Shown here one piece after another: positions 1 through 64,000 of a stretch of DNA of 64,000 nucleotides. This stretch comes from Labia minor (taxonomy: Eukaryota > Arthropoda > Insecta > Dermaptera > Spongiphoridae). A model generated the notes under the pieces. It saw nothing but the letters and a program-made list of their open reading frames with translations, searched no databases and was not told the DNA's origin. How positions within the stretch are numbered: position 1 is the first letter of the stretch; every line of letters starts with the position of its first letter. The stretch is taken from the NCBI GenBank assembly GCA_963082975.1, contig OY720345.1:77221034-77285033 (forward strand), given 5' to 3'. A program made the position numbers and the translations under genes.

Positions 1-3000
1 CATTTGAAAAAGGGAGAGAATTATGGGCATCTCTATGTGATGATGATGAATTATCCCTTGAATTAGAACGAGAAACCGGAGGAGTTGCTCTAGCTAAATT
101 GAAAAATATTCAAATAAAATAAGGTATTGCTAAAACTTTAAATAAATAGTTTATTATCATTATTATGCATTTATGGTTTTACCTTCATTTTTATGTGAGC
201 TAAGCATTCTTTTACGTTCACTTTCTACGTCCAATCCTAAAGTATTTGAAGATCTCATGAGATCTGAAGAACGTTTATCATCACTTGTATCTAATGCAGC
301 AAATTTGTTACTATTAAATGAAGCTGATTTTTTCTCATCCGTTTTCGTGGAAACTCCTCTGCGCCATTGTGAAAATTTGCCTTTATAGCCAAGTTGTAAA
401 TGGGTATCAAGTGACCCTTGCTATATAAGAGAAAAACATTATAAGAAAAATGAACTTTAAAACAAAATAATAATAAATTTATTTCAATACTGTTGATTAT
501 ATTATATATTATTAGGATGTTAAAGTAAATTATTTATAATTTTCGAAATAATATATATTAAAAAATTATTTTGATGAAAATTTGAGATTATATTAAAAAT
601 AAAGTGTTAACTAACTAACCTTTAATTGTTTAATTTTTGTTAAATCAAAAGGAGCAGGCCTTCTCCAAGATACCGATTGCCATTCCTCATTTTCTGAAAA
701 AATTTAATTTTTGATAAATTAATGAATTCACAAGAAACGAATATCAATCAATGGTTTTAATATATAATTAATGATTATTTATTTTTAAGGCAAATCTAAC
801 TTGAGTGGACATGCTTTTACATTATTTTTCATTTTAAAGTCAATAGGAGCGAACTTACTAAGTTTTCTACGATCTTGAAGTCTATCATCCTTTCGAGGAG
901 TATTCATAGTATTTAAATTAAGAGTTTCTATTGTCTCTCTTTCACGATCAGCTTCTTTTTGAATTTGATCGATAGTTTTTGGATTAGATTCATCTCTTCT
1001 GGGAACCCATTTATTTAATCGCAATTCTTCCACATCTTGTACCATAAAACGGACCCGAGATGAAATTTCTCCTCTTCGATTTGCAAGCTGTTTCATTTGA
1101 TCTATATAGGGACCGAGATCCTAAAAAAAATATTAAGATTAAAATTAAAAAATAATTATATATAATAGAAAGATTAAAATTATTAAATAATTACCTGATA
1201 ATTATTATTACTTTTACTTTCAAGATCTTTTCCAATTGTCGTAAGTAATTTACATAGACATTCTAAACTTTCTTCATCACCTCCGCTTAGTAAATGTTTG
1301 ATACATCGGATCATTATATTTACAGTCAACATCGATAATTTGTATAATTCTCCAATGAATCTAAAAATATATTTGTAGTTAAATGATAAATAGATGAACA
1401 TATAAGAGAAGAAATAGAAACTTTAATTTATAATGTTCAGATTTTAAAATCGTCAAAGATACTCAGAAACTCTAGTCTGACATAAAAAATAGTTTCATCA
1501 TTCAAAAATAAAGACAAGTGTTCTAAATAAATATTCAATCTTTCTTTTCTATTAAACAAATTATTAGTACCTTATATTTCCCAAGGATTTCATTCGAATT
1601 TTTCTCCAATCTTCATCAAATTGCAATTGTAATTCTTTCTTTTTTTCCTAAAAATACAATTTTTTTCACACAATTATTAAAGAACGATTTATTAATATTT
1701 TCATTTTTTATTAATTATATTTAATCATAAAGAAATTATCCTTAAAATATTTTTAGCTTCACTACTTTCATTAAATAATGTAATAATCATTTTATTGTTT
1801 TATTTAATCTGTATATATAATATAATAACTTACGGGATCTACACAATTTTTAATTTCCTCAAGCTTTTTATCTTTATCAATTTCTGCTTCTTTATTTTTT
1901 TCAAATTCTTCTTGACATCTATTGATTAAAATTTTTCGAAAATTACCCGTTTCAACTTTTTCACCAGGTTTTGTATTGGAAGAATTAGGGACCGCCATGT
2001 TTTGAAGAACTTTACACATTGTAGCGTAAGCAACTGAAAATGATGGCTCATCGACGGCCTAGAAGTAAACAATTAAATTTGAAATAAAAAGAAAAAGAAA
2101 ATAATAATTTATTAAAAAAATTGGATTAATTTAATACACACCTTATCGAAAACTAAATCGATTACACCTTTCAATCTTTGTGAATTATCAATCGGTAATT
2201 CTTTAACTTGATTTACCAAAGTATCGAACTTTTGAGGTGTTAATTTATTCAAAACACCTCTAACTCTTTTATATAAATCGTCTGTTTTTTGAATTTCATT
2301 ATCTACATTAGGTATGGAAGTTCCTTTAAATCTTCCAGGTTTCCAAGCATTATCTGATTCATGAAGCTTAACATCTTCTTTGAGTGATATTGAAAATTGA
2401 ATTAAATTTTGTTTTCCTCCTTTGTTAGGCTTGCCTTGTTGACTATTTCGTTTTGATAAGGTTTGCTATAGAATATAAAAAAAAATATTTGTAAATTCAT
2501 TTATATTTATTTTTATTAGTTGAGAAATTTTAAATTTTAAAATTTGATATTTACAGGCCGTAATTTAATTTAATAATTATTCTTTTAAAATAACAAGTAA
2601 TAAATAGAAAATAATTTACCCTGGTACTATTCATAACAACATCTAAATCTGGAAGATTATCAGGTTTCTTCTTTGATTCAGGATCATTCATTAACTCCAA
2701 AAGGAATTCTCGGCCATATTTCTTTTTACCAAGAGGATTAACCGGGCTCCATTGATCTAAATGTCAAAAATCAATTATTTAGAAATACAAAATATAAAAA
2801 TCTAATTATATATATATATATTGCAAATTTTGGCCAGGAATAAAAATTTACCTTGTGAATATTTAAGATTACTTCGAGGAGTTGGCTCAGTTTTGTTTAC
2901 AACAGGAACTGAAGGTTCAGTTTTTGTTTCGGTTAAGTGATTAGTAGTTTCTGTAGTTTCTGTATTTATATCATTTTTATTATCTAATTTCTCTTTTTCA

Positions 3001-6000
3001 TCATTTTCAGATGATTCATTAGCTTTAAGAAACATGTTTGGAACAACGGCTAGTTTCTGCTCAAAATTATTATTTTGAATTGTAGGTGATTCAGGTCTTG
3101 AAGAAGAATTCGAAATACTATTGGATATATTGGAATTTTTATCTTCAATTTGTGAAGGTATATTGTTAGAAGTTTTAACTTGTAAATATTTTTCATCTTC
3201 TATAGATGAAAGATCTTTCATTATAGTTGGGGCCTGGTTGGCAGATACAGGAGGAGATGGCTCTCCAGAAACAAGTTGATCAATTGTTGGAGTAGCACTA
3301 TCCGACAATTCAGGCTCAACACTTTTGGAGGTTGTATTGAAAACGGAAGTGTTTGTACTTCCAACTTGACTTCCTCTTTTGGATTTTTTCTCGTTTGAAC
3401 CTGAAAATCAAATAAAAAAAAACAAATTTAGAAAATGTTTATTTATATTAAAAATTAATTCAAAAATTCTGCAATAATATTCAATATATATAAGTGCAAA
3501 AAACTAAAATAGTTTTCAAAAATGCAATTTCTGCCAAGACAATTGCAAATTTTCTGAATAATATCAAAATGTAAAATAGAAAAATTTTTCTATTTTTCAA
3601 AAAACTTTGATTAAATTTGATAATAAAAGAAAGTCTTCTAGAATTGAAACTTTAAAAAGTTGGTTAATACATTATTTCAACAACTCTAGTTTCGTCATTT
3701 TAATAATTAAAAATATAAAACTATCTATTTCACTTATACATAAATAAATGGTACTTACTTTCATCATCGCTAGAATTAGAATTTACATTAGCCTGAGAAT
3801 GAGTAGTTTCAGCAGGTTGAACATTTGATAAATCAGGTAACGGTGAAAATTCTACAGGTAAAGCATTATTTTCAGCTTTAGTGGTGGTGAAACCACTAGT
3901 AGGAATCGAATCTTTAGATGGAGAAGGTTTCACCAATCTGAAACCATCAATATTATATTAAAACAAAATATATTTTTCTAATTTACTTAATTTATTTTCA
4001 ATATAATTTGTTTTTTAAAAAAGTCCCATTTTTAATGAAGACAATCTAAATTATATTTATTAAATATCCATAGTAAACGCATTTAACCAGTATCATTTTT
4101 GTAATATTTTATTTTTTTCTATGTTCTCTATAATAAAACTAATTTATGTGAATTTTAAATTCCTACTCTTATCAAATTTGTTTTTTTCACTTAAAATTTA
4201 TAATATATAATAACTTTTATGGAATGGAATCATGATTACTATAATTAAATGTATGAATTAAATGGAATCAAATATATATCAAATGGGAAAATATTAGAAG
4301 AAAAATAATTGAATTAAAATATATTAGCATAAAAGACAAATTACTTGTTAAAAGAATGAAATATTTATAATTATAATAAAAGCGGATCATGAAATTAATA
4401 TAATGAAATGAAAAAATGGAAAATTACAAGACTAGTTTCGAGAATTAAAATATTAAGATAGCAATTAAAGAAATTCTTGTTTATCAGTTTTAGATGTAAA
4501 CTTTAAATGTTTTTGTGATAAAAAGTGATTTTATTTCCATTAATTTTATATATAAATTAATTATTTCTATTTTTATTAACTAGATCGAATATTTTATTTA
4601 CGTTAAATATGGAACAACCTAAAAAAACTTATTATTGAAAATGATTTACCCGTCAAGATATCCCGCAGGAACAAAACGGCAAGATTCGTTAGATGCAATA
4701 TTTGATAAGGGGATTTCCCTCGGAATTGGACCAGTATTACAAGACAAAGTCTCGTTTGACGGAGCATTGCTCCCCGGAGCCGCACTAGGACGCTCCCGAT
4801 CTTTCGACTTGGAAGTTTTCTCAGAGCGTTTCTAGAAAAAAAAAATCAGTTTTAATAATAATCATAAAATTTGCTTAAGAATTTATTTTAAGAATCTCAA
4901 TTTCGAGAATTTAAGGCTCGTGAATGAATGAACTATATAATGAATCTTTATAATATATTAAATCTTTGAACCTAATACCTGAAATATACCTAATAAATGA
5001 AAATTATTCATCGTTTTTCGATAATTGTGTTTAAAAATTGATGAATAAGAGAAAAATGTGTCTCTCTATGTTAATGTTAAAATAATAAAAATTTGAAGTG
5101 AAAATTATATACCCCCATATTTCTAATTTATTATGTTTATGTCAGGCGTGAAAATTAGTAAAAAATTTCAATTAATTTACCTTACAGAAGCAAAAACATT
5201 TGAGACAACCCATATTTAATAAATATCCCCTGATAAGATTACCAGGGTACTGCCTATTATTTCAAATTTATTATTGAAGAAAAAAAAATGGATTGTTAAC
5301 TGGTAAACATAAACAAACTCGCTATATCTAAATTCTTCAAACTCCTTAACATGAATAAATACGCAATCACTAAAATTAATGCGTAACAAGAAAGCAGAAA
5401 AACTCAAAATGCGTCCCAATTACAAAGGACTAAATTTCCATAAACCTTTCTTTAATCAAAATAGTCTAGTGGTTCATTTAAAATCAATTCTAATTAGAGT
5501 ATATAAATTATTTATCTTGGAGGAAAAATATATAACTTATCTATTAGTATGATTGTTAGGAAAAATTACAATTTAGAATATTCATAAATTTTTTTCTTTT
5601 TAAGAATCAATTTTTATCTATCACTTGGATTATTAATTAATAACTATTTATTTAGAGAATAAAAATACCTTAGCTGTATGTTTATTTTGATTAGCAGAAG
5701 GCTGTATATTTTTAGTTAAAAGTCAACGGGAGGAGATTGCTCCTTTTCATCTTTTATTTTTCCTTTGTCTTGAGAAAGATTGTTTGAGCTTTGATTAATC
5801 GTTGGCCTAACATTTTTAATATTACTTGCTTTAATTTGTGAGCTATCTGACGTATTCATTTTTTTAACACACATGAACTGCTGGTGCATTGGTATTTGCA
5901 GATACAACAGGGGGCTGTAAGTTCTACAGTCTGAAAAAATCAAGAAAATATTGTGATTTATTATAAAAAAAATCAAGAATGTAAAATTTTATAATTTCAT
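1..6000. repeat. 6-kb direct duplication, copy A (partner 30641-36640)
   Basis: Base n here matches base n+30640. By eye I find three mismatches (near 130, 136 and 3964) and no indels. Identity stops abruptly after 6000, where this copy continues into further eIF4G 5' exons and the partner enters a Ty3/gypsy element. The left limit is cut by the window. It may be a recent segmental duplication or two haplotypes placed in series by the assembler. Confidence 0.95.
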
Positions 6001-6525
6001 TTCTAAAAAATAAATTTTGTAAATTAATAATATTTAAATGAATAATTATTATGATAAATAAGTAAATTAGTTGAAAATATACTTTTCTGAGTTTGAGTTT
6101 GAGGTTGTTGACCTGTAGAAACAGGTTGCATTGGCATTGTTACCATAGAAAGTTGCATTGGATGCTGTTGTATAAGAGGTAATGACTGAGTTTGCGCACC
6201 CTGTTGAACTTGTTGTCCAGTCACTGCAGGGGCTGCAGGTCTTTGTGCTACATTATAATATACTGAAACAAAAAAGATCTTATGTTTAATATAATTTAAA
6301 AAAATAATTTGTATCATTCATAATAAAATTAATCAAGATTAAAAAAATGATTTATAATTGAATTATACATACATTGATTGTTTTGATAAGGATATATATT
6401 TTGAGAATTTAACATTAGATTTGGAGGTGTAGCCGAAGCAGTTGCTTGATAATAATTATGATGATTCTGTTGTCTTTGCTGGTTGGAAAATGAAAAGTTT
6501 GGCAGAAATTGTGGATATTGCAAAG
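1..6525 (-). CDS. eIF4G: Eukaryotic translation initiation factor 4 gamma, copy A (3' end outside window)
   Basis: Scaffold of the cap-binding complex eIF4F, acting in the cytoplasm with eIF4E, eIF4A and eIF3. Exons by GT-AG splicing, in transcript order: 6525-6373, 6262-6083, 5930-5669, 4831-4650, 3937-3759, 3400-2852, 2756-2620 ([10 protein letters not shown], canonical YxxxxL-phi eIF4E-binding motif), 2465-2142, 2058-1834 ([20 protein letters not shown]4G core), 1647-1571, 1360-1195, 1120-859 ([11 protein letters not shown] and NKWVPRR, end of MIF4G), 693-620, 420-183, and 93 running off the edge. Phases agree from 4831 leftward. The Gln-rich 5' exons at 6525-6083 are in phase with each other, but exon 5930-5669 needs a one-base frame change near its end to join 4831. 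No start codon was placed; an upstream exon is likely. The eIF4E site argues against the DAP5/NAT1 paralogue. Positions 1-6000 are duplicated at 30641-36640. Confidence 0.93.
5181..5213 (-). CDS. Possible alternative first exon of eIF4G (copy A)
   Basis: On the minus strand an ATG at 5213 opens [11 protein letters not shown], followed directly by a GTAAAT donor. The frame is phase 0 with the next exon (4831-4650), so it would give an open N terminus without the exons at 5669-6525. Met-Gly-Cys with clustered cysteines resembles an N-myristoylation/palmitoylation signal. This is a prediction from sequence only; chance is possible in a short exon. The same exon is at 35821-35853. Confidence 0.35.
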
Positions 6526-6729
6526 CTATAGTAGGAAAGAAAAAATCGCTGATGGAACTCTTATTACATTCTTTTTTTAACACATTTTGTCTGTTAAGAT
6601 AAAATTTGTATTATAAATAAATTTTAATTAATTACAAATCATTTATCAAGAAGTTATTGTTTAAACCACTAAAAAAATAATTAATTAGTGGAATTGGAGT
6701 AAAAGTATATTTTTTAAATAAATATATAT

Positions 6730-7012
6730 ATATATCTCCAGGAACTGACAAGCCCTGGTTCTATACAGCCCTGCACCAGCAGGACTACTTCAAAAACAAA
6801 CAACTATAAGCAACAATAGATCGTGATGAGAATAACTCCAGGTGGTACCCAATTTACCCGTCACCTGGAGGATCCGGATCTTCACGAGCACACAAAATGA
6901 AGAATAAAGTTAACACCTAAAGAACATTCATATATGGGCCCACTTAACATCAATACCCTTAAATGTATGGGAGCTTTGCGTGATCCTAGATGGTCCAAAC
7001 GCAAATAATAAT
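6730..7012 (+). mobile_element. Possible LINE 3' fragment with TAA-type tail
   Basis: A block of mixed base composition inside very AT-rich sequence (from the CAGGAACTGACAAGCC area to TGGTCCAAACGC). It ends in an (AAT)n run followed by (TA)n. TAA-type tails are usual for I-clade LINEs. No coding domain could be read, so the assignment rests on the tail and the compositional island only. Confidence 0.3.
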
Positions 7013-7082
7013 AATATATATATATATATATATATATATTAAATTTTATAAAATGTTCTCAGAAAATATTATTATCATAATA

Positions 7083-7855
7083 CAGGGTTATGCATTATAA
7101 TAAATAAAATTATTCAATGATTTATATAAATGAAATCAAAATAAATACAAATAATTTTTATCTGTTGCAAAAAATCGTTGAAATTTGAACACTAATAAAT
7201 TAAATTAATCTAAATTTATTTATTAATTATTGTATTTATTTTGTTTTCATCTTTTTTTTTTGACCCAAATGACTTTAAATTATAACGACTCTGAAGTCGA
7301 AATATTTCTACCTGAAGAAGAATCTTCTGTAGACTCCGAACCCATAAATAACTCAAGAAAAAAACGAAACATGGTTATCTCGGAAATAATTAAAGGTGTA
7401 AGACGAGTATTTGAAAGAAATGCTTCAGTCAAAGAAATACCTGAAAATCTTGACCTCTCAATTTCGGCCGTTTATAAATTAATAAAACAAAATAGGGAGG
7501 AAATAGTTTTTACTAAAAAAGGAAGAAAAGAGACACCAAATGGAGGAAAAAAAATAAAATTTCTCCTTATCTCTTTAGAGATTCTTCATGAAGAATTGGT
7601 TTCTGAAGGAATTTTGAAGAGCCGAAATACCATCTCAAGGACCCTTAAAACCATTAAATATACTAGGAAGAAGCTCGTTAGAATTCAAATGAAACGAAAC
7701 AACCAAAGAACAGTTGAAAGTAGACAACTGTATGCAAGAGGTATAGAATAACTTAATGACTCAAATTTGGTTTTTAAATAAAATTTTGTTTATATTTATT
7801 TTGAATTTATTTATATACTATTGAATAATGTTATTTATATTAGTGCAAAACCCTG
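7083..7855 (+). mobile_element. Tc1/mariner-like element with TA target duplication, copy 1
   Basis: TA-flanked element with imperfect terminal inverted repeats: the left end starts CAGGGTTATGCATT and the right end, read in reverse, starts CAGGGTTTTGCACT; both arms then run toward a shared ATTATTCAAT. It encodes only an N-terminal transposase piece (see 7230-7751) and lacks the catalytic DDE part. A second copy, split by another element, is at 41436-42840 and shares flanking DNA on both sides. Confidence 0.85.
7230..7751 (+). CDS. Tc1/mariner-like transposase, N-terminal DNA-binding part only
   Basis: 173-codon frame inside the TIR element. Residues about 55-90 (VRRVFERNASVKEI, LDLSISAVYKLIKQN) look like a first helix-turn-helix and about 120-160 (RNTISRTLKTIKYTRKKL) like the second half of a paired-type domain that precedes the DDE core in this superfamily. 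It stops at ESRQLYARGIE; just after the stop the frame reads LNDSNLVF, where the first catalytic region would normally begin, then ends. So it could at most bind DNA. The true start is uncertain: the methionine at about residue 14 may be better than the first. Copy 2 at 42370-42736 is frameshifted. Confidence 0.7.
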   Translation: MYLFCFHLFFLTQMTLNYNDSEVEIFLPEEESSVDSEPINNSRKKRNMVISEIIKGVRRVFERNASVKEIPENLDLSISAVYKLIKQNREEIVFTKKGRKETPNGGKKIKFLLISLEILHEELVSEGILKSRNTISRTLKTIKYTRKKLVRIQMKRNNQRTVESRQLYARGIE

Positions 7856-7902
7856 TAATGAAAAAAAATCAAATAATTAATTTAAAAAAAAAATATGCAA
7901 AG

Positions 7903-8114
7903 CTTAAGGCGCCACAGGGTGAGAAGTTAGCGAAGCTGCCTCACATTCTCGTGGTCCCGGGTTCAAGTCCCAGGCCTAGCAAGGGAATTGCTCTATCTGG
8001 GGTCTATAGGACTTTGCATTGTCGATCCGACATACTTGCCCCCACCCCCTCCCTCTTCATCTCAGTATATCTACCAAGAAAATTAATATAATATTGTCTT
8101 CTATTATAACATAT
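7903..8114 (+). mobile_element. tRNA-derived SINE with a distinct tail
   Basis: The head carries a B-box-like GGTTCAAGTCCC and matches the SINE at 46612. From 8008 the body differs from the other copies (ACTTTGCATTGTCGATCC onward), and this tail recurs at 43679-43791. It is therefore a mosaic or a sister SINE family sharing the tRNA-like head. Confidence 0.65.
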
Positions 8115-8904
8115 ACAATATAATATGTTTAGTATAATATTTAATCAATAAATGAATAAATTAAAGAATAAATAAGAAAATAAAAAATAAATTAAGGCTT
8201 TGATATACTGAAATGATAATATAATTGAAAAGTCTTAAAATTAATTATTATTATATTTACATGAGCACAAATTAATGAATAATTAATTTGATTTTATTTT
8301 CATTAATTATTATATTTTTGATTCTTGAATGTTTGAGATACATATATATAATGTATATTATTGGATTACCTAAGTAAAGCATATATGGTAGATATATATA
8401 ATACATAATCATACATATAATATATATTTTTTTAATTGTGTTAGAAGCCATAGGAAAATAAATTAAAACGACTTTTTACATTTTAAGTCAATTAACCGGC
8501 ATGTAATTAAATTGAATTAAAAGATTAATTTGTCATGTTAACAAGATTCTTGAAAGAATTTAAATTAGCTTGAAGTTATCGAATTCTTTTAATAATTATC
8601 GATAAAAGTGTTTACAAAATTATTTTATCACATAATTTTAATTTACCTAAAGAGAGAGAAAAATAATAAATTTATAAATTTTAATAATATATTGAGAATT
8701 ATAAATTTTTATAGAATTTTCGTAATTTTCGATAGTAAAACATATTCAATTACTTAATGAATTTTATTTCTTGTTAGTTTGATTGAAACATCAATGAAAA
8801 GGAAATGGTTTCTTTTTATCTCACAGGAAATATTTTATCTACTATAATATTCCCTTTACATTACAATATACATATTAGTGGTTTCGAGGTTTTATCATAT
8901 TCAT
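8115..8904. other. AT-rich sequence without recognised feature
   Basis: About 790 bases of AT-rich sequence with short AT microsatellites. I see no coding frame, tRNA or repeat end. Confidence 0.5.
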
Positions 8905-10520
8905 ACACAGAGATAACAGTATATAACAGTATATGGACCCTCATATTTAGGATTTAACTTGGAAGCTATCTTGTCAGCGGCAGATGAGAGTTGGGTGATT
9001 CTCTTCAAGACAACATCACCAGGATGGAATTTATCGGGCCTTCTACGAAGATTATATCGTCGACTTTGATTCATACTAGCATGGAGGGAGTTTTCCTCTG
9101 CTAGGTGATGGACTTCGGGAATTTTACTAATTTTCTGAACCCAAAGTTCTTGATTTGTTCCTCCATCATCTAGAATTTCAGTTTCACAGATCGGTTGAAG
9201 TGGCCGAAGCTCTCTACCAAAATTTAAAAATGCGGGACTAAATTTTGTGGATTCGTGAACGGAAGAATTCAGGGCAAATTGAATTTCCCCAAGCTTTTCA
9301 TCAATTTTTGGTGGGTTTTCCCAAGATAAGAATCAATAAGTTGTTTTATATTACGATTTGACCGTTCGGTAGGATTTGCTTGTGAGTGATAAAAAGGGGT
9401 GTTGACTCTTTTTATCCCACAATCTTTAGAAACTTTATCCACTAGAGAACTAACAAAATTTTTGGCGTTATCCGTGATCAGTTGAACTGGAGCACCAAAC
9501 CGATGTAATATTTGTGCTTTTAGCTTTGCGACTATCACGTTAGAGGTGGCTCTTCTTAGTGGGCATAATTCGACCCACTTAGAAAACACATCCACGAAAA
9601 CTAAAAGATAGACATTTCCTTGAGAACTGCGGGGATATGGACCCATAATATCAACGGATACTACTTCCCAAGGTTGTTTGATATAACGAGGGTACATGAG
9701 TCCCATTGGTGGAGCATTTGGGGGCTTCACCCGTTGACATAAGTCACAGTGACGAACATAATTATAAACATCTTGGTATACGCCAGGCCAATAATAAGAT
9801 CGAATGACTCTGTCGTAAGTCTTGTATATTCCAAGATGTCCCGATTTGGGGTAGTCATGACATTCGCGCAATATAGCTTGTCTAAGACGTTTAGGGACAA
9901 CCACTTTCCATTCTTCAGAGGCATCCTCGAGTTCACCTTTTAATGGATTTTTACGGTGGTATAAGAGTTGGCCGTTTTGAATCAACCATCGAGGATGATC
10001 TCTTGGCGAATTAAGTACTCTATAATACTTCCGATCATACCACTCGTCTGGGGAGTCCTGCTGGGTCGGTGGATTCGATTTGTTGTCTACGGTAGAGGCA
10101 AGAGAAGCAACGACAACGATACGAGAAAGAGCATCGGCAACGGTATTAAGTTTACCCTTTCGATATTGGACATCAAAAGTATAAGCTTGTAATCGGAGTG
10201 CCCATCTGGCTAGACGTCCAGTGGGATCCTTAAGGTTAATAAGCCATTTGAGGCTTGCGTGATCGGTAACAACGGTAAAAGAATACCCTTCCAAGTAATG
10301 GCGATTTTTTTCAATGCCAAAGAGAACGGCGAGACATTCCTTTTCAGTGACGCTATAATTACGTTCGGCTGAATTTAAAGTTCTTGAACAATAGGCAATG
10401 ACTCGCTCGTGTCCTTCTTGTATTTGAGATAGGACTGCGCCTAAGCCGGTATTACTTGCGTCTGTTTGCAGAGTGAACGGTAGCGAAAAATCGGGTCGGG
10501 CGAGAACAGATGCTATGGCT
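8905..10520 (-). mobile_element. Ty3/gypsy pol fragment: RNase H, integrase and C-terminal region
   Basis: Read on the minus strand from about 10520. RNase H of the reverse transcriptase (LQTDASNTGLGAVLSQ, then YSVTEKECLAVLFG) leads into a 341-codon open frame (10294-9269) with the RNase H end (VVTDHASLKWL, VADALSR), the H2C2 zinc-binding region (GHLGIYKTYDRVIRSYYWPG, CDLCQRVK) and the integrase core with D (SVDIMGPYP), D (LITDNAKNF) and E (NPTERSNRN). A frameshift near 9280 separates the C-terminal part, which continues to about 8905 (LNPKYEGPY). No reverse-transcriptase palm, gag or LTR was found, so it is a 5'-truncated, decayed copy. Its right end abuts the RS-rich ORF without a visible boundary. 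Confidence 0.9.
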
Positions 10521-10928
10521 GATGATGAATGATGAACACGGTAAGAATATTTGGTACGATGATGACGTGAATGGTAATCGAATTCACCATCATCATATCA
10601 TCGACTTGAGCGATGTCGGTGACGATGTGATCTCGGTATTGATAATCATCGCGAGAATAACGAAATGGTGACCGGGAACGGGACGAGAACGGGAGCGGGA
10701 ACGAGAACGAGATCGTGATCTTCGATGATGATGATGTGAACGCGAACGGGAACGAGAACGAGATCTTCGATGATGATGATGATGGTGATGGTGACGTGAA
10801 CGATGATTGAAATTATTCGCAAGCGAATTTGTTGATGGTGTAGATGTTGTTGAAGGTGCCAACGAGGCTGATTGTTGTATTGGAGTTACACTATAATTAC
10901 AATTATTAACTCCTTGATTGGTAGACAT
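10520..10928 (-). pseudogene. RS/His-rich reading frame broken by small indels
   Basis: From ATG 10928 the frame gives a Ser/Thr/Asn-rich leader (about 40 residues), a run of eight histidines, then Arg-Ser dipeptides, HHHH, and more Arg-Ser. The open frame ends at 10593, but the RS/His-rich character continues after a one-base shift (RSRSPFRYSRDDYQYRDH), then another shift (HRHRSSR), then past a TGA (YDDGEFDYHSRHHRTKYSYR), before running into the gypsy RNase H. This looks like the N terminus of an SR-type or RNA-binding protein degraded by indels, or sequence with homopolymer errors. Family not recognised. It could belong upstream of eIF4G on the same strand, but no splice link was found. Confidence 0.5.
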
Positions 10929-10981
10929 AATAAATATATAGCTTAATTATATATATATATTTTGTAATGAAATTTTAATGA

Positions 10982-11061
10982 TAGCAATTCTGGAGTATTT
11001 TATTTTTTGAAGAATTTCCTGTGAAATTAAATAAAGAATGGGATATTCTCCAGAATTGCTT
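10982..11061. repeat. Short inverted repeat with about 14-bp arms
   Basis: AGCAATTCTGGAG near 10984 is matched by its reverse complement CTCCAGAATTGCT near 11048-11060, enclosing about 50 bases. It lies just upstream of the RS-rich ATG. It could be a small foldback element. Confidence 0.6.
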
Positions 11062-11099
11062 AAATTAATATGAAACCCAAAAAAAAATCAAAATTCCAA

Positions 11100-14000
11100 T
11101 TAAGTCCTGTTAAGCCAGGGTCAAGAATCAAATCCTCCCCGACTCGGAGCCGAATTAGAACACCCGATTGGCTGAGAGCCTGGAGAACCATAAAAGTTAT
11201 GTGGAGGGAGAAGAGCAGCCGGTCGGAGCGAAAGGTTGAGCAGGAGGACTTAGAGAAGTGAATGATAAGTGAGAGGATCATAAAAAAAATTGGTGGAGAA
11301 CAAAAAAAAAACCAAAAAACAGCGTGTTCGTCCGCCATATTGAAAAAAAAACAACATCCAGGGAGTGAAAGAGTTCCTGCAGAGAGAAACCAAGACAACA
11401 TTGCCGACCATCAGCTGGGATTCGTTGGAACCACGCATCTTCAGTACAAGAATCCACCTGTTCGAGTTGCGGGGTCTTCCTTGGTTTCTCTAACCTCCTC
11501 AATATCTAAAGAACTTCACCCTGAAGCTGGATTTACTATTCCAAAGTGCTACCATTATACCCTTGTTGAGACCATTTTTACACCTTTCTTTAATCCTTCA
11601 AACCCTTTTTTTTATATATTCAAATAACACACTTAAAAAATTTCAATAAAAAATGTTCAACTTTTTTTACATAAAATTTTCTTTTATATTTTTTTCCCTT
11701 ACTGACCCAAAATAACACTTCATGGAGGCGTCCAACCGAGATATTGTCAAAAGGGCAGTAAGTGTAATTAATTAAAAAAAAAAAGAAAAAAATTATTTTT
11801 TTGAAAATTTTTCCATTTTTTCCCCCACTTGCCATCCCCACCCTACCTTCTTTTTCATACCACGTATCGGAGTTGGGTGATTTCTTTTTTTATTGAGGAG
11901 GAGAAGTAACATGTGTGTTGTATAAAAAAAATTTATATTTAGTGCTATTTTTAAAGTTTTTATTGATAACTGGAATTAGTGGAATTGTTTACTGTGTTAC
12001 GAGATTATTTTTTTTATATATAAAAAAAAAAATATATATTTTTAAAGTTTTATTATTAACTAGAATAATTTAATCTTGTTTACTGTTTTATATATATAAA
12101 GAAAATATTAATAATATTTACTATTTTTTTATTATTAATTTTTTTGATAACTTTATAAAAAAAAATATATTATTATTAAATTTTGTCAAAGTTTTTTTTT
12201 TTGTTAATTTAAGTTGGTGAAAGTGTTAAAAGATAATTTTTATTGATTTAAATAATCTCATTGATTTAAAAAAAAATATTTAATATCTTTTCATGTTTTT
12301 TTATTGATTTGAATCATAATACTTGTTGAAAAAATATTTATTAATTTTTTATATTCTAATTTGGCTAGTGTACATAAAAGAAAATAGTTTTTTATTTTTT
12401 ATTCATCTCAATTGCTATTGTATTGAGAAAATAATTTTTTTAATTTTTTTTTATTCATGTGTTTAGTGTGATCAAGAAACATAATTTTTTTTGAAATTTT
12501 TTTTCTAATTTTTGTCATCTCATTTGTTTAGTGACTTGTCATAATGAACTTCTTATTGTGACGATACGGGATTTTTTTCAAATCAACCACAGGGAACTGA
12601 AAGGGATGTGCATGCGGACAGTCTTGTTACTGCAGCTCATAGATCCATGGATGATGAGGAGCACGAGATGGACATTGTAACAGATAACTATAAAAAATTC
12701 TTTATAACTCATACTAATGATCTCTTGGAAAGGTTCGTTGCTAAAATAAATAATCGATTAACGGAAAATCAAGTTCAAATAAATGAACATGAGGTTGGAT
12801 TACAAAGCTTAAACATTAAAGTTCAAAATTGTAATGAGGATAATAATTTAAAATTTAATGAGATAAAGAAAAATTTGAACGATCAAGCTGTTCGGTTGGA
12901 AAAATGTCAGGTCTGAAGTTAAGAATGAAATAAAGGATAAGGTGGATGATATTAATCATAAATTACAACTTTTAGAAATCAAACAGTCCCATACTTCCCC
13001 CTTTATGCCTGTCTCGTCTGTCCTCTCTCCTAACGTAAATTTAAATAATAAAACCTTTAATCCAGTCACAGAAATTGATAATAATCAGAGTCCTAGTACG
13101 TCTAATGTCTTCATGTCTGTGTATGAAATGCAATCAGTAGCTGAAACGTTACCAAAAATTTACCGACGCTATGATCTTTCAAATAAACATCCAAATGAAT
13201 TAATCAGAAGGTTTCTTAAAGCCAGAGAATTCTATAAGTGGAGTGAAACGGCCTCTGTTCAAATTTTTTCCTTTTGCCTTAAAGATCAAGCTAAGGACTG
13301 GTTAATCGATCGAGGGAATTTTTCTTTGGAATTAAATAGTTTATTGAGGGAATTTCAGGAATATTTCTGGTCACAGGCAATTCAATCGAAATTTTATTTG
13401 GAACATTTTCGTACACCTTTTGATGAAAGAAAACCACTTCATGTTCAGTTTATGGTGAGATTTACATGGGCAAAAGAATTGGATGAAGGTTTTACGGACG
13501 ATAGAATTTTGTCTATTTTAATTGAACTGCTTCCCATTTCCATTCAACATAATTTATTAAATCATTAATTGAATAAAGATGTAATAGTTAATTTAATTAA
13601 GAAATATGAAGAGACTTTTGAATCACCTGGTGCTTGCAATCCATCTTTTACCTATAATCCTACAGTTCACCCATCCTTTTCTTCATTCCATTACAACCCT
13701 ACATCACCCCATCAGCAATATAATAATTTAATAAATGATAAAAATAATATTCGCGACAGAGAATATCATGAACATTACCCCTCCTTCCCTCGAGTATCAA
13801 ATCAGTCACATTCATATAACTTTCGTAATAACAATTTTCAAAATTCCACCCCTTTTCGATCCAATAATAATTTTCAAAATTATAATCGCTCTTCACAGAA
13901 GCAGCAAGGATATCGAAGTCGACCCCAAATCAATCCTTTCGCCCACGTAGTAATCCTTTTCATTCCTTTGACAATAGTAAATTTAACAATAATAACACTC

Positions 14001-14405
14001 AGATATCTTCAACCCCTATTAACAATACTAACCCTTATTATCGCCATCCGAATAATTATACTAATTCTCCCCTCCCGCAGTCTTCCTTTTATCCAAATGG
14101 TAATCCAGGTAAAACATCCCTTCCTCCTAACCCCTCCCAAGTAAATTCCTCTCTCAATACCCAGAAGCATTCCCCTCCCACGACTTCGAATCAATATGCC
14201 AATGTTCCATCGAATATTATCACTGGATCTACTTTTTCATCCCATCCTCATTTAATACAACCCCAACAGAATCTTTCTTGTTCTAATCCCGCTTGTAGTT
14301 CACATCTTATAGCATCTGTAGTGCACATCTTAAAAAATGTTCAACTTTTTTTACATAAAATTTTCTTTTATATTGTTTTCCCTTACTGACCCAAAATAAC
14401 ACTTC
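11100..14405 (+). mobile_element. Non-autonomous Ty3/gypsy-like element (LTR end, primer site, gag only)
   Basis: About 80 bases at 11640-11720 (through TGACCCAAAATAACACTTCA) recur at 14335-14405, as expected for the ends of two LTRs. Directly after the first copy comes TGGAGGCGTCCAACCGAG, which begins with TGG and fits a tRNA primer-binding site. A T-rich leader leads to a broken gag (12608-14320). No protease, reverse transcriptase or integrase follows. The 5' LTR start is unresolved (about 10961 or 11108), and the 3' LTR is reduced to its last part. Overlapping short open frames on both strands at 11060-11627 lie in the LTR and are not taken as genes. Confidence 0.7.
12608..14320 (+). pseudogene. 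gag-like gene of LTR retrotransposon, frameshifted
   Basis: Starts MHADSLVTAAHRSMDDEE with a heptad-like, Asn/Lys-rich coiled-coil region (about residues 25-100). A frameshift near 12910 moves to the frame beginning MDDINHKLQLLE at 12942. This has one copy of a VNLNNKTFNPVTEIDNN segment and a capsid-like region (RYDLSNKHPNELIRRFLKAR, SFCLKDQAKDWLID, LLREFQEYFW). A TAA at 13566 interrupts the same frame, which then continues as a Pro/Asn/Gln-rich tail and shifts again near 13910. The VNLNNKTF and RYDLSNKHPNE motifs link it to the repeat ORF at 27677-28636. Confidence 0.75.
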
Positions 14406-14517
14406 AATATATATATTAATAATACAATTATGATAGATAATATTTAAGATAATCACCAAATATTCTAAATAAAATTTAGCTACTATGTATATATATATAT
14501 ATAATTTTGACAGTTGT

Positions 14518-15027
14518 TCAATAATAATGAAATTTTCGAATAATAGAAAGTGACGGCTCTTTGTGAACTAAGCTGTCAAATAAAGCAATAAATTCAGGCC
14601 AATCGTCCAGTTTGCCTGAAAATGTAGGTAATTCTAATTTAGGTAGATTATTAATTGATGAAGGATTATTATTAGTTGCCCCAGACGCTACGGAATGATT
14701 CGAAGTTGTCTCTGGAGGAATAGCTTTTCGAAATTTGAAATAATTTTCTTTTGTGGCGTCAATTAGGTTAAAGGTAGCGCAATTAGTTTGTGTGGTCTCT
14801 AAACAAAGAGATTTATCAGATGTGGTAGCATTATGCAGACGAATTTTATTCTGAACATTTATAAATTCGACTTCTAATTCATTGAGTCTCTCATAGTAAA
14901 TGCGGAATGATTCTACTGTCTCTATAGTAAGAGTTTTGGACTTTTTATATATATCGTTAATGAGGGTAAATATATCTTCTCTTTCGGCTTGGAGGATAAT
15001 ATTATTTTCTTCATGCTTAATCTCCAT
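14518..15027 (-). CDS. BEL/Pao gag N-terminal fragment
   Basis: 169 codons. The N-terminal half is charged and helical; residues about 128-165 read LPKLELPTFSGKLDDWPEFI, then LFDSLVH and RKFHYY, the signature of the gag domain of BEL/Pao elements (DUF1759 type). The frame is cut at its C terminus, so capsid, zinc knuckle and pol are missing. It lies downstream, on the minus strand, of a plausible primer site at 15597-15613 and an LTR at 15615-15838. Confidence 0.85.
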   Translation of the reverse strand: MEIKHEENNIILQAEREDIFTLINDIYKKSKTLTIETVESFRIYYERLNELEVEFINVQNKIRLHNATTSDKSLCLETTQTNCATFNLIDATKENYFKFRKAIPPETTSNHSVASGATNNNPSSINNLPKLELPTFSGKLDDWPEFIALFDSLVHKEPSLSIIRKFHYY

Positions 15028-15594
15028 TGTGAATAAGTTTATGAGAAGGATATGTGAGCTTTCTGGAAATATAGTAAATATCTATCTATTATTTATTAGA
15101 TAGAGCAAAGAAAATTTTAAAAAATTCAAAAATAAAAAGTTTAAGTTAAATTTCAATGTCACGGTAAGTTTACAAAAGAATATATATAATATTTTTTTTT
15201 TGGTATTTATATAATGTTTTATTATTATTATTATTATTAATAAATTATGTAAATTTTATACATAGATAAATTAATTTAGATTTTAGAAATAATTTAATTT
15301 AAATGAAATTAGATCAAAATAGTTATTTAATATTTGAAATGATATTTATACTTTGAAATATTAAAGGATTATTTTCTTCTTTTAATATACAAAATAATTA
15401 ATAATATTAATAATATAAGAAATATTAATAATTTTAAGAAATATTAATAATATAAGAAATTGTTTTAAATAATAATAAAATATGAAATTGGAAGGAAGAA
15501 ATATCTTTTCAACAAAAAAGTTGTTAAGTGTTCATTTAAGAGACGGTACCTTCTAATCTTCTTCGATTCAAAAGTCTTGTTGATTAGGCTGCCA

Positions 15595-15838
15595 GTTCCA
15601 CCTTTCGGGCGCCATTTGTAAATAACAAGGAAAAATAAAAATAAAAAAAAATTGATGAATTAAATAATTTATTTATTGACCAGGATTCGGCTGGGATGGC
15701 AACATAATACAAAGACTTATACTTATAAAAAACTAAAATAAAGAATGAACAAATTAGTAGTAAATTAGTAGTAAATTATGAATAATATATATATGTTTAC
15801 AAGTAGTTATTTTTTTATTTCTTTTACTCACCGTGACA
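15595..15838 (-). mobile_element. Probable 5' LTR and primer site of the BEL/Pao fragment
   Basis: Minus strand: an AT-rich block of about 224 bases starts TGTCACGGTGAG (15838) and ends TTATTTACA (15615), giving TG...CA ends. Two bases later comes TGGCGCCCGAAAGGTGGAAC, a TGG-starting primer site. The leader to gag (15030-15590) is AT-rich with an ATT microsatellite near 15224 and no other gene. No second LTR was found. Confidence 0.5.
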
Positions 15839-15967
15839 AAAGATAATTTTTGAATTTGAGCAGTGATTCATATATATACTTTAGAGATGATAAGATATTT
15901 TAAATTTCTAAATACAAAAGAGAAAAAACGATAAGCTTAACAGAGACATCGGCAACGCAGAAAAAAA

Positions 15968-16605
15968 TAAGTTGACCTGTGGCCAGGTCCGAACCGACCG
16001 ACGGTTTGAAGTAAATTAATTTCCAGCTACAGAAACAATTTCAAATAATTTTAATATATCTATTAATGTAATAAAAAACATATAGGCATATAACATAAAT
16101 ATTTTTAATTTTAATTTATTTATAATATATGTATATATTTATATGTAAGACCAGGCTGTGACGTCATGAATGGCTGGATGACGTCATATAATTTTAAATC
16201 AAGAAAAAACTAATAAATATGATTTTCCCGAGGATAAAAGCAATACAAAGTGCATGATTCGTGGTAATATATAAAAAAATCTCCTCATGTGAAATTTGGT
16301 GTGAAAATAACCCTTCCCTTCCTATCGTCGATCGCTAATACTACCACTTCCGGTTCACGGATTTGCAACCAAAAGTTGATCAATTCATCCCACTGATGCA
16401 TTAAGTAAATATACCAAATTTCATCAAAATCGGTTGAGCCGTTCAGGTTACACATCTATACGGACGGACAGACGGACGGACAGACATCATGCTAAAAATA
16501 CTTTTTTCTGTTTAGAAAATGCATGATTTGTGGAGATATGTAAAAATCACAACATGTGAAATTTGGTATGAAAACAATACCTCCCTTACTATCGTCGGTC
16601 GGTAA
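15968..16605 (-). mobile_element. Helentron-like (DINE-1-like) element family A, copy A1
   Basis: Read on the minus strand, the 5' end has ACCGACCGACG, a GTCC/GTCT tetranucleotide microsatellite in the middle, the inverted partner CGTCGGTCGGT near the 3' end, then a hairpin GACCTGGCCACAGGTC about six bases from the end. Subterminal inverted repeats, central microsatellite and 3' stem-loop are the hallmark of DINE-1/HINE elements (non-autonomous Helentrons). An internal second copy of the first 90 bases (CGATCGACGATAGG) is also typical. Carries two TGACGTCA palindromes (16158 and 16180 region). No coding capacity. Confidence 0.8.
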
Positions 16606-17180
16606 AAAGTGAGCTTGGCAACAATCGACAGTCACTCGTCACCAGAGGGAAGCTCGAGCGCTTAATTTTAAACGTTACAATTTCAATATTAATATTAAAA
16701 TTGCAAAATACTAATAAATAATTGGTAATAGTTATTTCCCTTTTTGGATAATTTATCATTTGGTCTGAAACCATCTTAATTTTTATTTTTTTTCATCATG
16801 ATTAAATTTCAAAGAAATAATCCATCCAAAATCTTGATTATAAATAAAATAAAAAAAAATTACATTTTTTAGGGGTTAAATGGAAGACTGGCATTTGAGT
16901 TTTTCTTAATTTATATTTTGTTAATTTTTTTAAAATATTCTATAAAATAGAAAGCATTTATTAAAGCTTTGGAATGATATAAAAATATTTCATATGAAAC
17001 AAAACAATTTATATATATATATATTTTACTAAAGTCTACAAATAATTAGTGAACAGAAATTTTGAATTTGTGGTTGTCATAATGAAAATATATTAATTAA
17101 TATTGAACGATTTGGCCTTAAGCCGCAATTATATCTCATAATACTTCATCCGTCTATAGTTCATAAGTATTTTTTATGTT
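16606..17180. other. AT-rich spacer
   Basis: No gene or clear repeat seen between the family A element and the satellite array. Confidence 0.5.
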
Positions 17181-17182
17181 GG

Positions 17183-19765
17183 CCAAACTTTCAAAATTTT
17201 GACGGTAAAATTAAAAAAAGAAATTTTTAAAAATAAATAATAAATTCGTTCATTTTACATCATAAAATAATTATTTTTTTATGCCGAAAACGGAGGGTCA
17301 TCATCCTACGATGACCTGTCATAATTTTTAAGATAAAATTAAAAAATGAAATTTTTAATAAAAAAATAATAAATTCGTTCAATTTAACATCAGAAAAATA
17401 TTAAAAAAATATATTATTGATATTTCTGATGAATATTTATTTTTTTATGCCGAAAACGGAGGGTTATCCTACGATGACCTTTCATAATTTTTACTGTAAA
17501 AATAAAAAATGAAATTTTTTTTAAATAAATAATAAATTCGTTCATTTTACATCATAAAATAATTATTTTTTTATGCCGAAAACGGAGGGTCATCATCCTA
17601 CGATGACCTTTCATAATTTTTAAGATAAAATTAAAAAATGAAATTTTTAATAAAAAAATAATAAATTCGTTTATTTTACATAATAAAAATATTAAAAAAG
17701 AATATTATTGATATTTCTGATGAATAATTATTTTTTTATGCCGAAAACGGAGGGTCATCCTACGATGACCTTTCATAATTTTTACTGTAAATTTAAAAAA
17801 TTAAATTTTTTTTAAATAAATAATAAATTCGTTCATTTTACATCATAAAAATATTAAAAAAATATATTATTGATATTTCTGATGAATAATTATTTTTTTA
17901 TGCCGAAAACGGAGGGTCATCCTACAATGACCTTTCATAATTTTTACTGTAAAAATAAAGAATGAAATTTTTTTTAAATAAATAATAAATTCGTTCATTT
18001 TACTTCATAAAAATATTAAAAAAATATATTATTGATATTTCTGATGAATATTTATTTTTTTATGCCGAAAACGGAGGGTTATCCTACGATGACCTTTCAT
18101 AATTTTTACTGTAAAATTAAAAAATGAAATTTTTTTTAAATAATTAATAAATTCGTTCATTTAACATCATAAAAATATTAAAAAAAAATATTATTGATAT
18201 TTCTGATGAATAATTATTTTTTTATGCCGAAAACGGAGGGTCATCATCCTACGATGACCTTTCATAATTTTTACTGTAAAATTAAAAAATGAAATTTTTT
18301 TTAAATAAATAATAAATTCGTTCATTTTACATCATAAAAATATTAAAAAAATTTATTATTGATATTTCTGATGAATAATTATTTTTTTATGCCGAAAACG
18401 GAGGGTTATCCTACGATGACCTTTCATAATTTTTACTGTAAAAATAAAAAATGAAATTTTTTTTAAATAAATAATAAATTCGTTCATTTTACATCATAAA
18501 AATATTAAAAAAAAATATTATTGATATTTCTGATGAATAATTATTTTTTTATGCCGAAAACGGAGGGTTATCCTACGATGACCTTTCATAATTTTTACTG
18601 TAAAAATAAAAAATGAAATTTTTTTTAAATAAATAATAAATTCGTTCATTTTACATCATAAAATAATTATTTTTTTATGCCGAAAACGGAGGGTCATCAT
18701 CCTACGATGACCTTTCATAATTTTTAAGATAAAATTAAAAAATGAAATTTTTAATAAAAAAATAATAAATTCGTTTATTTTACATAATAAAAATATTAAA
18801 AAAGAATATTATTGATATTTCTGATGAATAATTATTTTTTTATGCCGAAAACGGAGGGTCATCCTACGATGACCTTTCATAATTTTTACTGTAAATTTAA
18901 AAAATTAAATTTTTTTTAAATAAATAATAAATTCGTTCATTTTACATCATAAAAATATTAAAAAAATATATTATTGATATTTCTGATGAATAATTATTTT
19001 TTTATGCCGAAAACGGAGGGTCATCCTACAATGACCTTTCATAATTTTTACTGTAAAAATAAAGAATGAAATTTTTTTTAAATAAATAATAAATTCGTTC
19101 ATTTTACTTCATAAAAATATTAAAAAAATATATTATTGATATTTCTGATGAATATTTATTTTTTTATGCCGAAAACGGAGGGTTATCCTACGATGACCTT
19201 TCATAATTTTTACTGTAAAATTAAAAAATGAAATTTTTTTTAAATAATTAATAAATTCGTTCATTTAACATCATAAAAATATTAAAAAAAAATATTATTG
19301 ATATTTCTGATGAATAATTATTTTTTTATGCCGAAAACGGAGGGTCATCATCCTACGATGACCTTTCATAATTTTTACTGTAAAATTAAAAAATGAAATT
19401 TTTTTTAAATAAATAATAAATTCGTTCATTTTACATCATAAAAATATTAAAAAAATTTATTATTGATATTTCTGATGAATAATTATTTTTTTATGCCGAA
19501 AACCGAGGGTTATCGTCGGCCAACCTTTCATAACTTTGACGGAAAAATTAAAAAATAAAATTTTTAATAAAAAAATAATAAATTCGTTCATTTTACATCA
19601 TAAAAATATTAAAAAAATATATTATTGATATTTTTGATGAATAATTATTTTTTTATGCCCAATACGGAGGGTCATCCTACGATGACCTTTCATAATTTTT
19701 ACTGTAAAATTAAAAAATGAAATTTTTTTTAAATAAATATTAAATTCGTTCATTTTGACAAGTAC
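17183..19765. repeat. Satellite array with higher-order structure
   Basis: About 16 monomers starting at ATGCCGAAAACGGAGGG: 17281, 17447, 17573, 17738, 17900, 18062, 18224, 18389, 18551, 18677, 18842, 19004, 19166, 19328, 19493, 19655. Most are 162-166 bp; two are 126 bp through loss of a segment. 17573-18676 and the following copy share the same series of monomer lengths and variants, giving a 1104-bp higher-order unit. Each monomer carries a hairpin-like core, GGTCATC-CTAC-GATGACC. The last monomers are more diverged. An isolated relative lies at 26150-26390. Confidence 0.95.
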
Positions 19766-19895
19766 GAAAAAATAAATTCATAAATTATATTTTCAAATAT
19801 ATATTTAAAGATTTAATATTGATATAATAATATATTTCAAATAAGATTGTGAGAAAATGGGTTGTAATGTAAAAATTATTTATTTCCTATACATC

Positions 19896-19935
19896 AGTGG
19901 TCTTCAAACTTTCTGGAGTCGCGGAACCCTATCAG
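19896..19935 (+). mobile_element. hAT-type terminal sequence
   Basis: CAGTGGTCTTCAAACTTTC followed by GGAGTCGCGGAACCC resembles the common hAT/MITE terminus. No matching inverted end or 8-bp duplication was located, so the element is truncated or too decayed to bound. Confidence 0.45.
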
Positions 19936-19961
19936 TAATGTATTTTTAATAATAAATTTAT

Positions 19962-20330
19962 CATTTTCTTCCATTTCGGATTCTAAACACGAATCAAGTC
20001 ATATTTCATCGTTATATTAATTATTTTCATTGAATTCATAGATAAAGCGTAATTTTTTACTAATATTTTACGGAAAAATCTACATTTTTATATACAAGGG
20101 ATAAATTTATGTATTATATATGATTTTCTACATTTTCTCATTCTAAACACAAATTAATACATAGATCCCCGATAACTTAATTATTTTCACTGTATTCATA
20201 GAAAAAGGGTAATTATTTACAAATATTTTATGGAAAAATCTACTTTTTTAATTACGAGGGATAAATGTATGTATTATATATAATGTTTTTTCATTTTCTG
20301 ATCCTAAATACGAATAAATTCATATTTCAG
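19962..20330. repeat. Diverged tandem repeat, about 165 bp, 2.3 units
   Basis: Units start at 19962, 20131 and 20292 with CATTTTCT...TCTAAACACGAAT-type sequence and share GGAAAAATCTAC and GAGGGATAAAT blocks. The following stretch to 20805 is AT-rich without features. Confidence 0.7.
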
Positions 20331-20805
20331 GACTATTTTTTTATCGTATATTATTATATTATATTAAATAATATAATATTTATATATTAATTTTTAAAAT
20401 CATTTTTCAAGAATAAAAATATTCAGGTATCTGAAATATCGATGAAACTATTTTTTTGCTAACTTGGTTCCTTGTTCTTTAACAATTGAATTTTGTTTAC
20501 TTGTAGAAGAATGAAAAAAAGGTCAAACCAATACAAAAGGACTTTTTCAAACCTTTGAAAATAGATAATATCCATGTATATATTTCACTTTAAGAAAACA
20601 AATGTTATTATTTGATGATTTTTTATAATAGTATTAAGGAAATATTTGTTTTTATAAAATATTTTAGAAAATGTTTTTAGAAAATATTTTCTCTAAGTCA
20701 CTTTTTTCTACCTGTTAAATTTTTTTAAGTTTTTTAGAAATATCTTTCTAGAATTTTCTGCATCTTTGTTTATAAAAAGTAGCATATTCATGCGAATATG
20801 TTACA

Positions 20806-21247
20806 ATATATTATATTTAAATTAAATTTAATTAATTATAAATTAAAATCAATAAATAATTTTTATTAAACCAGCGCATGTTTGGCTTTTTGTTAATGGC
20901 ACATGATTTGCAGTGTTTGAAAATTAATTCCGGTCCTTTCAGCGATTCAATCAAGCTGAAATTCTATATATAGCAGTTTTATACAATTTTTAATCACGTG
21001 GAAAAAGTTTCTCACATATTTCTTTATTTTTACGGTCACTTTAAAGGAAAAAAAACATCAAAACGTTGTAGGTATTGACCCTCTTCCGGTTGAGCTACAT
21101 TTCTCAAAAGTTGATCAAAAACTACGAATTTTGAATAATGCCCGTATACCAAATTTCATTATTCTAGCTAAAACCGTTTTTGCCTACACTTGTCTACATA
21201 CACATATACACATAGACATTTTTCTCAGCCTTATCTGGCGAGATAGT
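20806..21247 (-). mobile_element. Helentron-like element family B, truncated copy
   Basis: Matches the family B copies at 47300 and 59438 from the CCAGCGCATGTTTGGC segment to the terminal CGAGATAGT, but lacks the 3' hairpin end and has a short internal deletion near the 5' end. Confidence 0.75.
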
Positions 21248-21479
21248 AAAAATATTATGTACATTTTTTAAACATAGATTAAAAGGCTATTTTATGAACA
21301 ATTTTCACTTTTTTAATAATTATAATTATGACTTTTTAATAATTAAATATAAAATCATTAGAAATTTATAATTTTATCTTTAAAAAGAGAGATTAAAAAA
21401 AATAAGAAAATCAAAATATTGGAAAAAATATATAATAGCGAGGTAGAAAAAAGGTTCGAACCCCACTCTTGTTATTTTT

Positions 21480-21610
21480 ACTTAAGGGGTCTTCTGATTG
21501 GTTGCCTATTTTGACACACCCCTTTGTTCGACTTAAACGGCACCCACAATTTCATTCAGTTACCATTTGCTCTCTGCATCTCATCAAGTGAACATATTAG
21601 CGCGCTTGCT
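21480..21610 (+). promoter_or_regulatory. Candidate promoter of the F-box/LRR gene
   Basis: A less AT-rich stretch about 110-180 bases before the ATG holds an ATTGG (inverted CCAAT) near 21498 and a TCAGT initiator-like motif at 21556. No TATA box is clear. Suggestive only; motif matches this short occur by chance. Confidence 0.3.
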
Positions 21611-21667
21611 ACCTGAGTGTAATTTTCAAATTTTTTTGTTTTTGATTTGATTTTTTGTTTTTTAATC

Positions 21668-24600
21668 ATGCCATCCAAAAAGATGAAAAAAACCAACCAT
21701 TGTGTTCAGAAGATGACTCCTCAATATCAACAGTAAGTATTGTACATTTTTAAAAGCTATTTATGTAGAATAATAATAAAAAAAAACATTTTTTAATTTT
21801 GTAAATCCGTTTATCTGTTAATTCTAGTGATGATGTAGAATTCAGTGAGTAGCTCTCGAATAGATTGGATGTGTTAAATCGGATTCCTGCTCCCGAAGTG
21901 GATTTGTGGGACCTTCTAGCTTTTTTTGTTTCAAGTCTGCCAATTTTGGTGAGATCTGATTCACTACGCATGTATATATGTATATTTACTTAAATGAAAC
22001 AAACTGAATTCAAATTTTGACAATTTTGTTGTGTTTTTATAAAAATTTTATATATTTTTTCTATAATTTTCTTGCTAAATAATAGGATTGTTAGTTAAAT
22101 ACTTTCTTATTTTAGATTTTTATCCTTAAATCGCCTTATTCCAAATCCTAGTTAAAGATTTTATTTATTTTTAATTTTAGTTTATCTTTAATTTTTCCAA
22201 GGCTTTATCTCCTAAGGTCAGTCACACCAAAGAGCCAGGGCTGTGTGAAGAAAATTTATCCTCTCACCTCCCCCCCATATCCTTCCCTTGTACACACCTT
22301 TTATAAATATAAATGTATATATTTGTATATTTTTGTATCTTTACAATAAGTAAATAGTTAATTAAATAGATTATAGGAATAATTATTGTTTTTATTTTAT
22401 TATAATATGAGTCGGCATGAACTTGGATAAGGAGTCAATAAACCCTTTCCAAGGGACAAAATTACAGAGAACCCCGCCGTTCAAATCTCAAATGGAAGAT
22501 GTGTGTAAGAAGGATGTAAATAGGGAAATCACTGAAAATTCAAATAATGAATTAGAAACATTATCTGAAAATGAAATCTTAAAAAATGAAAATAGTCATT
22601 TAAAAGAGGTGATAAAAAACCTCACAAAAGATCTTCAAGAAATAAAAAGCAAGATCTTAGGAAATCCTTGCCCTGAAATTACATCTGATAAACAGGAAGT
22701 AGACACTAAATTGCAAAATTCGAAAACTTCTGACAATGCAATTGTATATCTCACGGACGAAGAGGAATTGGAAAATGAAATAGGATGGTCAACGGTAAAT
22801 AGACATGGGAATAAAAAAAGGAAAACTTTTTATTCTCTTGAAAATTTACAAAATAAAGAGGACAATTTTGAAAAATCTAATAATAGAAATGTAAACAGCA
22901 AACTACTGAATCATATTGGTTAAACAATCCAAATGTAAAAACAGCAAATCGTTTTGAAAATCTTCAGGTTGAAACTGTAAATAAAAAAACAACTGGAAAA
23001 GCAGTAAAACCTCCTCCGATCTTTGTAGCGGGAGTTGAAAATATTCAACCGCTAATGAATCTATTAAATAAAATGGGACCAAATTGTTTTAATATAAAAT
23101 GTTTGAAAGAAAATGAGGTTAAGATCCAACCATATGAACCTCATATCTATACATCAATTATTAAAGAGTTGGAATCTAAAAACACTCAATTCCATACATA
23201 TCAGCTAAAGAAAGATAGGCCATTTAAAGTTGTATTAAGGAACATGCATCATTCAATGCCTGCCGAAGATATTCAAGAGGCACTACTAAATCATGGACAT
23301 GAAGTAATAAATATACACAATATAAAAAATAAAAATAAAAACCCTCTACCTTTATTCTTCATAGACCTTAAACCTAAACCTAGTAATAAAGATATATATA
23401 ATATCAAAAATATCCTTAATACAATTGTCACATTTGAACCACCAATATCCTAAAAGAGAAATTCCTCAATGTTTTAATTGTCAACTTTTTGGCCACACAA
23501 AAAATTTTTGTGCAAGAAAACCCAAATGTGTGAAATGTGCTATGGCACATTTAACAAAAGACGAAATAAACATCCTAAGTGAAAAGTATATTAAAAAAAT
23601 GGAAAACCATCCAAATGTGTTAGTTAAAAAATTACTAGTTAGGGATGATACAATCAAGAGATTAAAAAGATATGATATATTGGATCTCGTTAATAGAAAA
23701 TTTTGACATTCATGTGTGACAAAGTGAAGTGCGTGTTTATGAAATGTTCGGGATGAGTGTGTGTGTTTAGTGTATAATATTTAAAACTAATATGTGTGTG
23801 TTAAGTGCAAATATGTTGCTTGGCATGATATTGTATTGCCAATGATATGTATGTATTGTTTGTATTTCATATTTTATAAAAATTACTTATTGCCTATATT
23901 AAAATAGGCAGATTGTATATTTTCTGAAATAATATATAAAAAAAAAAAAAAAAAAAAAAAAATGTAGAATTCGATCAACATATTAGGAGATTACCGCAAG
24001 AATTAGTAGGTAATATTCTGCAATATACAACAATCCAAGAATTGGTTCTCTTTAGTGAAGATCCATATTATTATGATGTGATTATCAATACTGGAATTGT
24101 CTATTCTTTACCAGCTATTTCATTCGACGGTCCAAATTCCTACTACGCTGAACAGTTTTTTGAACGATTCCATTTTTTAATAGAAACTGTTGATGTAAGT
24201 GAATCGAATTTGGAATTTTTAATCAAGTTGCTAAAACATTCATCCATGCCAAGATTAAAAAAAATTGTTTTTCAAGATTTCTCCAAAAGTCAATTAGTTA
24301 TAATAGGAAATCTTCTAATCAAATTATCAAATGAACTCCAAGAAGGTAAATTGCCAAATTGTCCTATTTTCAATAAGGTAGAAGAAATTATTATAAATGG
24401 GTCCAGATTAAATTATGATATTTTTCTAAGGGATATTAATTTGTTTTTTCCAAATTTAAAAAAGTTAAGTCTTCCAAATGAATTTTTTTGTAGTAAAAGT
24501 ATAAATAAATTAATAATGAAAATGAACAAACTTGTAACATTAAATTTGCCGATAATATTGATAAAAACAATGGAACCCTTGAAATCCATAGTTAACTTTT

Positions 24601-25277
24601 CTAATTTAAGAAAATTGGAAATCGCTTTTCATTCTGATAATAAAACCTGGCCATCTTATTTGTCAAAATTACAAAATTTAGAACATCTACAAATTAGATA
24701 TAATGGCCCTGAAGAAATTCCCAGGAGTTATTTTGAAATTGCACCATTAGGTAAATTGAAAAAAGTAATGTTACTAGAAATAAAATCCTTTACAAAACAA
24801 CTAGTTAAAGTGTTTCTTGAAAAAAGGTTACCATTAACAAATTTGAAAATAGAATCATGCGACGATATTCATAGAAATGCCTTGAAAATGCTTAATCAGT
24901 TTGAAAATTTAACAGATCTCCGATTAGAATACTGTGATTTATTAAGAAGTAGTTATCTAAAAGATATCCATCAAATAAAAAAATTAAATATTTTATCATT
25001 GTTTGCATGTGAAAAAATATCGAATAAAGTACTTCCATACATTTTGAAATGTAAAAAATTATATCAATTAATTCTTCCATTGACAAAAAAGACACAAGTT
25101 AATTCATTAATTAAAATGAACAAATACTTGCGTCTTCATACATTGAACGTTTATACAACTGATACAAATGATGATGATGATGATACAATAACAGAGGAGG
25201 TTGGCATTTGTAAAAAATTGTTACCTTCTGCAAGTAATATCGAAATTATTTCAATGTATATGATGGATATTTTATAA
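21668..25277 (+). CDS. F-box and leucine-rich-repeat protein, exon 2 split by a LINE
   Basis: Exon 1 (21668-21732) starts MPSKKMKKTNHC; GTAAGT donor at 21733. Exon 2 starts at 21828 after ATTCTAG, runs five codons to 21843, is interrupted by a LINE, and resumes in frame at 23973 after one copy of the target duplication; stop at 25277. Without the insert the product would be about 461 residues. Residues about 30-55 (RRLPQELVGNILQY, TIQELVLFSE) form an F-box-like helix set; the rest is a series of leucine-rich repeats (LKKLSLPNEF, LRKLEIAFHS, LEHLQIRYN, LTDLRLEYCD, LNILSLFACE). Expected role: substrate adaptor of an SCF ubiquitin ligase, with the LRRs binding the target. AATAAA at 25357. If only the 3' frame is used, translation from 24042 loses the F-box. 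Confidence 0.8.
21844..23962 (+). mobile_element. Internally deleted jockey-like LINE inserted in an exon
   Basis: Bounded by TGTAGAATTC on the left (21834-21843) and right (23963-23972), a 10-11-bp target-site duplication, with a poly(A) run at 23939-23962. The 5' end starts AGTGAGTAG. It encodes gag-like ORF1 pieces and, fused directly behind them, what looks like the last about 40 residues of ORF2 (NHPNVLVKKLL, TIKRLKRYDILDL); endonuclease and reverse transcriptase are missing. So it must have been mobilised in trans. The 3' untranslated region (23707-23938) is GT-rich and has a small hairpin, TGCCTATATTAAAATAGGCA. Confidence 0.85.
22417..23706 (+). pseudogene. LINE ORF1 (gag-like, zinc knuckle), broken in three frames
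   Basis: Frame 1 (22417-22923) is Asn/Glu/Lys-rich with a coiled-coil segment (ELETLSENEILKNENSHLKE). Frame 2 (from about 22930, ATG 23055, to 23453) has the RRM-like region of jockey ORF1 proteins (RPFKVVLRNMHHSMPAEDIQ, LPLFFIDLKP). Frame 3 (23425-23706) has the zinc knuckles CFNCQLFGHTKNFC and CVKCAMAHLTKDE. The junctions near 22920 and 23440 are frameshifts. ORF1 binds the element RNA in this family. Confidence 0.8.
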
Positions 25278-26149
25278 TATACCTAAGTATATAATAATAA
25301 GATTTATAGAAACTTTTTATTGATTAAAAATACATCTTTAAGAAAAAAAACCTCAAATAAATAGCGTATAGGTGTATTTATATGTAATTATATTAAAATG
25401 AATAAAAATAGATTTATATGTACTTTTTAAGAGTTATGTATATATAAAACTTTAATATGAAAAATGTAAAAAATTATCAATGTATATTGAAATGGAAAAG
25501 AAATTGTTAAAGTTAAATCATATTGTCATCAATGTTTTTTTTTTTTTTTTTGTAAGTTAATAAAAGCAACTTTAATATAAAAATTTAACAAAATACTCAT
25601 TGAATTTTGAATATTATTACGATGTGAAAATATTACTTTAATATAAAAATTAAATAAATTACTCTTGTTTATTTGTATTTAAATGTAAAATTGATGTTTT
25701 ATTTAAAAAAGACGATTGTATTTAATATTTTTAACGTATATATTAATTAATATTAATTATTAAATATAATAATAATTCATTAATGTTAATAAATATTATA
25801 AAATGAAATTTGTGAATTTATTTTGTTTTACTTATTCAATCCCATATCCTTTACCATATTCTTTATATATATTATAAATAAATAAATAAATCGTTATATA
25901 ATATATGTACATATTATTTATTATATGATTTCTCAAACTTTAGTCTCATAAATTAATACAAGTTTGTAAAATTTTAAATAATTAAGAATATTTTTAATAG
26001 ATAGAATCCATGAATATTTTTTACTTGATATTTAAATTAATATCATATATTATAATAATTAATAATTAATATCAAATATTAATTTAAATAAAAAAAGAAA
26101 AAAAATATTCTCGATTGGGTGTTGAAACAAAGGATAACAAAAAACATAA
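25278..26149. other. 3' flank of F-box/LRR gene, AT-rich
   Basis: Contains a possible polyadenylation signal at 25357 and an (A)/(T) run near 25540. No further gene seen. Confidence 0.5.
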
Positions 26150-26390
26150 AAAATTAAAAAAAGAAATTTTTAAAAATAAATAATATATTCTTTCATTTTA
26201 CATAATAAAAATATTAAAAAAATATATTATAAATATTATAATTAATTTTTACCTCTCATAATTTTTACGGTAAAATTATAAAATTAAATTTTTAAAAATA
26301 AATAATAAATTCGTTCATTTTACATCATAAAATAATTATTTTTTTATGCCGAAAACGAAGGGTCATCGTCGGCCAACATTTCATAATTAA
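26150..26390. repeat. Isolated satellite monomers
   Basis: Shares AATAAATTCGTTCATTTTAC and ATGCCGAAAACGAAGGGTC with the 17.2-19.8 kb array, including the GTCGGCCAAC variant found at that array's edge (19510 region). Shows that the satellite family is dispersed. Confidence 0.8.
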
Positions 26391-26607
26391 AATAATAATA
26401 ATCAAAATAAATAATACAATAAATAAAGTAATTGAAAAATGAAATTAATGATGAAAATGAATACAGATCATTTGTTACAATGTATTCCTATCTTTAAGGG
26501 CGAGTCAAACGTACTCCAAAGATAAAATTTATAGCGCATTTCCTTATGACTAGCACGAATTTCTCCTCAGGTACGTTAGAGATAAAATTCAAGGCCGTGT
26601 CAATGAA

Positions 26608-27693
26608 ATGCTGACCCACGTAAATCTAACCATCTGGGAAGATTTAAGAAAGGATCCTAGGCACATATTTCGCGAAACAAAAAGCGAGAGTAATCCCTAC
26701 GATTCAAATTACAATAGACAATTCGCTCCCAGAAATCACTCTCATTCTAATAATTATCAAAATTACCACCCCCCTCCCCGCTACCACAATTCGCAAGGCC
26801 CTTTTAATCATTTCACCTCACGAAATGTTAACCAACTCCCCCAATTTAGAAACAATGGCATGCCCCAACAAATTCTGGACCTAATGAAACCAGACGTAGA
26901 AGCGGGTAGACAGTCAGATTTTAATAGGCAAAAATTAAAAATAGAGCAAATCAAAAAAATAGAGGGTCAAAATGAAAATGTATCGTTTATAGACAATATA
27001 ACTAAGTCAGACAAAATTGAAAAAATAAATATTGGGTTGGAAAATAGAGAAATTGTAATAAAAGAGCAGGTACCAGAAATAGTAAATTTAAAAGAAAGAA
27101 TTGACCAGGCCCCGGAGGCAATGTCTATTAGCAAAATTCAAATTTCAAAAAGTCCAAATAGGGATAATAAAGAAAATATAGAAACAATAGGGAAGGGACC
27201 AGAGTGTAGAAAATTAAAAGAAAAAATTGACACATGCATGAAAATAATTCCCAGTGTTCCGATAAAAGAATTTACAAAAAGGAAAAATATACCGATGGAC
27301 GCAGTCAAAATAAATTCTAAGGAGCCCACAGAGGTAATGTCATGGAGAAAGATGCCCATTGTTCTGATAGGTGTAGTGTCAGGTAGCGAAGAGCAAGAGA
27401 AATTAGAAATGGAAAGTACCTGCAATATAATTGATAAATTTAAAACACACACCCCCCTTGGGCCCATTCAAATTAGAATAAATAAAAACAATAATTTTTT
27501 TTCAATCTCCTATAGAAAATACACGGGAGTTATATCGAATAAAATTTTAATAATAAATAATAAAAACAAGGCATCGCATATTTCGAGACATTCAAAGCAA
27601 GGCACCCGTCCCAAGCTTTTTTATAGAAATCAATTAGTAGTTGTTTGCAAAATTAAATATCATATTGTGTTAGTAAATTATATTAGATCATGA
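26608..27693 (+). CDS. gag-like ORF of LTR retrotransposon
   Basis: 361 codons. Residues about 1-25 (NLTIWEDLRKDPRHIF), with upstream in-frame VRDKIQGRVNEM from about 26572, look like the end of a retrotransposon capsid. Residues 25-95 are a His/Asn/Pro-rich low-complexity linker; the rest is Lys/Glu/Ile-rich and unrecognised. The end of the frame overlaps the start of the repeat ORF by 17 bases in a different frame. Function beyond gag is not claimed. Confidence 0.5.
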   Translation: MLTHVNLTIWEDLRKDPRHIFRETKSESNPYDSNYNRQFAPRNHSHSNNYQNYHPPPRYHNSQGPFNHFTSRNVNQLPQFRNNGMPQQILDLMKPDVEAGRQSDFNRQKLKIEQIKKIEGQNENVSFIDNITKSDKIEKINIGLENREIVIKEQVPEIVNLKERIDQAPEAMSISKIQISKSPNRDNKENIETIGKGPECRKLKEKIDTCMKIIPSVPIKEFTKRKNIPMDAVKINSKEPTEVMSWRKMPIVLIGVVSGSEEQEKLEMESTCNIIDKFKTHTPLGPIQIRINKNNNFFSISYRKYTGVISNKILIINNKNKASHISRHSKQGTRPKLFYRNQLVVVCKIKYHIVLVNYIRS

Positions 27694-28636
27694 AGTTAAT
27701 GATAGTCATAATATTAATAATAGTAATAATAATTCGTCTTGTCCGTATTCTGTAAATTTAAATAATAAAACTTTTGATACCGTAAATGAAATTGATAATA
27801 AGAACAATGATAGTGTTAAAATTAATAGAAATAATAGTTCTTCTTGTCTGTCTTCTGTAAATTTAAATATTAAAACGTTTATTACAGTAATTGAATTTGA
27901 TAATAAAAATTGTGATAGTGTTAAAATTAATAGTAATAAGAAGCCTTTTAGTCCGTCTTCTGTAGATTTAAATAATGAAACTTTTATTACAGTAAGTGAA
28001 ATTGATAATAAGAATAATGATAGTGTTAATATTAATAGTGATAATAATTCTTCTTGTCCGTCTTATGTAAAATTAAATGAAAAAACTTTTGATCCATTAA
28101 TTGAAATTAATAGTGTTAATGATATTAATAATATTAGTCCTGCTAGTCCGTCCAGTGTAAATTTAAATAATAAACCTTTTGATACGGAAATTGAAATTAA
28201 TAATAACACTAATCATAATGTTAAAAATAATTGTAATAATAATCCCCCTCGTCTGTCTTATGTAAATTTAAAAGAAAAAATTTGTGAATCAATAATTGAA
28301 ATTAATAATGTTAATAGTAATAATTGTCCTGATAGTCTGTTTTATGTCGTTCTGTCTGTGAATGAAAAGCCATCATTAACAGAAACCGAGCCTGAAATTA
28401 GCCAACGAAATGATCTCTCAAATAAACATCCTAATGAATTTTTCCAGCACTTAAAAAATAAAATCGAGTCTATAAAAGTAACTAAAAACATACCTGCGGA
28501 TATTGTCAATCGTACGTCCCATCATAGTCTAAATAAATCATTAATAAATGAAATTCTGTCTGAGTCTAGTCTGTTAACGGTTAGAAATAAAAAAATTGCT
28601 AAGTCTCCAAGTTTAAATGCAATGAACCAAATATAG
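27677..28636 (+). CDS. 320-codon open frame with six 35-residue repeats, gag-related, no early ATG
   Basis: Open from just after TAA 27674-27676 to TAG 28636. Six repeats of the form SSVNLNNKTFDTVNEIDN...NNDSVKIN start (at the first GTA codon) at 27752, 27857, 27962, 28067, 28157 and 28262: spacing 105, 105, 105, 90, 105 bp, all multiples of three. The tail holds RNDLSNKHPNEFFQHLK, matching the capsid-like region of the gag at 12942-13568, where a single repeat unit is present. The only convenient ATG is 28358, after the repeats. Either translation starts upstream by frameshift/fusion or the frame is a recent relic. Very Asn-rich. Confidence 0.6.
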   Translation: MILDHEVNDSHNINNSNNNSSCPYSVNLNNKTFDTVNEIDNKNNDSVKINRNNSSSCLSSVNLNIKTFITVIEFDNKNCDSVKINSNKKPFSPSSVDLNNETFITVSEIDNKNNDSVNINSDNNSSCPSYVKLNEKTFDPLIEINSVNDINNISPASPSSVNLNNKPFDTEIEINNNTNHNVKNNCNNNPPRLSYVNLKEKICESIIEINNVNSNNCPDSLFYVVLSVNEKPSLTETEPEISQRNDLSNKHPNEFFQHLKNKIESIKVTKNIPADIVNRTSHHSLNKSLINEILSESSLLTVRNKKIAKSPSLNAMNQI

Positions 28637-29232
28637 AAAAATATGTCCCGTCTCTCATAAAAAAAATTGGGAATTAGATAAAAGTCTGTCGTATAAAAAA
28701 TATTTCTTGTTCAATAATGTCTCGTTCATGAGAGACAAAATAATTAAATTATCCCGTCTAGTCGTACCATTGTTTTTTTTTAAATTTAATAGGCAATTCA
28801 TTTCAAGTTTATAATAGTCACTTTGGTATAGCTAAAAAGAAAAACCAAATGATTAGCCGTTCAGATTTATATTAGAAAAATTTAATTAAAATTGTAATGT
28901 CTGATTTCAATGCATTTAATTGTCTGTCACAAAGTCTGTTTTAAGAATTAGTTTTGAAGTATAAATGGAATAGAGGTTTCCAACTGTTTTGTCATTATCT
29001 TATAGGGAATGGTAAATTTCATTGGAAAATGATGTGTCTATAAAAAAATATAAATAAGAAATAATTGTCATTAAAATGAATAAAATTGGAAAATTATATA
29101 CTTATAATTATGATAGAGGTGTATTTTGTATTGAAACTAACAAAAAGAAAAAGTTAAATTTTTTAATTTATATTTTTAAAAAAAATAAAATTGTATAATA
29201 TGAAATACTATTTATATAAATGTCTTAATAAA
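28637..29232. other. AT-rich interval between gag-like ORF and eIF4G 3' end
   Basis: Scattered GTCTGTC-type words resembling the gag-like region are visible to about 28930, but no gene. Confidence 0.45.
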
Positions 29233-32200
29233 TTATAATATTAAAATTTCACTCTCTTGTGAAAGTTCACCAGAAATAAAATCTTTAATTTCAACGTTTT
29301 GAGATTCCATTTCTTGACGTATAGTTGCAGGATTCTAAAACAAAAAAAAATAATTGTTGAATTCGCAAAAATAAACCATTTTCTCTTTTTTCTTTATAAT
29401 TACTAAATTTTATAAATTTATTTATACATAAAAAATAGTTTTTTTTTCCCTCAGAATCAATTTGCATCAAGTTATCTCAGAAACTCTAGTCTGACTTAAA
29501 AAGTTATGTTTTATCATTTTATTTAAAATACAAAATTAAAATATGCATGTAAAATTAATTATAAATAATATAAACTGATTTATTATTCATTACCTGAGTC
29601 TTCACAATTATTTGAAATAAATGAGGAAGAAGTTTAGAACAATCAATATCTTTAATTTTAATAGCATCTCGGAATTGAGCCCAAGAAATGGATTTCGAAG
29701 TAATAAGTGGGGCTAAAAAAAATGAAAATACATTAAATAATAACTTATTATAGAAATATATCAAATCAAAATAATAATTTAGTTTTTTCAGCCCTGTTGA
29801 GCTTCAATCCATCATAGAGATCCGTAAATAAATTATCATCATGTTTAAATTATTTATTATATATATAAAATGCTTAAGATGGAAAAAAATATTAAAAAAG
29901 TTTAATTACCAAGGAAATCCGCAGCAAAGTTCCAAAACTTGGGAACATCAATGATAATATCTTTAGCTATTTCAAATATATCCATAAAACTAAAAATATA
30001 AATAATATTAAAATAATATAAATAATTATTAATTAAATATAAAAATTAAGTTTAAACATACCCATTCAAGATATCATCAACTTTCAAAATATCATTTGAT
30101 ACAAGATGTATTAACATTTTAGAAATGCTTTCGCGAACATTAACCGATCTTTCAATTCCAAGGTTAAGTAAAATATTAACAAATTCAGATCGTTGTTCTT
30201 CAATTAATTCCTCAAGAACATTATCTGAGAGTTCCTATAATTCAAATAATTATAATTAATTGAAAGAAAATAATAAGATATATATAATTTAAAATCTATA
30301 AAATTCAGTAACGAGGAATTCCAAAATAAATCTTCAATGAAATTATTAAGAAAAAGAATATTCATCATATATATATTACATATATATATATATATAAAAG
30401 TGTGTATGAATCAAGAAAATATAATTACTTTTAAATTGTCGTTTGATAAATATTCATCAAGAATATTTGATGTATGTAGTTTCAGTTGATTTTCATCTAA
30501 TTTTACTGGAGCTTTCAATAGTCCAGATGTTGAATTGAGATTATGTGATGTATTTGGAGGAATAATTGGTCTTGTAGTTGGAGTAATATTTGAAGTTTGT
30601 CCAACTCCACTTGAAGATGTTACTGATGGGGATATCCCAACATTTGAAAAAGGGAGAGAATTATGGGCATCTCTATGTGATGATGATGAATTATCCCTTG
30701 AATTAGAACGAGAAACCGGAGGAGTTGCTCTAGCTAAATTGAAAAATATTCAAATAAAATAAGGTATTGGTAAAAATTTAAATAAATAGTTTATTATCAT
30801 TATTATGCATTTATGGTTTTACCTTCATTTTTATGTGAGCTAAGCATTCTTTTACGTTCACTTTCTACGTCCAATCCTAAAGTATTTGAAGATCTCATGA
30901 GATCTGAAGAACGTTTATCATCACTTGTATCTAATGCAGCAAATTTGTTACTATTAAATGAAGCTGATTTTTTCTCATCCGTTTTCGTGGAAACTCCTCT
31001 GCGCCATTGTGAAAATTTGCCTTTATAGCCAAGTTGTAAATGGGTATCAAGTGACCCTTGCTATATAAGAGAAAAACATTATAAGAAAAATGAACTTTAA
31101 AACAAAATAATAATAAATTTATTTCAATACTGTTGATTATATTATATATTATTAGGATGTTAAAGTAAATTATTTATAATTTTCGAAATAATATATATTA
31201 AAAAATTATTTTGATGAAAATTTGAGATTATATTAAAAATAAAGTGTTAACTAACTAACCTTTAATTGTTTAATTTTTGTTAAATCAAAAGGAGCAGGCC
31301 TTCTCCAAGATACCGATTGCCATTCCTCATTTTCTGAAAAAATTTAATTTTTGATAAATTAATGAATTCACAAGAAACGAATATCAATCAATGGTTTTAA
31401 TATATAATTAATGATTATTTATTTTTAAGGCAAATCTAACTTGAGTGGACATGCTTTTACATTATTTTTCATTTTAAAGTCAATAGGAGCGAACTTACTA
31501 AGTTTTCTACGATCTTGAAGTCTATCATCCTTTCGAGGAGTATTCATAGTATTTAAATTAAGAGTTTCTATTGTCTCTCTTTCACGATCAGCTTCTTTTT
31601 GAATTTGATCGATAGTTTTTGGATTAGATTCATCTCTTCTGGGAACCCATTTATTTAATCGCAATTCTTCCACATCTTGTACCATAAAACGGACCCGAGA
31701 TGAAATTTCTCCTCTTCGATTTGCAAGCTGTTTCATTTGATCTATATAGGGACCGAGATCCTAAAAAAAATATTAAGATTAAAATTAAAAAATAATTATA
31801 TATAATAGAAAGATTAAAATTATTAAATAATTACCTGATAATTATTATTACTTTTACTTTCAAGATCTTTTCCAATTGTCGTAAGTAATTTACATAGACA
31901 TTCTAAACTTTCTTCATCACCTCCGCTTAGTAAATGTTTGATACATCGGATCATTATATTTACAGTCAACATCGATAATTTGTATAATTCTCCAATGAAT
32001 CTAAAAATATATTTGTAGTTAAATGATAAATAGATGAACATATAAGAGAAGAAATAGAAACTTTAATTTATAATGTTCAGATTTTAAAATCGTCAAAGAT
32101 ACTCAGAAACTCTAGTCTGACATAAAAAATAGTTTCATCATTCAAAAATAAAGACAAGTGTTCTAAATAAATATTCAATCTTTCTTTTCTATTAAACAAA

Positions 32201-35200
32201 TTATTAGTACCTTATATTTCCCAAGGATTTCATTCGAATTTTTCTCCAATCTTCATCAAATTGCAATTGTAATTCTTTCTTTTTTTCCTAAAAATACAAT
32301 TTTTTTCACACAATTATTAAAGAACGATTTATTAATATTTTCATTTTTTATTAATTATATTTAATCATAAAGAAATTATCCTTAAAATATTTTTAGCTTC
32401 ACTACTTTCATTAAATAATGTAATAATCATTTTATTGTTTTATTTAATCTGTATATATAATATAATAACTTACGGGATCTACACAATTTTTAATTTCCTC
32501 AAGCTTTTTATCTTTATCAATTTCTGCTTCTTTATTTTTTTCAAATTCTTCTTGACATCTATTGATTAAAATTTTTCGAAAATTACCCGTTTCAACTTTT
32601 TCACCAGGTTTTGTATTGGAAGAATTAGGGACCGCCATGTTTTGAAGAACTTTACACATTGTAGCGTAAGCAACTGAAAATGATGGCTCATCGACGGCCT
32701 AGAAGTAAACAATTAAATTTGAAATAAAAAGAAAAAGAAAATAATAATTTATTAAAAAAATTGGATTAATTTAATACACACCTTATCGAAAACTAAATCG
32801 ATTACACCTTTCAATCTTTGTGAATTATCAATCGGTAATTCTTTAACTTGATTTACCAAAGTATCGAACTTTTGAGGTGTTAATTTATTCAAAACACCTC
32901 TAACTCTTTTATATAAATCGTCTGTTTTTTGAATTTCATTATCTACATTAGGTATGGAAGTTCCTTTAAATCTTCCAGGTTTCCAAGCATTATCTGATTC
33001 ATGAAGCTTAACATCTTCTTTGAGTGATATTGAAAATTGAATTAAATTTTGTTTTCCTCCTTTGTTAGGCTTGCCTTGTTGACTATTTCGTTTTGATAAG
33101 GTTTGCTATAGAATATAAAAAAAAATATTTGTAAATTCATTTATATTTATTTTTATTAGTTGAGAAATTTTAAATTTTAAAATTTGATATTTACAGGCCG
33201 TAATTTAATTTAATAATTATTCTTTTAAAATAACAAGTAATAAATAGAAAATAATTTACCCTGGTACTATTCATAACAACATCTAAATCTGGAAGATTAT
33301 CAGGTTTCTTCTTTGATTCAGGATCATTCATTAACTCCAAAAGGAATTCTCGGCCATATTTCTTTTTACCAAGAGGATTAACCGGGCTCCATTGATCTAA
33401 ATGTCAAAAATCAATTATTTAGAAATACAAAATATAAAAATCTAATTATATATATATATATTGCAAATTTTGGCCAGGAATAAAAATTTACCTTGTGAAT
33501 ATTTAAGATTACTTCGAGGAGTTGGCTCAGTTTTGTTTACAACAGGAACTGAAGGTTCAGTTTTTGTTTCGGTTAAGTGATTAGTAGTTTCTGTAGTTTC
33601 TGTATTTATATCATTTTTATTATCTAATTTCTCTTTTTCATCATTTTCAGATGATTCATTAGCTTTAAGAAACATGTTTGGAACAACGGCTAGTTTCTGC
33701 TCAAAATTATTATTTTGAATTGTAGGTGATTCAGGTCTTGAAGAAGAATTCGAAATACTATTGGATATATTGGAATTTTTATCTTCAATTTGTGAAGGTA
33801 TATTGTTAGAAGTTTTAACTTGTAAATATTTTTCATCTTCTATAGATGAAAGATCTTTCATTATAGTTGGGGCCTGGTTGGCAGATACAGGAGGAGATGG
33901 CTCTCCAGAAACAAGTTGATCAATTGTTGGAGTAGCACTATCCGACAATTCAGGCTCAACACTTTTGGAGGTTGTATTGAAAACGGAAGTGTTTGTACTT
34001 CCAACTTGACTTCCTCTTTTGGATTTTTTCTCGTTTGAACCTGAAAATCAAATAAAAAAAAACAAATTTAGAAAATGTTTATTTATATTAAAAATTAATT
34101 CAAAAATTCTGCAATAATATTCAATATATATAAGTGCAAAAAACTAAAATAGTTTTCAAAAATGCAATTTCTGCCAAGACAATTGCAAATTTTCTGAATA
34201 ATATCAAAATGTAAAATAGAAAAATTTTTCTATTTTTCAAAAAACTTTGATTAAATTTGATAATAAAAGAAAGTCTTCTAGAATTGAAACTTTAAAAAGT
34301 TGGTTAATACATTATTTCAACAACTCTAGTTTCGTCATTTTAATAATTAAAAATATAAAACTATCTATTTCACTTATACATAAATAAATGGTACTTACTT
34401 TCATCATCGCTAGAATTAGAATTTACATTAGCCTGAGAATGAGTAGTTTCAGCAGGTTGAACATTTGATAAATCAGGTAACGGTGAAAATTCTACAGGTA
34501 AAGCATTATTTTCAGCTTTAGTGGTGGTGAAACCACTAGTAGGAATCGAATCTTTAGATGGAGAAGGTTTCACCAATCTGAAACCATCAATATTATATTA
34601 AAAAAAAATATATTTTTCTAATTTACTTAATTTATTTTCAATATAATTTGTTTTTTAAAAAAGTCCCATTTTTAATGAAGACAATCTAAATTATATTTAT
34701 TAAATATCCATAGTAAACGCATTTAACCAGTATCATTTTTGTAATATTTTATTTTTTTCTATGTTCTCTATAATAAAACTAATTTATGTGAATTTTAAAT
34801 TCCTACTCTTATCAAATTTGTTTTTTTCACTTAAAATTTATAATATATAATAACTTTTATGGAATGGAATCATGATTACTATAATTAAATGTATGAATTA
34901 AATGGAATCAAATATATATCAAATGGGAAAATATTAGAAGAAAAATAATTGAATTAAAATATATTAGCATAAAAGACAAATTACTTGTTAAAAGAATGAA
35001 ATATTTATAATTATAATAAAAGCGGATCATGAAATTAATATAATGAAATGAAAAAATGGAAAATTACAAGACTAGTTTCGAGAATTAAAATATTAAGATA
35101 GCAATTAAAGAAATTCTTGTTTATCAGTTTTAGATGTAAACTTTAAATGTTTTTGTGATAAAAAGTGATTTTATTTCCATTAATTTTATATATAAATTAA

Positions 35201-36570
35201 TTATTTCTATTTTTATTAACTAGATCGAATATTTTATTTACGTTAAATATGGAACAACCTAAAAAAACTTATTATTGAAAATGATTTACCCGTCAAGATA
35301 TCCCGCAGGAACAAAACGGCAAGATTCGTTAGATGCAATATTTGATAAGGGGATTTCCCTCGGAATTGGACCAGTATTACAAGACAAAGTCTCGTTTGAC
35401 GGAGCATTGCTCCCCGGAGCCGCACTAGGACGCTCCCGATCTTTCGACTTGGAAGTTTTCTCAGAGCGTTTCTAGAAAAAAAAAATCAGTTTTAATAATA
35501 ATCATAAAATTTGCTTAAGAATTTATTTTAAGAATCTCAATTTCGAGAATTTAAGGCTCGTGAATGAATGAACTATATAATGAATCTTTATAATATATTA
35601 AATCTTTGAACCTAATACCTGAAATATACCTAATAAATGAAAATTATTCATCGTTTTTCGATAATTGTGTTTAAAAATTGATGAATAAGAGAAAAATGTG
35701 TCTCTCTATGTTAATGTTAAAATAATAAAAATTTGAAGTGAAAATTATATACCCCCATATTTCTAATTTATTATGTTTATGTCAGGCGTGAAAATTAGTA
35801 AAAAATTTCAATTAATTTACCTTACAGAAGCAAAAACATTTGAGACAACCCATATTTAATAAATATCCCCTGATAAGATTACCAGGGTACTGCCTATTAT
35901 TTCAAATTTATTATTGAAGAAAAAAAAATGGATTGTTAACTGGTAAACATAAACAAACTCGCTATATCTAAATTCTTCAAACTCCTTAACATGAATAAAT
36001 ACGCAATCACTAAAATTAATGCGTAACAAGAAAGCAGAAAAACTCAAAATGCGTCCCAATTACAAAGGACTAAATTTCCATAAACCTTTCTTTAATCAAA
36101 ATAGTCTAGTGGTTCATTTAAAATCAATTCTAATTAGAGTATATAAATTATTTATCTTGGAGGAAAAATATATAACTTATCTATTAGTATGATTGTTAGG
36201 AAAAATTACAATTTAGAATATTCATAAATTTTTTTCTTTTTAAGAATCAATTTTTATCTATCACTTGGATTATTAATTAATAACTATTTATTTAGAGAAT
36301 AAAAATACCTTAGCTGTATGTTTATTTTGATTAGCAGAAGGCTGTATATTTTTAGTTAAAAGTCAACGGGAGGAGATTGCTCCTTTTCATCTTTTATTTT
36401 TCCTTTGTCTTGAGAAAGATTGTTTGAGCTTTGATTAATCGTTGGCCTAACATTTTTAATATTACTTGCTTTAATTTGTGAGCTATCTGACGTATTCATT
36501 TTTTTAACACACATGAACTGCTGGTGCATTGGTATTTGCAGATACAACAGGGGGCTGTAAGTTCTACAGT
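29233..36570 (-). CDS. eIF4G: Eukaryotic translation initiation factor 4 gamma, copy B (3' complete)
   Basis: Exons in transcript order: 36570-36309 (frame breaks near its end), 35471-35290, 34577-34399, 34040-33492, 33396-33260 (eIF4E site [10 protein letters not shown]), 33105-32782, 32698-32474, 32287-32211, 32000-31835, 31760-31499 (MIF4G), 31333-31260 ([12 protein letters not shown]), 31060-30823, 30733-30429, 30234-30062, 29989-29910, 29712-29594 (MA3: [31 protein letters not shown]), 29334-29233 with stop. All phases from 35471 on agree: 1063 codons plus stop. The product ends about ten residues past MA3 ([12 protein letters not shown]), so no W2/HEAT-3 domain follows, unlike Drosophila or human eIF4G. 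The Gln-rich 5' exons of copy A are absent: beyond 36640 lies a Ty3/gypsy element. The alternative ATG exon at 35853 would give a 1074-residue frame. Confidence 0.93.
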
Positions 36571-36640
36571 CTGAAAAAATCAAGAAAATATTGTGATTTA
36601 TTATAAAAAAAATCAAGAATGTAAAATTTTATAATTTCAT
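30641..36640. repeat. 6-kb direct duplication, copy B (partner 1-6000)
   Basis: See copy A. The right breakpoint is exact at 36640, where the sequence changes to the 5'-truncated Ty3/gypsy element. The left limit cannot be defined because copy A starts at the window edge. Confidence 0.95.
35821..35853 (-). CDS. Possible alternative first exon of eIF4G (copy B)
   Basis: Same [11 protein letters not shown] exon as at 5181-5213, phase 0 into 35471-35290. In this copy it is the only visible start that gives an uninterrupted frame to the stop at 29233. Expression unproven. Confidence 0.35.
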
Positions 36641-36779
36641 AAAATAATTATAAGAAAAAAATTATATAAAATATTCTAATTATATATAATTCTTATTTAA
36701 CCATTTTCAAAATTTTATTAAGAAAAATTACTTTATCTGGTTTCTTCCACAACGTTGAACCACTATTGGAATTTTCATT

Positions 36780-37229
36780 CAAATTTATTTTAGATGGACA
36801 AAATTTTATTGTGATGAAGATAATAATTTTTGCATAAATGACATATATTTAGAAGAATATATAGAGTCAATAAGAAATAAAAAGAAAAATGAGGAAGATA
36901 TTTTATTAAAAAAAATAGAAGAATTAGAAATACAATTGAAAGAAAAAACCCAAATGAATGTAAGTGATATAGAAAAAAAATTTTTAGTGGAAAAATTTGA
37001 GGGAAGTCAAGAAGCTAAAAATTGGATAGACCGAAATGAAAAGAAAAAAGAAAATAAAAATAAAATATACACTAGAGTAAATAAAGCAAATAGTGAAAAT
37101 CAAGGAGAAGAAAAAAAACCTTGTAATAGTTGTGAGAAATTGGGTTTCAAGAACAGATACCACCCAATACAGTTATGTTGGAACAAGGATATATCGAAAA
37201 GAAAAAAGGAGAATTATTTGAATGAATGA
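36780..37229 (+). pseudogene. gag C-terminal remnant with extended zinc knuckle
   Basis: From about 36794 the frame is open and charged; the ATG at 36936 is internal. KFEGSQEAKNWIDRNEK is a capsid-like helix; CNSCEKLGFKNRYHPIQLC is a CCHC-like knuckle with C-x2-C-x9-H-x4-C spacing instead of the common C-x2-C-x4-H-x4-C. Stops at 37229, before pol. Confidence 0.65.
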
Positions 37230-37269
37230 AAAAAATAGTGATGAAGAAATTGAAAATAAAAATTTAAAC

Positions 37270-38348
37270 TAAGTGGCCCGGAAAAACCCACGAAGCTTAA
37301 GAAATTCTGGCTAGCGCAAGATGAAAATTTAAGAATTCATCAGAAAGTTGAACCTAAAAATAAAGAAGTAAACATTGTTATTAATAAAGAAAAAAAAGAT
37401 AATATAAAGAAAAATGAAAGGATAGAAGGTTATATAGATGAGAAAGGAGAAAAGGAAATAAGAAAACTGATTGAAAATTATAATGAATGCTTTGCTAAGG
37501 ACAGATATGACGTAGGTTCGGTGAAAGTAGATGAAGCACGAATAAAATTAAAAGAGGATAGGTATGTCTCAAAGAGACCATATATCTGCTCTATACCTGA
37601 CAGAAGAGAGATAGAGTCTCAAATAAAAAAATTACTAGAACATGGATTAATAGAGGAATCATGTTCACCATTTGCTTCTCCCGTCACAATGGCTTTTAAA
37701 AAAGAAGAGGGTGGAAGAACAAGATTATGTTGTGATTATAGGGAGCTTAATAAATTGGTGGTTCCCGAAACACACCCGTTCCCAAGAATAGAGGATCTGA
37801 TTATAAATGTCAGTGGATGTAAATGGTTCACTACATTGGACATCAATTCGGCTTTTTGGTCAATACCAATAAGAAAAAAGGACCAGAAAAAAACAGCATT
37901 TATAACTCAGAAGGGCCATTGGCAATGGAAGGTACTCCCGTTTGGATATAAAAATTCACCAGCGATCTTCCAGAGAATTTTGTCGAATATGATTAGAAAG
38001 CATAAATTAGAAAAATTTTCGGTCAATTATATAGATGATATTTTGATATATACTAAAACATTGCAAGAACATATTGGTCATATAAAAATGTTCTTTGAAG
38101 CAGTAAAAGAAGAAGGGCTTAAACTTAAATTAAATAAATGTTATTTTGCAAAGAATTTTGTTAAATACTTAGGTCATATGATAGAAAGTGGAAAAGTCTA
38201 CCCAATTAAAGACAATTTAATAGCTATTGAAAATTTTGAAAGACCAAAAACAAAAAAAATGGTTCGGCAAATAATAGGTAAAATAAATTTTTACAAAAAA
38301 TTTATAGATCACTGTTCGGAAAGATTAGCTCCATTACACAATCTATAA
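37270..38348 (+). CDS. Ty3/gypsy reverse transcriptase
   Basis: Open from about 37270; the first ATG of the long frame is 37521. Shows FASPVTMAFKKEEGG (fingers), RLCCDYRELNKLVVPETHPF, FTTLDINSAFWSIPI (first catalytic Asp), VLPFGYKNSPAIFQ and YIDDILIYT (catalytic YxDD), then the connection HMIESGKVYPIKDNL. The frame stops at HNL just where RNase H should follow; the next frame picks up after a one-base shift in an A-run. No protease DTG/DSG motif was found upstream. Confidence 0.9.
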
Positions 38349-39921
38349 AAAAAGACGCGAAATTTAAATGGAGTGAAGAATGCGAGAAGTGCTTTGAGGA
38401 GATAAAAGAGTATTTATGTTCTACACCTATTTTATCAATTTATAATGAAGATAAAGAAATTGTGATAGAAGTAGATGCGAGTAGAGTAGGAGTGGGAGCA
38501 GTGCTTAAACAACCTCAAGATAATAACGTTCTACATCCAATAGCCTATTTTTCTAAAAAGTTAACACCAAGCCAGAAAAAAAAGGAAATTATGTATTTAG
38601 AATGCCTTGCAATTAAGGAGGCAATTCTTTTTTGGCAACACTATTTAATAGGGAAAGAGTTTATTATAACATCGGACCATAAACCTCTAGAAAATTTGAG
38701 AAGTAAAGCAAGAACGGATGAAGCATTAGGGGATCTGATGCTATACTTATCGCAATATAATTTTAAAGTTATATATAAAAAAGGGAAAGAAAATGTTGAA
38801 GCGGATTCTCTTTCTAGAATCCCGGTCTTGGAGACATTTGAAAATAATGAAGACAGTTTAGAAACGATAAATATAGTTAAGCTTGAAGATATTATAAGAG
38901 ACCAAAAATCAATCGATCTAGAAATAAAAAAAAATTCACAAAATATTTTAAAAGATAAGGGTATTTATTTTAAAATTTTAAGGAATAATAAAAGAATATA
39001 TATTTCGAATGAACTGGGATTACAGTTAATACATAAAATTCATGTAGATTATGGACATATAGGCAGACACCAAATAGCAAAAAAAATAAGAGCCTTTTAT
39101 TATTTATTTATACCATTTGAAATAATGTCGGTAGATACAATTGGAGGGTTTGGAGGTAATGGTTCAGTAAAGAAATACATGCATGTTCTACTGGATCATT
39201 TTTCAAGGTATGCATGGATCTCAACTTCTAAAAGACAATTAGCAGAGGAGTTTATTAAGTTGATAGAACCAATTGCAAAGAGAGAAAAAATAAAAATGAT
39301 AATAGTTGACCAATACAGTGCATTAAATTCAAAAATATTTAAAGAATATATAGCGAAGATGAAAATCAAATTAATTTTTACTTCCGTGGATCAACCACAA
39401 TCGAATGGTTTAAACGAGAGACTGAACCAAACTCTTGTAAACCGAATAAGATGCAAAATCAATAGTAATAAAAAAAAATATTATGGACAAAAGTAGCAGA
39501 AATATGCGTTAAAGATTATAACAAAATAATACACAGTGTCACAAAGTTTTCTCCAGAATATCTATTATATGGGAGAAATTCTGAAATTGCTCCAGCTGAA
39601 TTAAGAGAAATAGATTATGATTTAGAAGGAGATAGAAAAAAAGCATTAAAAAATTCTGAAGAAAATTTTGATAAAAATAAAAAAAGAATAGACAAGAATA
39701 GAAGAGATCTTACATTCAAAGAGGGAGATAAAGTTTATATTTCAAATGGAAATAAACTAAACAGGAATAAATTAGACGAGGTCAGAAGTGGACCTTTTAT
39801 GATAAAAAGAAAAATTTCAAATTCAATGTATGAAGTAGATGACGGGAGAAATAGAAGGAAAGATGCAGATAGTCCACGCGAACAAATTAATTCCATACTC
39901 AATTTTGCCCTAGAAAATTGA
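38349..39921 (+). pseudogene. Ty3/gypsy RNase H and integrase
   Basis: RNase H: EVDASRVGVGAVL, then YLECLAIKEAILFW, TSDHKPLENL, EADSLSRIP. Integrase: only the first half of the zinc region remains (HVDYGHIGRHQI); the CxxC half is deleted between AFYYLF and IPFEIMSVD. The core has D (SVDTIGGFGG), D (IIVDQYSALNS) and E (NGLNERLNQT). After a shift in the A-run near 39475 a C-terminal part (SPEYLLYGRN, FKEGDKVYISNG) runs to TGA 39919-39921. The missing zinc half predicts a non-functional integrase. Confidence 0.85.
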
Positions 39922-39939
39922 GTCGATAGGGAGGGTATA

Positions 39940-40157
39940 TGTAAATTATAATGCTTATAATTTAGCGGCACATCAGGGTTTGTCAGTCTACAAGGTTGGT
40001 AGCCCAGACTTACTAGTTTACTTGTTTATATTTGTGATGCATATAGAATACGAATCAACTTTTGTTATAAATAAATTGTGTCTATCTGGAATAAAGGACA
40101 TTTATTCAATTCTTTTATTTAAGCAATCGTTTAAAGTCTGATTATTTAAAAACCACT

Positions 40158-40161
<4 letters not shown>
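39940..40161 (+). repeat. 3' LTR of the Ty3/gypsy element
   Basis: Starts TGTAAATTAT right after the polypurine tract and ends CCACTTACA before a (TA)n run. AATAAA-like signals at 40071 and 40090. No partner LTR in the window to confirm the ends. Confidence 0.7.
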
Positions 40162-40188
<27 letters not shown>

Positions 40189-40191
<3 letters not shown>

Positions 40192-41169
40192 AAAGGTTTT
40201 TGTAGGGTTTTTAGGGGGAAAGGGGAAGGGGATAGAATCAATTAAAAAAATTAATATAACTAATTTTTTTATTTAATTAATATTTAATTTAATTTAAATT
40301 AAATTTATAAGTTTAGAATTAATTAGAAGAAAATTAATTTTGATTTTAATAAATTAATAAATACATTAATTAATTTTATATATTCAAATCAATTAGTAAT
40401 TATGATTTAAATTACTAATGAGGTTTTAAAAGATAATGAAGGTAGGAGAAGTGGGGGGAAAAATATGACGTCCTTCTAATTCGACAAGGGTTGTGAATAA
40501 AGGAGGTAATTTCAATTTGTGGTCCAGATAAAGATGTAGCACTCAGATAACAGTGATTCCAGCGTGAAATAGAGAAAGAGTTGTACAATGGAAGAGAGTG
40601 ATTAGATTATTAGATGTGAACTTTTAATAAATTTTATTATAAGTAAAATAATAACGTTAGAAAATTTTCTTGTAACAATCTTTGTTATTTTAAGCAATAA
40701 ATCATATTAATTAGTTTTACAAATGGTAATAGAAATAATATCAATTAGTAACAAGAACTTAAATTATAATAAAACCAAAGGAATGAAATAAAGTCTTATC
40801 CGTGTCGTGGTGTGGAAATGGCGGCTGACATATGATGTCGTGATGATTTCCAAGAGGTCCAGATGAGTAGATTTTGCGAGGATCGAAAGAACCAGGTTGT
40901 CTTGTGTCTTCACGGGTTGAGATCAATTCCAATATTTAAATATTTTGTTTGGAAACGAATGAGAGTTAAAAAGCATTTAGCAACGTAAAAATTTTATAAA
41001 AGCTGATTGAGCAAAATAGAACACGTCTATTCTCTCTGATGTCTCGATCAAGAATCCTCTTTACAACAATCTCTATAAACAAATTCAACACTCGGATAAA
41101 TTCACTCACACTATCACATAAACACACACAGACAGGGAGTTCTTCCGTCTCTTTCTAATTTTATTTACA
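40189..41169. mobile_element. Possible solo LTR
   Basis: A mixed-composition block bounded by TGTAAA and TTTACA, with G-rich sequence near the left end (GGGGGAAAGGGGAAGGGG). No target duplication is visible because the left flank is a (TA)n run. Alternative: unrelated repeat. Confidence 0.3.
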
Positions 41170-41435
41170 AAGTTCTATTTTAATTAAATAATTTATTTTA
41201 TAAATTAACTAATTATATCTCTAAGTGAGATCAAATTTCAAATTCTTAAAACTATTAAATTATATAATATTAAAATACATAAAAAGACAGGGATAGAGAT
41301 ATTGGCATTAATAAAAACTTAAATATAAAATAAAGAAATTATTAAAATTAATGACTGAATTGAAAATATCAGTACAATATATATATATATATTTAATTTT
41401 ATAAAATGTTCTCAGAAAATATTATTATCATAATA

Positions 41436-42840
41436 CAGGGTTATGCATTATAATAAATAAAATTATTCAATGATATATATAAATGAAATCAAAATAAATA
41501 CAAATAATTTTTATCTGTTGCAAAAAATCATTGAAATTTGAACACTAATAAATTAAATTAATCTAAATTTATTAATTAATTATTGTAATTATTTTGTTTT
41601 CATCTTTTTTTTGACCCAAATGACTTTAAATTATAACGACTCTGAAGTCGAAATATTTCTACCTGAAGAAGAATCTTCTGTAGACTCCGAACCCATAAAT
41701 AACTCAAGAAAATAAGTTTACCTGTGGCCAGGTCCGAACCGACCGACGGTTTGAAGTAAATTAATTTCCAGCTATAGAAACAATTTCAAATAATTTTAAT
41801 ATATATCTATTAATGTAATAAAAAACAGATATGAATAGAACATAAATATTTTTTATTTTATTTTATTTATAATATATAGCTGAAGTAGCCGGCGTTGCCC
41901 GGCGTTACCCGAGGTGTTGACGTCATGAAGTGCCGGGTGACGTCAAATAATTTTAAATTAAGAAAAACATAATGAAGATGATTTTTGCCGAGGATAAAAC
42001 CAATACATTCGTGGTGATATGTAAAAAAATCTCCTCATGTGAAATTTGGTGTGAAAATAACCCTTCCCTTCCTATCGTCGATCGCTAATACTACCACTTC
42101 CGGTTTCCGGATTTGCACCAAAAGTTGATCAATTCATCCCACTGATGCATTAAGCAAATATACCAAATTTCATCAAAATCCGTTGAGCCGTTCAGGCTGT
42201 ACACATCTATACGGACAGACGGACGGACGGACGGACAGACATCATGCTAAAAATACTTTTTTCTGTTAAGAAAATGCATGATTCGTGGAGATATGTAAAA
42301 ATCTCCACATGTGAAATTTGGTGTGAAAACAATACCTCCCTTACTATCGTCGGTCGGTAAAAACGAAACATGGTTATCTCAGAAATAATTAAAGGTGTAA
42401 GACGAGTATTTGAAAGAAATGCTCCAGTCAACGAAATACCTGAAAATCTTGACCTCTCAATTTCGGCCGTTTATAAATTAATAAAACAAAATAGGGAGGA
42501 AATAGTTTTTACTAAAAAAGGAAGAAAAGAGACACCAAATGGAGGATATCAATATCTCTTTAGAGATTCTTCATGAAGAATTGGTTTCTGAAGGAATTTT
42601 GAAGAGCCGAAATACCATCTCAAGGACCCTTAAAACCATTAAATATACTAGGAAGAAGCTCGTTAGAATTCAAATGAAACGAAACAACCAAAGAACAGTT
42701 GAAAGTAGACAACTGTATGCAAGAGGTATAGAATAACTTAATGACTCAAATTTGGTTTTTAAATAAAATTTTGTTTATATTTATTTTGAATTTATTTATA
42801 TACTAATGAATAATGTCATTTATATTAATGCAAAACCCTG
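41436..42840 (+). mobile_element. Tc1/mariner-like element copy 2, split by a Helentron-like element
   Basis: Same TIRs and TA flanks as 7083-7855. Inside the A-run of the transposase frame, a family A element (41713-42360) is inserted. The remaining transposase frame (42370-42736) has a 16-base-scale deletion at the NGG codons that shifts frame, and the same early stop as copy 1. Flanking DNA also matches copy 1 on both sides (41390-41433; 42843-42868 and 43665-43791), so the Tc1 element sits inside a larger repeated unit. Confidence 0.85.
41713..42360 (-). mobile_element. Helentron-like element family A, copy A2 (nested)
   Basis: Complete copy with the ACCGACCGACG ends and 3' hairpin. The empty site is preserved at 7355-7370, which shows that insertion fell in an A-run with at most about two duplicated bases. 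Paired TGACGTCA sites near 41922 and 41938 are kept. Confidence 0.85.
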
Positions 42841-42868
42841 TAATGAAAAAAAATCAAATAATTAATTT

Positions 42869-43655
42869 TGTAAGGGGGGGAGGCCCACAGTGGATGCCAA
42901 CAGGCCCCTTACAAGGAGGAGGGAAGAAGGGGGAGAGAAGGGAGGGAAAATGTGATAGAAGAGAGAAGAGGGGAAATGGGAGAGGGAAAAATGGATCTTA
43001 TGTGGAGAGGGAAAAAAGGAGTTTAAGGTCTCCACAGGTAAACAGGTGGATATCTTCTTGAAGGGGGAAAATATTACCCGCAGCTGCAGAGAACAAACTA
43101 CCTTTCCTCCAATGGTCCAGCAGAGATGAGATTACTTGGGCGCCATGCTATACTCAGAGGTAAAGCAGATGTAGAGAGACTGGTCAATAAGGATGTAGTT
43201 TAAGTTAAATTGAAAAACGGTTGTTTAAAAGAAAATGTATAATTATAAGTTATAAGAAATATTATATTACTTCTCCACCATGGGAGTCACAAAAAGATCC
43301 ATCCAACATGGAGGATCATCAAAACACGTCTTTATGTAAAGAACGTGGAGACAAGATAACACGTCTTTACACAAAGAACGCTGGAATCAAACTATAATAT
43401 AATTTCTCCACCATGGGAGTCACAAAAGATCCATCCAGCATGGAGGATCATCAAAACACGTCTTTATACAAAGAACGTGGAGACAAGATAACACGTCTTT
43501 ACATAAAGAACGCTGTAATCATACTGACTATATAATGCCAAGTCACCAACAGCGCCGAGGGTCGTCGAAATCCCCTAGACGTTGCCATTCAGTCATGCAA
43601 CAGCGCCTGGGGTGACTTTGTCATATTTATATATAATAAATATACATCCGTTACA
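42869..43655. mobile_element. Solo LTR, 787 bp
   Basis: Starts TGTAAGGGGGG, ends CCGTTACA, flanked by ATTT on both sides (42865-42868, 43656-43659). The unoccupied site is at 7880-7890. Contains two tandem about 130-bp units (43268-43400 and 43401-43525; TTTCTCCACCATGGGAGTC, AACACGTCTTTA) and a TATATAA near 43530. No internal retrotransposon sequence, so recombination between LTRs is the simple explanation. Confidence 0.75.
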
Positions 43656-43667
43656 ATTTTAAAAAAA

Positions 43668-43791
43668 AATATCCAAAGGACTTTGCATTGTCGATCCGAC
43701 ATACTTGCCCCCACCCCCTCTCTCTTCATCTCAGTATATCTACCAAGAAAATTAATATAATATTGTCTTCTATTATAACATATACAATATA
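43668..43791 (+). mobile_element. SINE tail, head missing
   Basis: Matches 8008-8114 (ACTTTGCATTGTCGATCC onward). The tRNA-like head is absent here. A Tigger element interrupts it at a TA on the right. Confidence 0.6.
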
Positions 43792-44908
43792 CAGTGATAC
43801 CTCGACATACGAGCTTAATTCGTTCCAAGACCTTGCTCGTATCTCAAATTGGTCGTATCTCAAAGCACTTCGCGCCATTAAAACTAATAGAAAAGCTTTT
43901 AATCCGTTCCAGTCCCCAAAAATCACCTTAGTTTTGTTTTTTTTATGGTATTTTGAATCAAACAAATGTCTTTACAAGAAGGAACATTTATTTAAAAACA
44001 ACAAAAATAATGGGAACATTTAAATAAATAAAAATAAGAAGAATTTAAAAAAAACTTAAATATCATCGCTTGTCTTTGCTTTTTTCGCCTCCCCTTGCTC
44101 ATCTTGTTCTGCAAAGCGTTTTACAAAATTGTCTAAGGAAGTTTGTTTTTTCCTCCCCTTCAGGGTATTGCGAAAATGATTGAGACAGGTTGCGGAACAT
44201 GTGCTTTGTGTACAGCTTCTTAAAATTAGAAATCACTTGCTGATCCATGGGCTGCAAAATAGGTGTGGTGTTGGGTGGTAAGTACAGAATCTTTATGAAT
44301 TTAAATTCTTCTTGTAAATCATCCTGAAGATTTGGGGGATGAGCAGGTGCGTTGTCAAGAACAAGGAGGGCTTGTATTGGCAAATTGTTTTCTTCCAACT
44401 ATTTTTTCACAGAAGGGCCAAACACTTGGTTAATCCATTCTACAAATAATTTTCTGGTGACCCATGCTTTAGGATTTGCTCGCCACATGACATTCAGCTT
44501 CTCTTTTATAACTTTATGAGCTTTAAAAGCTCTGGGATTTCCTGAGTGGTAAACTAACCTAGGCTTTATTTTGCAGTCACCACTTGCATTGGCGCACAGT
44601 GCCAAAGTCAATCTATCTTTCATAGGTTTGTGACCCTGCATTGTCTTTTCTTCCGCCGTTATATATGTATATAAAATTTGGAAACGCGCACACAAACTCT
44701 TTCAAAATAAGGGTAAAATGCACTGTGATTCGATCCGAGGTGGTTGAAAAAAACTTAGCTTTGCACACGGCACCAATATGCGGGGGCAAATTGGTGCCGT
44801 GTGCATCGTCACGGGGTGCTCGTATCTCAAATCTTGCTCGTATCTCAAAGCAAAATATCGGTCGGTTGGCGGCTCGTATCTCAAAACACTCGTATGTTGG
44901 GGCACTCG
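43792..44908 (-). mobile_element. pogo/Tigger-like DNA transposon
   Basis: The left end CAGTGATACCTCGACATACG is preceded by TA; repeated GCTCGTATCTCAAA motifs occur at both ends, with CACTCGTATGTTGGGGCACTCG at the right as an imperfect inverted end. Encodes a Tigger-type transposase on the minus strand. The right end abuts a SINE without a second TA. Confidence 0.85.
44099..44695 (-). pseudogene. Tigger transposase DDE core, with nonsense codon
   Basis: Two adjoining frames in the same phase, split by a TAG at 44399-44401. First: EEKTMQGHKPMKDRLTL, LCANASGDCKIKPRLVYH, NVMWRANPKAWVTRKLF, WINQVFGPSVKK. Second: LLVLDNAPAHPP (catalytic Asp), LPPNTTPILQPMDQQVISNF (third catalytic Asp). The N-terminal HTH/CENP-B region is missing. 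This is DDE_1 of the jerky/TIGD1 type. Inactive as it stands. Confidence 0.88.
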
Positions 44909-45110
44909 TTCAAGTCCCGGGCCTTGCAAGGAAATTTCCCTAGCTGGGGTGTATGGGACGGAGTCAACCCAGCCTCCGGGAACAACATTGGAGAAAAACT
45001 ACTTGATAGCGCCTCCGATCAAGAAAATCAAGGTAAAGGTTGAGAGGACCCGTTCGTTCTACTGATCATTGATATAACTGACTTGATAGGCGTAGGACAT
45101 ACAAAGTCAG
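44909..45110 (+). mobile_element. tRNA-derived SINE, head-truncated
   Basis: Starts in the B-box region (TTCAAGTCCCGGG) and follows the 46612 copy to ACATACAAAGTCAGGGG, then a T-run. Confidence 0.8.
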
Positions 45111-45257
45111 GGGATTTTTTTTTTATGTTTATGTTTTTAAAACTCCACTCTTAGGTAGATGTTATTCTTAAAAAATCTATACGTTAATCTCTTCTATTAA
45201 TATTATTCTTATTATTATGATCATATTATAATGTATCTTAATGAAATTACTTTTCAG

Positions 45258-45471
45258 GTCGGAACTGTATATCAATTGGTTATCACTATCTCAATTTTAT
45301 TATCACAAGTTTTTGGTTTGGATATACTTTTGGGTACAGAAAATGGTTGGCCATGGCTTTTGGCATTGACAGCAGTACCAGCAATCTTTCAATTAGTGAT
45401 GCTGCCTCTATGTCCAGAATCACCAAATCATTTGCTTATTAGTGAGGGCAATGAACTTGCAGCACAAAGAG
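45258..45471 (+). CDS. GLUT1-like facilitative sugar transporter, one internal exon
   Basis: Exon between TTTTCAG (45251-45257) and a GTATAT donor at 45472: 71 codons plus one base. VGTVYQLVITISILLSQVFG and GWPWLLALTAVPAIFQLVML are membrane segments TM5-TM6-like of the sugar porter family, followed by the cytoplasmic motif PESPNHLLISEGNE. In class I GLUTs this is usually PESPR or PESPK; Asn replaces the basic residue here. The protein would import hexose across the plasma membrane by facilitated diffusion. No other exon of this gene was recognised; flanks are transposons, so introns must be long or this is an isolated exon. Confidence 0.85.
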
Positions 45472-45655
45472 GTATATTTTAAATAAACTACTAAGTTCTT
45501 GAGTGCACAAATAATCCTATTCCTCTCTGTGTCTATTGGTTTCTATTCTGCGCTACGTTCATTCAATTACTATCTTCTTTGTCCCCCCCCCCTCTTCTCT
45601 TCCTGTTCCTCCTACTGTGTTAATATTTAATCTAATATCATTGTGTAGCTCATAT

Positions 45656-46277
45656 CAGTGGTCGTAATTAGATTTTGGGTATCGTGCCAAAAAAGATGTC
45701 TCTGTTCAGATCAATATTTTGGCGTGCCATAAAATAAAATAGTATTGAAATATCAGAAATTAAAATGTATTTATTCGTTTTTATATTTTATTCAAAACTC
45801 CTATATATGTAATCAAAAAAAAAAAAAACAAAAAAAAAATTTCAAAAACTAACTAAACGATAAAAAATAATATATCAAAAATTAAATAATAAAAGTTTAC
45901 TTCAATTAGAAAAAAACACAATATTTTCTACAGTTGCCCAGTATGAGATCTTTTTTGTATAAATTGTGTGACGCTAAGTTGTCTATATTTGATATGTAAT
46001 ATTACATGTATTCTGTTTCTGGTTTTGATTAAAATTACATTCATTTGTGAAAATAAGAATTCGCAATAAAAAGTTGAAGGAAATACTGTTAATGCAGCTA
46101 TTGCTAGCTTTTTTAATGATGAGAACTGATTTGGAATCGTCATTTACGGTGAACGTAAGAAAACTTCGCGCGCAGAAATTTTTTAACCTGTATGGTGCGA
46201 CGAAATTTTTTTTTTTTCATATTTTTATAACGCGTGCCAGAAAAATTTCGAAGCGTGCCACGTAATTGCGATCACTG
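45656..46277 (-). mobile_element. hAT element remnant with 8-bp target duplication
   Basis: TIRs CAGTGGTCGTAATTA (left) and, reversed from the right, CAGTGATCGCAATTA. Flanks are GCTCATAT and GCTTATAT (7 of 8). On the minus strand, 46143-45928 reads FSSLKKLAIAALTVFPSTFY then LFSQMNVILIKTRNRIH, the C-terminal dimerisation region of hAT/ZBED-like transposases. The catalytic core is deleted. Confidence 0.85.
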
Positions 46278-46404
46278 GCTTATATTCTATATAACTAACC
46301 TTCTTATACAAAAGTTTTATATGTATTGAAATTTATTATTAAAAAATAAAAAAATAAAAAATAAATTATACATTTAATTTCAATATATTCAATGAATAAA
46401 GTAA

Positions 46405-46445
<41 letters not shown>

Positions 46446-46611
46446 TTATATTATATAGATTAAGACATTTAAATATTATTGCAATTAATATAAAATAATA
46501 TTGTAAAATCTGGTTAAACCAAGTTTAGAAATAGTTTCAAAAGGTAGTTTATTATTATAAATTATATTTTGTTATAAATTATGATTTTCATATGTAAAAT
46601 TTTAAAAAGAA
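46278..46611. other. AT-rich spacer with (TA)n
   Basis: (TA)n at 46410-46443. No gene. May include intron of the GLUT-like gene. Confidence 0.5.
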
Positions 46612-46870
46612 GGCGCCTTTGGGTGTGTGGGTAGCGAACCTGCCTCACATTCACATGGTCCCGGGTTCAAGTCCCGGGCCTGGCAAGGGAATTTCCCTAG
46701 CTGGGGTATATGGGACGGAGTCAATCCAGCCTCCGGGAACATCATTGGGGAAAAGCTACTTGATAGCGCCTCCAATCAAGAAAATCAAGGTAAAGGTTAA
46801 GAGGACTTGTTCTACTGATCATAGGACACATTGATAGGCGTTGTCCTCGCGTAGGACGTACAAAGTCAGA

Positions 46871-46923
<53 letters not shown>
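46612..46923 (+). mobile_element. tRNA-derived SINE, full-length reference copy
   Basis: Head GGTGTGTGGGTAGCGAACCTG (A-box-like) and GGTTCAAGTCCC (B box) 40-60 bases into the element, then a body through CTACTTGATAGCGCCTCC and GGCGTTGTCCTCGCG, ending AAAGTCAGAGGTTTA followed by (TA)n and (GA)n. Not a functional tRNA: no pairing acceptor stem. Other copies: 7903, 44909, and 48084-47903 on the minus strand. Confidence 0.85.
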
Positions 46924-46924
<1 letters not shown>

Positions 46925-47299
46925 CAAGTTTTTATATTTGAATTTTCTTAACAAATGATAAAATAATAATTTAAATATAATATATATTATATATATATTA
47001 TATATATAAGTAAATTTCAATATTTTTCCATCATAGTTATTTCATAACTTGTATTATTCATGTTTTTGAAGTTTATGAAGAATTTTCTGAAAAAGAAAAT
47101 TTAATTTATAATCATTAGCCTTGACTTCCCTTGCACTAATTGACTAATATGTTAGCTTAATCTGGCTCTTTTCTTTTGGTATACTTTATTTGGATGTCAA
47201 GAAATTATGTATCAAAAGACCACTGCACGAGTAGTACACAAGTCCCAAGTGATGGCATTGTGGAGGAGAAGGAGAAGGAGGAGGACAGACTAAAATTAG

Positions 47300-47898
47300 C
47301 TGGAGTGTCTCCACTCGACTATCTCGCAATTTGAATTGGATTAAATAACATAATATATTATTTTTAAATTAAATTTAATTAATTATAAATTATAAATAAT
47401 AAATATTAAACCAGCGCATGTTTGGCTTTTTGTTGATGGCACCATGGCACGTGTTGGCGCGTGAGATATGCAGTGTTAAAAAATTAATTCTGGTACTTTC
47501 AGCAATTCAATCAAGCTGAAATTCTATATATAGCAGTTTTATACAATTATTAATCATGTGAAAAATTATCAAACATATATTTTTATTTTTACGGTCACTT
47601 TAGAGGAAAAAAAATCAAAACGTTGTAGGTAATGACCCTCTTCCGGTTGACCTACATTTCTCAAAAGTTGATAGAAAACTATGAATTTTGAATAATGTCC
47701 ATGTACCAAATTTCATCATTCTAGCTCAAACCGTTTTTGCGTAATCTTGCCTACATACATACACACACACATACACACACACAGACATTTTTCTCAACCT
47801 TAGTGAAAATGATTCAGGAACCTTCAAAACGTGTAAAAACATCAAAATCTCAACATCGAAAATTTTCGTGATCGCAATACTATCTCTGGCGAGATAGT
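47300..47898 (-). mobile_element. Helentron-like element family B, copy B1
   Basis: Read on the minus strand: 5' ACTATCTCGCCAGAGATAGT, central (GT)n, and near the 3' end GCGAGATAGT, the inverted partner of the 5' end, followed by the hairpin GAGTGGAGACACTC and the terminal CAG. Same architecture as family A with different sequence. An adjacent inverted SINE starts at 47903. Confidence 0.8.
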
Positions 47899-47902
47899 AA
47901 AA

Positions 47903-48084
47903 AAACCTCTGACTTTGTACATCTTACGCAAGGACAACGCCTATCAAGTCGGTTATATCAATGAGGTGTCCTATGATCAGTAGAACGGGTCCTCTTAACC
48001 TTTACCTTGATTTTCTTGATCGGAGGCGCTATCAAGTAGCTTTTCCCCAATGTTGTTCCCGGAGGCTGGGTTGACTCCGTCCTA
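47903..48084 (-). mobile_element. tRNA-derived SINE, head-truncated
   Basis: Reverse-complement match to the body and tail of 46612-46877; breaks at GTCCTATAGACC. Confidence 0.8.
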
Positions 48085-48094
48085 TAGACCTCTA

Positions 48095-48345
48095 GAGTAG
48101 AACTTCATCGGATTTTTTCCGCGGCTCCCTTAATTAGGGTGACCATATTTCGAAAACACCAAACCGGAACAAACGGTTGAAAAAAAGTACGAAATTTTCA
48201 AAATCTTGGGTCCAAAAAACGATTGAGACAAATTGAAAAAATTTTTCCAACAAAATCATCTTACCTTTTTTTTAGAACCAAAAAATTTCAAGTATTAGGA
48301 AATTTTTACTCGGCTCACAATTTAGGAATCACTGGTCTAGAGGAT
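48095..48345. mobile_element. Decayed hAT-like terminal sequences
   Basis: TTAGGGTGACCATATTTCG near 48136 and AATCACTGGTCTAGAGG near 48330 resemble hAT ends. CTCTAGAG-like words lie at both outer limits (48091, 48336) and could be an old 8-bp duplication. Boundaries uncertain. Confidence 0.4.
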
Positions 48346-48359
48346 GAAGGAAGTCTAAA

Positions 48360-49296
48360 TACCTAATATTTATTTATATATATATCCCGCCTCCGAAAAA
48401 AAAAATCCCCCCTAAAAATAAATTTCTCGGAAATTTCATAATAAAAATTTTCACGGAAATCTTAACGAACAGAATAAAGATGATGGAATGTTAAAGAAAA
48501 AAATTAAAATAGTCCAAAGAATAATTTATTCTATATTTCATACTATTATAGTTTATTAATTATTAAGTATATATATTTGAGTAAAATATAAATTTTTTTA
48601 ATAACATCATCATAATACTTTACAATATTGTTAAAATTGACTAGTTTTAAATTTTTTAACAAATTACAAACAAGTGACATACTTACTTTAATATTGAAAC
48701 TTAGATTATATCTTGACTAGAAATTGTCTTCATATTTTAATTGATTGAAATTTAAAACGATTTAAATGAATTAATAATGTTTTATATACGTCATTTATAA
48801 AGTCAATGTTATTTAAAATAAAAAAAAATCAATTTTAATTAAATATGTATATGTAAAGAACTATTGTGAAAAGATTGAAATCAATTCTAAAAGGTATATA
48901 TTTATTTTCAATATTTATCTTGATAATCTTATAATTTATACATATATAATATACTAATTATTAATTTTAAAATAATTATTTTTATATTGATCCATTTAAT
49001 GGTGTGGGAATAAAATTAAAATCAATAAATATAGTTTTTAAAAAAGATAAAAACTAATTCTAGTTTTTTATAATTTTCTTTTTCAATATACTAATTCATA
49101 ATTAATTTCATTTTGGCATGCAATATGAATGTTTTGATCAATCGCTAAATATATATCTTAAATAAAAAAATAGATTTATAGTTTTATTGATAGAGAATAT
49201 ATATTTGATTATTCAAGTATAAAGTCGAAAATCTGGATATGGGGATTATTTACAAAATAATACATTTACTTTTTATATGTATTTCATATTTTTTTT
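48360..49296. other. AT-rich interval
   Basis: No coding frame or bounded repeat recognised. Confidence 0.5.
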
Positions 49297-49880
49297 ACTA
49301 TCTCGCCAGAGATAGTATTGCGATCATGAAAATTTTCGATATTGAGATTTTGATGTTTTTATACGTTTTGAAGGTTCCTGAGTCATTTTCACTAAGGTTG
49401 AGAAAAATGTCTGTGTATGTGTGTGTGTTTGAAGAAAGATTACGCAAAAACGGTTTGTGCTAGAATCATGAAATTTGATAAACGGGTATTAAACTTCAAC
49501 ATCTATCAACTTTTGAGAAATGTAGCTCAACCGGAAGAGGACCATTACCGACAACGTTTTGAGTGACAGTAAAAATAAAGATATATGTTTGATAATTTTT
49601 CACGTGATTAAAAACTGAATAAAACTGATATATATATATAGAATTTCAGCTTGATTGAATCGCTGAAAGTACTTGAATTAATTTTTTAATACTACAAATC
49701 TCACGCGCCAACACGTGACGTTGTTCCATCAACAAAGGGCCAAACACGCGGTGTTTTAATAAATATTATTTATTAATTTTAATTTATAATTTATAATTAA
49801 TTAAATTTAATTTAAATATATTATATTATGTTATTTAATCCAATTCAAATTTGCGAGATAGTCGAGTGGAGACACTCCAG
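49297..49880 (+). mobile_element. Helentron-like element family B, copy B2
   Basis: Complete from ACTATCTCGCC to the hairpin GAGTGGAGACACTCCAG, opposite orientation to B1. The short open frame at 49239-49463 lies within it and is not a gene. Confidence 0.8.
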
Positions 49881-50904
49881 AATTTTTATATACATTTTAA
49901 TAGCAATTATTCGATTCGATATATAGTAGGAGAATTAAATGACATCATCAATTTATTATAGAACGAATCCGTAAATATATTTTTAATATTATATATTAGC
50001 TATTGATTATATTGTAATTCCACTCTTAATATAATGTCTTATATATACTTACTTGAAAAAGGAAATCCAATTATGAGATCAAAATTAAAATTACTTATTC
50101 ATATAATCTTTCATTTTGTATATCAAAACGCCAATTGAAAATGAGTGAAAAAATGATTTCTTGGTTATATAAAAATTAAAATATGATTTTTTAGACGTCC
50201 TCTTCGCATTTAATTAATATTAGAATTATTTATTAAAAGAAAACAAAAACAAAATTAAATTATAAATATAAATAAAACATAAAAATTATAAATATTATAT
50301 ACATATTCTTTGATTGAAATGAATGTACATATCAAATTTTAAATAAGTTGACATAAATAATTAATAATAATTAATAAATAAATCCAATTTATATGATCTT
50401 AATATATGATCTTAATATATTGTGAGATGTTTTTCCCACGGCCAATTATATGTTGCATGTTGTGAGTATGTGATTACACAAATTGGGAAAAAATCACTCG
50501 AAATGCAATTAAACAAAAAATTGAAAAGTTAGGCTAAGCAGACGTCTTAAATATTATAAGAGATTCGGCAATTGCAATTACTAAATGCAATAACCAAATA
50601 CGATGTACCACTCGGGGGTACAGGGGGCGGAGCCCCCGTCCAGCTGTGAAGAGCGCCGAAGTGTTTATTTTAAATGTTCTTTATAATTTAAGTTCCCAAT
50701 ATACTCCTTCAATTTGTAACTGGTACTTTCTTCAATTCTACTGTTTTTTCCAAAGGATTTCATGGGGGATAAAACTTAATACCACCTGAATTCGAAGTAA
50801 GTATTATAGGTGTATTATTATTGTTAATATCTATATATACATATTTAGGTATATAATATTTCTATATATAGTATGTGATACCTACTCTTATATATGTATA
50901 TCTT
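49881..50904. other. AT-rich interval with a GC-rich patch
   Basis: Around 50610-50660 there is GGGGGCGGAGCCCCC, a short palindrome in a GC-rich island that looks like a transposon end. No element could be bounded. Confidence 0.4.
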
Positions 50905-51172
50905 CTTCGTTGTCGATAACTTCCTAGCGGAAGTGTCGTGGCCCTAATAACTCCACAGGAGTCATAGGGTGTTCATGGGAAAATTTGACCGAAGTGGTTT
51001 CCCCTTGCCTTCTTCGGTGGGGGAGCCGATGTTAATTTGAATTAAATTTTTATATTTATTAATTTATTAAATTAAATAAATATATAATCTTGAGTTCTAT
51101 GCTGGGATTCGAACTCAGGCTTCCTGTGTAGAAATCTAGTACTCTACCCACTCAGCCATGCTGCCCCTATAT
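50905..51172 (-). mobile_element. Second tRNA-derived SINE family
   Basis: Minus strand from 51168: GGGGCAGCATGGCTGAGTGG (A-box-like) and GAGTTCGAATCCCAG (B box), about 75 bases in all and tRNA-like, but without a matching acceptor stem. After an AT-rich linker a body follows (GGGGAAACCACTTCGGTC, GAGTTATTAGGGCCACGAC), ending near 50905 in a TA-rich tail. Confidence 0.6.
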
Positions 51173-51266
51173 ATATAAACATAGTTATATTTGCTTTGCA
51201 ATTGTTACATTATATTGTTTTTCACTACAGAAGTAATTAACATTCAATGTTAATGTGATATTTGAA

Positions 51267-51900
51267 TAAGTTGACCTGTGGCTAGGTCCGAACCGACCGA
51301 CGGTTTGAAATAAATTAATTTCCAGCTACAGAAACAATTTCAAATAATTTTAATATATCTATTAATGTAATAAAAAACAGATAGGCATATAACATAAATA
51401 TTTTTAATTTTATTTTATTTATAATATATATGTAAGACCAGGCTGTGACGTCATGAATGGCTGGATGACGTCATATAATTTTAAATTAAGAAAAACCTAT
51501 AAAGATGATTTTTCTCGACAATAAAACCAATACAAAGTGAATGATTCGTGATGATATGTAAAAAATCTCCTCATGTGAAATTTGGTGTGAAAATAACCCT
51601 TTCCTTAATATCGTCGATCGCTAATACTACCACTTCCGGTTTCCGGAATTGCACCAAAAGTTGATCAATTCATCCCACTGATGCATTAAATAAATATACC
51701 AAATTTCATCAAAATCGGTTGAGCCGTTCAGGCTGTACACATCTATACGGACGGACAGACGGACAGACGGACGGACAGACATCATGCTAAAAATACTTTT
51801 TTCTGTTTAGAAAGTGCATGATTCGTGGAGATATGTAAAAATCTCCACATGTGAAATTTGGTGTGAAAACAATACCTCCCTTACTATCGTCGGTCGGTAA
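51267..51900 (-). mobile_element. Helentron-like element family A, copy A3
   Basis: Complete copy with 3' hairpin, paired TGACGTCA at 51448 and 51470 regions and the GGAC/AGAC microsatellite. Confidence 0.85.
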
Positions 51901-52121
51901 AAATAAAAGACTTGTCATCACGCGGCCCATTTAAGGCGACTGGTTTTCTTGATTGGGTCTGGAAGTTTCAGAAGTTAAGAAAATCAATCAAATGTGCTAT
52001 GACACCTCTTTAAACTACCCTAATTTATGGTCCGATTTTGTCACAAAAACAATCCAATTCCCGCCCATCATTCCAAAAAAAAACCCATCTAAATATCAAA
52101 AATCAAGTTTTTCAAAATTTT

Positions 52122-52348
52122 CTAGGTCCGAACCGACCGACGGTTTGAAATAAATTAATTTCCAGCTACAGAAACAATTTCAAATAATTTTAATATATCT
52201 ATTAATGTAATAAAAAACAGATAGGCATATAACATAAATATTTTTAATTTTATTTTATTTATAATATATATGTAAGACCAGGCTGTGACGTCATGAATGG
52301 CTGGATGACGTCATATAATTTTAAATTAAGAAAAACCTATAAAGATGA
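52122..52348 (-). mobile_element. Family A partial copy A4, duplicate of 51282-51508
   Basis: 227 bases identical by eye to 51282-51508 at a constant offset of 840. Starts within the 3' hairpin region and stops before the microsatellite, where an hAT-like end begins. Confidence 0.85.
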
Positions 52349-52352
52349 CCAT

Positions 52353-52529
52353 CAGGGATGTCAAACTCGCGGCCAGGCCAATATATCGGCAAATATTTAA
52401 ATTTTTTCAATATGGATCTAAAAAAACAAAAAAAAAAAAAGGTAAAATGTTATTCTCTATAAGAATTTTAAACATTTCCGACTATTATTCAAAATATTTT
52501 TTTTGCGGCCCGCCTAAAGTTAAACCTTG
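52353..52529 (+). mobile_element. Small hAT-like element
   Basis: CAGGGATGTCAAACTCGCGGCC on the left and GCGGCCCGCC...AAACCTTG on the right are imperfect inverted ends of the type common in hAT MITEs. No clean 8-bp duplication. Confidence 0.45.
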
Positions 52530-52711
52530 AAAATGATCTACTTATAGCTGGAAAAAAAATATTTTCTTTCTAATACTGTGAATACGAGTTTAAATAAAAT
52601 ACAAAATTAAATTTTTTTGCCAGATTTTGTAAAATCAGTGTTTCATTTACAAAATGTTTTTAAATATTTAAATTTAAAAAAAAATCTTAATGAAAATTTG
52701 TCTTTGAGAGA

Positions 52712-52800
52712 TCCCGGGGGGGGGGGGGACCCCGACATAGGAAAGTGGAGAGGCTAGTCAACCCCCCCCCCCCAGGGGCAAATCCTGGTTGCGCCACTGA
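52712..52800 (-). mobile_element. hAT terminus with poly(G) and poly(C) tracts
   Basis: Minus strand from 52800: CAGTGGCGCAACCAGGATTT, a classic hAT end, then a run of G's. The plus strand carries a G-run at about 52718-52730 and a C-run at about 52764-52776. The opposite end was not found. Confidence 0.55.
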
Positions 52801-53661
52801 AAAATGGATATTTAATATTTTATACTAAAACTAAATACAAAATAACCTTAAACGAGGTTTTTGTGTTAAAACTAAATTTAGATTTAAAGATTTAATTAAA
52901 TATACAATTATTAAAACAAAAATTATTTTCGTAATATTTATGAAGGACAGAGATATTTAAAAAACGGAAGTATGGTTTGCTAGTAGAATGATCAACATTC
53001 GATTGGCGAGATATTAAAACGATTATATAATAGATAATTAATAACTATTTTATAAAATCAAATTTTATAAATATTTTTATTTTCTTAGCTCAAGGAGAAT
53101 TAACTAAATTAATGATTGACTAAAATTTATTAAATAAAACATAAATAATTATATACTTGTTATAATAATATTTCAAGAGATTAAATAATAATATACATCT
53201 ACCGTACATACATACGTATACCATATTACCATATATATATTTAACTTTTAAAATTTACTTCAAAGTTTTTCATTTATTATTTTTTTTTTATTAACTTCTA
53301 CATATAAATTAATTTTTTAAAATATTTTATTTGCAATTTTTTTCTATATTCTATATATTCTAACTTCAGTAAGCTATTATTTTTAAATAAATAAATATTA
53401 TATAAATTTTATAAAATAATATTTATATGATCAAAAAAACTTAAGGAGGACAATAATGACATTTTATTCATTTTAAAAATTAGTTGCATATCATTACGAT
53501 ATTATGAAAGAAAATTAATTAATAATTACTATTTATGAATTAAGAACATGGTAAAACAAATAAATAATGCCTATATTTTATAATTTTTTTTTATTTTTCG
53601 GCAGATTATATAATAAAATAATTTGTATAATTTAATATCATTGATTGAAAATAAATTAAGT
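52801..53661. other. AT-rich interval
   Basis: No feature recognised. Confidence 0.5.
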
Positions 53662-54187
53662 TATAACGGGCACTAGCCTAGGTTAGTTCCAATTGATGGA
53701 TGCAGTAACCTAGCCCCACGTTGGGCGCCAATTGTAACGGGGATTTTAGGTTATAAATGAAAGATCGGGGTTCTCGAGTGAAAAATCTTTATTTTTATTC
53801 AAGTAATACAAAGGATGGACTAGTTTAGGGGGAAGGGGGCACAGGTTAGTTCCAATCGATGGATGCAGTAATCTGCGAGGGATAATCCAGGTTAGTTCCA
53901 ATGGGATGGATGCAGTAACCTGGGTGGGCAGGAGAGGCTGGTGATACCTTCTAGGTCTCCTGTCGCTCTCTCTTTTTGTGTTTCGGGCGAGCCCTTATAT
54001 AGAGGTAGTTTGTGGAGGGGCGCCGGCCGGGTGGTGAGGCGAGGTGCGCGCGCAGTTTGGCGGAGCGGACCGGGCGCGCGCAGCTGGGCGGAGCTGATCG
54101 GGCGCGCGAGACAGTGGAGGGGCGAGCGAGACCACTAGCGCTCCGGAGAGCCTATTAGCGGGGCGCTTCGGAATTATTTTCGCTACA
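53662..54187 (-). repeat. 3' LTR of the GC-rich element
   Basis: Contains an internal primer-site copy at 53713-53730 (minus strand TGGCGCCCAACGTGGGGC) and three units of a 32-bp motif, AGGTTAGTTCCAAT...GCAGTAACCT (53680, 53843, 53889), whose ends are inverted repeats. The first base pair of the canonical terminus is altered (TA instead of TG). Open frames here, such as 53941-54138, recur in the other LTR and are not genes. Confidence 0.9.
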
Positions 54188-54225
54188 ATCTCCCCCTCAG
54201 GATCATGAAATCGTCCCGATCATGA

Positions 54226-54474
54226 TCATGTATGGGTGACTGTCTGTTTCCTAGGGCGTCCTCGTCGTCGAAGGGGTTGGACCGGCGCTTCCTCAGCGGG
54301 CGTTGTTGACTGGAAGGGGCTCAGCTGCGATGAGTGGTAGACCCCTATTGGTTCGGTGGGAAGTAATAGACGGCTGGCGTACTCGATGCACCGTTCTTCT
54401 GCTCCCTCCCCCTGGAGGAGAGCTGCACCTAGAGCGTAGGCACTAGCATCGGTACGTTGTCGATGCGGTGACAC
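54226..54474 (-). pseudogene. Fused pol scraps (RNase H and C-terminal tail)
   Basis: TDASAYALGAALLQGEGAEE and YASRLL are the start of a Ty3/gypsy RNase H domain with its DAS motif. About 40 residues later the frame becomes a pol C-terminal-like GRPRKQTVTHT tail. The intervening RNase H and the whole integrase are deleted, which explains non-autonomy. Confidence 0.75.
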
Positions 54475-54674
54475 CGGGTGCTCGTGGTCGTGGCGATGAT
54501 GACATCCAGGACAGTGGCGGCGGCCGCAGCACGTGTTGTCGCGCAGGAGACGATGGCGCGGATGGAAGTGACGGCAGTGATGGCCAACATGTACGGCCTA
54601 GGTGGTGTTGACGACCCGTATGATGACGATTATGTCCGAGGCGACTGCGATGACGGCGACGACCTCGGCGGCAG

Positions 54675-54795
54675 CCGTAGCGATGCAGGACCGGAGGCAG
54701 CCGTGGCGATGCAGGACCGGGGGCAGCCGTGGCGATGCAGGACCGGAGACAGCCGTGGCGATACAGGACCGGGGGCAGCCGTGGCGATGCAGGTC
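54675..54795. repeat. 26-bp minisatellite inside the LTR element
   Basis: Four to five units of CCGTGGCGATGCAGGACCGG plus GGGCAG variants. A second array, three units of CCGGAAATCTTCGGGG-type 25-26-mers, lies at 55028-55100. As 26 is not a multiple of three, the overlapping GC-rich open frames on both strands (54478-55176) are by-products. Confidence 0.85.
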
Positions 54796-55151
54796 CCTGA
54801 TCTCGAGTGCGGCAAGCTGGACTTTCCTGAGGGGCTGGAACAGTCCAGGCGTGTATTCTGGCGAGAAGGGGGCGTCGACGGCATACCCAGCGTCACGCCA
54901 CAGGAAATCGAGGTGCTCATCTGTGGGGGCTCGGTGTGGCGATGGTCCGTACGCGTTATCTTGGGTTTTAACCTTGGGCTTCTTCTAGATAGAATTGTGA
55001 CGGGTTCTTCTTTTCGAACACGCACTCACCGGAAATCTTCGGGGGGAAACGAGACCGGAAATCTTCGGGGAAAACGAGACCGGAAATCTTCGGGGGAAAC
55101 GGAAGAAAAAAAAATTTTTGTTTCCACTCGAGCCTCTAGTTGGGCGCCAAT

Positions 55152-55678
55152 TGTAACGGGCACTAGCCTAGGTTAGTTCCAATTGATGGATGCAGTAACC
55201 TAGCCCCACGTTGGGCGCCAATTTATAACGGGGATTTTAGGTTATAAATGAAAGATCGGGGTTCTCGAGTGAAAAATCTTTATTTCTATTCAAGTAATAC
55301 AAAGGATGGACTAGTTTAGGGGGAAGGGGGCACAGGTTAGTTCCAATCGATGGATGCAGTAACCTGCGAGGGATAATCCAGGTTAGTTCCAATGGGATGG
55401 ATGCAGTAACCTGGGTGGGCAGGAGAGGCTGGTGATACCTTCTAGGTCTCCTGTCGCTCTCTCTTTGTGTGTTTCGGGCGAGCCCTTATATAGAGGTAGT
55501 TTGTGGAGGGGCGCCGGCCGGGTGGTGAGGCGAGGTGCGCGCGCAGTTTGGCGGAGCGGACCGGGCGCGCGCAGCTGGGCGGAGCTGATCGGGCGCGCGA
55601 GACAGTGGAGGGGCGAGCGAGACCACTAGCGCTCCGGAGAGCCTATTAGCGGGGCGCTTCGGAATTATTTTCGCTACA
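55152..55678 (-). repeat. 5' LTR of the GC-rich element
   Basis: Pairs with 53662-54187. Internal primer-site copy at 55203-55220 and 32-bp motifs at 55170, 55334 and 55380. TATATA near 55489 could serve as promoter on one strand. Confidence 0.9.
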
Positions 55679-55791
55679 AAGTTTAATATATATTGTAAAA
55701 AAACAATATTTAAATTTTCTATTGAAATTAATGGATGTATATCAAAATTAACAATTCTTTAGAATTTATTTATTTTATTTATTATTTAGAA

Positions 55792-56187
55792 CAGGGGTGG
55801 CCAACCCGTGGCCCGCGGGCCGCATGTGGCCCGCCTAAACAGCGAGATTCATCACACTTTTATATTCTGCGCCATCATGAAACAAATATCGCACTAGTGA
55901 AATAAATATGATTTCATTTTTTTTATTTCGTTGTTTCTTCTTTTATTTTTAGTATAATATATTTTTTACAATGTGCATTCAGTATCATTATTATTATATT
56001 ATATATGTTTATATGTAAAAATAATAGTAAACATAATAAAAACTCATTATTTTTCAATTTGGCACATCAAACAATATCTATAATTGGTCTAAATCTAATA
56101 TGGGTATGTATAATTTTATAAGCGGCCCGCGAAGTTATGATGCATTTCCAAAGTGGCCCGCAAGATCATTTGGGATGGCCACCTCTG
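55792..56187. mobile_element. hAT MITE with perfect 8-bp target duplication
   Basis: Ends CAGGGGTGGCCAACCCG and, reversed, CAGAGGTGGCCATCCC; flanked by ATTTAGAA on both sides (55784-55791, 56188-56195). 396 bp, no coding capacity, with GGCCCGC-rich subterminal motifs. Confidence 0.9.
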
Positions 56188-56477
56188 ATTTAGAATTTAT
56201 TATTAGGAATTTCTAATTTCATTATTAAATAAGAATTAGTTTTAATGAATTTTGAAAAATAAAATCAAAGTCAATTTCAAACTTTAACTAATAACAGGCA
56301 GTACTAATTCTATAAAACTATAATATATATAAACTTTGAAACAAATTTATTATTATACATTTTTATTACCCGAACTTTAAGCAGTTTTGATTTTTTGGTT
56401 AAAATATTTTTTCGATTTTATTTAATAAAAATTTTTTTTTAGCAATTTTTAAAACATTTTCATATATAATTTTAAAA

Positions 56478-57135
56478 TAAGTTGACCTGTGGCCAGGTCT
56501 GAACCGACCGACGGTTTGAAGTAAATTAATTTCCAGCTACAGAAACAATTTCAAATAATTTCAATATATCTATTAATGCAATATAAAACAGATATGGATA
56601 TAACATAAATATTTTTAATTTTATTTTATTTATAATATATAAGGAGGAGTTGGCTGTGATGTCATGAAGGGCTGGGTGACGTCAAATAATTTTAAATTAA
56701 GAAAAAACAATACCTCCCTTACTATCGTCGGTCGGTAACTAATTTTTCCCGAGGATAAAAACGAATATAAAGTTCATGATGAGGTGGAGATATGTAAAAA
56801 ATCTCCTCAAGTGAAATTTGGTGTGAAAATAACCCTTCCCTTCCTATCGTCGATCGATAATACTACCACTTCTGGTTTCCGGATATACACCAAAAGTTGA
56901 TCAATTCATCATACAGATGCATTAAGTAAATATACCAAATTTGATCAAAATCCGTTAAGGCGTTCAAGCTGTACACATCTATTCGGACACAAAGCGGACG
57001 GACGGACGGACAGACATCATGCTAAAAATACTTTTTTCTGTTAACAAAATAAATGATTCGTGGAGATATGTAAAAATCTCCACATGAGAAATTTTGTGTG
57101 AAAACAAAACCTCCCTTACCATCATCGATCGATAA
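56478..57135 (-). mobile_element. Helentron-like element family A, copy A5 (diverged)
   Basis: Complete but more diverged. One of the two TGACGTCA sites has become TGATGTCA. The terminal motif ACTATCGTCGGTCGGTAA occurs a second time internally near 56720, a small rearrangement not seen in other copies. Confidence 0.8.
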
Positions 57136-58207
57136 AAATATTGAATATTTTTCGAAAATTATAAACCTGAAAAATATATAGTTTTTGATTAAGTTAAAAA
57201 CTATTTACCGACTGATGAGGGAGGTATTGTTTTTTTATCTTTTTAAGCGTTTATAATTTAATTAAAAGTTAGGTAAGTTTAATAAATTGAATGATGATTT
57301 GATGATTATAAAATTGTTTTAGAAAAATTACGTATTATTTATTTAGTAATTCTTTTGTTAGGAATAGATGAAGAAGTTATTTTTGTATTTCCTTTACATA
57401 GCATTTCCTGGTTATCTTATAATCGAAATAATAATGTAATTAAAAAATAATTCTTTTAACTATATATTAAATTTGTGTGTAAATTGTTATCAATATCATA
57501 TTTTATTTGTTGTGTTTGTCATATTTCTAGACTCAGTTTATAATAAATGATTTTCTTATTTTATTTTATTTTTTGTTTTTTTTGTTTTTTTATTTAATTT
57601 TAGTTAATCTCATTAAGATTTCTATCTAGATAAATCAGTATTATTAAAATTGTAAAAACAAAATGTAATTTAATTTCAATGTCATTTTTTAAGATACATT
57701 TTTGACACTTGAATTATTCTTATTCCTTGACTTTGAGTATGCACGCAAGTTTCAATAGAAAAACATGATAATATACGTATTTATATATATATAATATTTA
57801 TGTTATGTTTATTACTTTTCTATTTTTTTTTTATATATATTATTATTTCATTAATATTACTACTATTTTTTTTTCTTTACCACAAAATAAATTTATAGCC
57901 ATGTTAGATAATTAGTTCATACATTAACATGAGGGGATTTGAACAAAAATGATTTTTATTTTTTTATATTTGTTTAATAATCATTAAAGCAAAGTAAATA
58001 TATAAATCAAATTAAAGAGGAAATCACATATACATTTTATACCTGTTATATAGATATTATAAATAAATTATTTAATTTGTTTATATATTAAATTGATTTA
58101 TATTTAAACATTTAATAAAAATAAGTATATAAAAGTATATTCATCACGAATGTATTTATTAAAACTTCTGTGGTTTATTTCTTAATTATTTAGGAGATTT
58201 TTATTGA
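57136..58207. other. AT-rich interval
   Basis: No feature recognised apart from T-runs and short AT microsatellites. Confidence 0.5.
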
Positions 58208-59025
58208 ATTGATTCTCAACCTGAGCGATATTGCCCCCTGGGGCGATTATTTGACTATACGCTTTTAGGGGGCGATAGTATTTTTGGAGTGCGAAATCAT
58301 TTTAACTCTAAAAAGGTAAGATTGCGATCAGATATTTCCGCTTTTTTAAATTTTTACTATCTCTCACGAAAATTTTCACTAAGGTTGAGAAAAATGTCTG
58401 TGGGTGTGTGTGTAATAATGTGTGTGTGTGTATGTAGACAAGATTACAAAAAACGGTTTGAGCTAGAATCATGGAATTTGGTATACGGGCATTATTCAAA
58501 ATTCGTAGTTTTCTATCAATTTTGAGAAATGTAGCTCATCCGGAAGAGGGTCATTACCTACCACGTTTTCATTTTTTTTCCTTTAAAGTGCCCGAAAAAA
58601 ATAAAGCTATATGTTTGATAGTTTTACACACGATTACAAATTGTACAAATCTGCTATATATAGAATTTCAGCTTGATTAAATCACTGAAAGTACCGGAAT
58701 TAATTTTTTAACACGACTGCAAATCACGCGGCAGCACGTGACGTGGTGCCATCAACAAAGAGCCAATCACGCGCTGGTTTTATAAATATTATTTATTAAT
58801 TTTAATTTAAATATAATATATGTTATTTAATCCAATTCAAATTTACGAGATAGTCGAGTGGAGACACTCCAGCTTATTTTCAATATGGTTCTAAAAAAAC
58901 AAAATATTAGGGATTATATAATGCAATTTTTATATATTAAAATTTATAGGGGGGCGAATTATGAAGCTGGACTAACGATGTGGGCGTTTGGTCCAAAAAG
59001 GTTGAGTATCACTACTTTAGAACTT
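58208..59025. mobile_element. hAT-like element containing nested family B copy
   Basis: TTGATTCTCAACCTGAGCG on the left and, reversed from the right, AGTGATACTCAACCTTTTTGG are related ends. GGGGGCGA motifs flank the interior on both sides. A family B Helentron-like element (58356-58872) lies between them. No clean target duplication. Confidence 0.5.
58356..58872 (+). mobile_element. Helentron-like element family B, copy B3 (nested)
   Basis: Retains ACTATCTC at the left with a deletion of about 90 bases behind it, the (GT)n centre and the 3' hairpin GAGTGGAGACACTC. Confidence 0.8.
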
Positions 59026-59437
59026 TAAATTAGATTAGAAGCATATAAAGAAAAATATTAAAATAATTAAAATGATTGCTAATTAATAAATAATAATGGA
59101 AAAATTACTAATTATTAATTAGAAATTTTCCAACAATAAATTATTTTAAATAAAATTATGATTTATGATGATATGAATTTATCTTTTAATAGATTTACTC
59201 AGTAATTATTCATTTATCGTCATCAACTGATTACATGTAATTACTTATCATCTGATTGGGAAATTCATTAGATATCTAAAATCTATAAAAAAAATGATTT
59301 CATCATTTAGCTGGACATCGTGTTTGAAAATTTGGTGATATATTGACCCTTATTTTTAAATTTAAATCTATTTTTTAACTTTTAAATCAATTTTCCCGAA
59401 ATTTGGATAACAATTATAAATAATAAACAAAAATTAG

Positions 59438-60030
59438 CTGGAGTGTCTCCACTCGACTATCTCGCAATTTGAATTGGATTAAATAACAAAATATATTATA
59501 TTTAAATTAAATTTAATTAATTATAAATTATAAATAATAAATATTAAACCAGCGCATGTTTGGCTTTTTGTTGATGGCACCACGTCATGTGTTGGCGCGT
59601 GAGATTTGCAGTGTTAAAAAATTAATTCTGGTAATTTCAGCGAATCAATCAAGCTGAAATTCTATATATAGCAGTTTTATACAATTATTAATCATGTGAA
59701 AAATTATCAAACCTATATCTTTATTTTTACGGTCACTTTAGAGGAAAAAAAATCAAAACGTTGTAGGTAATGACCCTCTTCCGGTTGAGCTACATTTCTC
59801 AAAAGTTGATAGAAAACTATGAATTTTGAATAATGCCCATGTACCAAATTTCATCATTCTAGCTCAAACCGTTTTGGCGTAATCTTGTCTACATACATAC
59901 ACACACACACACACAGACATTTTTCTCAACCTTAGTGAAAATGATTCAGGAACCTTCAAAACGTATAAAAACATCAAAATCTCAACATCGAAAATTTTCG
60001 TGATCGCAATACTATCTCTGGCGAGATAGT
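59438..60030 (-). mobile_element. Helentron-like element family B, copy B4
   Basis: Complete copy, very close to B1 along its whole length, with a shorter (AC)n centre. Confidence 0.85.
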
Positions 60031-60790
60031 AATAACCGTCTTAAATTAAAACAAATCATTATAATATTAATTATTGTTATTAAAATTATTTTCTTTTAAA
60101 TTAAATGAATGTTATTTGAATAGGAATACTTTTCTTTTGTGAAAAATAAAAAAAAAAAATCATCGCGATCATCATCAAATCAAATTAACTGTGTCAAACA
60201 TCCGGACCAACACACTAAATATCAAAATACAGAAATATCTCATTAATTAAAAATTATTTTAAAATATAAAAGTAGAAAAAAAATATTAAAATAAAGGTAA
60301 AAATAAGTATTAAAAAAAACAAATTAAGGATGATATTTAATGTTACTGATTAATTTATTTATATGCATGTGTGAGTGTCTCATATACTATAAACAACTAT
60401 TAATTTTCTTTAATAAATTTTTGACAAATGATGATGAAATTCATTTGATACATATTGATCAAATAAATAACTGCAATTTTAATTTCACCTTTCATATGAA
60501 TAATTAATGAATTAATTATTATTCAAATTTAGAAAATTAATCATTTTTAGAGATTTTATTATCTATGAGACAATCATATTTAATTATATAGATATAGATT
60601 TAGATATTATATTGCTATATAGATTATATATACGAGTTATTTATAATTCATAAATTTATACCTATTATGTATTTATTTTCACCATTTTCATTCTTCAAAT
60701 ATTAATTATAACGTGTGTAATTAAAATATGAAATGAGTGAATCAATGATTATTTATATACCTTTTCGTATTATTTTATTGACGATTACTC
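60031..60790. other. AT-rich interval
   Basis: No feature recognised. Confidence 0.5.
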
Positions 60791-60794
60791 AACG

Positions 60795-60960
60795 TGCTGT
60801 TGAACAGGTAACCTTGTCCCTTGTTTCACGCAGACCACCAGAGCAGAGCGTTCGTTCAGTTACAGTTCACACAGGTTATCCAATATTTTCTCAATGATCA
60901 TTCTCATTCATCTCCTTAATTGCTTCGACAATTAATTTGTTAGGGATATTGCGAATTTTA
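60795..60960 (+). promoter_or_regulatory. Candidate promoter or 5' noncoding exon
   Basis: An island of normal base composition with GAGCGTTCGTTCAGTTACAG (initiator-like TTCAGTT near 60852) and possible donors (ACAG/GTAACC, ACAG/GTTATC). It could be the transcription start of the SNMP/CD36-like gene, whose coding exon follows 2.8 kb downstream with a splice acceptor before its ATG. Not demonstrated. Confidence 0.3.
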
Positions 60961-61578
60961 TCATTGTACTAAACTCTAAAAATCCGGTACACATTACTTT
61001 TTATTTAATAACATGATCATTCTTTTTTTTATACACTTTTTATTAACTTTTATTTGACTTTTCTGTCTCTCTGTAATGTTAATAATTTGTAATTGGATTT
61101 TAATCCATTTTTATGATGAGCGAGCGATTTCGTTCAAATTTGAACCGTATATTCAAAGTCGATGACCCTTTAATAATAAAAAAAGAAATATTTTGAATTT
61201 TTCAAAAATATGGATTTTTAAAATTTGTGAATTTAAATATTTTAAATGATTGATGTTAATATAATGTTATAATTATATTTATATTCACATTTTATTTTTA
61301 TATTTTATATTTTCTATACATTTACTATACAATATTTGTTGTTCTGTGAATCCGAAAAAAACTCAGTACTGCTTAGTACGTAGAATAAGCCATTTGCATC
61401 ATCAATGTCATCTAGAAAAGGCCTAGAAAATTCGCTAAAAATCTAATATATGTTTGAGAATAACAGATTAGTAGTCGATAGTGCAATGTTTTACATATGT
61501 AAAGCAACAATAAAATATTAAAAATAAAAATATAAAAAAAACTAAAAACTTGAAAATAAATTAAAAAGAAAAAAATTT

Positions 61579-61834
61579 AATATATTAAGCTTTTTAATCA
61601 AAAATGCCCTAAAAAATAGAAAATAAAATATGAATTAAACCTTGAATATTATTCTTTACATATGCCCAATAAAAACCATGGGGCACATATAATAATATTA
61701 AATTCTTTACCTACTACTTATGTTCATATGCACCTACGCTTTTATATTGTGCATATGTAAAGGATAATATTCAAGGTTTAATTATTATTTTAATTTCTAA
61801 TTTTTATGGCATTTTTGATTAAGCGTATATATTA
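61579..61834. repeat. Long inverted repeat, arms about 90 bp
   Basis: Left arm 61579-61670 and right arm 61746-61834 are reverse complements with few mismatches (core AAACCTTGAATATTA, TTTACATATGC, and TCAAAAATGCC further out), separated by a 75-base loop. A transcript would fold into a long hairpin. Could be a foldback MITE. No target duplication could be fixed in the AT-rich flanks. Confidence 0.85.
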
Positions 61835-62001
61835 AAAAGTTAAATATAAATATATATAATAGTAAGAAATATCCCTCGGAAATTATATTAAATTTTTCTT
61901 ATAGGTATATTAAATTTTTCTTATAGGTATTAAATTCTCTCTACTCCAATTTATAATTTTACCTGAATTCCTTAGATGTGAATGAGATTTATGATATAAT
62001 A

Positions 62002-62040
62002 CAGAGGTTCTTAAACTGTGGTCCGCGGAGAGATCAAACA
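62002..62040 (+). mobile_element. hAT-type terminal sequence
   Basis: CAGAGGTTCTTAAACTGTGG followed by TCCGCGG matches the usual hAT/MITE end. The other end was not found. The small open frame at 62018-62239 starts inside it and is not credible. Confidence 0.5.
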
Positions 62041-62244
62041 CCCAAATTCAACGAAATGTGCAAGAAAACTACTGCTACCGTTTCCATCTTCATATTTAGC
62101 TGAATTTTCTTTCATCAATATTATAATTTCTAATAAAATGTGTTCTACAATATGCAAAAAAATCGTTATTCACCAATCACTTAGAAATCGCTTGAATACA
62201 ATAAATATAAAAATGGCCTCAACATTCTTTTTTGGATAATAGAA

Positions 62245-63710
62245 ATTTATAATAAAATTTAAAACTAAAAATAATTTATTTTTTTCTCTTTTTCTTCTAA
62301 TGACATTAATTAAATTTTTAATAACTTATTTAATTTAATGAAACTACTTTTCGAGGCCGATACTATATTTTAAAAAATTAGTTTGTAAAAAAAAATGGTT
62401 ATTCTATATTAATTATATAAATAATGTAACAAGGTCACTGATCCCTGATCATAGATGTGTGAAGCTATTATTTGATATGAAAAGTTTTTAGCCACCCCAA
62501 TATTTCTCCAAGATCGAAATGATTGAGATCATGTAATAATCCACTTATTATCTAATCTCTAATAATGTTTCTTTATTAAATTTTAAAAAAATAATATTTT
62601 TAAAAGTACTAAGATAGTTTAATCTTGATTAATATCCTTTGTTCATTTGTCAATATTTTTTTCAGTTAATTTTGATGATAAAAGAGAAGGGAATGAAATT
62701 AACTTATTAGATTACATCAACAAAAATTACAAATTTATGAACAAAGTAAAATATGTTTTCCAATTAATTATATAAATAAAATTTAAAATTGTTTATGTGT
62801 ATTATATGATCGCTTGCTTTATCATGTCAGGCTATGGAAAATTGATTTTATTTTATTAAATATTCATATTAAACAAAAAATAACACACTTAAAAGGAGAA
62901 TTCACATATTTATTAATTAAAAAAAATTCGTGTAAAACAAACATAGACTTCGTCATATTATATATATATATATATATATATTTATTAATTGATTATTTTG
63001 TTTTAATATAACCACTATCAAAATCAAATTTTTATATATATATCTACATATATTTAAAATAAAAAGGAAAAATTAAAATAAATAAATAATTATAGTCAAA
63101 ATCAATTTAAAACAAGCATAATTTTGTTTTCGTAATTATATATAATTTATAATTTTCTAATATACATTTCCATACCAAAAAATGCATATACTCGAAAATT
63201 TATGTTGGATTCCCAGTCTCAGCAAGTGACATAAAAATATTATAATCACATTTGAGACAAGATTTTATAATTAATAAAAATATTGTAATGTTGATCATCA
63301 TATGGTCGATTGCTTTTTCTCTCTCTCTCTCCCAACTTTTTACTAATGACGTTCAGGGGTTGAGCCAAGGAGGAGGTCAAATGGCTCGATTGGAGGCCTT
63401 TAGCACCACATTTCACAATCTACCCTGAACCACTGACACGTTCATTTCGAAACCAAAGTCTCTCTCTCTCTCTCGACTCTTATCATCCCCCCCTTCTCTA
63501 GGCCAGTCATTAAGTTATATAGTCAACAATGCCTGTACTCTTGAGTTTTTTAAATGTAATCATTATTTCAAAAATAAATTTTTTAATTGAAAGAATATAA
63601 TTATAATATTTTGTATTGTTTTATAGATATTTACGTTTTTTCACCATCAACTCTTATCTTATCTTTCCATTTTCTGCCATTAACTACTAATTTTCTTTTT
63701 TCTTTTTCAG
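62245..63710. other. Upstream region of the SNMP/CD36-like exon
   Basis: AT-rich with (TA)n near 62960. Two CT microsatellites (about 63320-63332 and 63462-63474) flank a more GC-rich stretch, 63345-63455. On the other strand these are GAGA repeats, which may mark regulatory DNA. No coding frame. Confidence 0.4.
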
Positions 63711-63836
63711 TCAAAAATGCATAAGAAACAGATTATTTCTATTTCCTTCATTATCATAGGAATATTTATCATTTGTTTGGGTTGTATACTTGGATGGTGC
63801 ATATTTCCAAAAATCGTTAAAAAATTAATTAAAGAA
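63711..63836 (+). CDS. SNMP/CD36-family membrane protein, first coding exon
   Basis: Exon bounded by TCTTTTTCAG and a GTAAGT donor at 63837; the ATG at 63717 is six bases in, so a noncoding exon must lie upstream. Forty codons, phase 0: a basic MHKKQ start, one transmembrane helix (IISISFIIIGIFIICLGCIL), then GWCIFPKIVKKLIKE. The helix followed by GW-IFPK(I/L)xKxxI is typical of the N terminus of sensory neuron membrane proteins and CD36/SCARB scavenger receptors, two-pass proteins that bind lipids or pheromones with a large extracellular loop. The remaining exons lie beyond the window. Confidence 0.75.
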
Positions 63837-64000
63837 GTAAGTAAAACCCATTTATTATGTATTAAATTAGAAAAATTATTTAACTATTATATTAGTCCAT
63901 TTATCTATTACTATTGATATTTATTTATGTGTTTATATTATATTCATAAAAAATTAATATGAAATATTTCTTTGAAATAAAATCTAAATTAACATTTGAA

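Follow-up and report, generated by a model that had tools for sequence, protein, structure and literature searches.

The scaffold of cap-dependent translation, eIF4G, is usually encoded by one or a few conserved genes, and Drosophila has in addition a testis-specific paralogue, eIF4G2, which is old and diverged. Segmental duplications are stretches of genomic DNA of at least 1 kb that share at least 90% identity. In primates, the core duplicon LCR16a, with its gene NPIP, is a gene-bearing segment present at many interspersed places. Published reports describe repeated changes in gene structure with the frame open, implicate transposable-element sequences, and report positive selection on NPIP in African apes (PMC7419210, PMC9132208). 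In the cavefish Astyanax mexicanus, a list of B-chromosome genes includes EIF4G1 itself (PMC7509943). Among the titles and abstract openings of the open-access literature searched, none described an amplification of eIF4G in insects.

Here we analyze a locus of the earwig Labia minor at 77.2 Mb on a contig that we call C2. The window is the whole stretch of DNA examined, 64,000 nucleotides in length.

A tandem array of eIF4G segments

Self-alignment of the window placed positions 1–6000 opposite 30641–36640 with three mismatches (130/30770, 136/30776 and 3964/34604), no gaps and 99.95% identity, in line with a preliminary description that had put the difference at about three bases. Beyond 6000 and 36640, identity between the two copies, A and B, drops to ∼30–40%, the chance level. 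The repeat seems to start at base 1 because the window starts there. With 100 kb added on each side (a 264-kb stretch), three tandem units are seen in the assembly, at window coordinates −36458 to −6023, −6022 to 24610 and 24611 to 36640. They are spaced 30,116 and 30,640 bases apart, and their aligned stretches are 98.4–99.98% identical; the number of units is as assembled. The tandem repeat described earlier is thus upheld but its extent is not, as it continues left of base 1 and comprises three units rather than two. The array is a segmental duplication, at ≥1 kb and ≥90% identity in genomic DNA that includes introns. Two larger differences distinguish its units: ∼3.6 kb (−15800 to −12148) present in unit 1 is absent from unit 2, and ∼4.1 kb (15846 to 19984) present in unit 2 is absent from unit 1. 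The 445-aa frame listed in Table 1 straddles the junction of units 2 and 3, and its equivalent is cut where the array as a whole begins on the left. Among neighboring frames, one left of the window looks chitin-binding-like by eye, with no family assigned by Pfam, and one 94 kb right of the window start matches the C-terminal GHH domain of teneurins, a family of animal proteins (108 bits).

Table 1. Features of the window; exon coordinates were set by alignment to a longer copy, L031
Feature	Position	Position in copy B	Strand	Remarks
Copy A (part of unit 2)	1–6000		−	eIF4G exons d–n and part of o, introns included; 99.95% identical to 30641–36640
Exon n	183–420	30823–31060	−
Exon m	821–1120	31461–31760	−	MIF4G end
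Exon l	1195–1360	31835–32000	−	MIF4G
Exon k	1571–1647	32211–32287	−
Exon j	1834–2058	32474–32698	−	MIF4G
Exon i	2142–2465	32782–33105	−	MIF4G start
Exon h deletion site	2561–2566		−	35 codons, phase 0-0, gone from window-type copies read
Exon g	2620–2756	33260–33396	−	eIF4E-binding motif; aligned to human eIF4G1
Exon f	2852–3400	33492–34040	−
Exon e	3759–3937	34399–34577	−
Exon d	4650–4831	35290–35471	−
5′ Gln-rich exons of copy A	6001–6740		−	∼6.1–6.5 kb
Upstream flank	7240–8859			accompanies eIF4G copies; 98.4% identity in L029
445-aa frame	23940–25277		+	leucine-rich repeat, weak match at 26.2 bits against a cut-off of 40
Unit 3, partial	24611–36640			unit 2/3 junction at 24610/24611
Exon s		29266–29334	−	first 69 of 97 bases; gene breaks at 29266, W2 exons lost
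Exon r		29594–29712	−
Exon q		29910–29989	−
Exon p		30062–30234	−	weak MA3 match, seen in L031
Exon o		30429–30733	−
Copy B (part of unit 3)		30641–36640	−	5′ part missing beyond 36640
Retroelement	36641–39921		+	RT, RNase H, integrase; apparently without 5′ end; terminates array

The joined exons of L031 (986 aa) match human eIF4G1 over residues 296–713 (E 7.6e-89). Upstream of MIF4G, the eIF4E-binding motif, in exon g, aligns opposite KKRYDREFLLGF of the human protein. Pfam scores for single exons are low: MIF4G reaches 26.8 bits on exon i alone (cut-off 30.8), because introns split the domain, and MA3, likewise split by introns, 16.5 bits on exon p of L031 alone (cut-off 23.2). Genome-wide there are five MA3 matches, with no eIF4G place among them. 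At the place of L031 (C2:86594581), W2 scores 30.6 bits against a cut-off of 30, and 27 bits on one exon alone.

While L031 has the W2 exons, all three units of the array break within exon s and lack them, contrary to the earlier statement that copy B keeps its 3′ end. Copy A does retain its 5′ Gln-rich exons, as had been claimed. These exons (6001–6740) have 44 genome matches at 96–100% identity, with 40 of 48 candidates scored. No second copy of 6001–6740 was found by self-comparison within the window (≥300 bases) or, for unit 3, in the 264-kb stretch (≥200 bases, offsets of 29–62 kb), and the whole-genome search gave no match beside unit 3. The earlier description held that copy B is cut at 36640 by a truncated retroelement; this proves correct, and the element, putatively of gypsy type, is itself apparently truncated at its 5′ end. 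Its RT, RNase H and integrase domains begin in frame at 37260; a preceding frame (36759–37229) is gag-like by eye only, since the two weak Pfam matches it gives are to families of another kind and fall below their cut-offs. Because the missing 5′ piece was found nowhere nearby, we reject simple insertion of this element into an otherwise complete copy B as the whole story.

eIF4G copies across the genome

A six-frame search of the whole genome gave 129 matches, from which we counted 49 MIF4G-bearing places, each above the MIF4G cut-off. Canonical eIF4G thus occurs at ∼49 places on five contigs (C2, 23; C9, 13; C5, 6; C4, 4; C1, 3), and the earlier premise that it is a single gene fails here. 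At 40 of the 49 places, the 5′ exons lie upstream and on the strand that matches. As in a core duplicon, a core is shared by many non-allelic places, the gene by all 49 and the upstream flank, within 20 kb, by 29. A frame in this flank (7227–7751) has weak helix-turn-helix and transposase-type matches, below cut-offs. Inserts and spacing vary among the other ∼46 places.

Base-by-base reading covered 11 of the 49 copies, in most cases over part of their length: units 1–3, L004–L008, L029, L030 and L031. Compared copies are mostly 94–100% identical to the window copy. Introns are kept in all 11, with GT-AG at nearly all exons listed. Exon h is absent from all eight window-type copies (units 1–3 and L004–L008) and present in the remaining three. 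The break in exon s is common to units 1–3, L004, L005 and L006, and is not found in L007 and L008, which have a frameshift in that exon. The exon h deletion and the 3′ break also occur together in copies at C2:43.2, C2:76.7 and C4:65.3 Mb, so that a copy with the identical break lies 34 Mb away on C2 and another on C4. Copy ends differ: L029 lacks the stretch with the 5′ exons, W2 has been lost in several ways, and the array edge falls within a frame. In an unrooted tree of the 11 copies, the path from the truncated copies to L029/L030 passes first L007/L008 and then L031.

Reading frames and selection

No in-frame stop was seen over exons d–p in 10 copies; the chance of finding none is 0.036 if the copies evolve neutrally. 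Indels are far rarer in exons than in introns (Fisher tests, P = 1.2e-3, 1.9e-5 and 1.3e-4). By the same kind of test, substitution rates show no significant difference between exons and introns (P = 0.12–0.73); the eight window-type copies have 16 variable sites in 3043 exon positions and 17 in 2824 intron positions. These counts, and the Fisher tests derived from them, used 8032–8139 for exon r (true bounds, 8019–8137), a shift of ∼13 bases in ∼3000. An apparent stop at −980 in L007/L008 was rejected as a phase error arising from the exon r bounds; translated by hand, the codon has changed from Ile to Met. The N/S count (54/24) is compared with 3.08 expected under neutrality (P = 0.23). NG86 ratios against L031 are 0.34–0.50, and that between L029 and L030 is 0.89. 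Positive selection was not seen in the ten pairwise ratios (0.34–0.89), none of which exceeds 1, on few changes.

In L030, exon e is badly aligned beside an in-frame insertion, creating a few false replacements in the NG86 comparison. For L029 and L030, the NG86 and stop comparisons were made with the final 30 bases of exon m masked. Exon indels in L029, listed base by base, are −15, +18, +12 and −9, plus +4 where exon m ends, next to an indel in the intron. In conflict with this list, the indel count calls two of them not a multiple of three. Although frames are open, there is no significant difference in substitution rate between exons and introns, and the window copies look like young, truncated and probably near-neutral passengers.

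Origin of the copies

We consider it very likely that the array exists as such in the genome and arose by a young tandem segmental duplication of a truncated eIF4G (three units of ∼30.1–30.6 kb, the last cut short). That truncated gene would belong to an interspersed amplification, DNA-mediated, which has put ∼49 copies on five contigs. A very recent segmental duplication had been one of two alternatives offered earlier, and the three tandem units and the dispersed copies that share their lesions support it. The other alternative, false duplication by the assembler of two haplotypes or through a repeat-graph error, would account for the closeness of the copies, with 3 differences in 6 kb, and for inserts that differ between units 1 and 2 as they might between haplotypes. 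It is very improbable: there is a third unit, the same truncated structure recurs both on C2, at a distance of 34 Mb, and on a different contig, and some 46 further places have varied inserts and spacing. It was the third unit, together with the lesions common to dispersed copies, that led us to set the haplotype artefact aside. The number of dispersed copies might also suggest processed pseudogenes made by reverse transcription, an explanation to which we give a negligible probability; as the copies read keep their introns, retroposition is rejected for those 11. From the retained introns, and since the upstream flank accompanies many places, the sequences indicate that the copies spread as DNA.

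Spread as DNA could also mean that eIF4G is the cargo of one large transposon with fixed ends moving between chromosomes. Dispersal over five contigs, the module formed by gene and upstream flank, and isolated copies such as those at C2:43.2 and C4:13.0 fit this idea, which we nevertheless regard as unlikely, given that the ends seen differ among copies. That selection keeps the copies, whether for the dosage of eIF4G or because truncated isoforms lacking W2 are useful, strikes us as rather improbable. The open frames, the rarity of exon indels and the ratios against L031 speak for it; against it stand the similar substitution rates and variable-site counts of exons and introns, the N/S count, the L029–L030 ratio and the frameshift in L007/L008, and AT-rich introns readily gain indels. 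A bolder proposal, and a long shot, is that eIF4G in this insect has turned into a core duplicon that moves, with several full-length sources at once feeding a swarm of truncated copies, short of one internal exon and of W2, that is expressed as shortened variants or gains transmission by altering germ-line translation.

Under the favored reading, a tandem duplication within a DNA-mediated amplification, the full-length gene with its upstream flank would have been duplicated to many sites, after which one descendant may have lost exon h, and a copy derived from that one the W2 end, by the break in exon s. This truncated form would next have dispersed to C2:43.2, C2:76.7, C2:77.2 and C4:65.3 Mb and multiplied in tandem at 77.2 Mb, before a rearrangement cut the final unit and joined it to the truncated retroelement. 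Copying would most likely have run through dispersed transposable-element sequences that recombined or served in replication with one another, a route that has been proposed for segmental duplications of the interspersed type.

Comparison with known systems

About 49 copies represent a striking amplification of a normally low-copy translation scaffold gene. The copies form a natural series, from full length through loss of exon h and loss of W2 to tandem multiplication, in which one can ask how interspersed duplications begin and whether truncated eIF4G is tolerated, or even used, by the cell. Marker sets that assume single-copy eIF4G may misjudge such genomes.

The gene resembles animal eIF4G1 in its MIF4G and W2 regions and eIF4E-binding motif. 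It differs in copy number, ∼49 against the usual one or a few, and in the structure of the window-type copies, which are without one exon of 35 codons and, in most of those read, without the W2 end. Drosophila eIF4G2 is likewise an insect eIF4G duplicate, but a single old, diverged one, whereas here there are dozens of very similar copies. The closest analogue is found in the primate core duplicons such as LCR16a, which share the dispersed gene segment, changing structure, open frame and implicated transposable-element sequences; the differences are that a canonical translation factor is involved here, on five contigs of an insect, and that no positive selection is seen (PMC7419210, PMC9132208). 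With Astyanax mexicanus, the likeness is extra eIF4G copies in a non-standard place, which is a supernumerary chromosome in the cavefish and five large contigs in L. minor (PMC7509943).

Three eIF4G units in tandem

The window stretches 1-6000 and 30641-36640 (copies A and B of eIF4G, both on the minus strand) differ on alignment by three substitutions and no gap, and just beyond the right end of the repeat identity is at chance level. The near-identical 6-kb copies about 30 kb apart, reported in the preliminary description, are thus borne out. Of the two readings it offered, a very recent segmental duplication is supported, but its count of two gives way to three units at this locus and about 49 places genome-wide. 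Base 1 is the left end of the repeat only through the window edge; self-comparison of the window plus 100 kb on each side gave the unit limits.

Tandem units at the window locus, in window coordinates (negative values lie left of base 1)
Unit	Coordinates	Basis
Unit 1	-36458..-6023	self-comparison
Unit 2	-6022..24610	self-comparison
Unit 3	24611..36640	self-comparison

Each pair of units has one common stretch, of 18,800 bases for units 1 and 2 (99.98%), 16,657 for units 2 and 3 (99.89%) and 10,491 for units 1 and 3 (99.84%); two shorter kinds of listed aligned stretch stand at 98.4 and 99.4%. About 3.6 kb in unit 1 is absent from unit 2, and about 4.1 kb in unit 2 is absent from unit 1. Copies of 1-6000 are spaced by 30,116 and 30,640 bases. 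The left edge of the array interrupts a frame that weakly matches a leucine-rich repeat; where unit 1 meets unit 2, and unit 2 meets unit 3, the counterpart frames are intact. At the right edge (36640), eIF4G sequence between exons abuts a retroelement that encodes RT, RNase H and integrase domains and whose 5' end appears to be missing.

Several other features were seen in the window. A nested AT-rich tandem array (17188-19760; 162-base period, higher-order copy of ∼1.1 kb) sits in the segment that unit 1 lacks, and a second retroelement, with RNase H and integrase domains, lies within the tandem unit (8901-10597, minus strand). The upstream frame region recurs as near-copies (96-98%) at 7024-7883 and 41377-42868, the latter split by a repeat of ∼650 bases found again at 15966, 51265 and 56474. 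In the eIF4G 5' exon region at 5719-5930, one plausible frame ([14 protein letters not shown]) meets an early stop, and a different frame stays open. A GC-rich island at 53661-55679 (GC 0.54 at 54-56 kb, versus 0.24-0.27 in neighbouring 2-kb steps) is edged by a 529-base direct repeat (98.9%).

Identity of the amplified gene

In L031, a longer dispersed copy at C2:86.59 Mb, joining the 13 exons d-p (lettered 5' to 3') via GT-AG sites yields one open frame of 986 codons. Over its residues 296-713, a span covering the eIF4E-binding motif and MIF4G, the joined protein matches human eIF4G1 (E 7.6e-89). L031 also carries W2-end frames and a closing stop, with one ambiguous acceptor beyond exon p, and a W2 match of 30.6 bits, above the cut-off, falls at this place. 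Judged by its sequence, the amplified gene is eIF4G.

The genome search found MIF4G also at C1:16.93 (with MA3, in one 835-aa frame), C6:21.37, C10:9.47, C10:67.89 and C2:38.16. At the last of these (C2:38154756-38160833), a W2 match lies ∼5 kb downstream of the MIF4G match, and the gene may be of eIF4G2 type or a diverged eIF4G. The genome may hold a further, separate eIF4G.

Copy number and spread

We searched 604 Mb in 71 contigs, where the window is C2:77221034-77285033, with a tool that states its match counts as lower bounds. The stretch 1-6000 has at least 46 matches (25 of 74 candidates scored), 12 of them covering its full length with 99-100% identity, two of these being in the window itself; scoring 150 of 157 MIF4G candidates gave at least 129 matches at exon level. 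With five MIF4G places taken as other genes and excluded, canonical eIF4G occupies at least 49 places (23 on C2, 13 on C9, 6 on C5, 4 on C4 and 3 on C1), tallied from a segment near the MIF4G end plus one place showing the middle segment only.

The 5' exons lie upstream on the matching strand, 4.8 to 31 kb off, at 40 of the 49 places (at least 44 matches, of which four second pieces were omitted and 40 tabulated). The upstream flank is found within 20 kb at 29 places and within 60 kb at 31, one flank being counted for two neighbouring copies at the wider limit. The flank search gave at least 44 matches (40 of 2210 candidates scored); omitting five additional pieces from places already tabulated, two matches inside the window and seven short hits elsewhere left 30 tabulated, 27 of them within 10 kb of a same-strand 5'-exon match.

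Two eIF4G pairs in opposite orientation are palindrome-like: C1:20.307/20.318 Mb, 11 kb apart, and C9:27.877/27.918 Mb, 41 kb apart. Copies at C2:85095340 and 85126078 are 30,738 bases apart, nearly the period of the window array.

Lesions in the window-type copies

Exon h is missing in all eight window-type copies read (units 1-3 and the dispersed copies L004-L008) and present in L029, L030 and L031. It comprises 35 codons flanked by two phase-0 introns, so the frame is preserved if the neighbouring exons are spliced. The window copy also has intron deletions at 1512 and 3585 relative to L029 and L030, the former also relative to L031.

Copy B had been thought to keep its 3' end, which is not what we found: the gene breaks in exon s at position -1367, which in B is 29266, and the W2 end is gone, a short tail and stop being added on our reading of the sequence. 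This break is common to units 1-3, L004 (C2:43.2), L005 (C2:76.7) and L006 (C4:65.3). L007 and L008 (C2:85.2 and 85.1) are without it and have a two-base insertion in exon s that shifts the frame; the 3' end lost by the window copies is kept at both C2:85095340 and 85126078 (L008).

A search with the L031 3' end (at least 93 matches, 40 of 61 candidates scored) gave none at C2:77.2, 76.7 or 43.2 or at C4:65. Most of this end survives at 17 or more places, among them L031 and the 85.x copies, and at least 10 others match its two outer parts only, an internal deletion. In some, e.g. near C5:69, matches are confined to the final ∼117 bases and a single short stretch that looks repeat-like. The C-terminal end was therefore lost by more than one route.

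Selection on the copies

All ten copies compared are free of stops over exons d-p, the sequence covered ending before exon p in L029 and before the exons after p in L029 and L030. Splice dinucleotides of exons d-r are AG/GT wherever scored, with two exceptions that both adjoin indels (a gap at the L030 exon e donor, AT at the L029 exon m donor). Exon indels are multiples of three, save at badly aligned or masked ends, and occur less often than intron indels (p 1.2e-3 for L029, 1.9e-5 for L030, 1.3e-4 for unit 2), one caveat being that indels arise easily in AT-rich introns. Were the copies neutral, the 54 distinct replacements would include no stop with a probability of 0.036.

Pointing the other way, exons did not have a significantly lower substitution rate than introns (p 0.50, 0.43, 0.12; 0.73 within window-type copies), nor did replacement:silent changes (54:24) depart significantly from the neutral 3.08:1 (p 0.23). 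NG86 ratios for pairs among L031, unit 2, L007, L029 and L030 were 0.34-0.66 in nine pairs and 0.89 for L029-L030. We read these patterns as a constrained ancestry, with recent copying and near-free drift after it; the window copies may or may not be in active use.

Mode of copying and known analogues

Retention of introns and upstream flank disfavours retroposition. Lesions common to distant copies, including one on a different contig, weigh against a simple haplotype duplicate. A fixed-end transposon could possibly carry eIF4G, but the ends seen differ between copies. The pattern fits interspersed segmental duplications built on a core that carries a gene.

In titles and abstracts of the open-access literature, we found no report of insect amplification of this kind; EIF4G1 is listed among cavefish B chromosome genes (PMC7509943). 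The best-known case of the pattern seen here is LCR16a/NPIP of primates (PMC7419210, PMC9132208); the mechanisms proposed there are element-mediated recombination and circular intermediates. The unusual points in the present case are the gene, eIF4G, and the number of copies.
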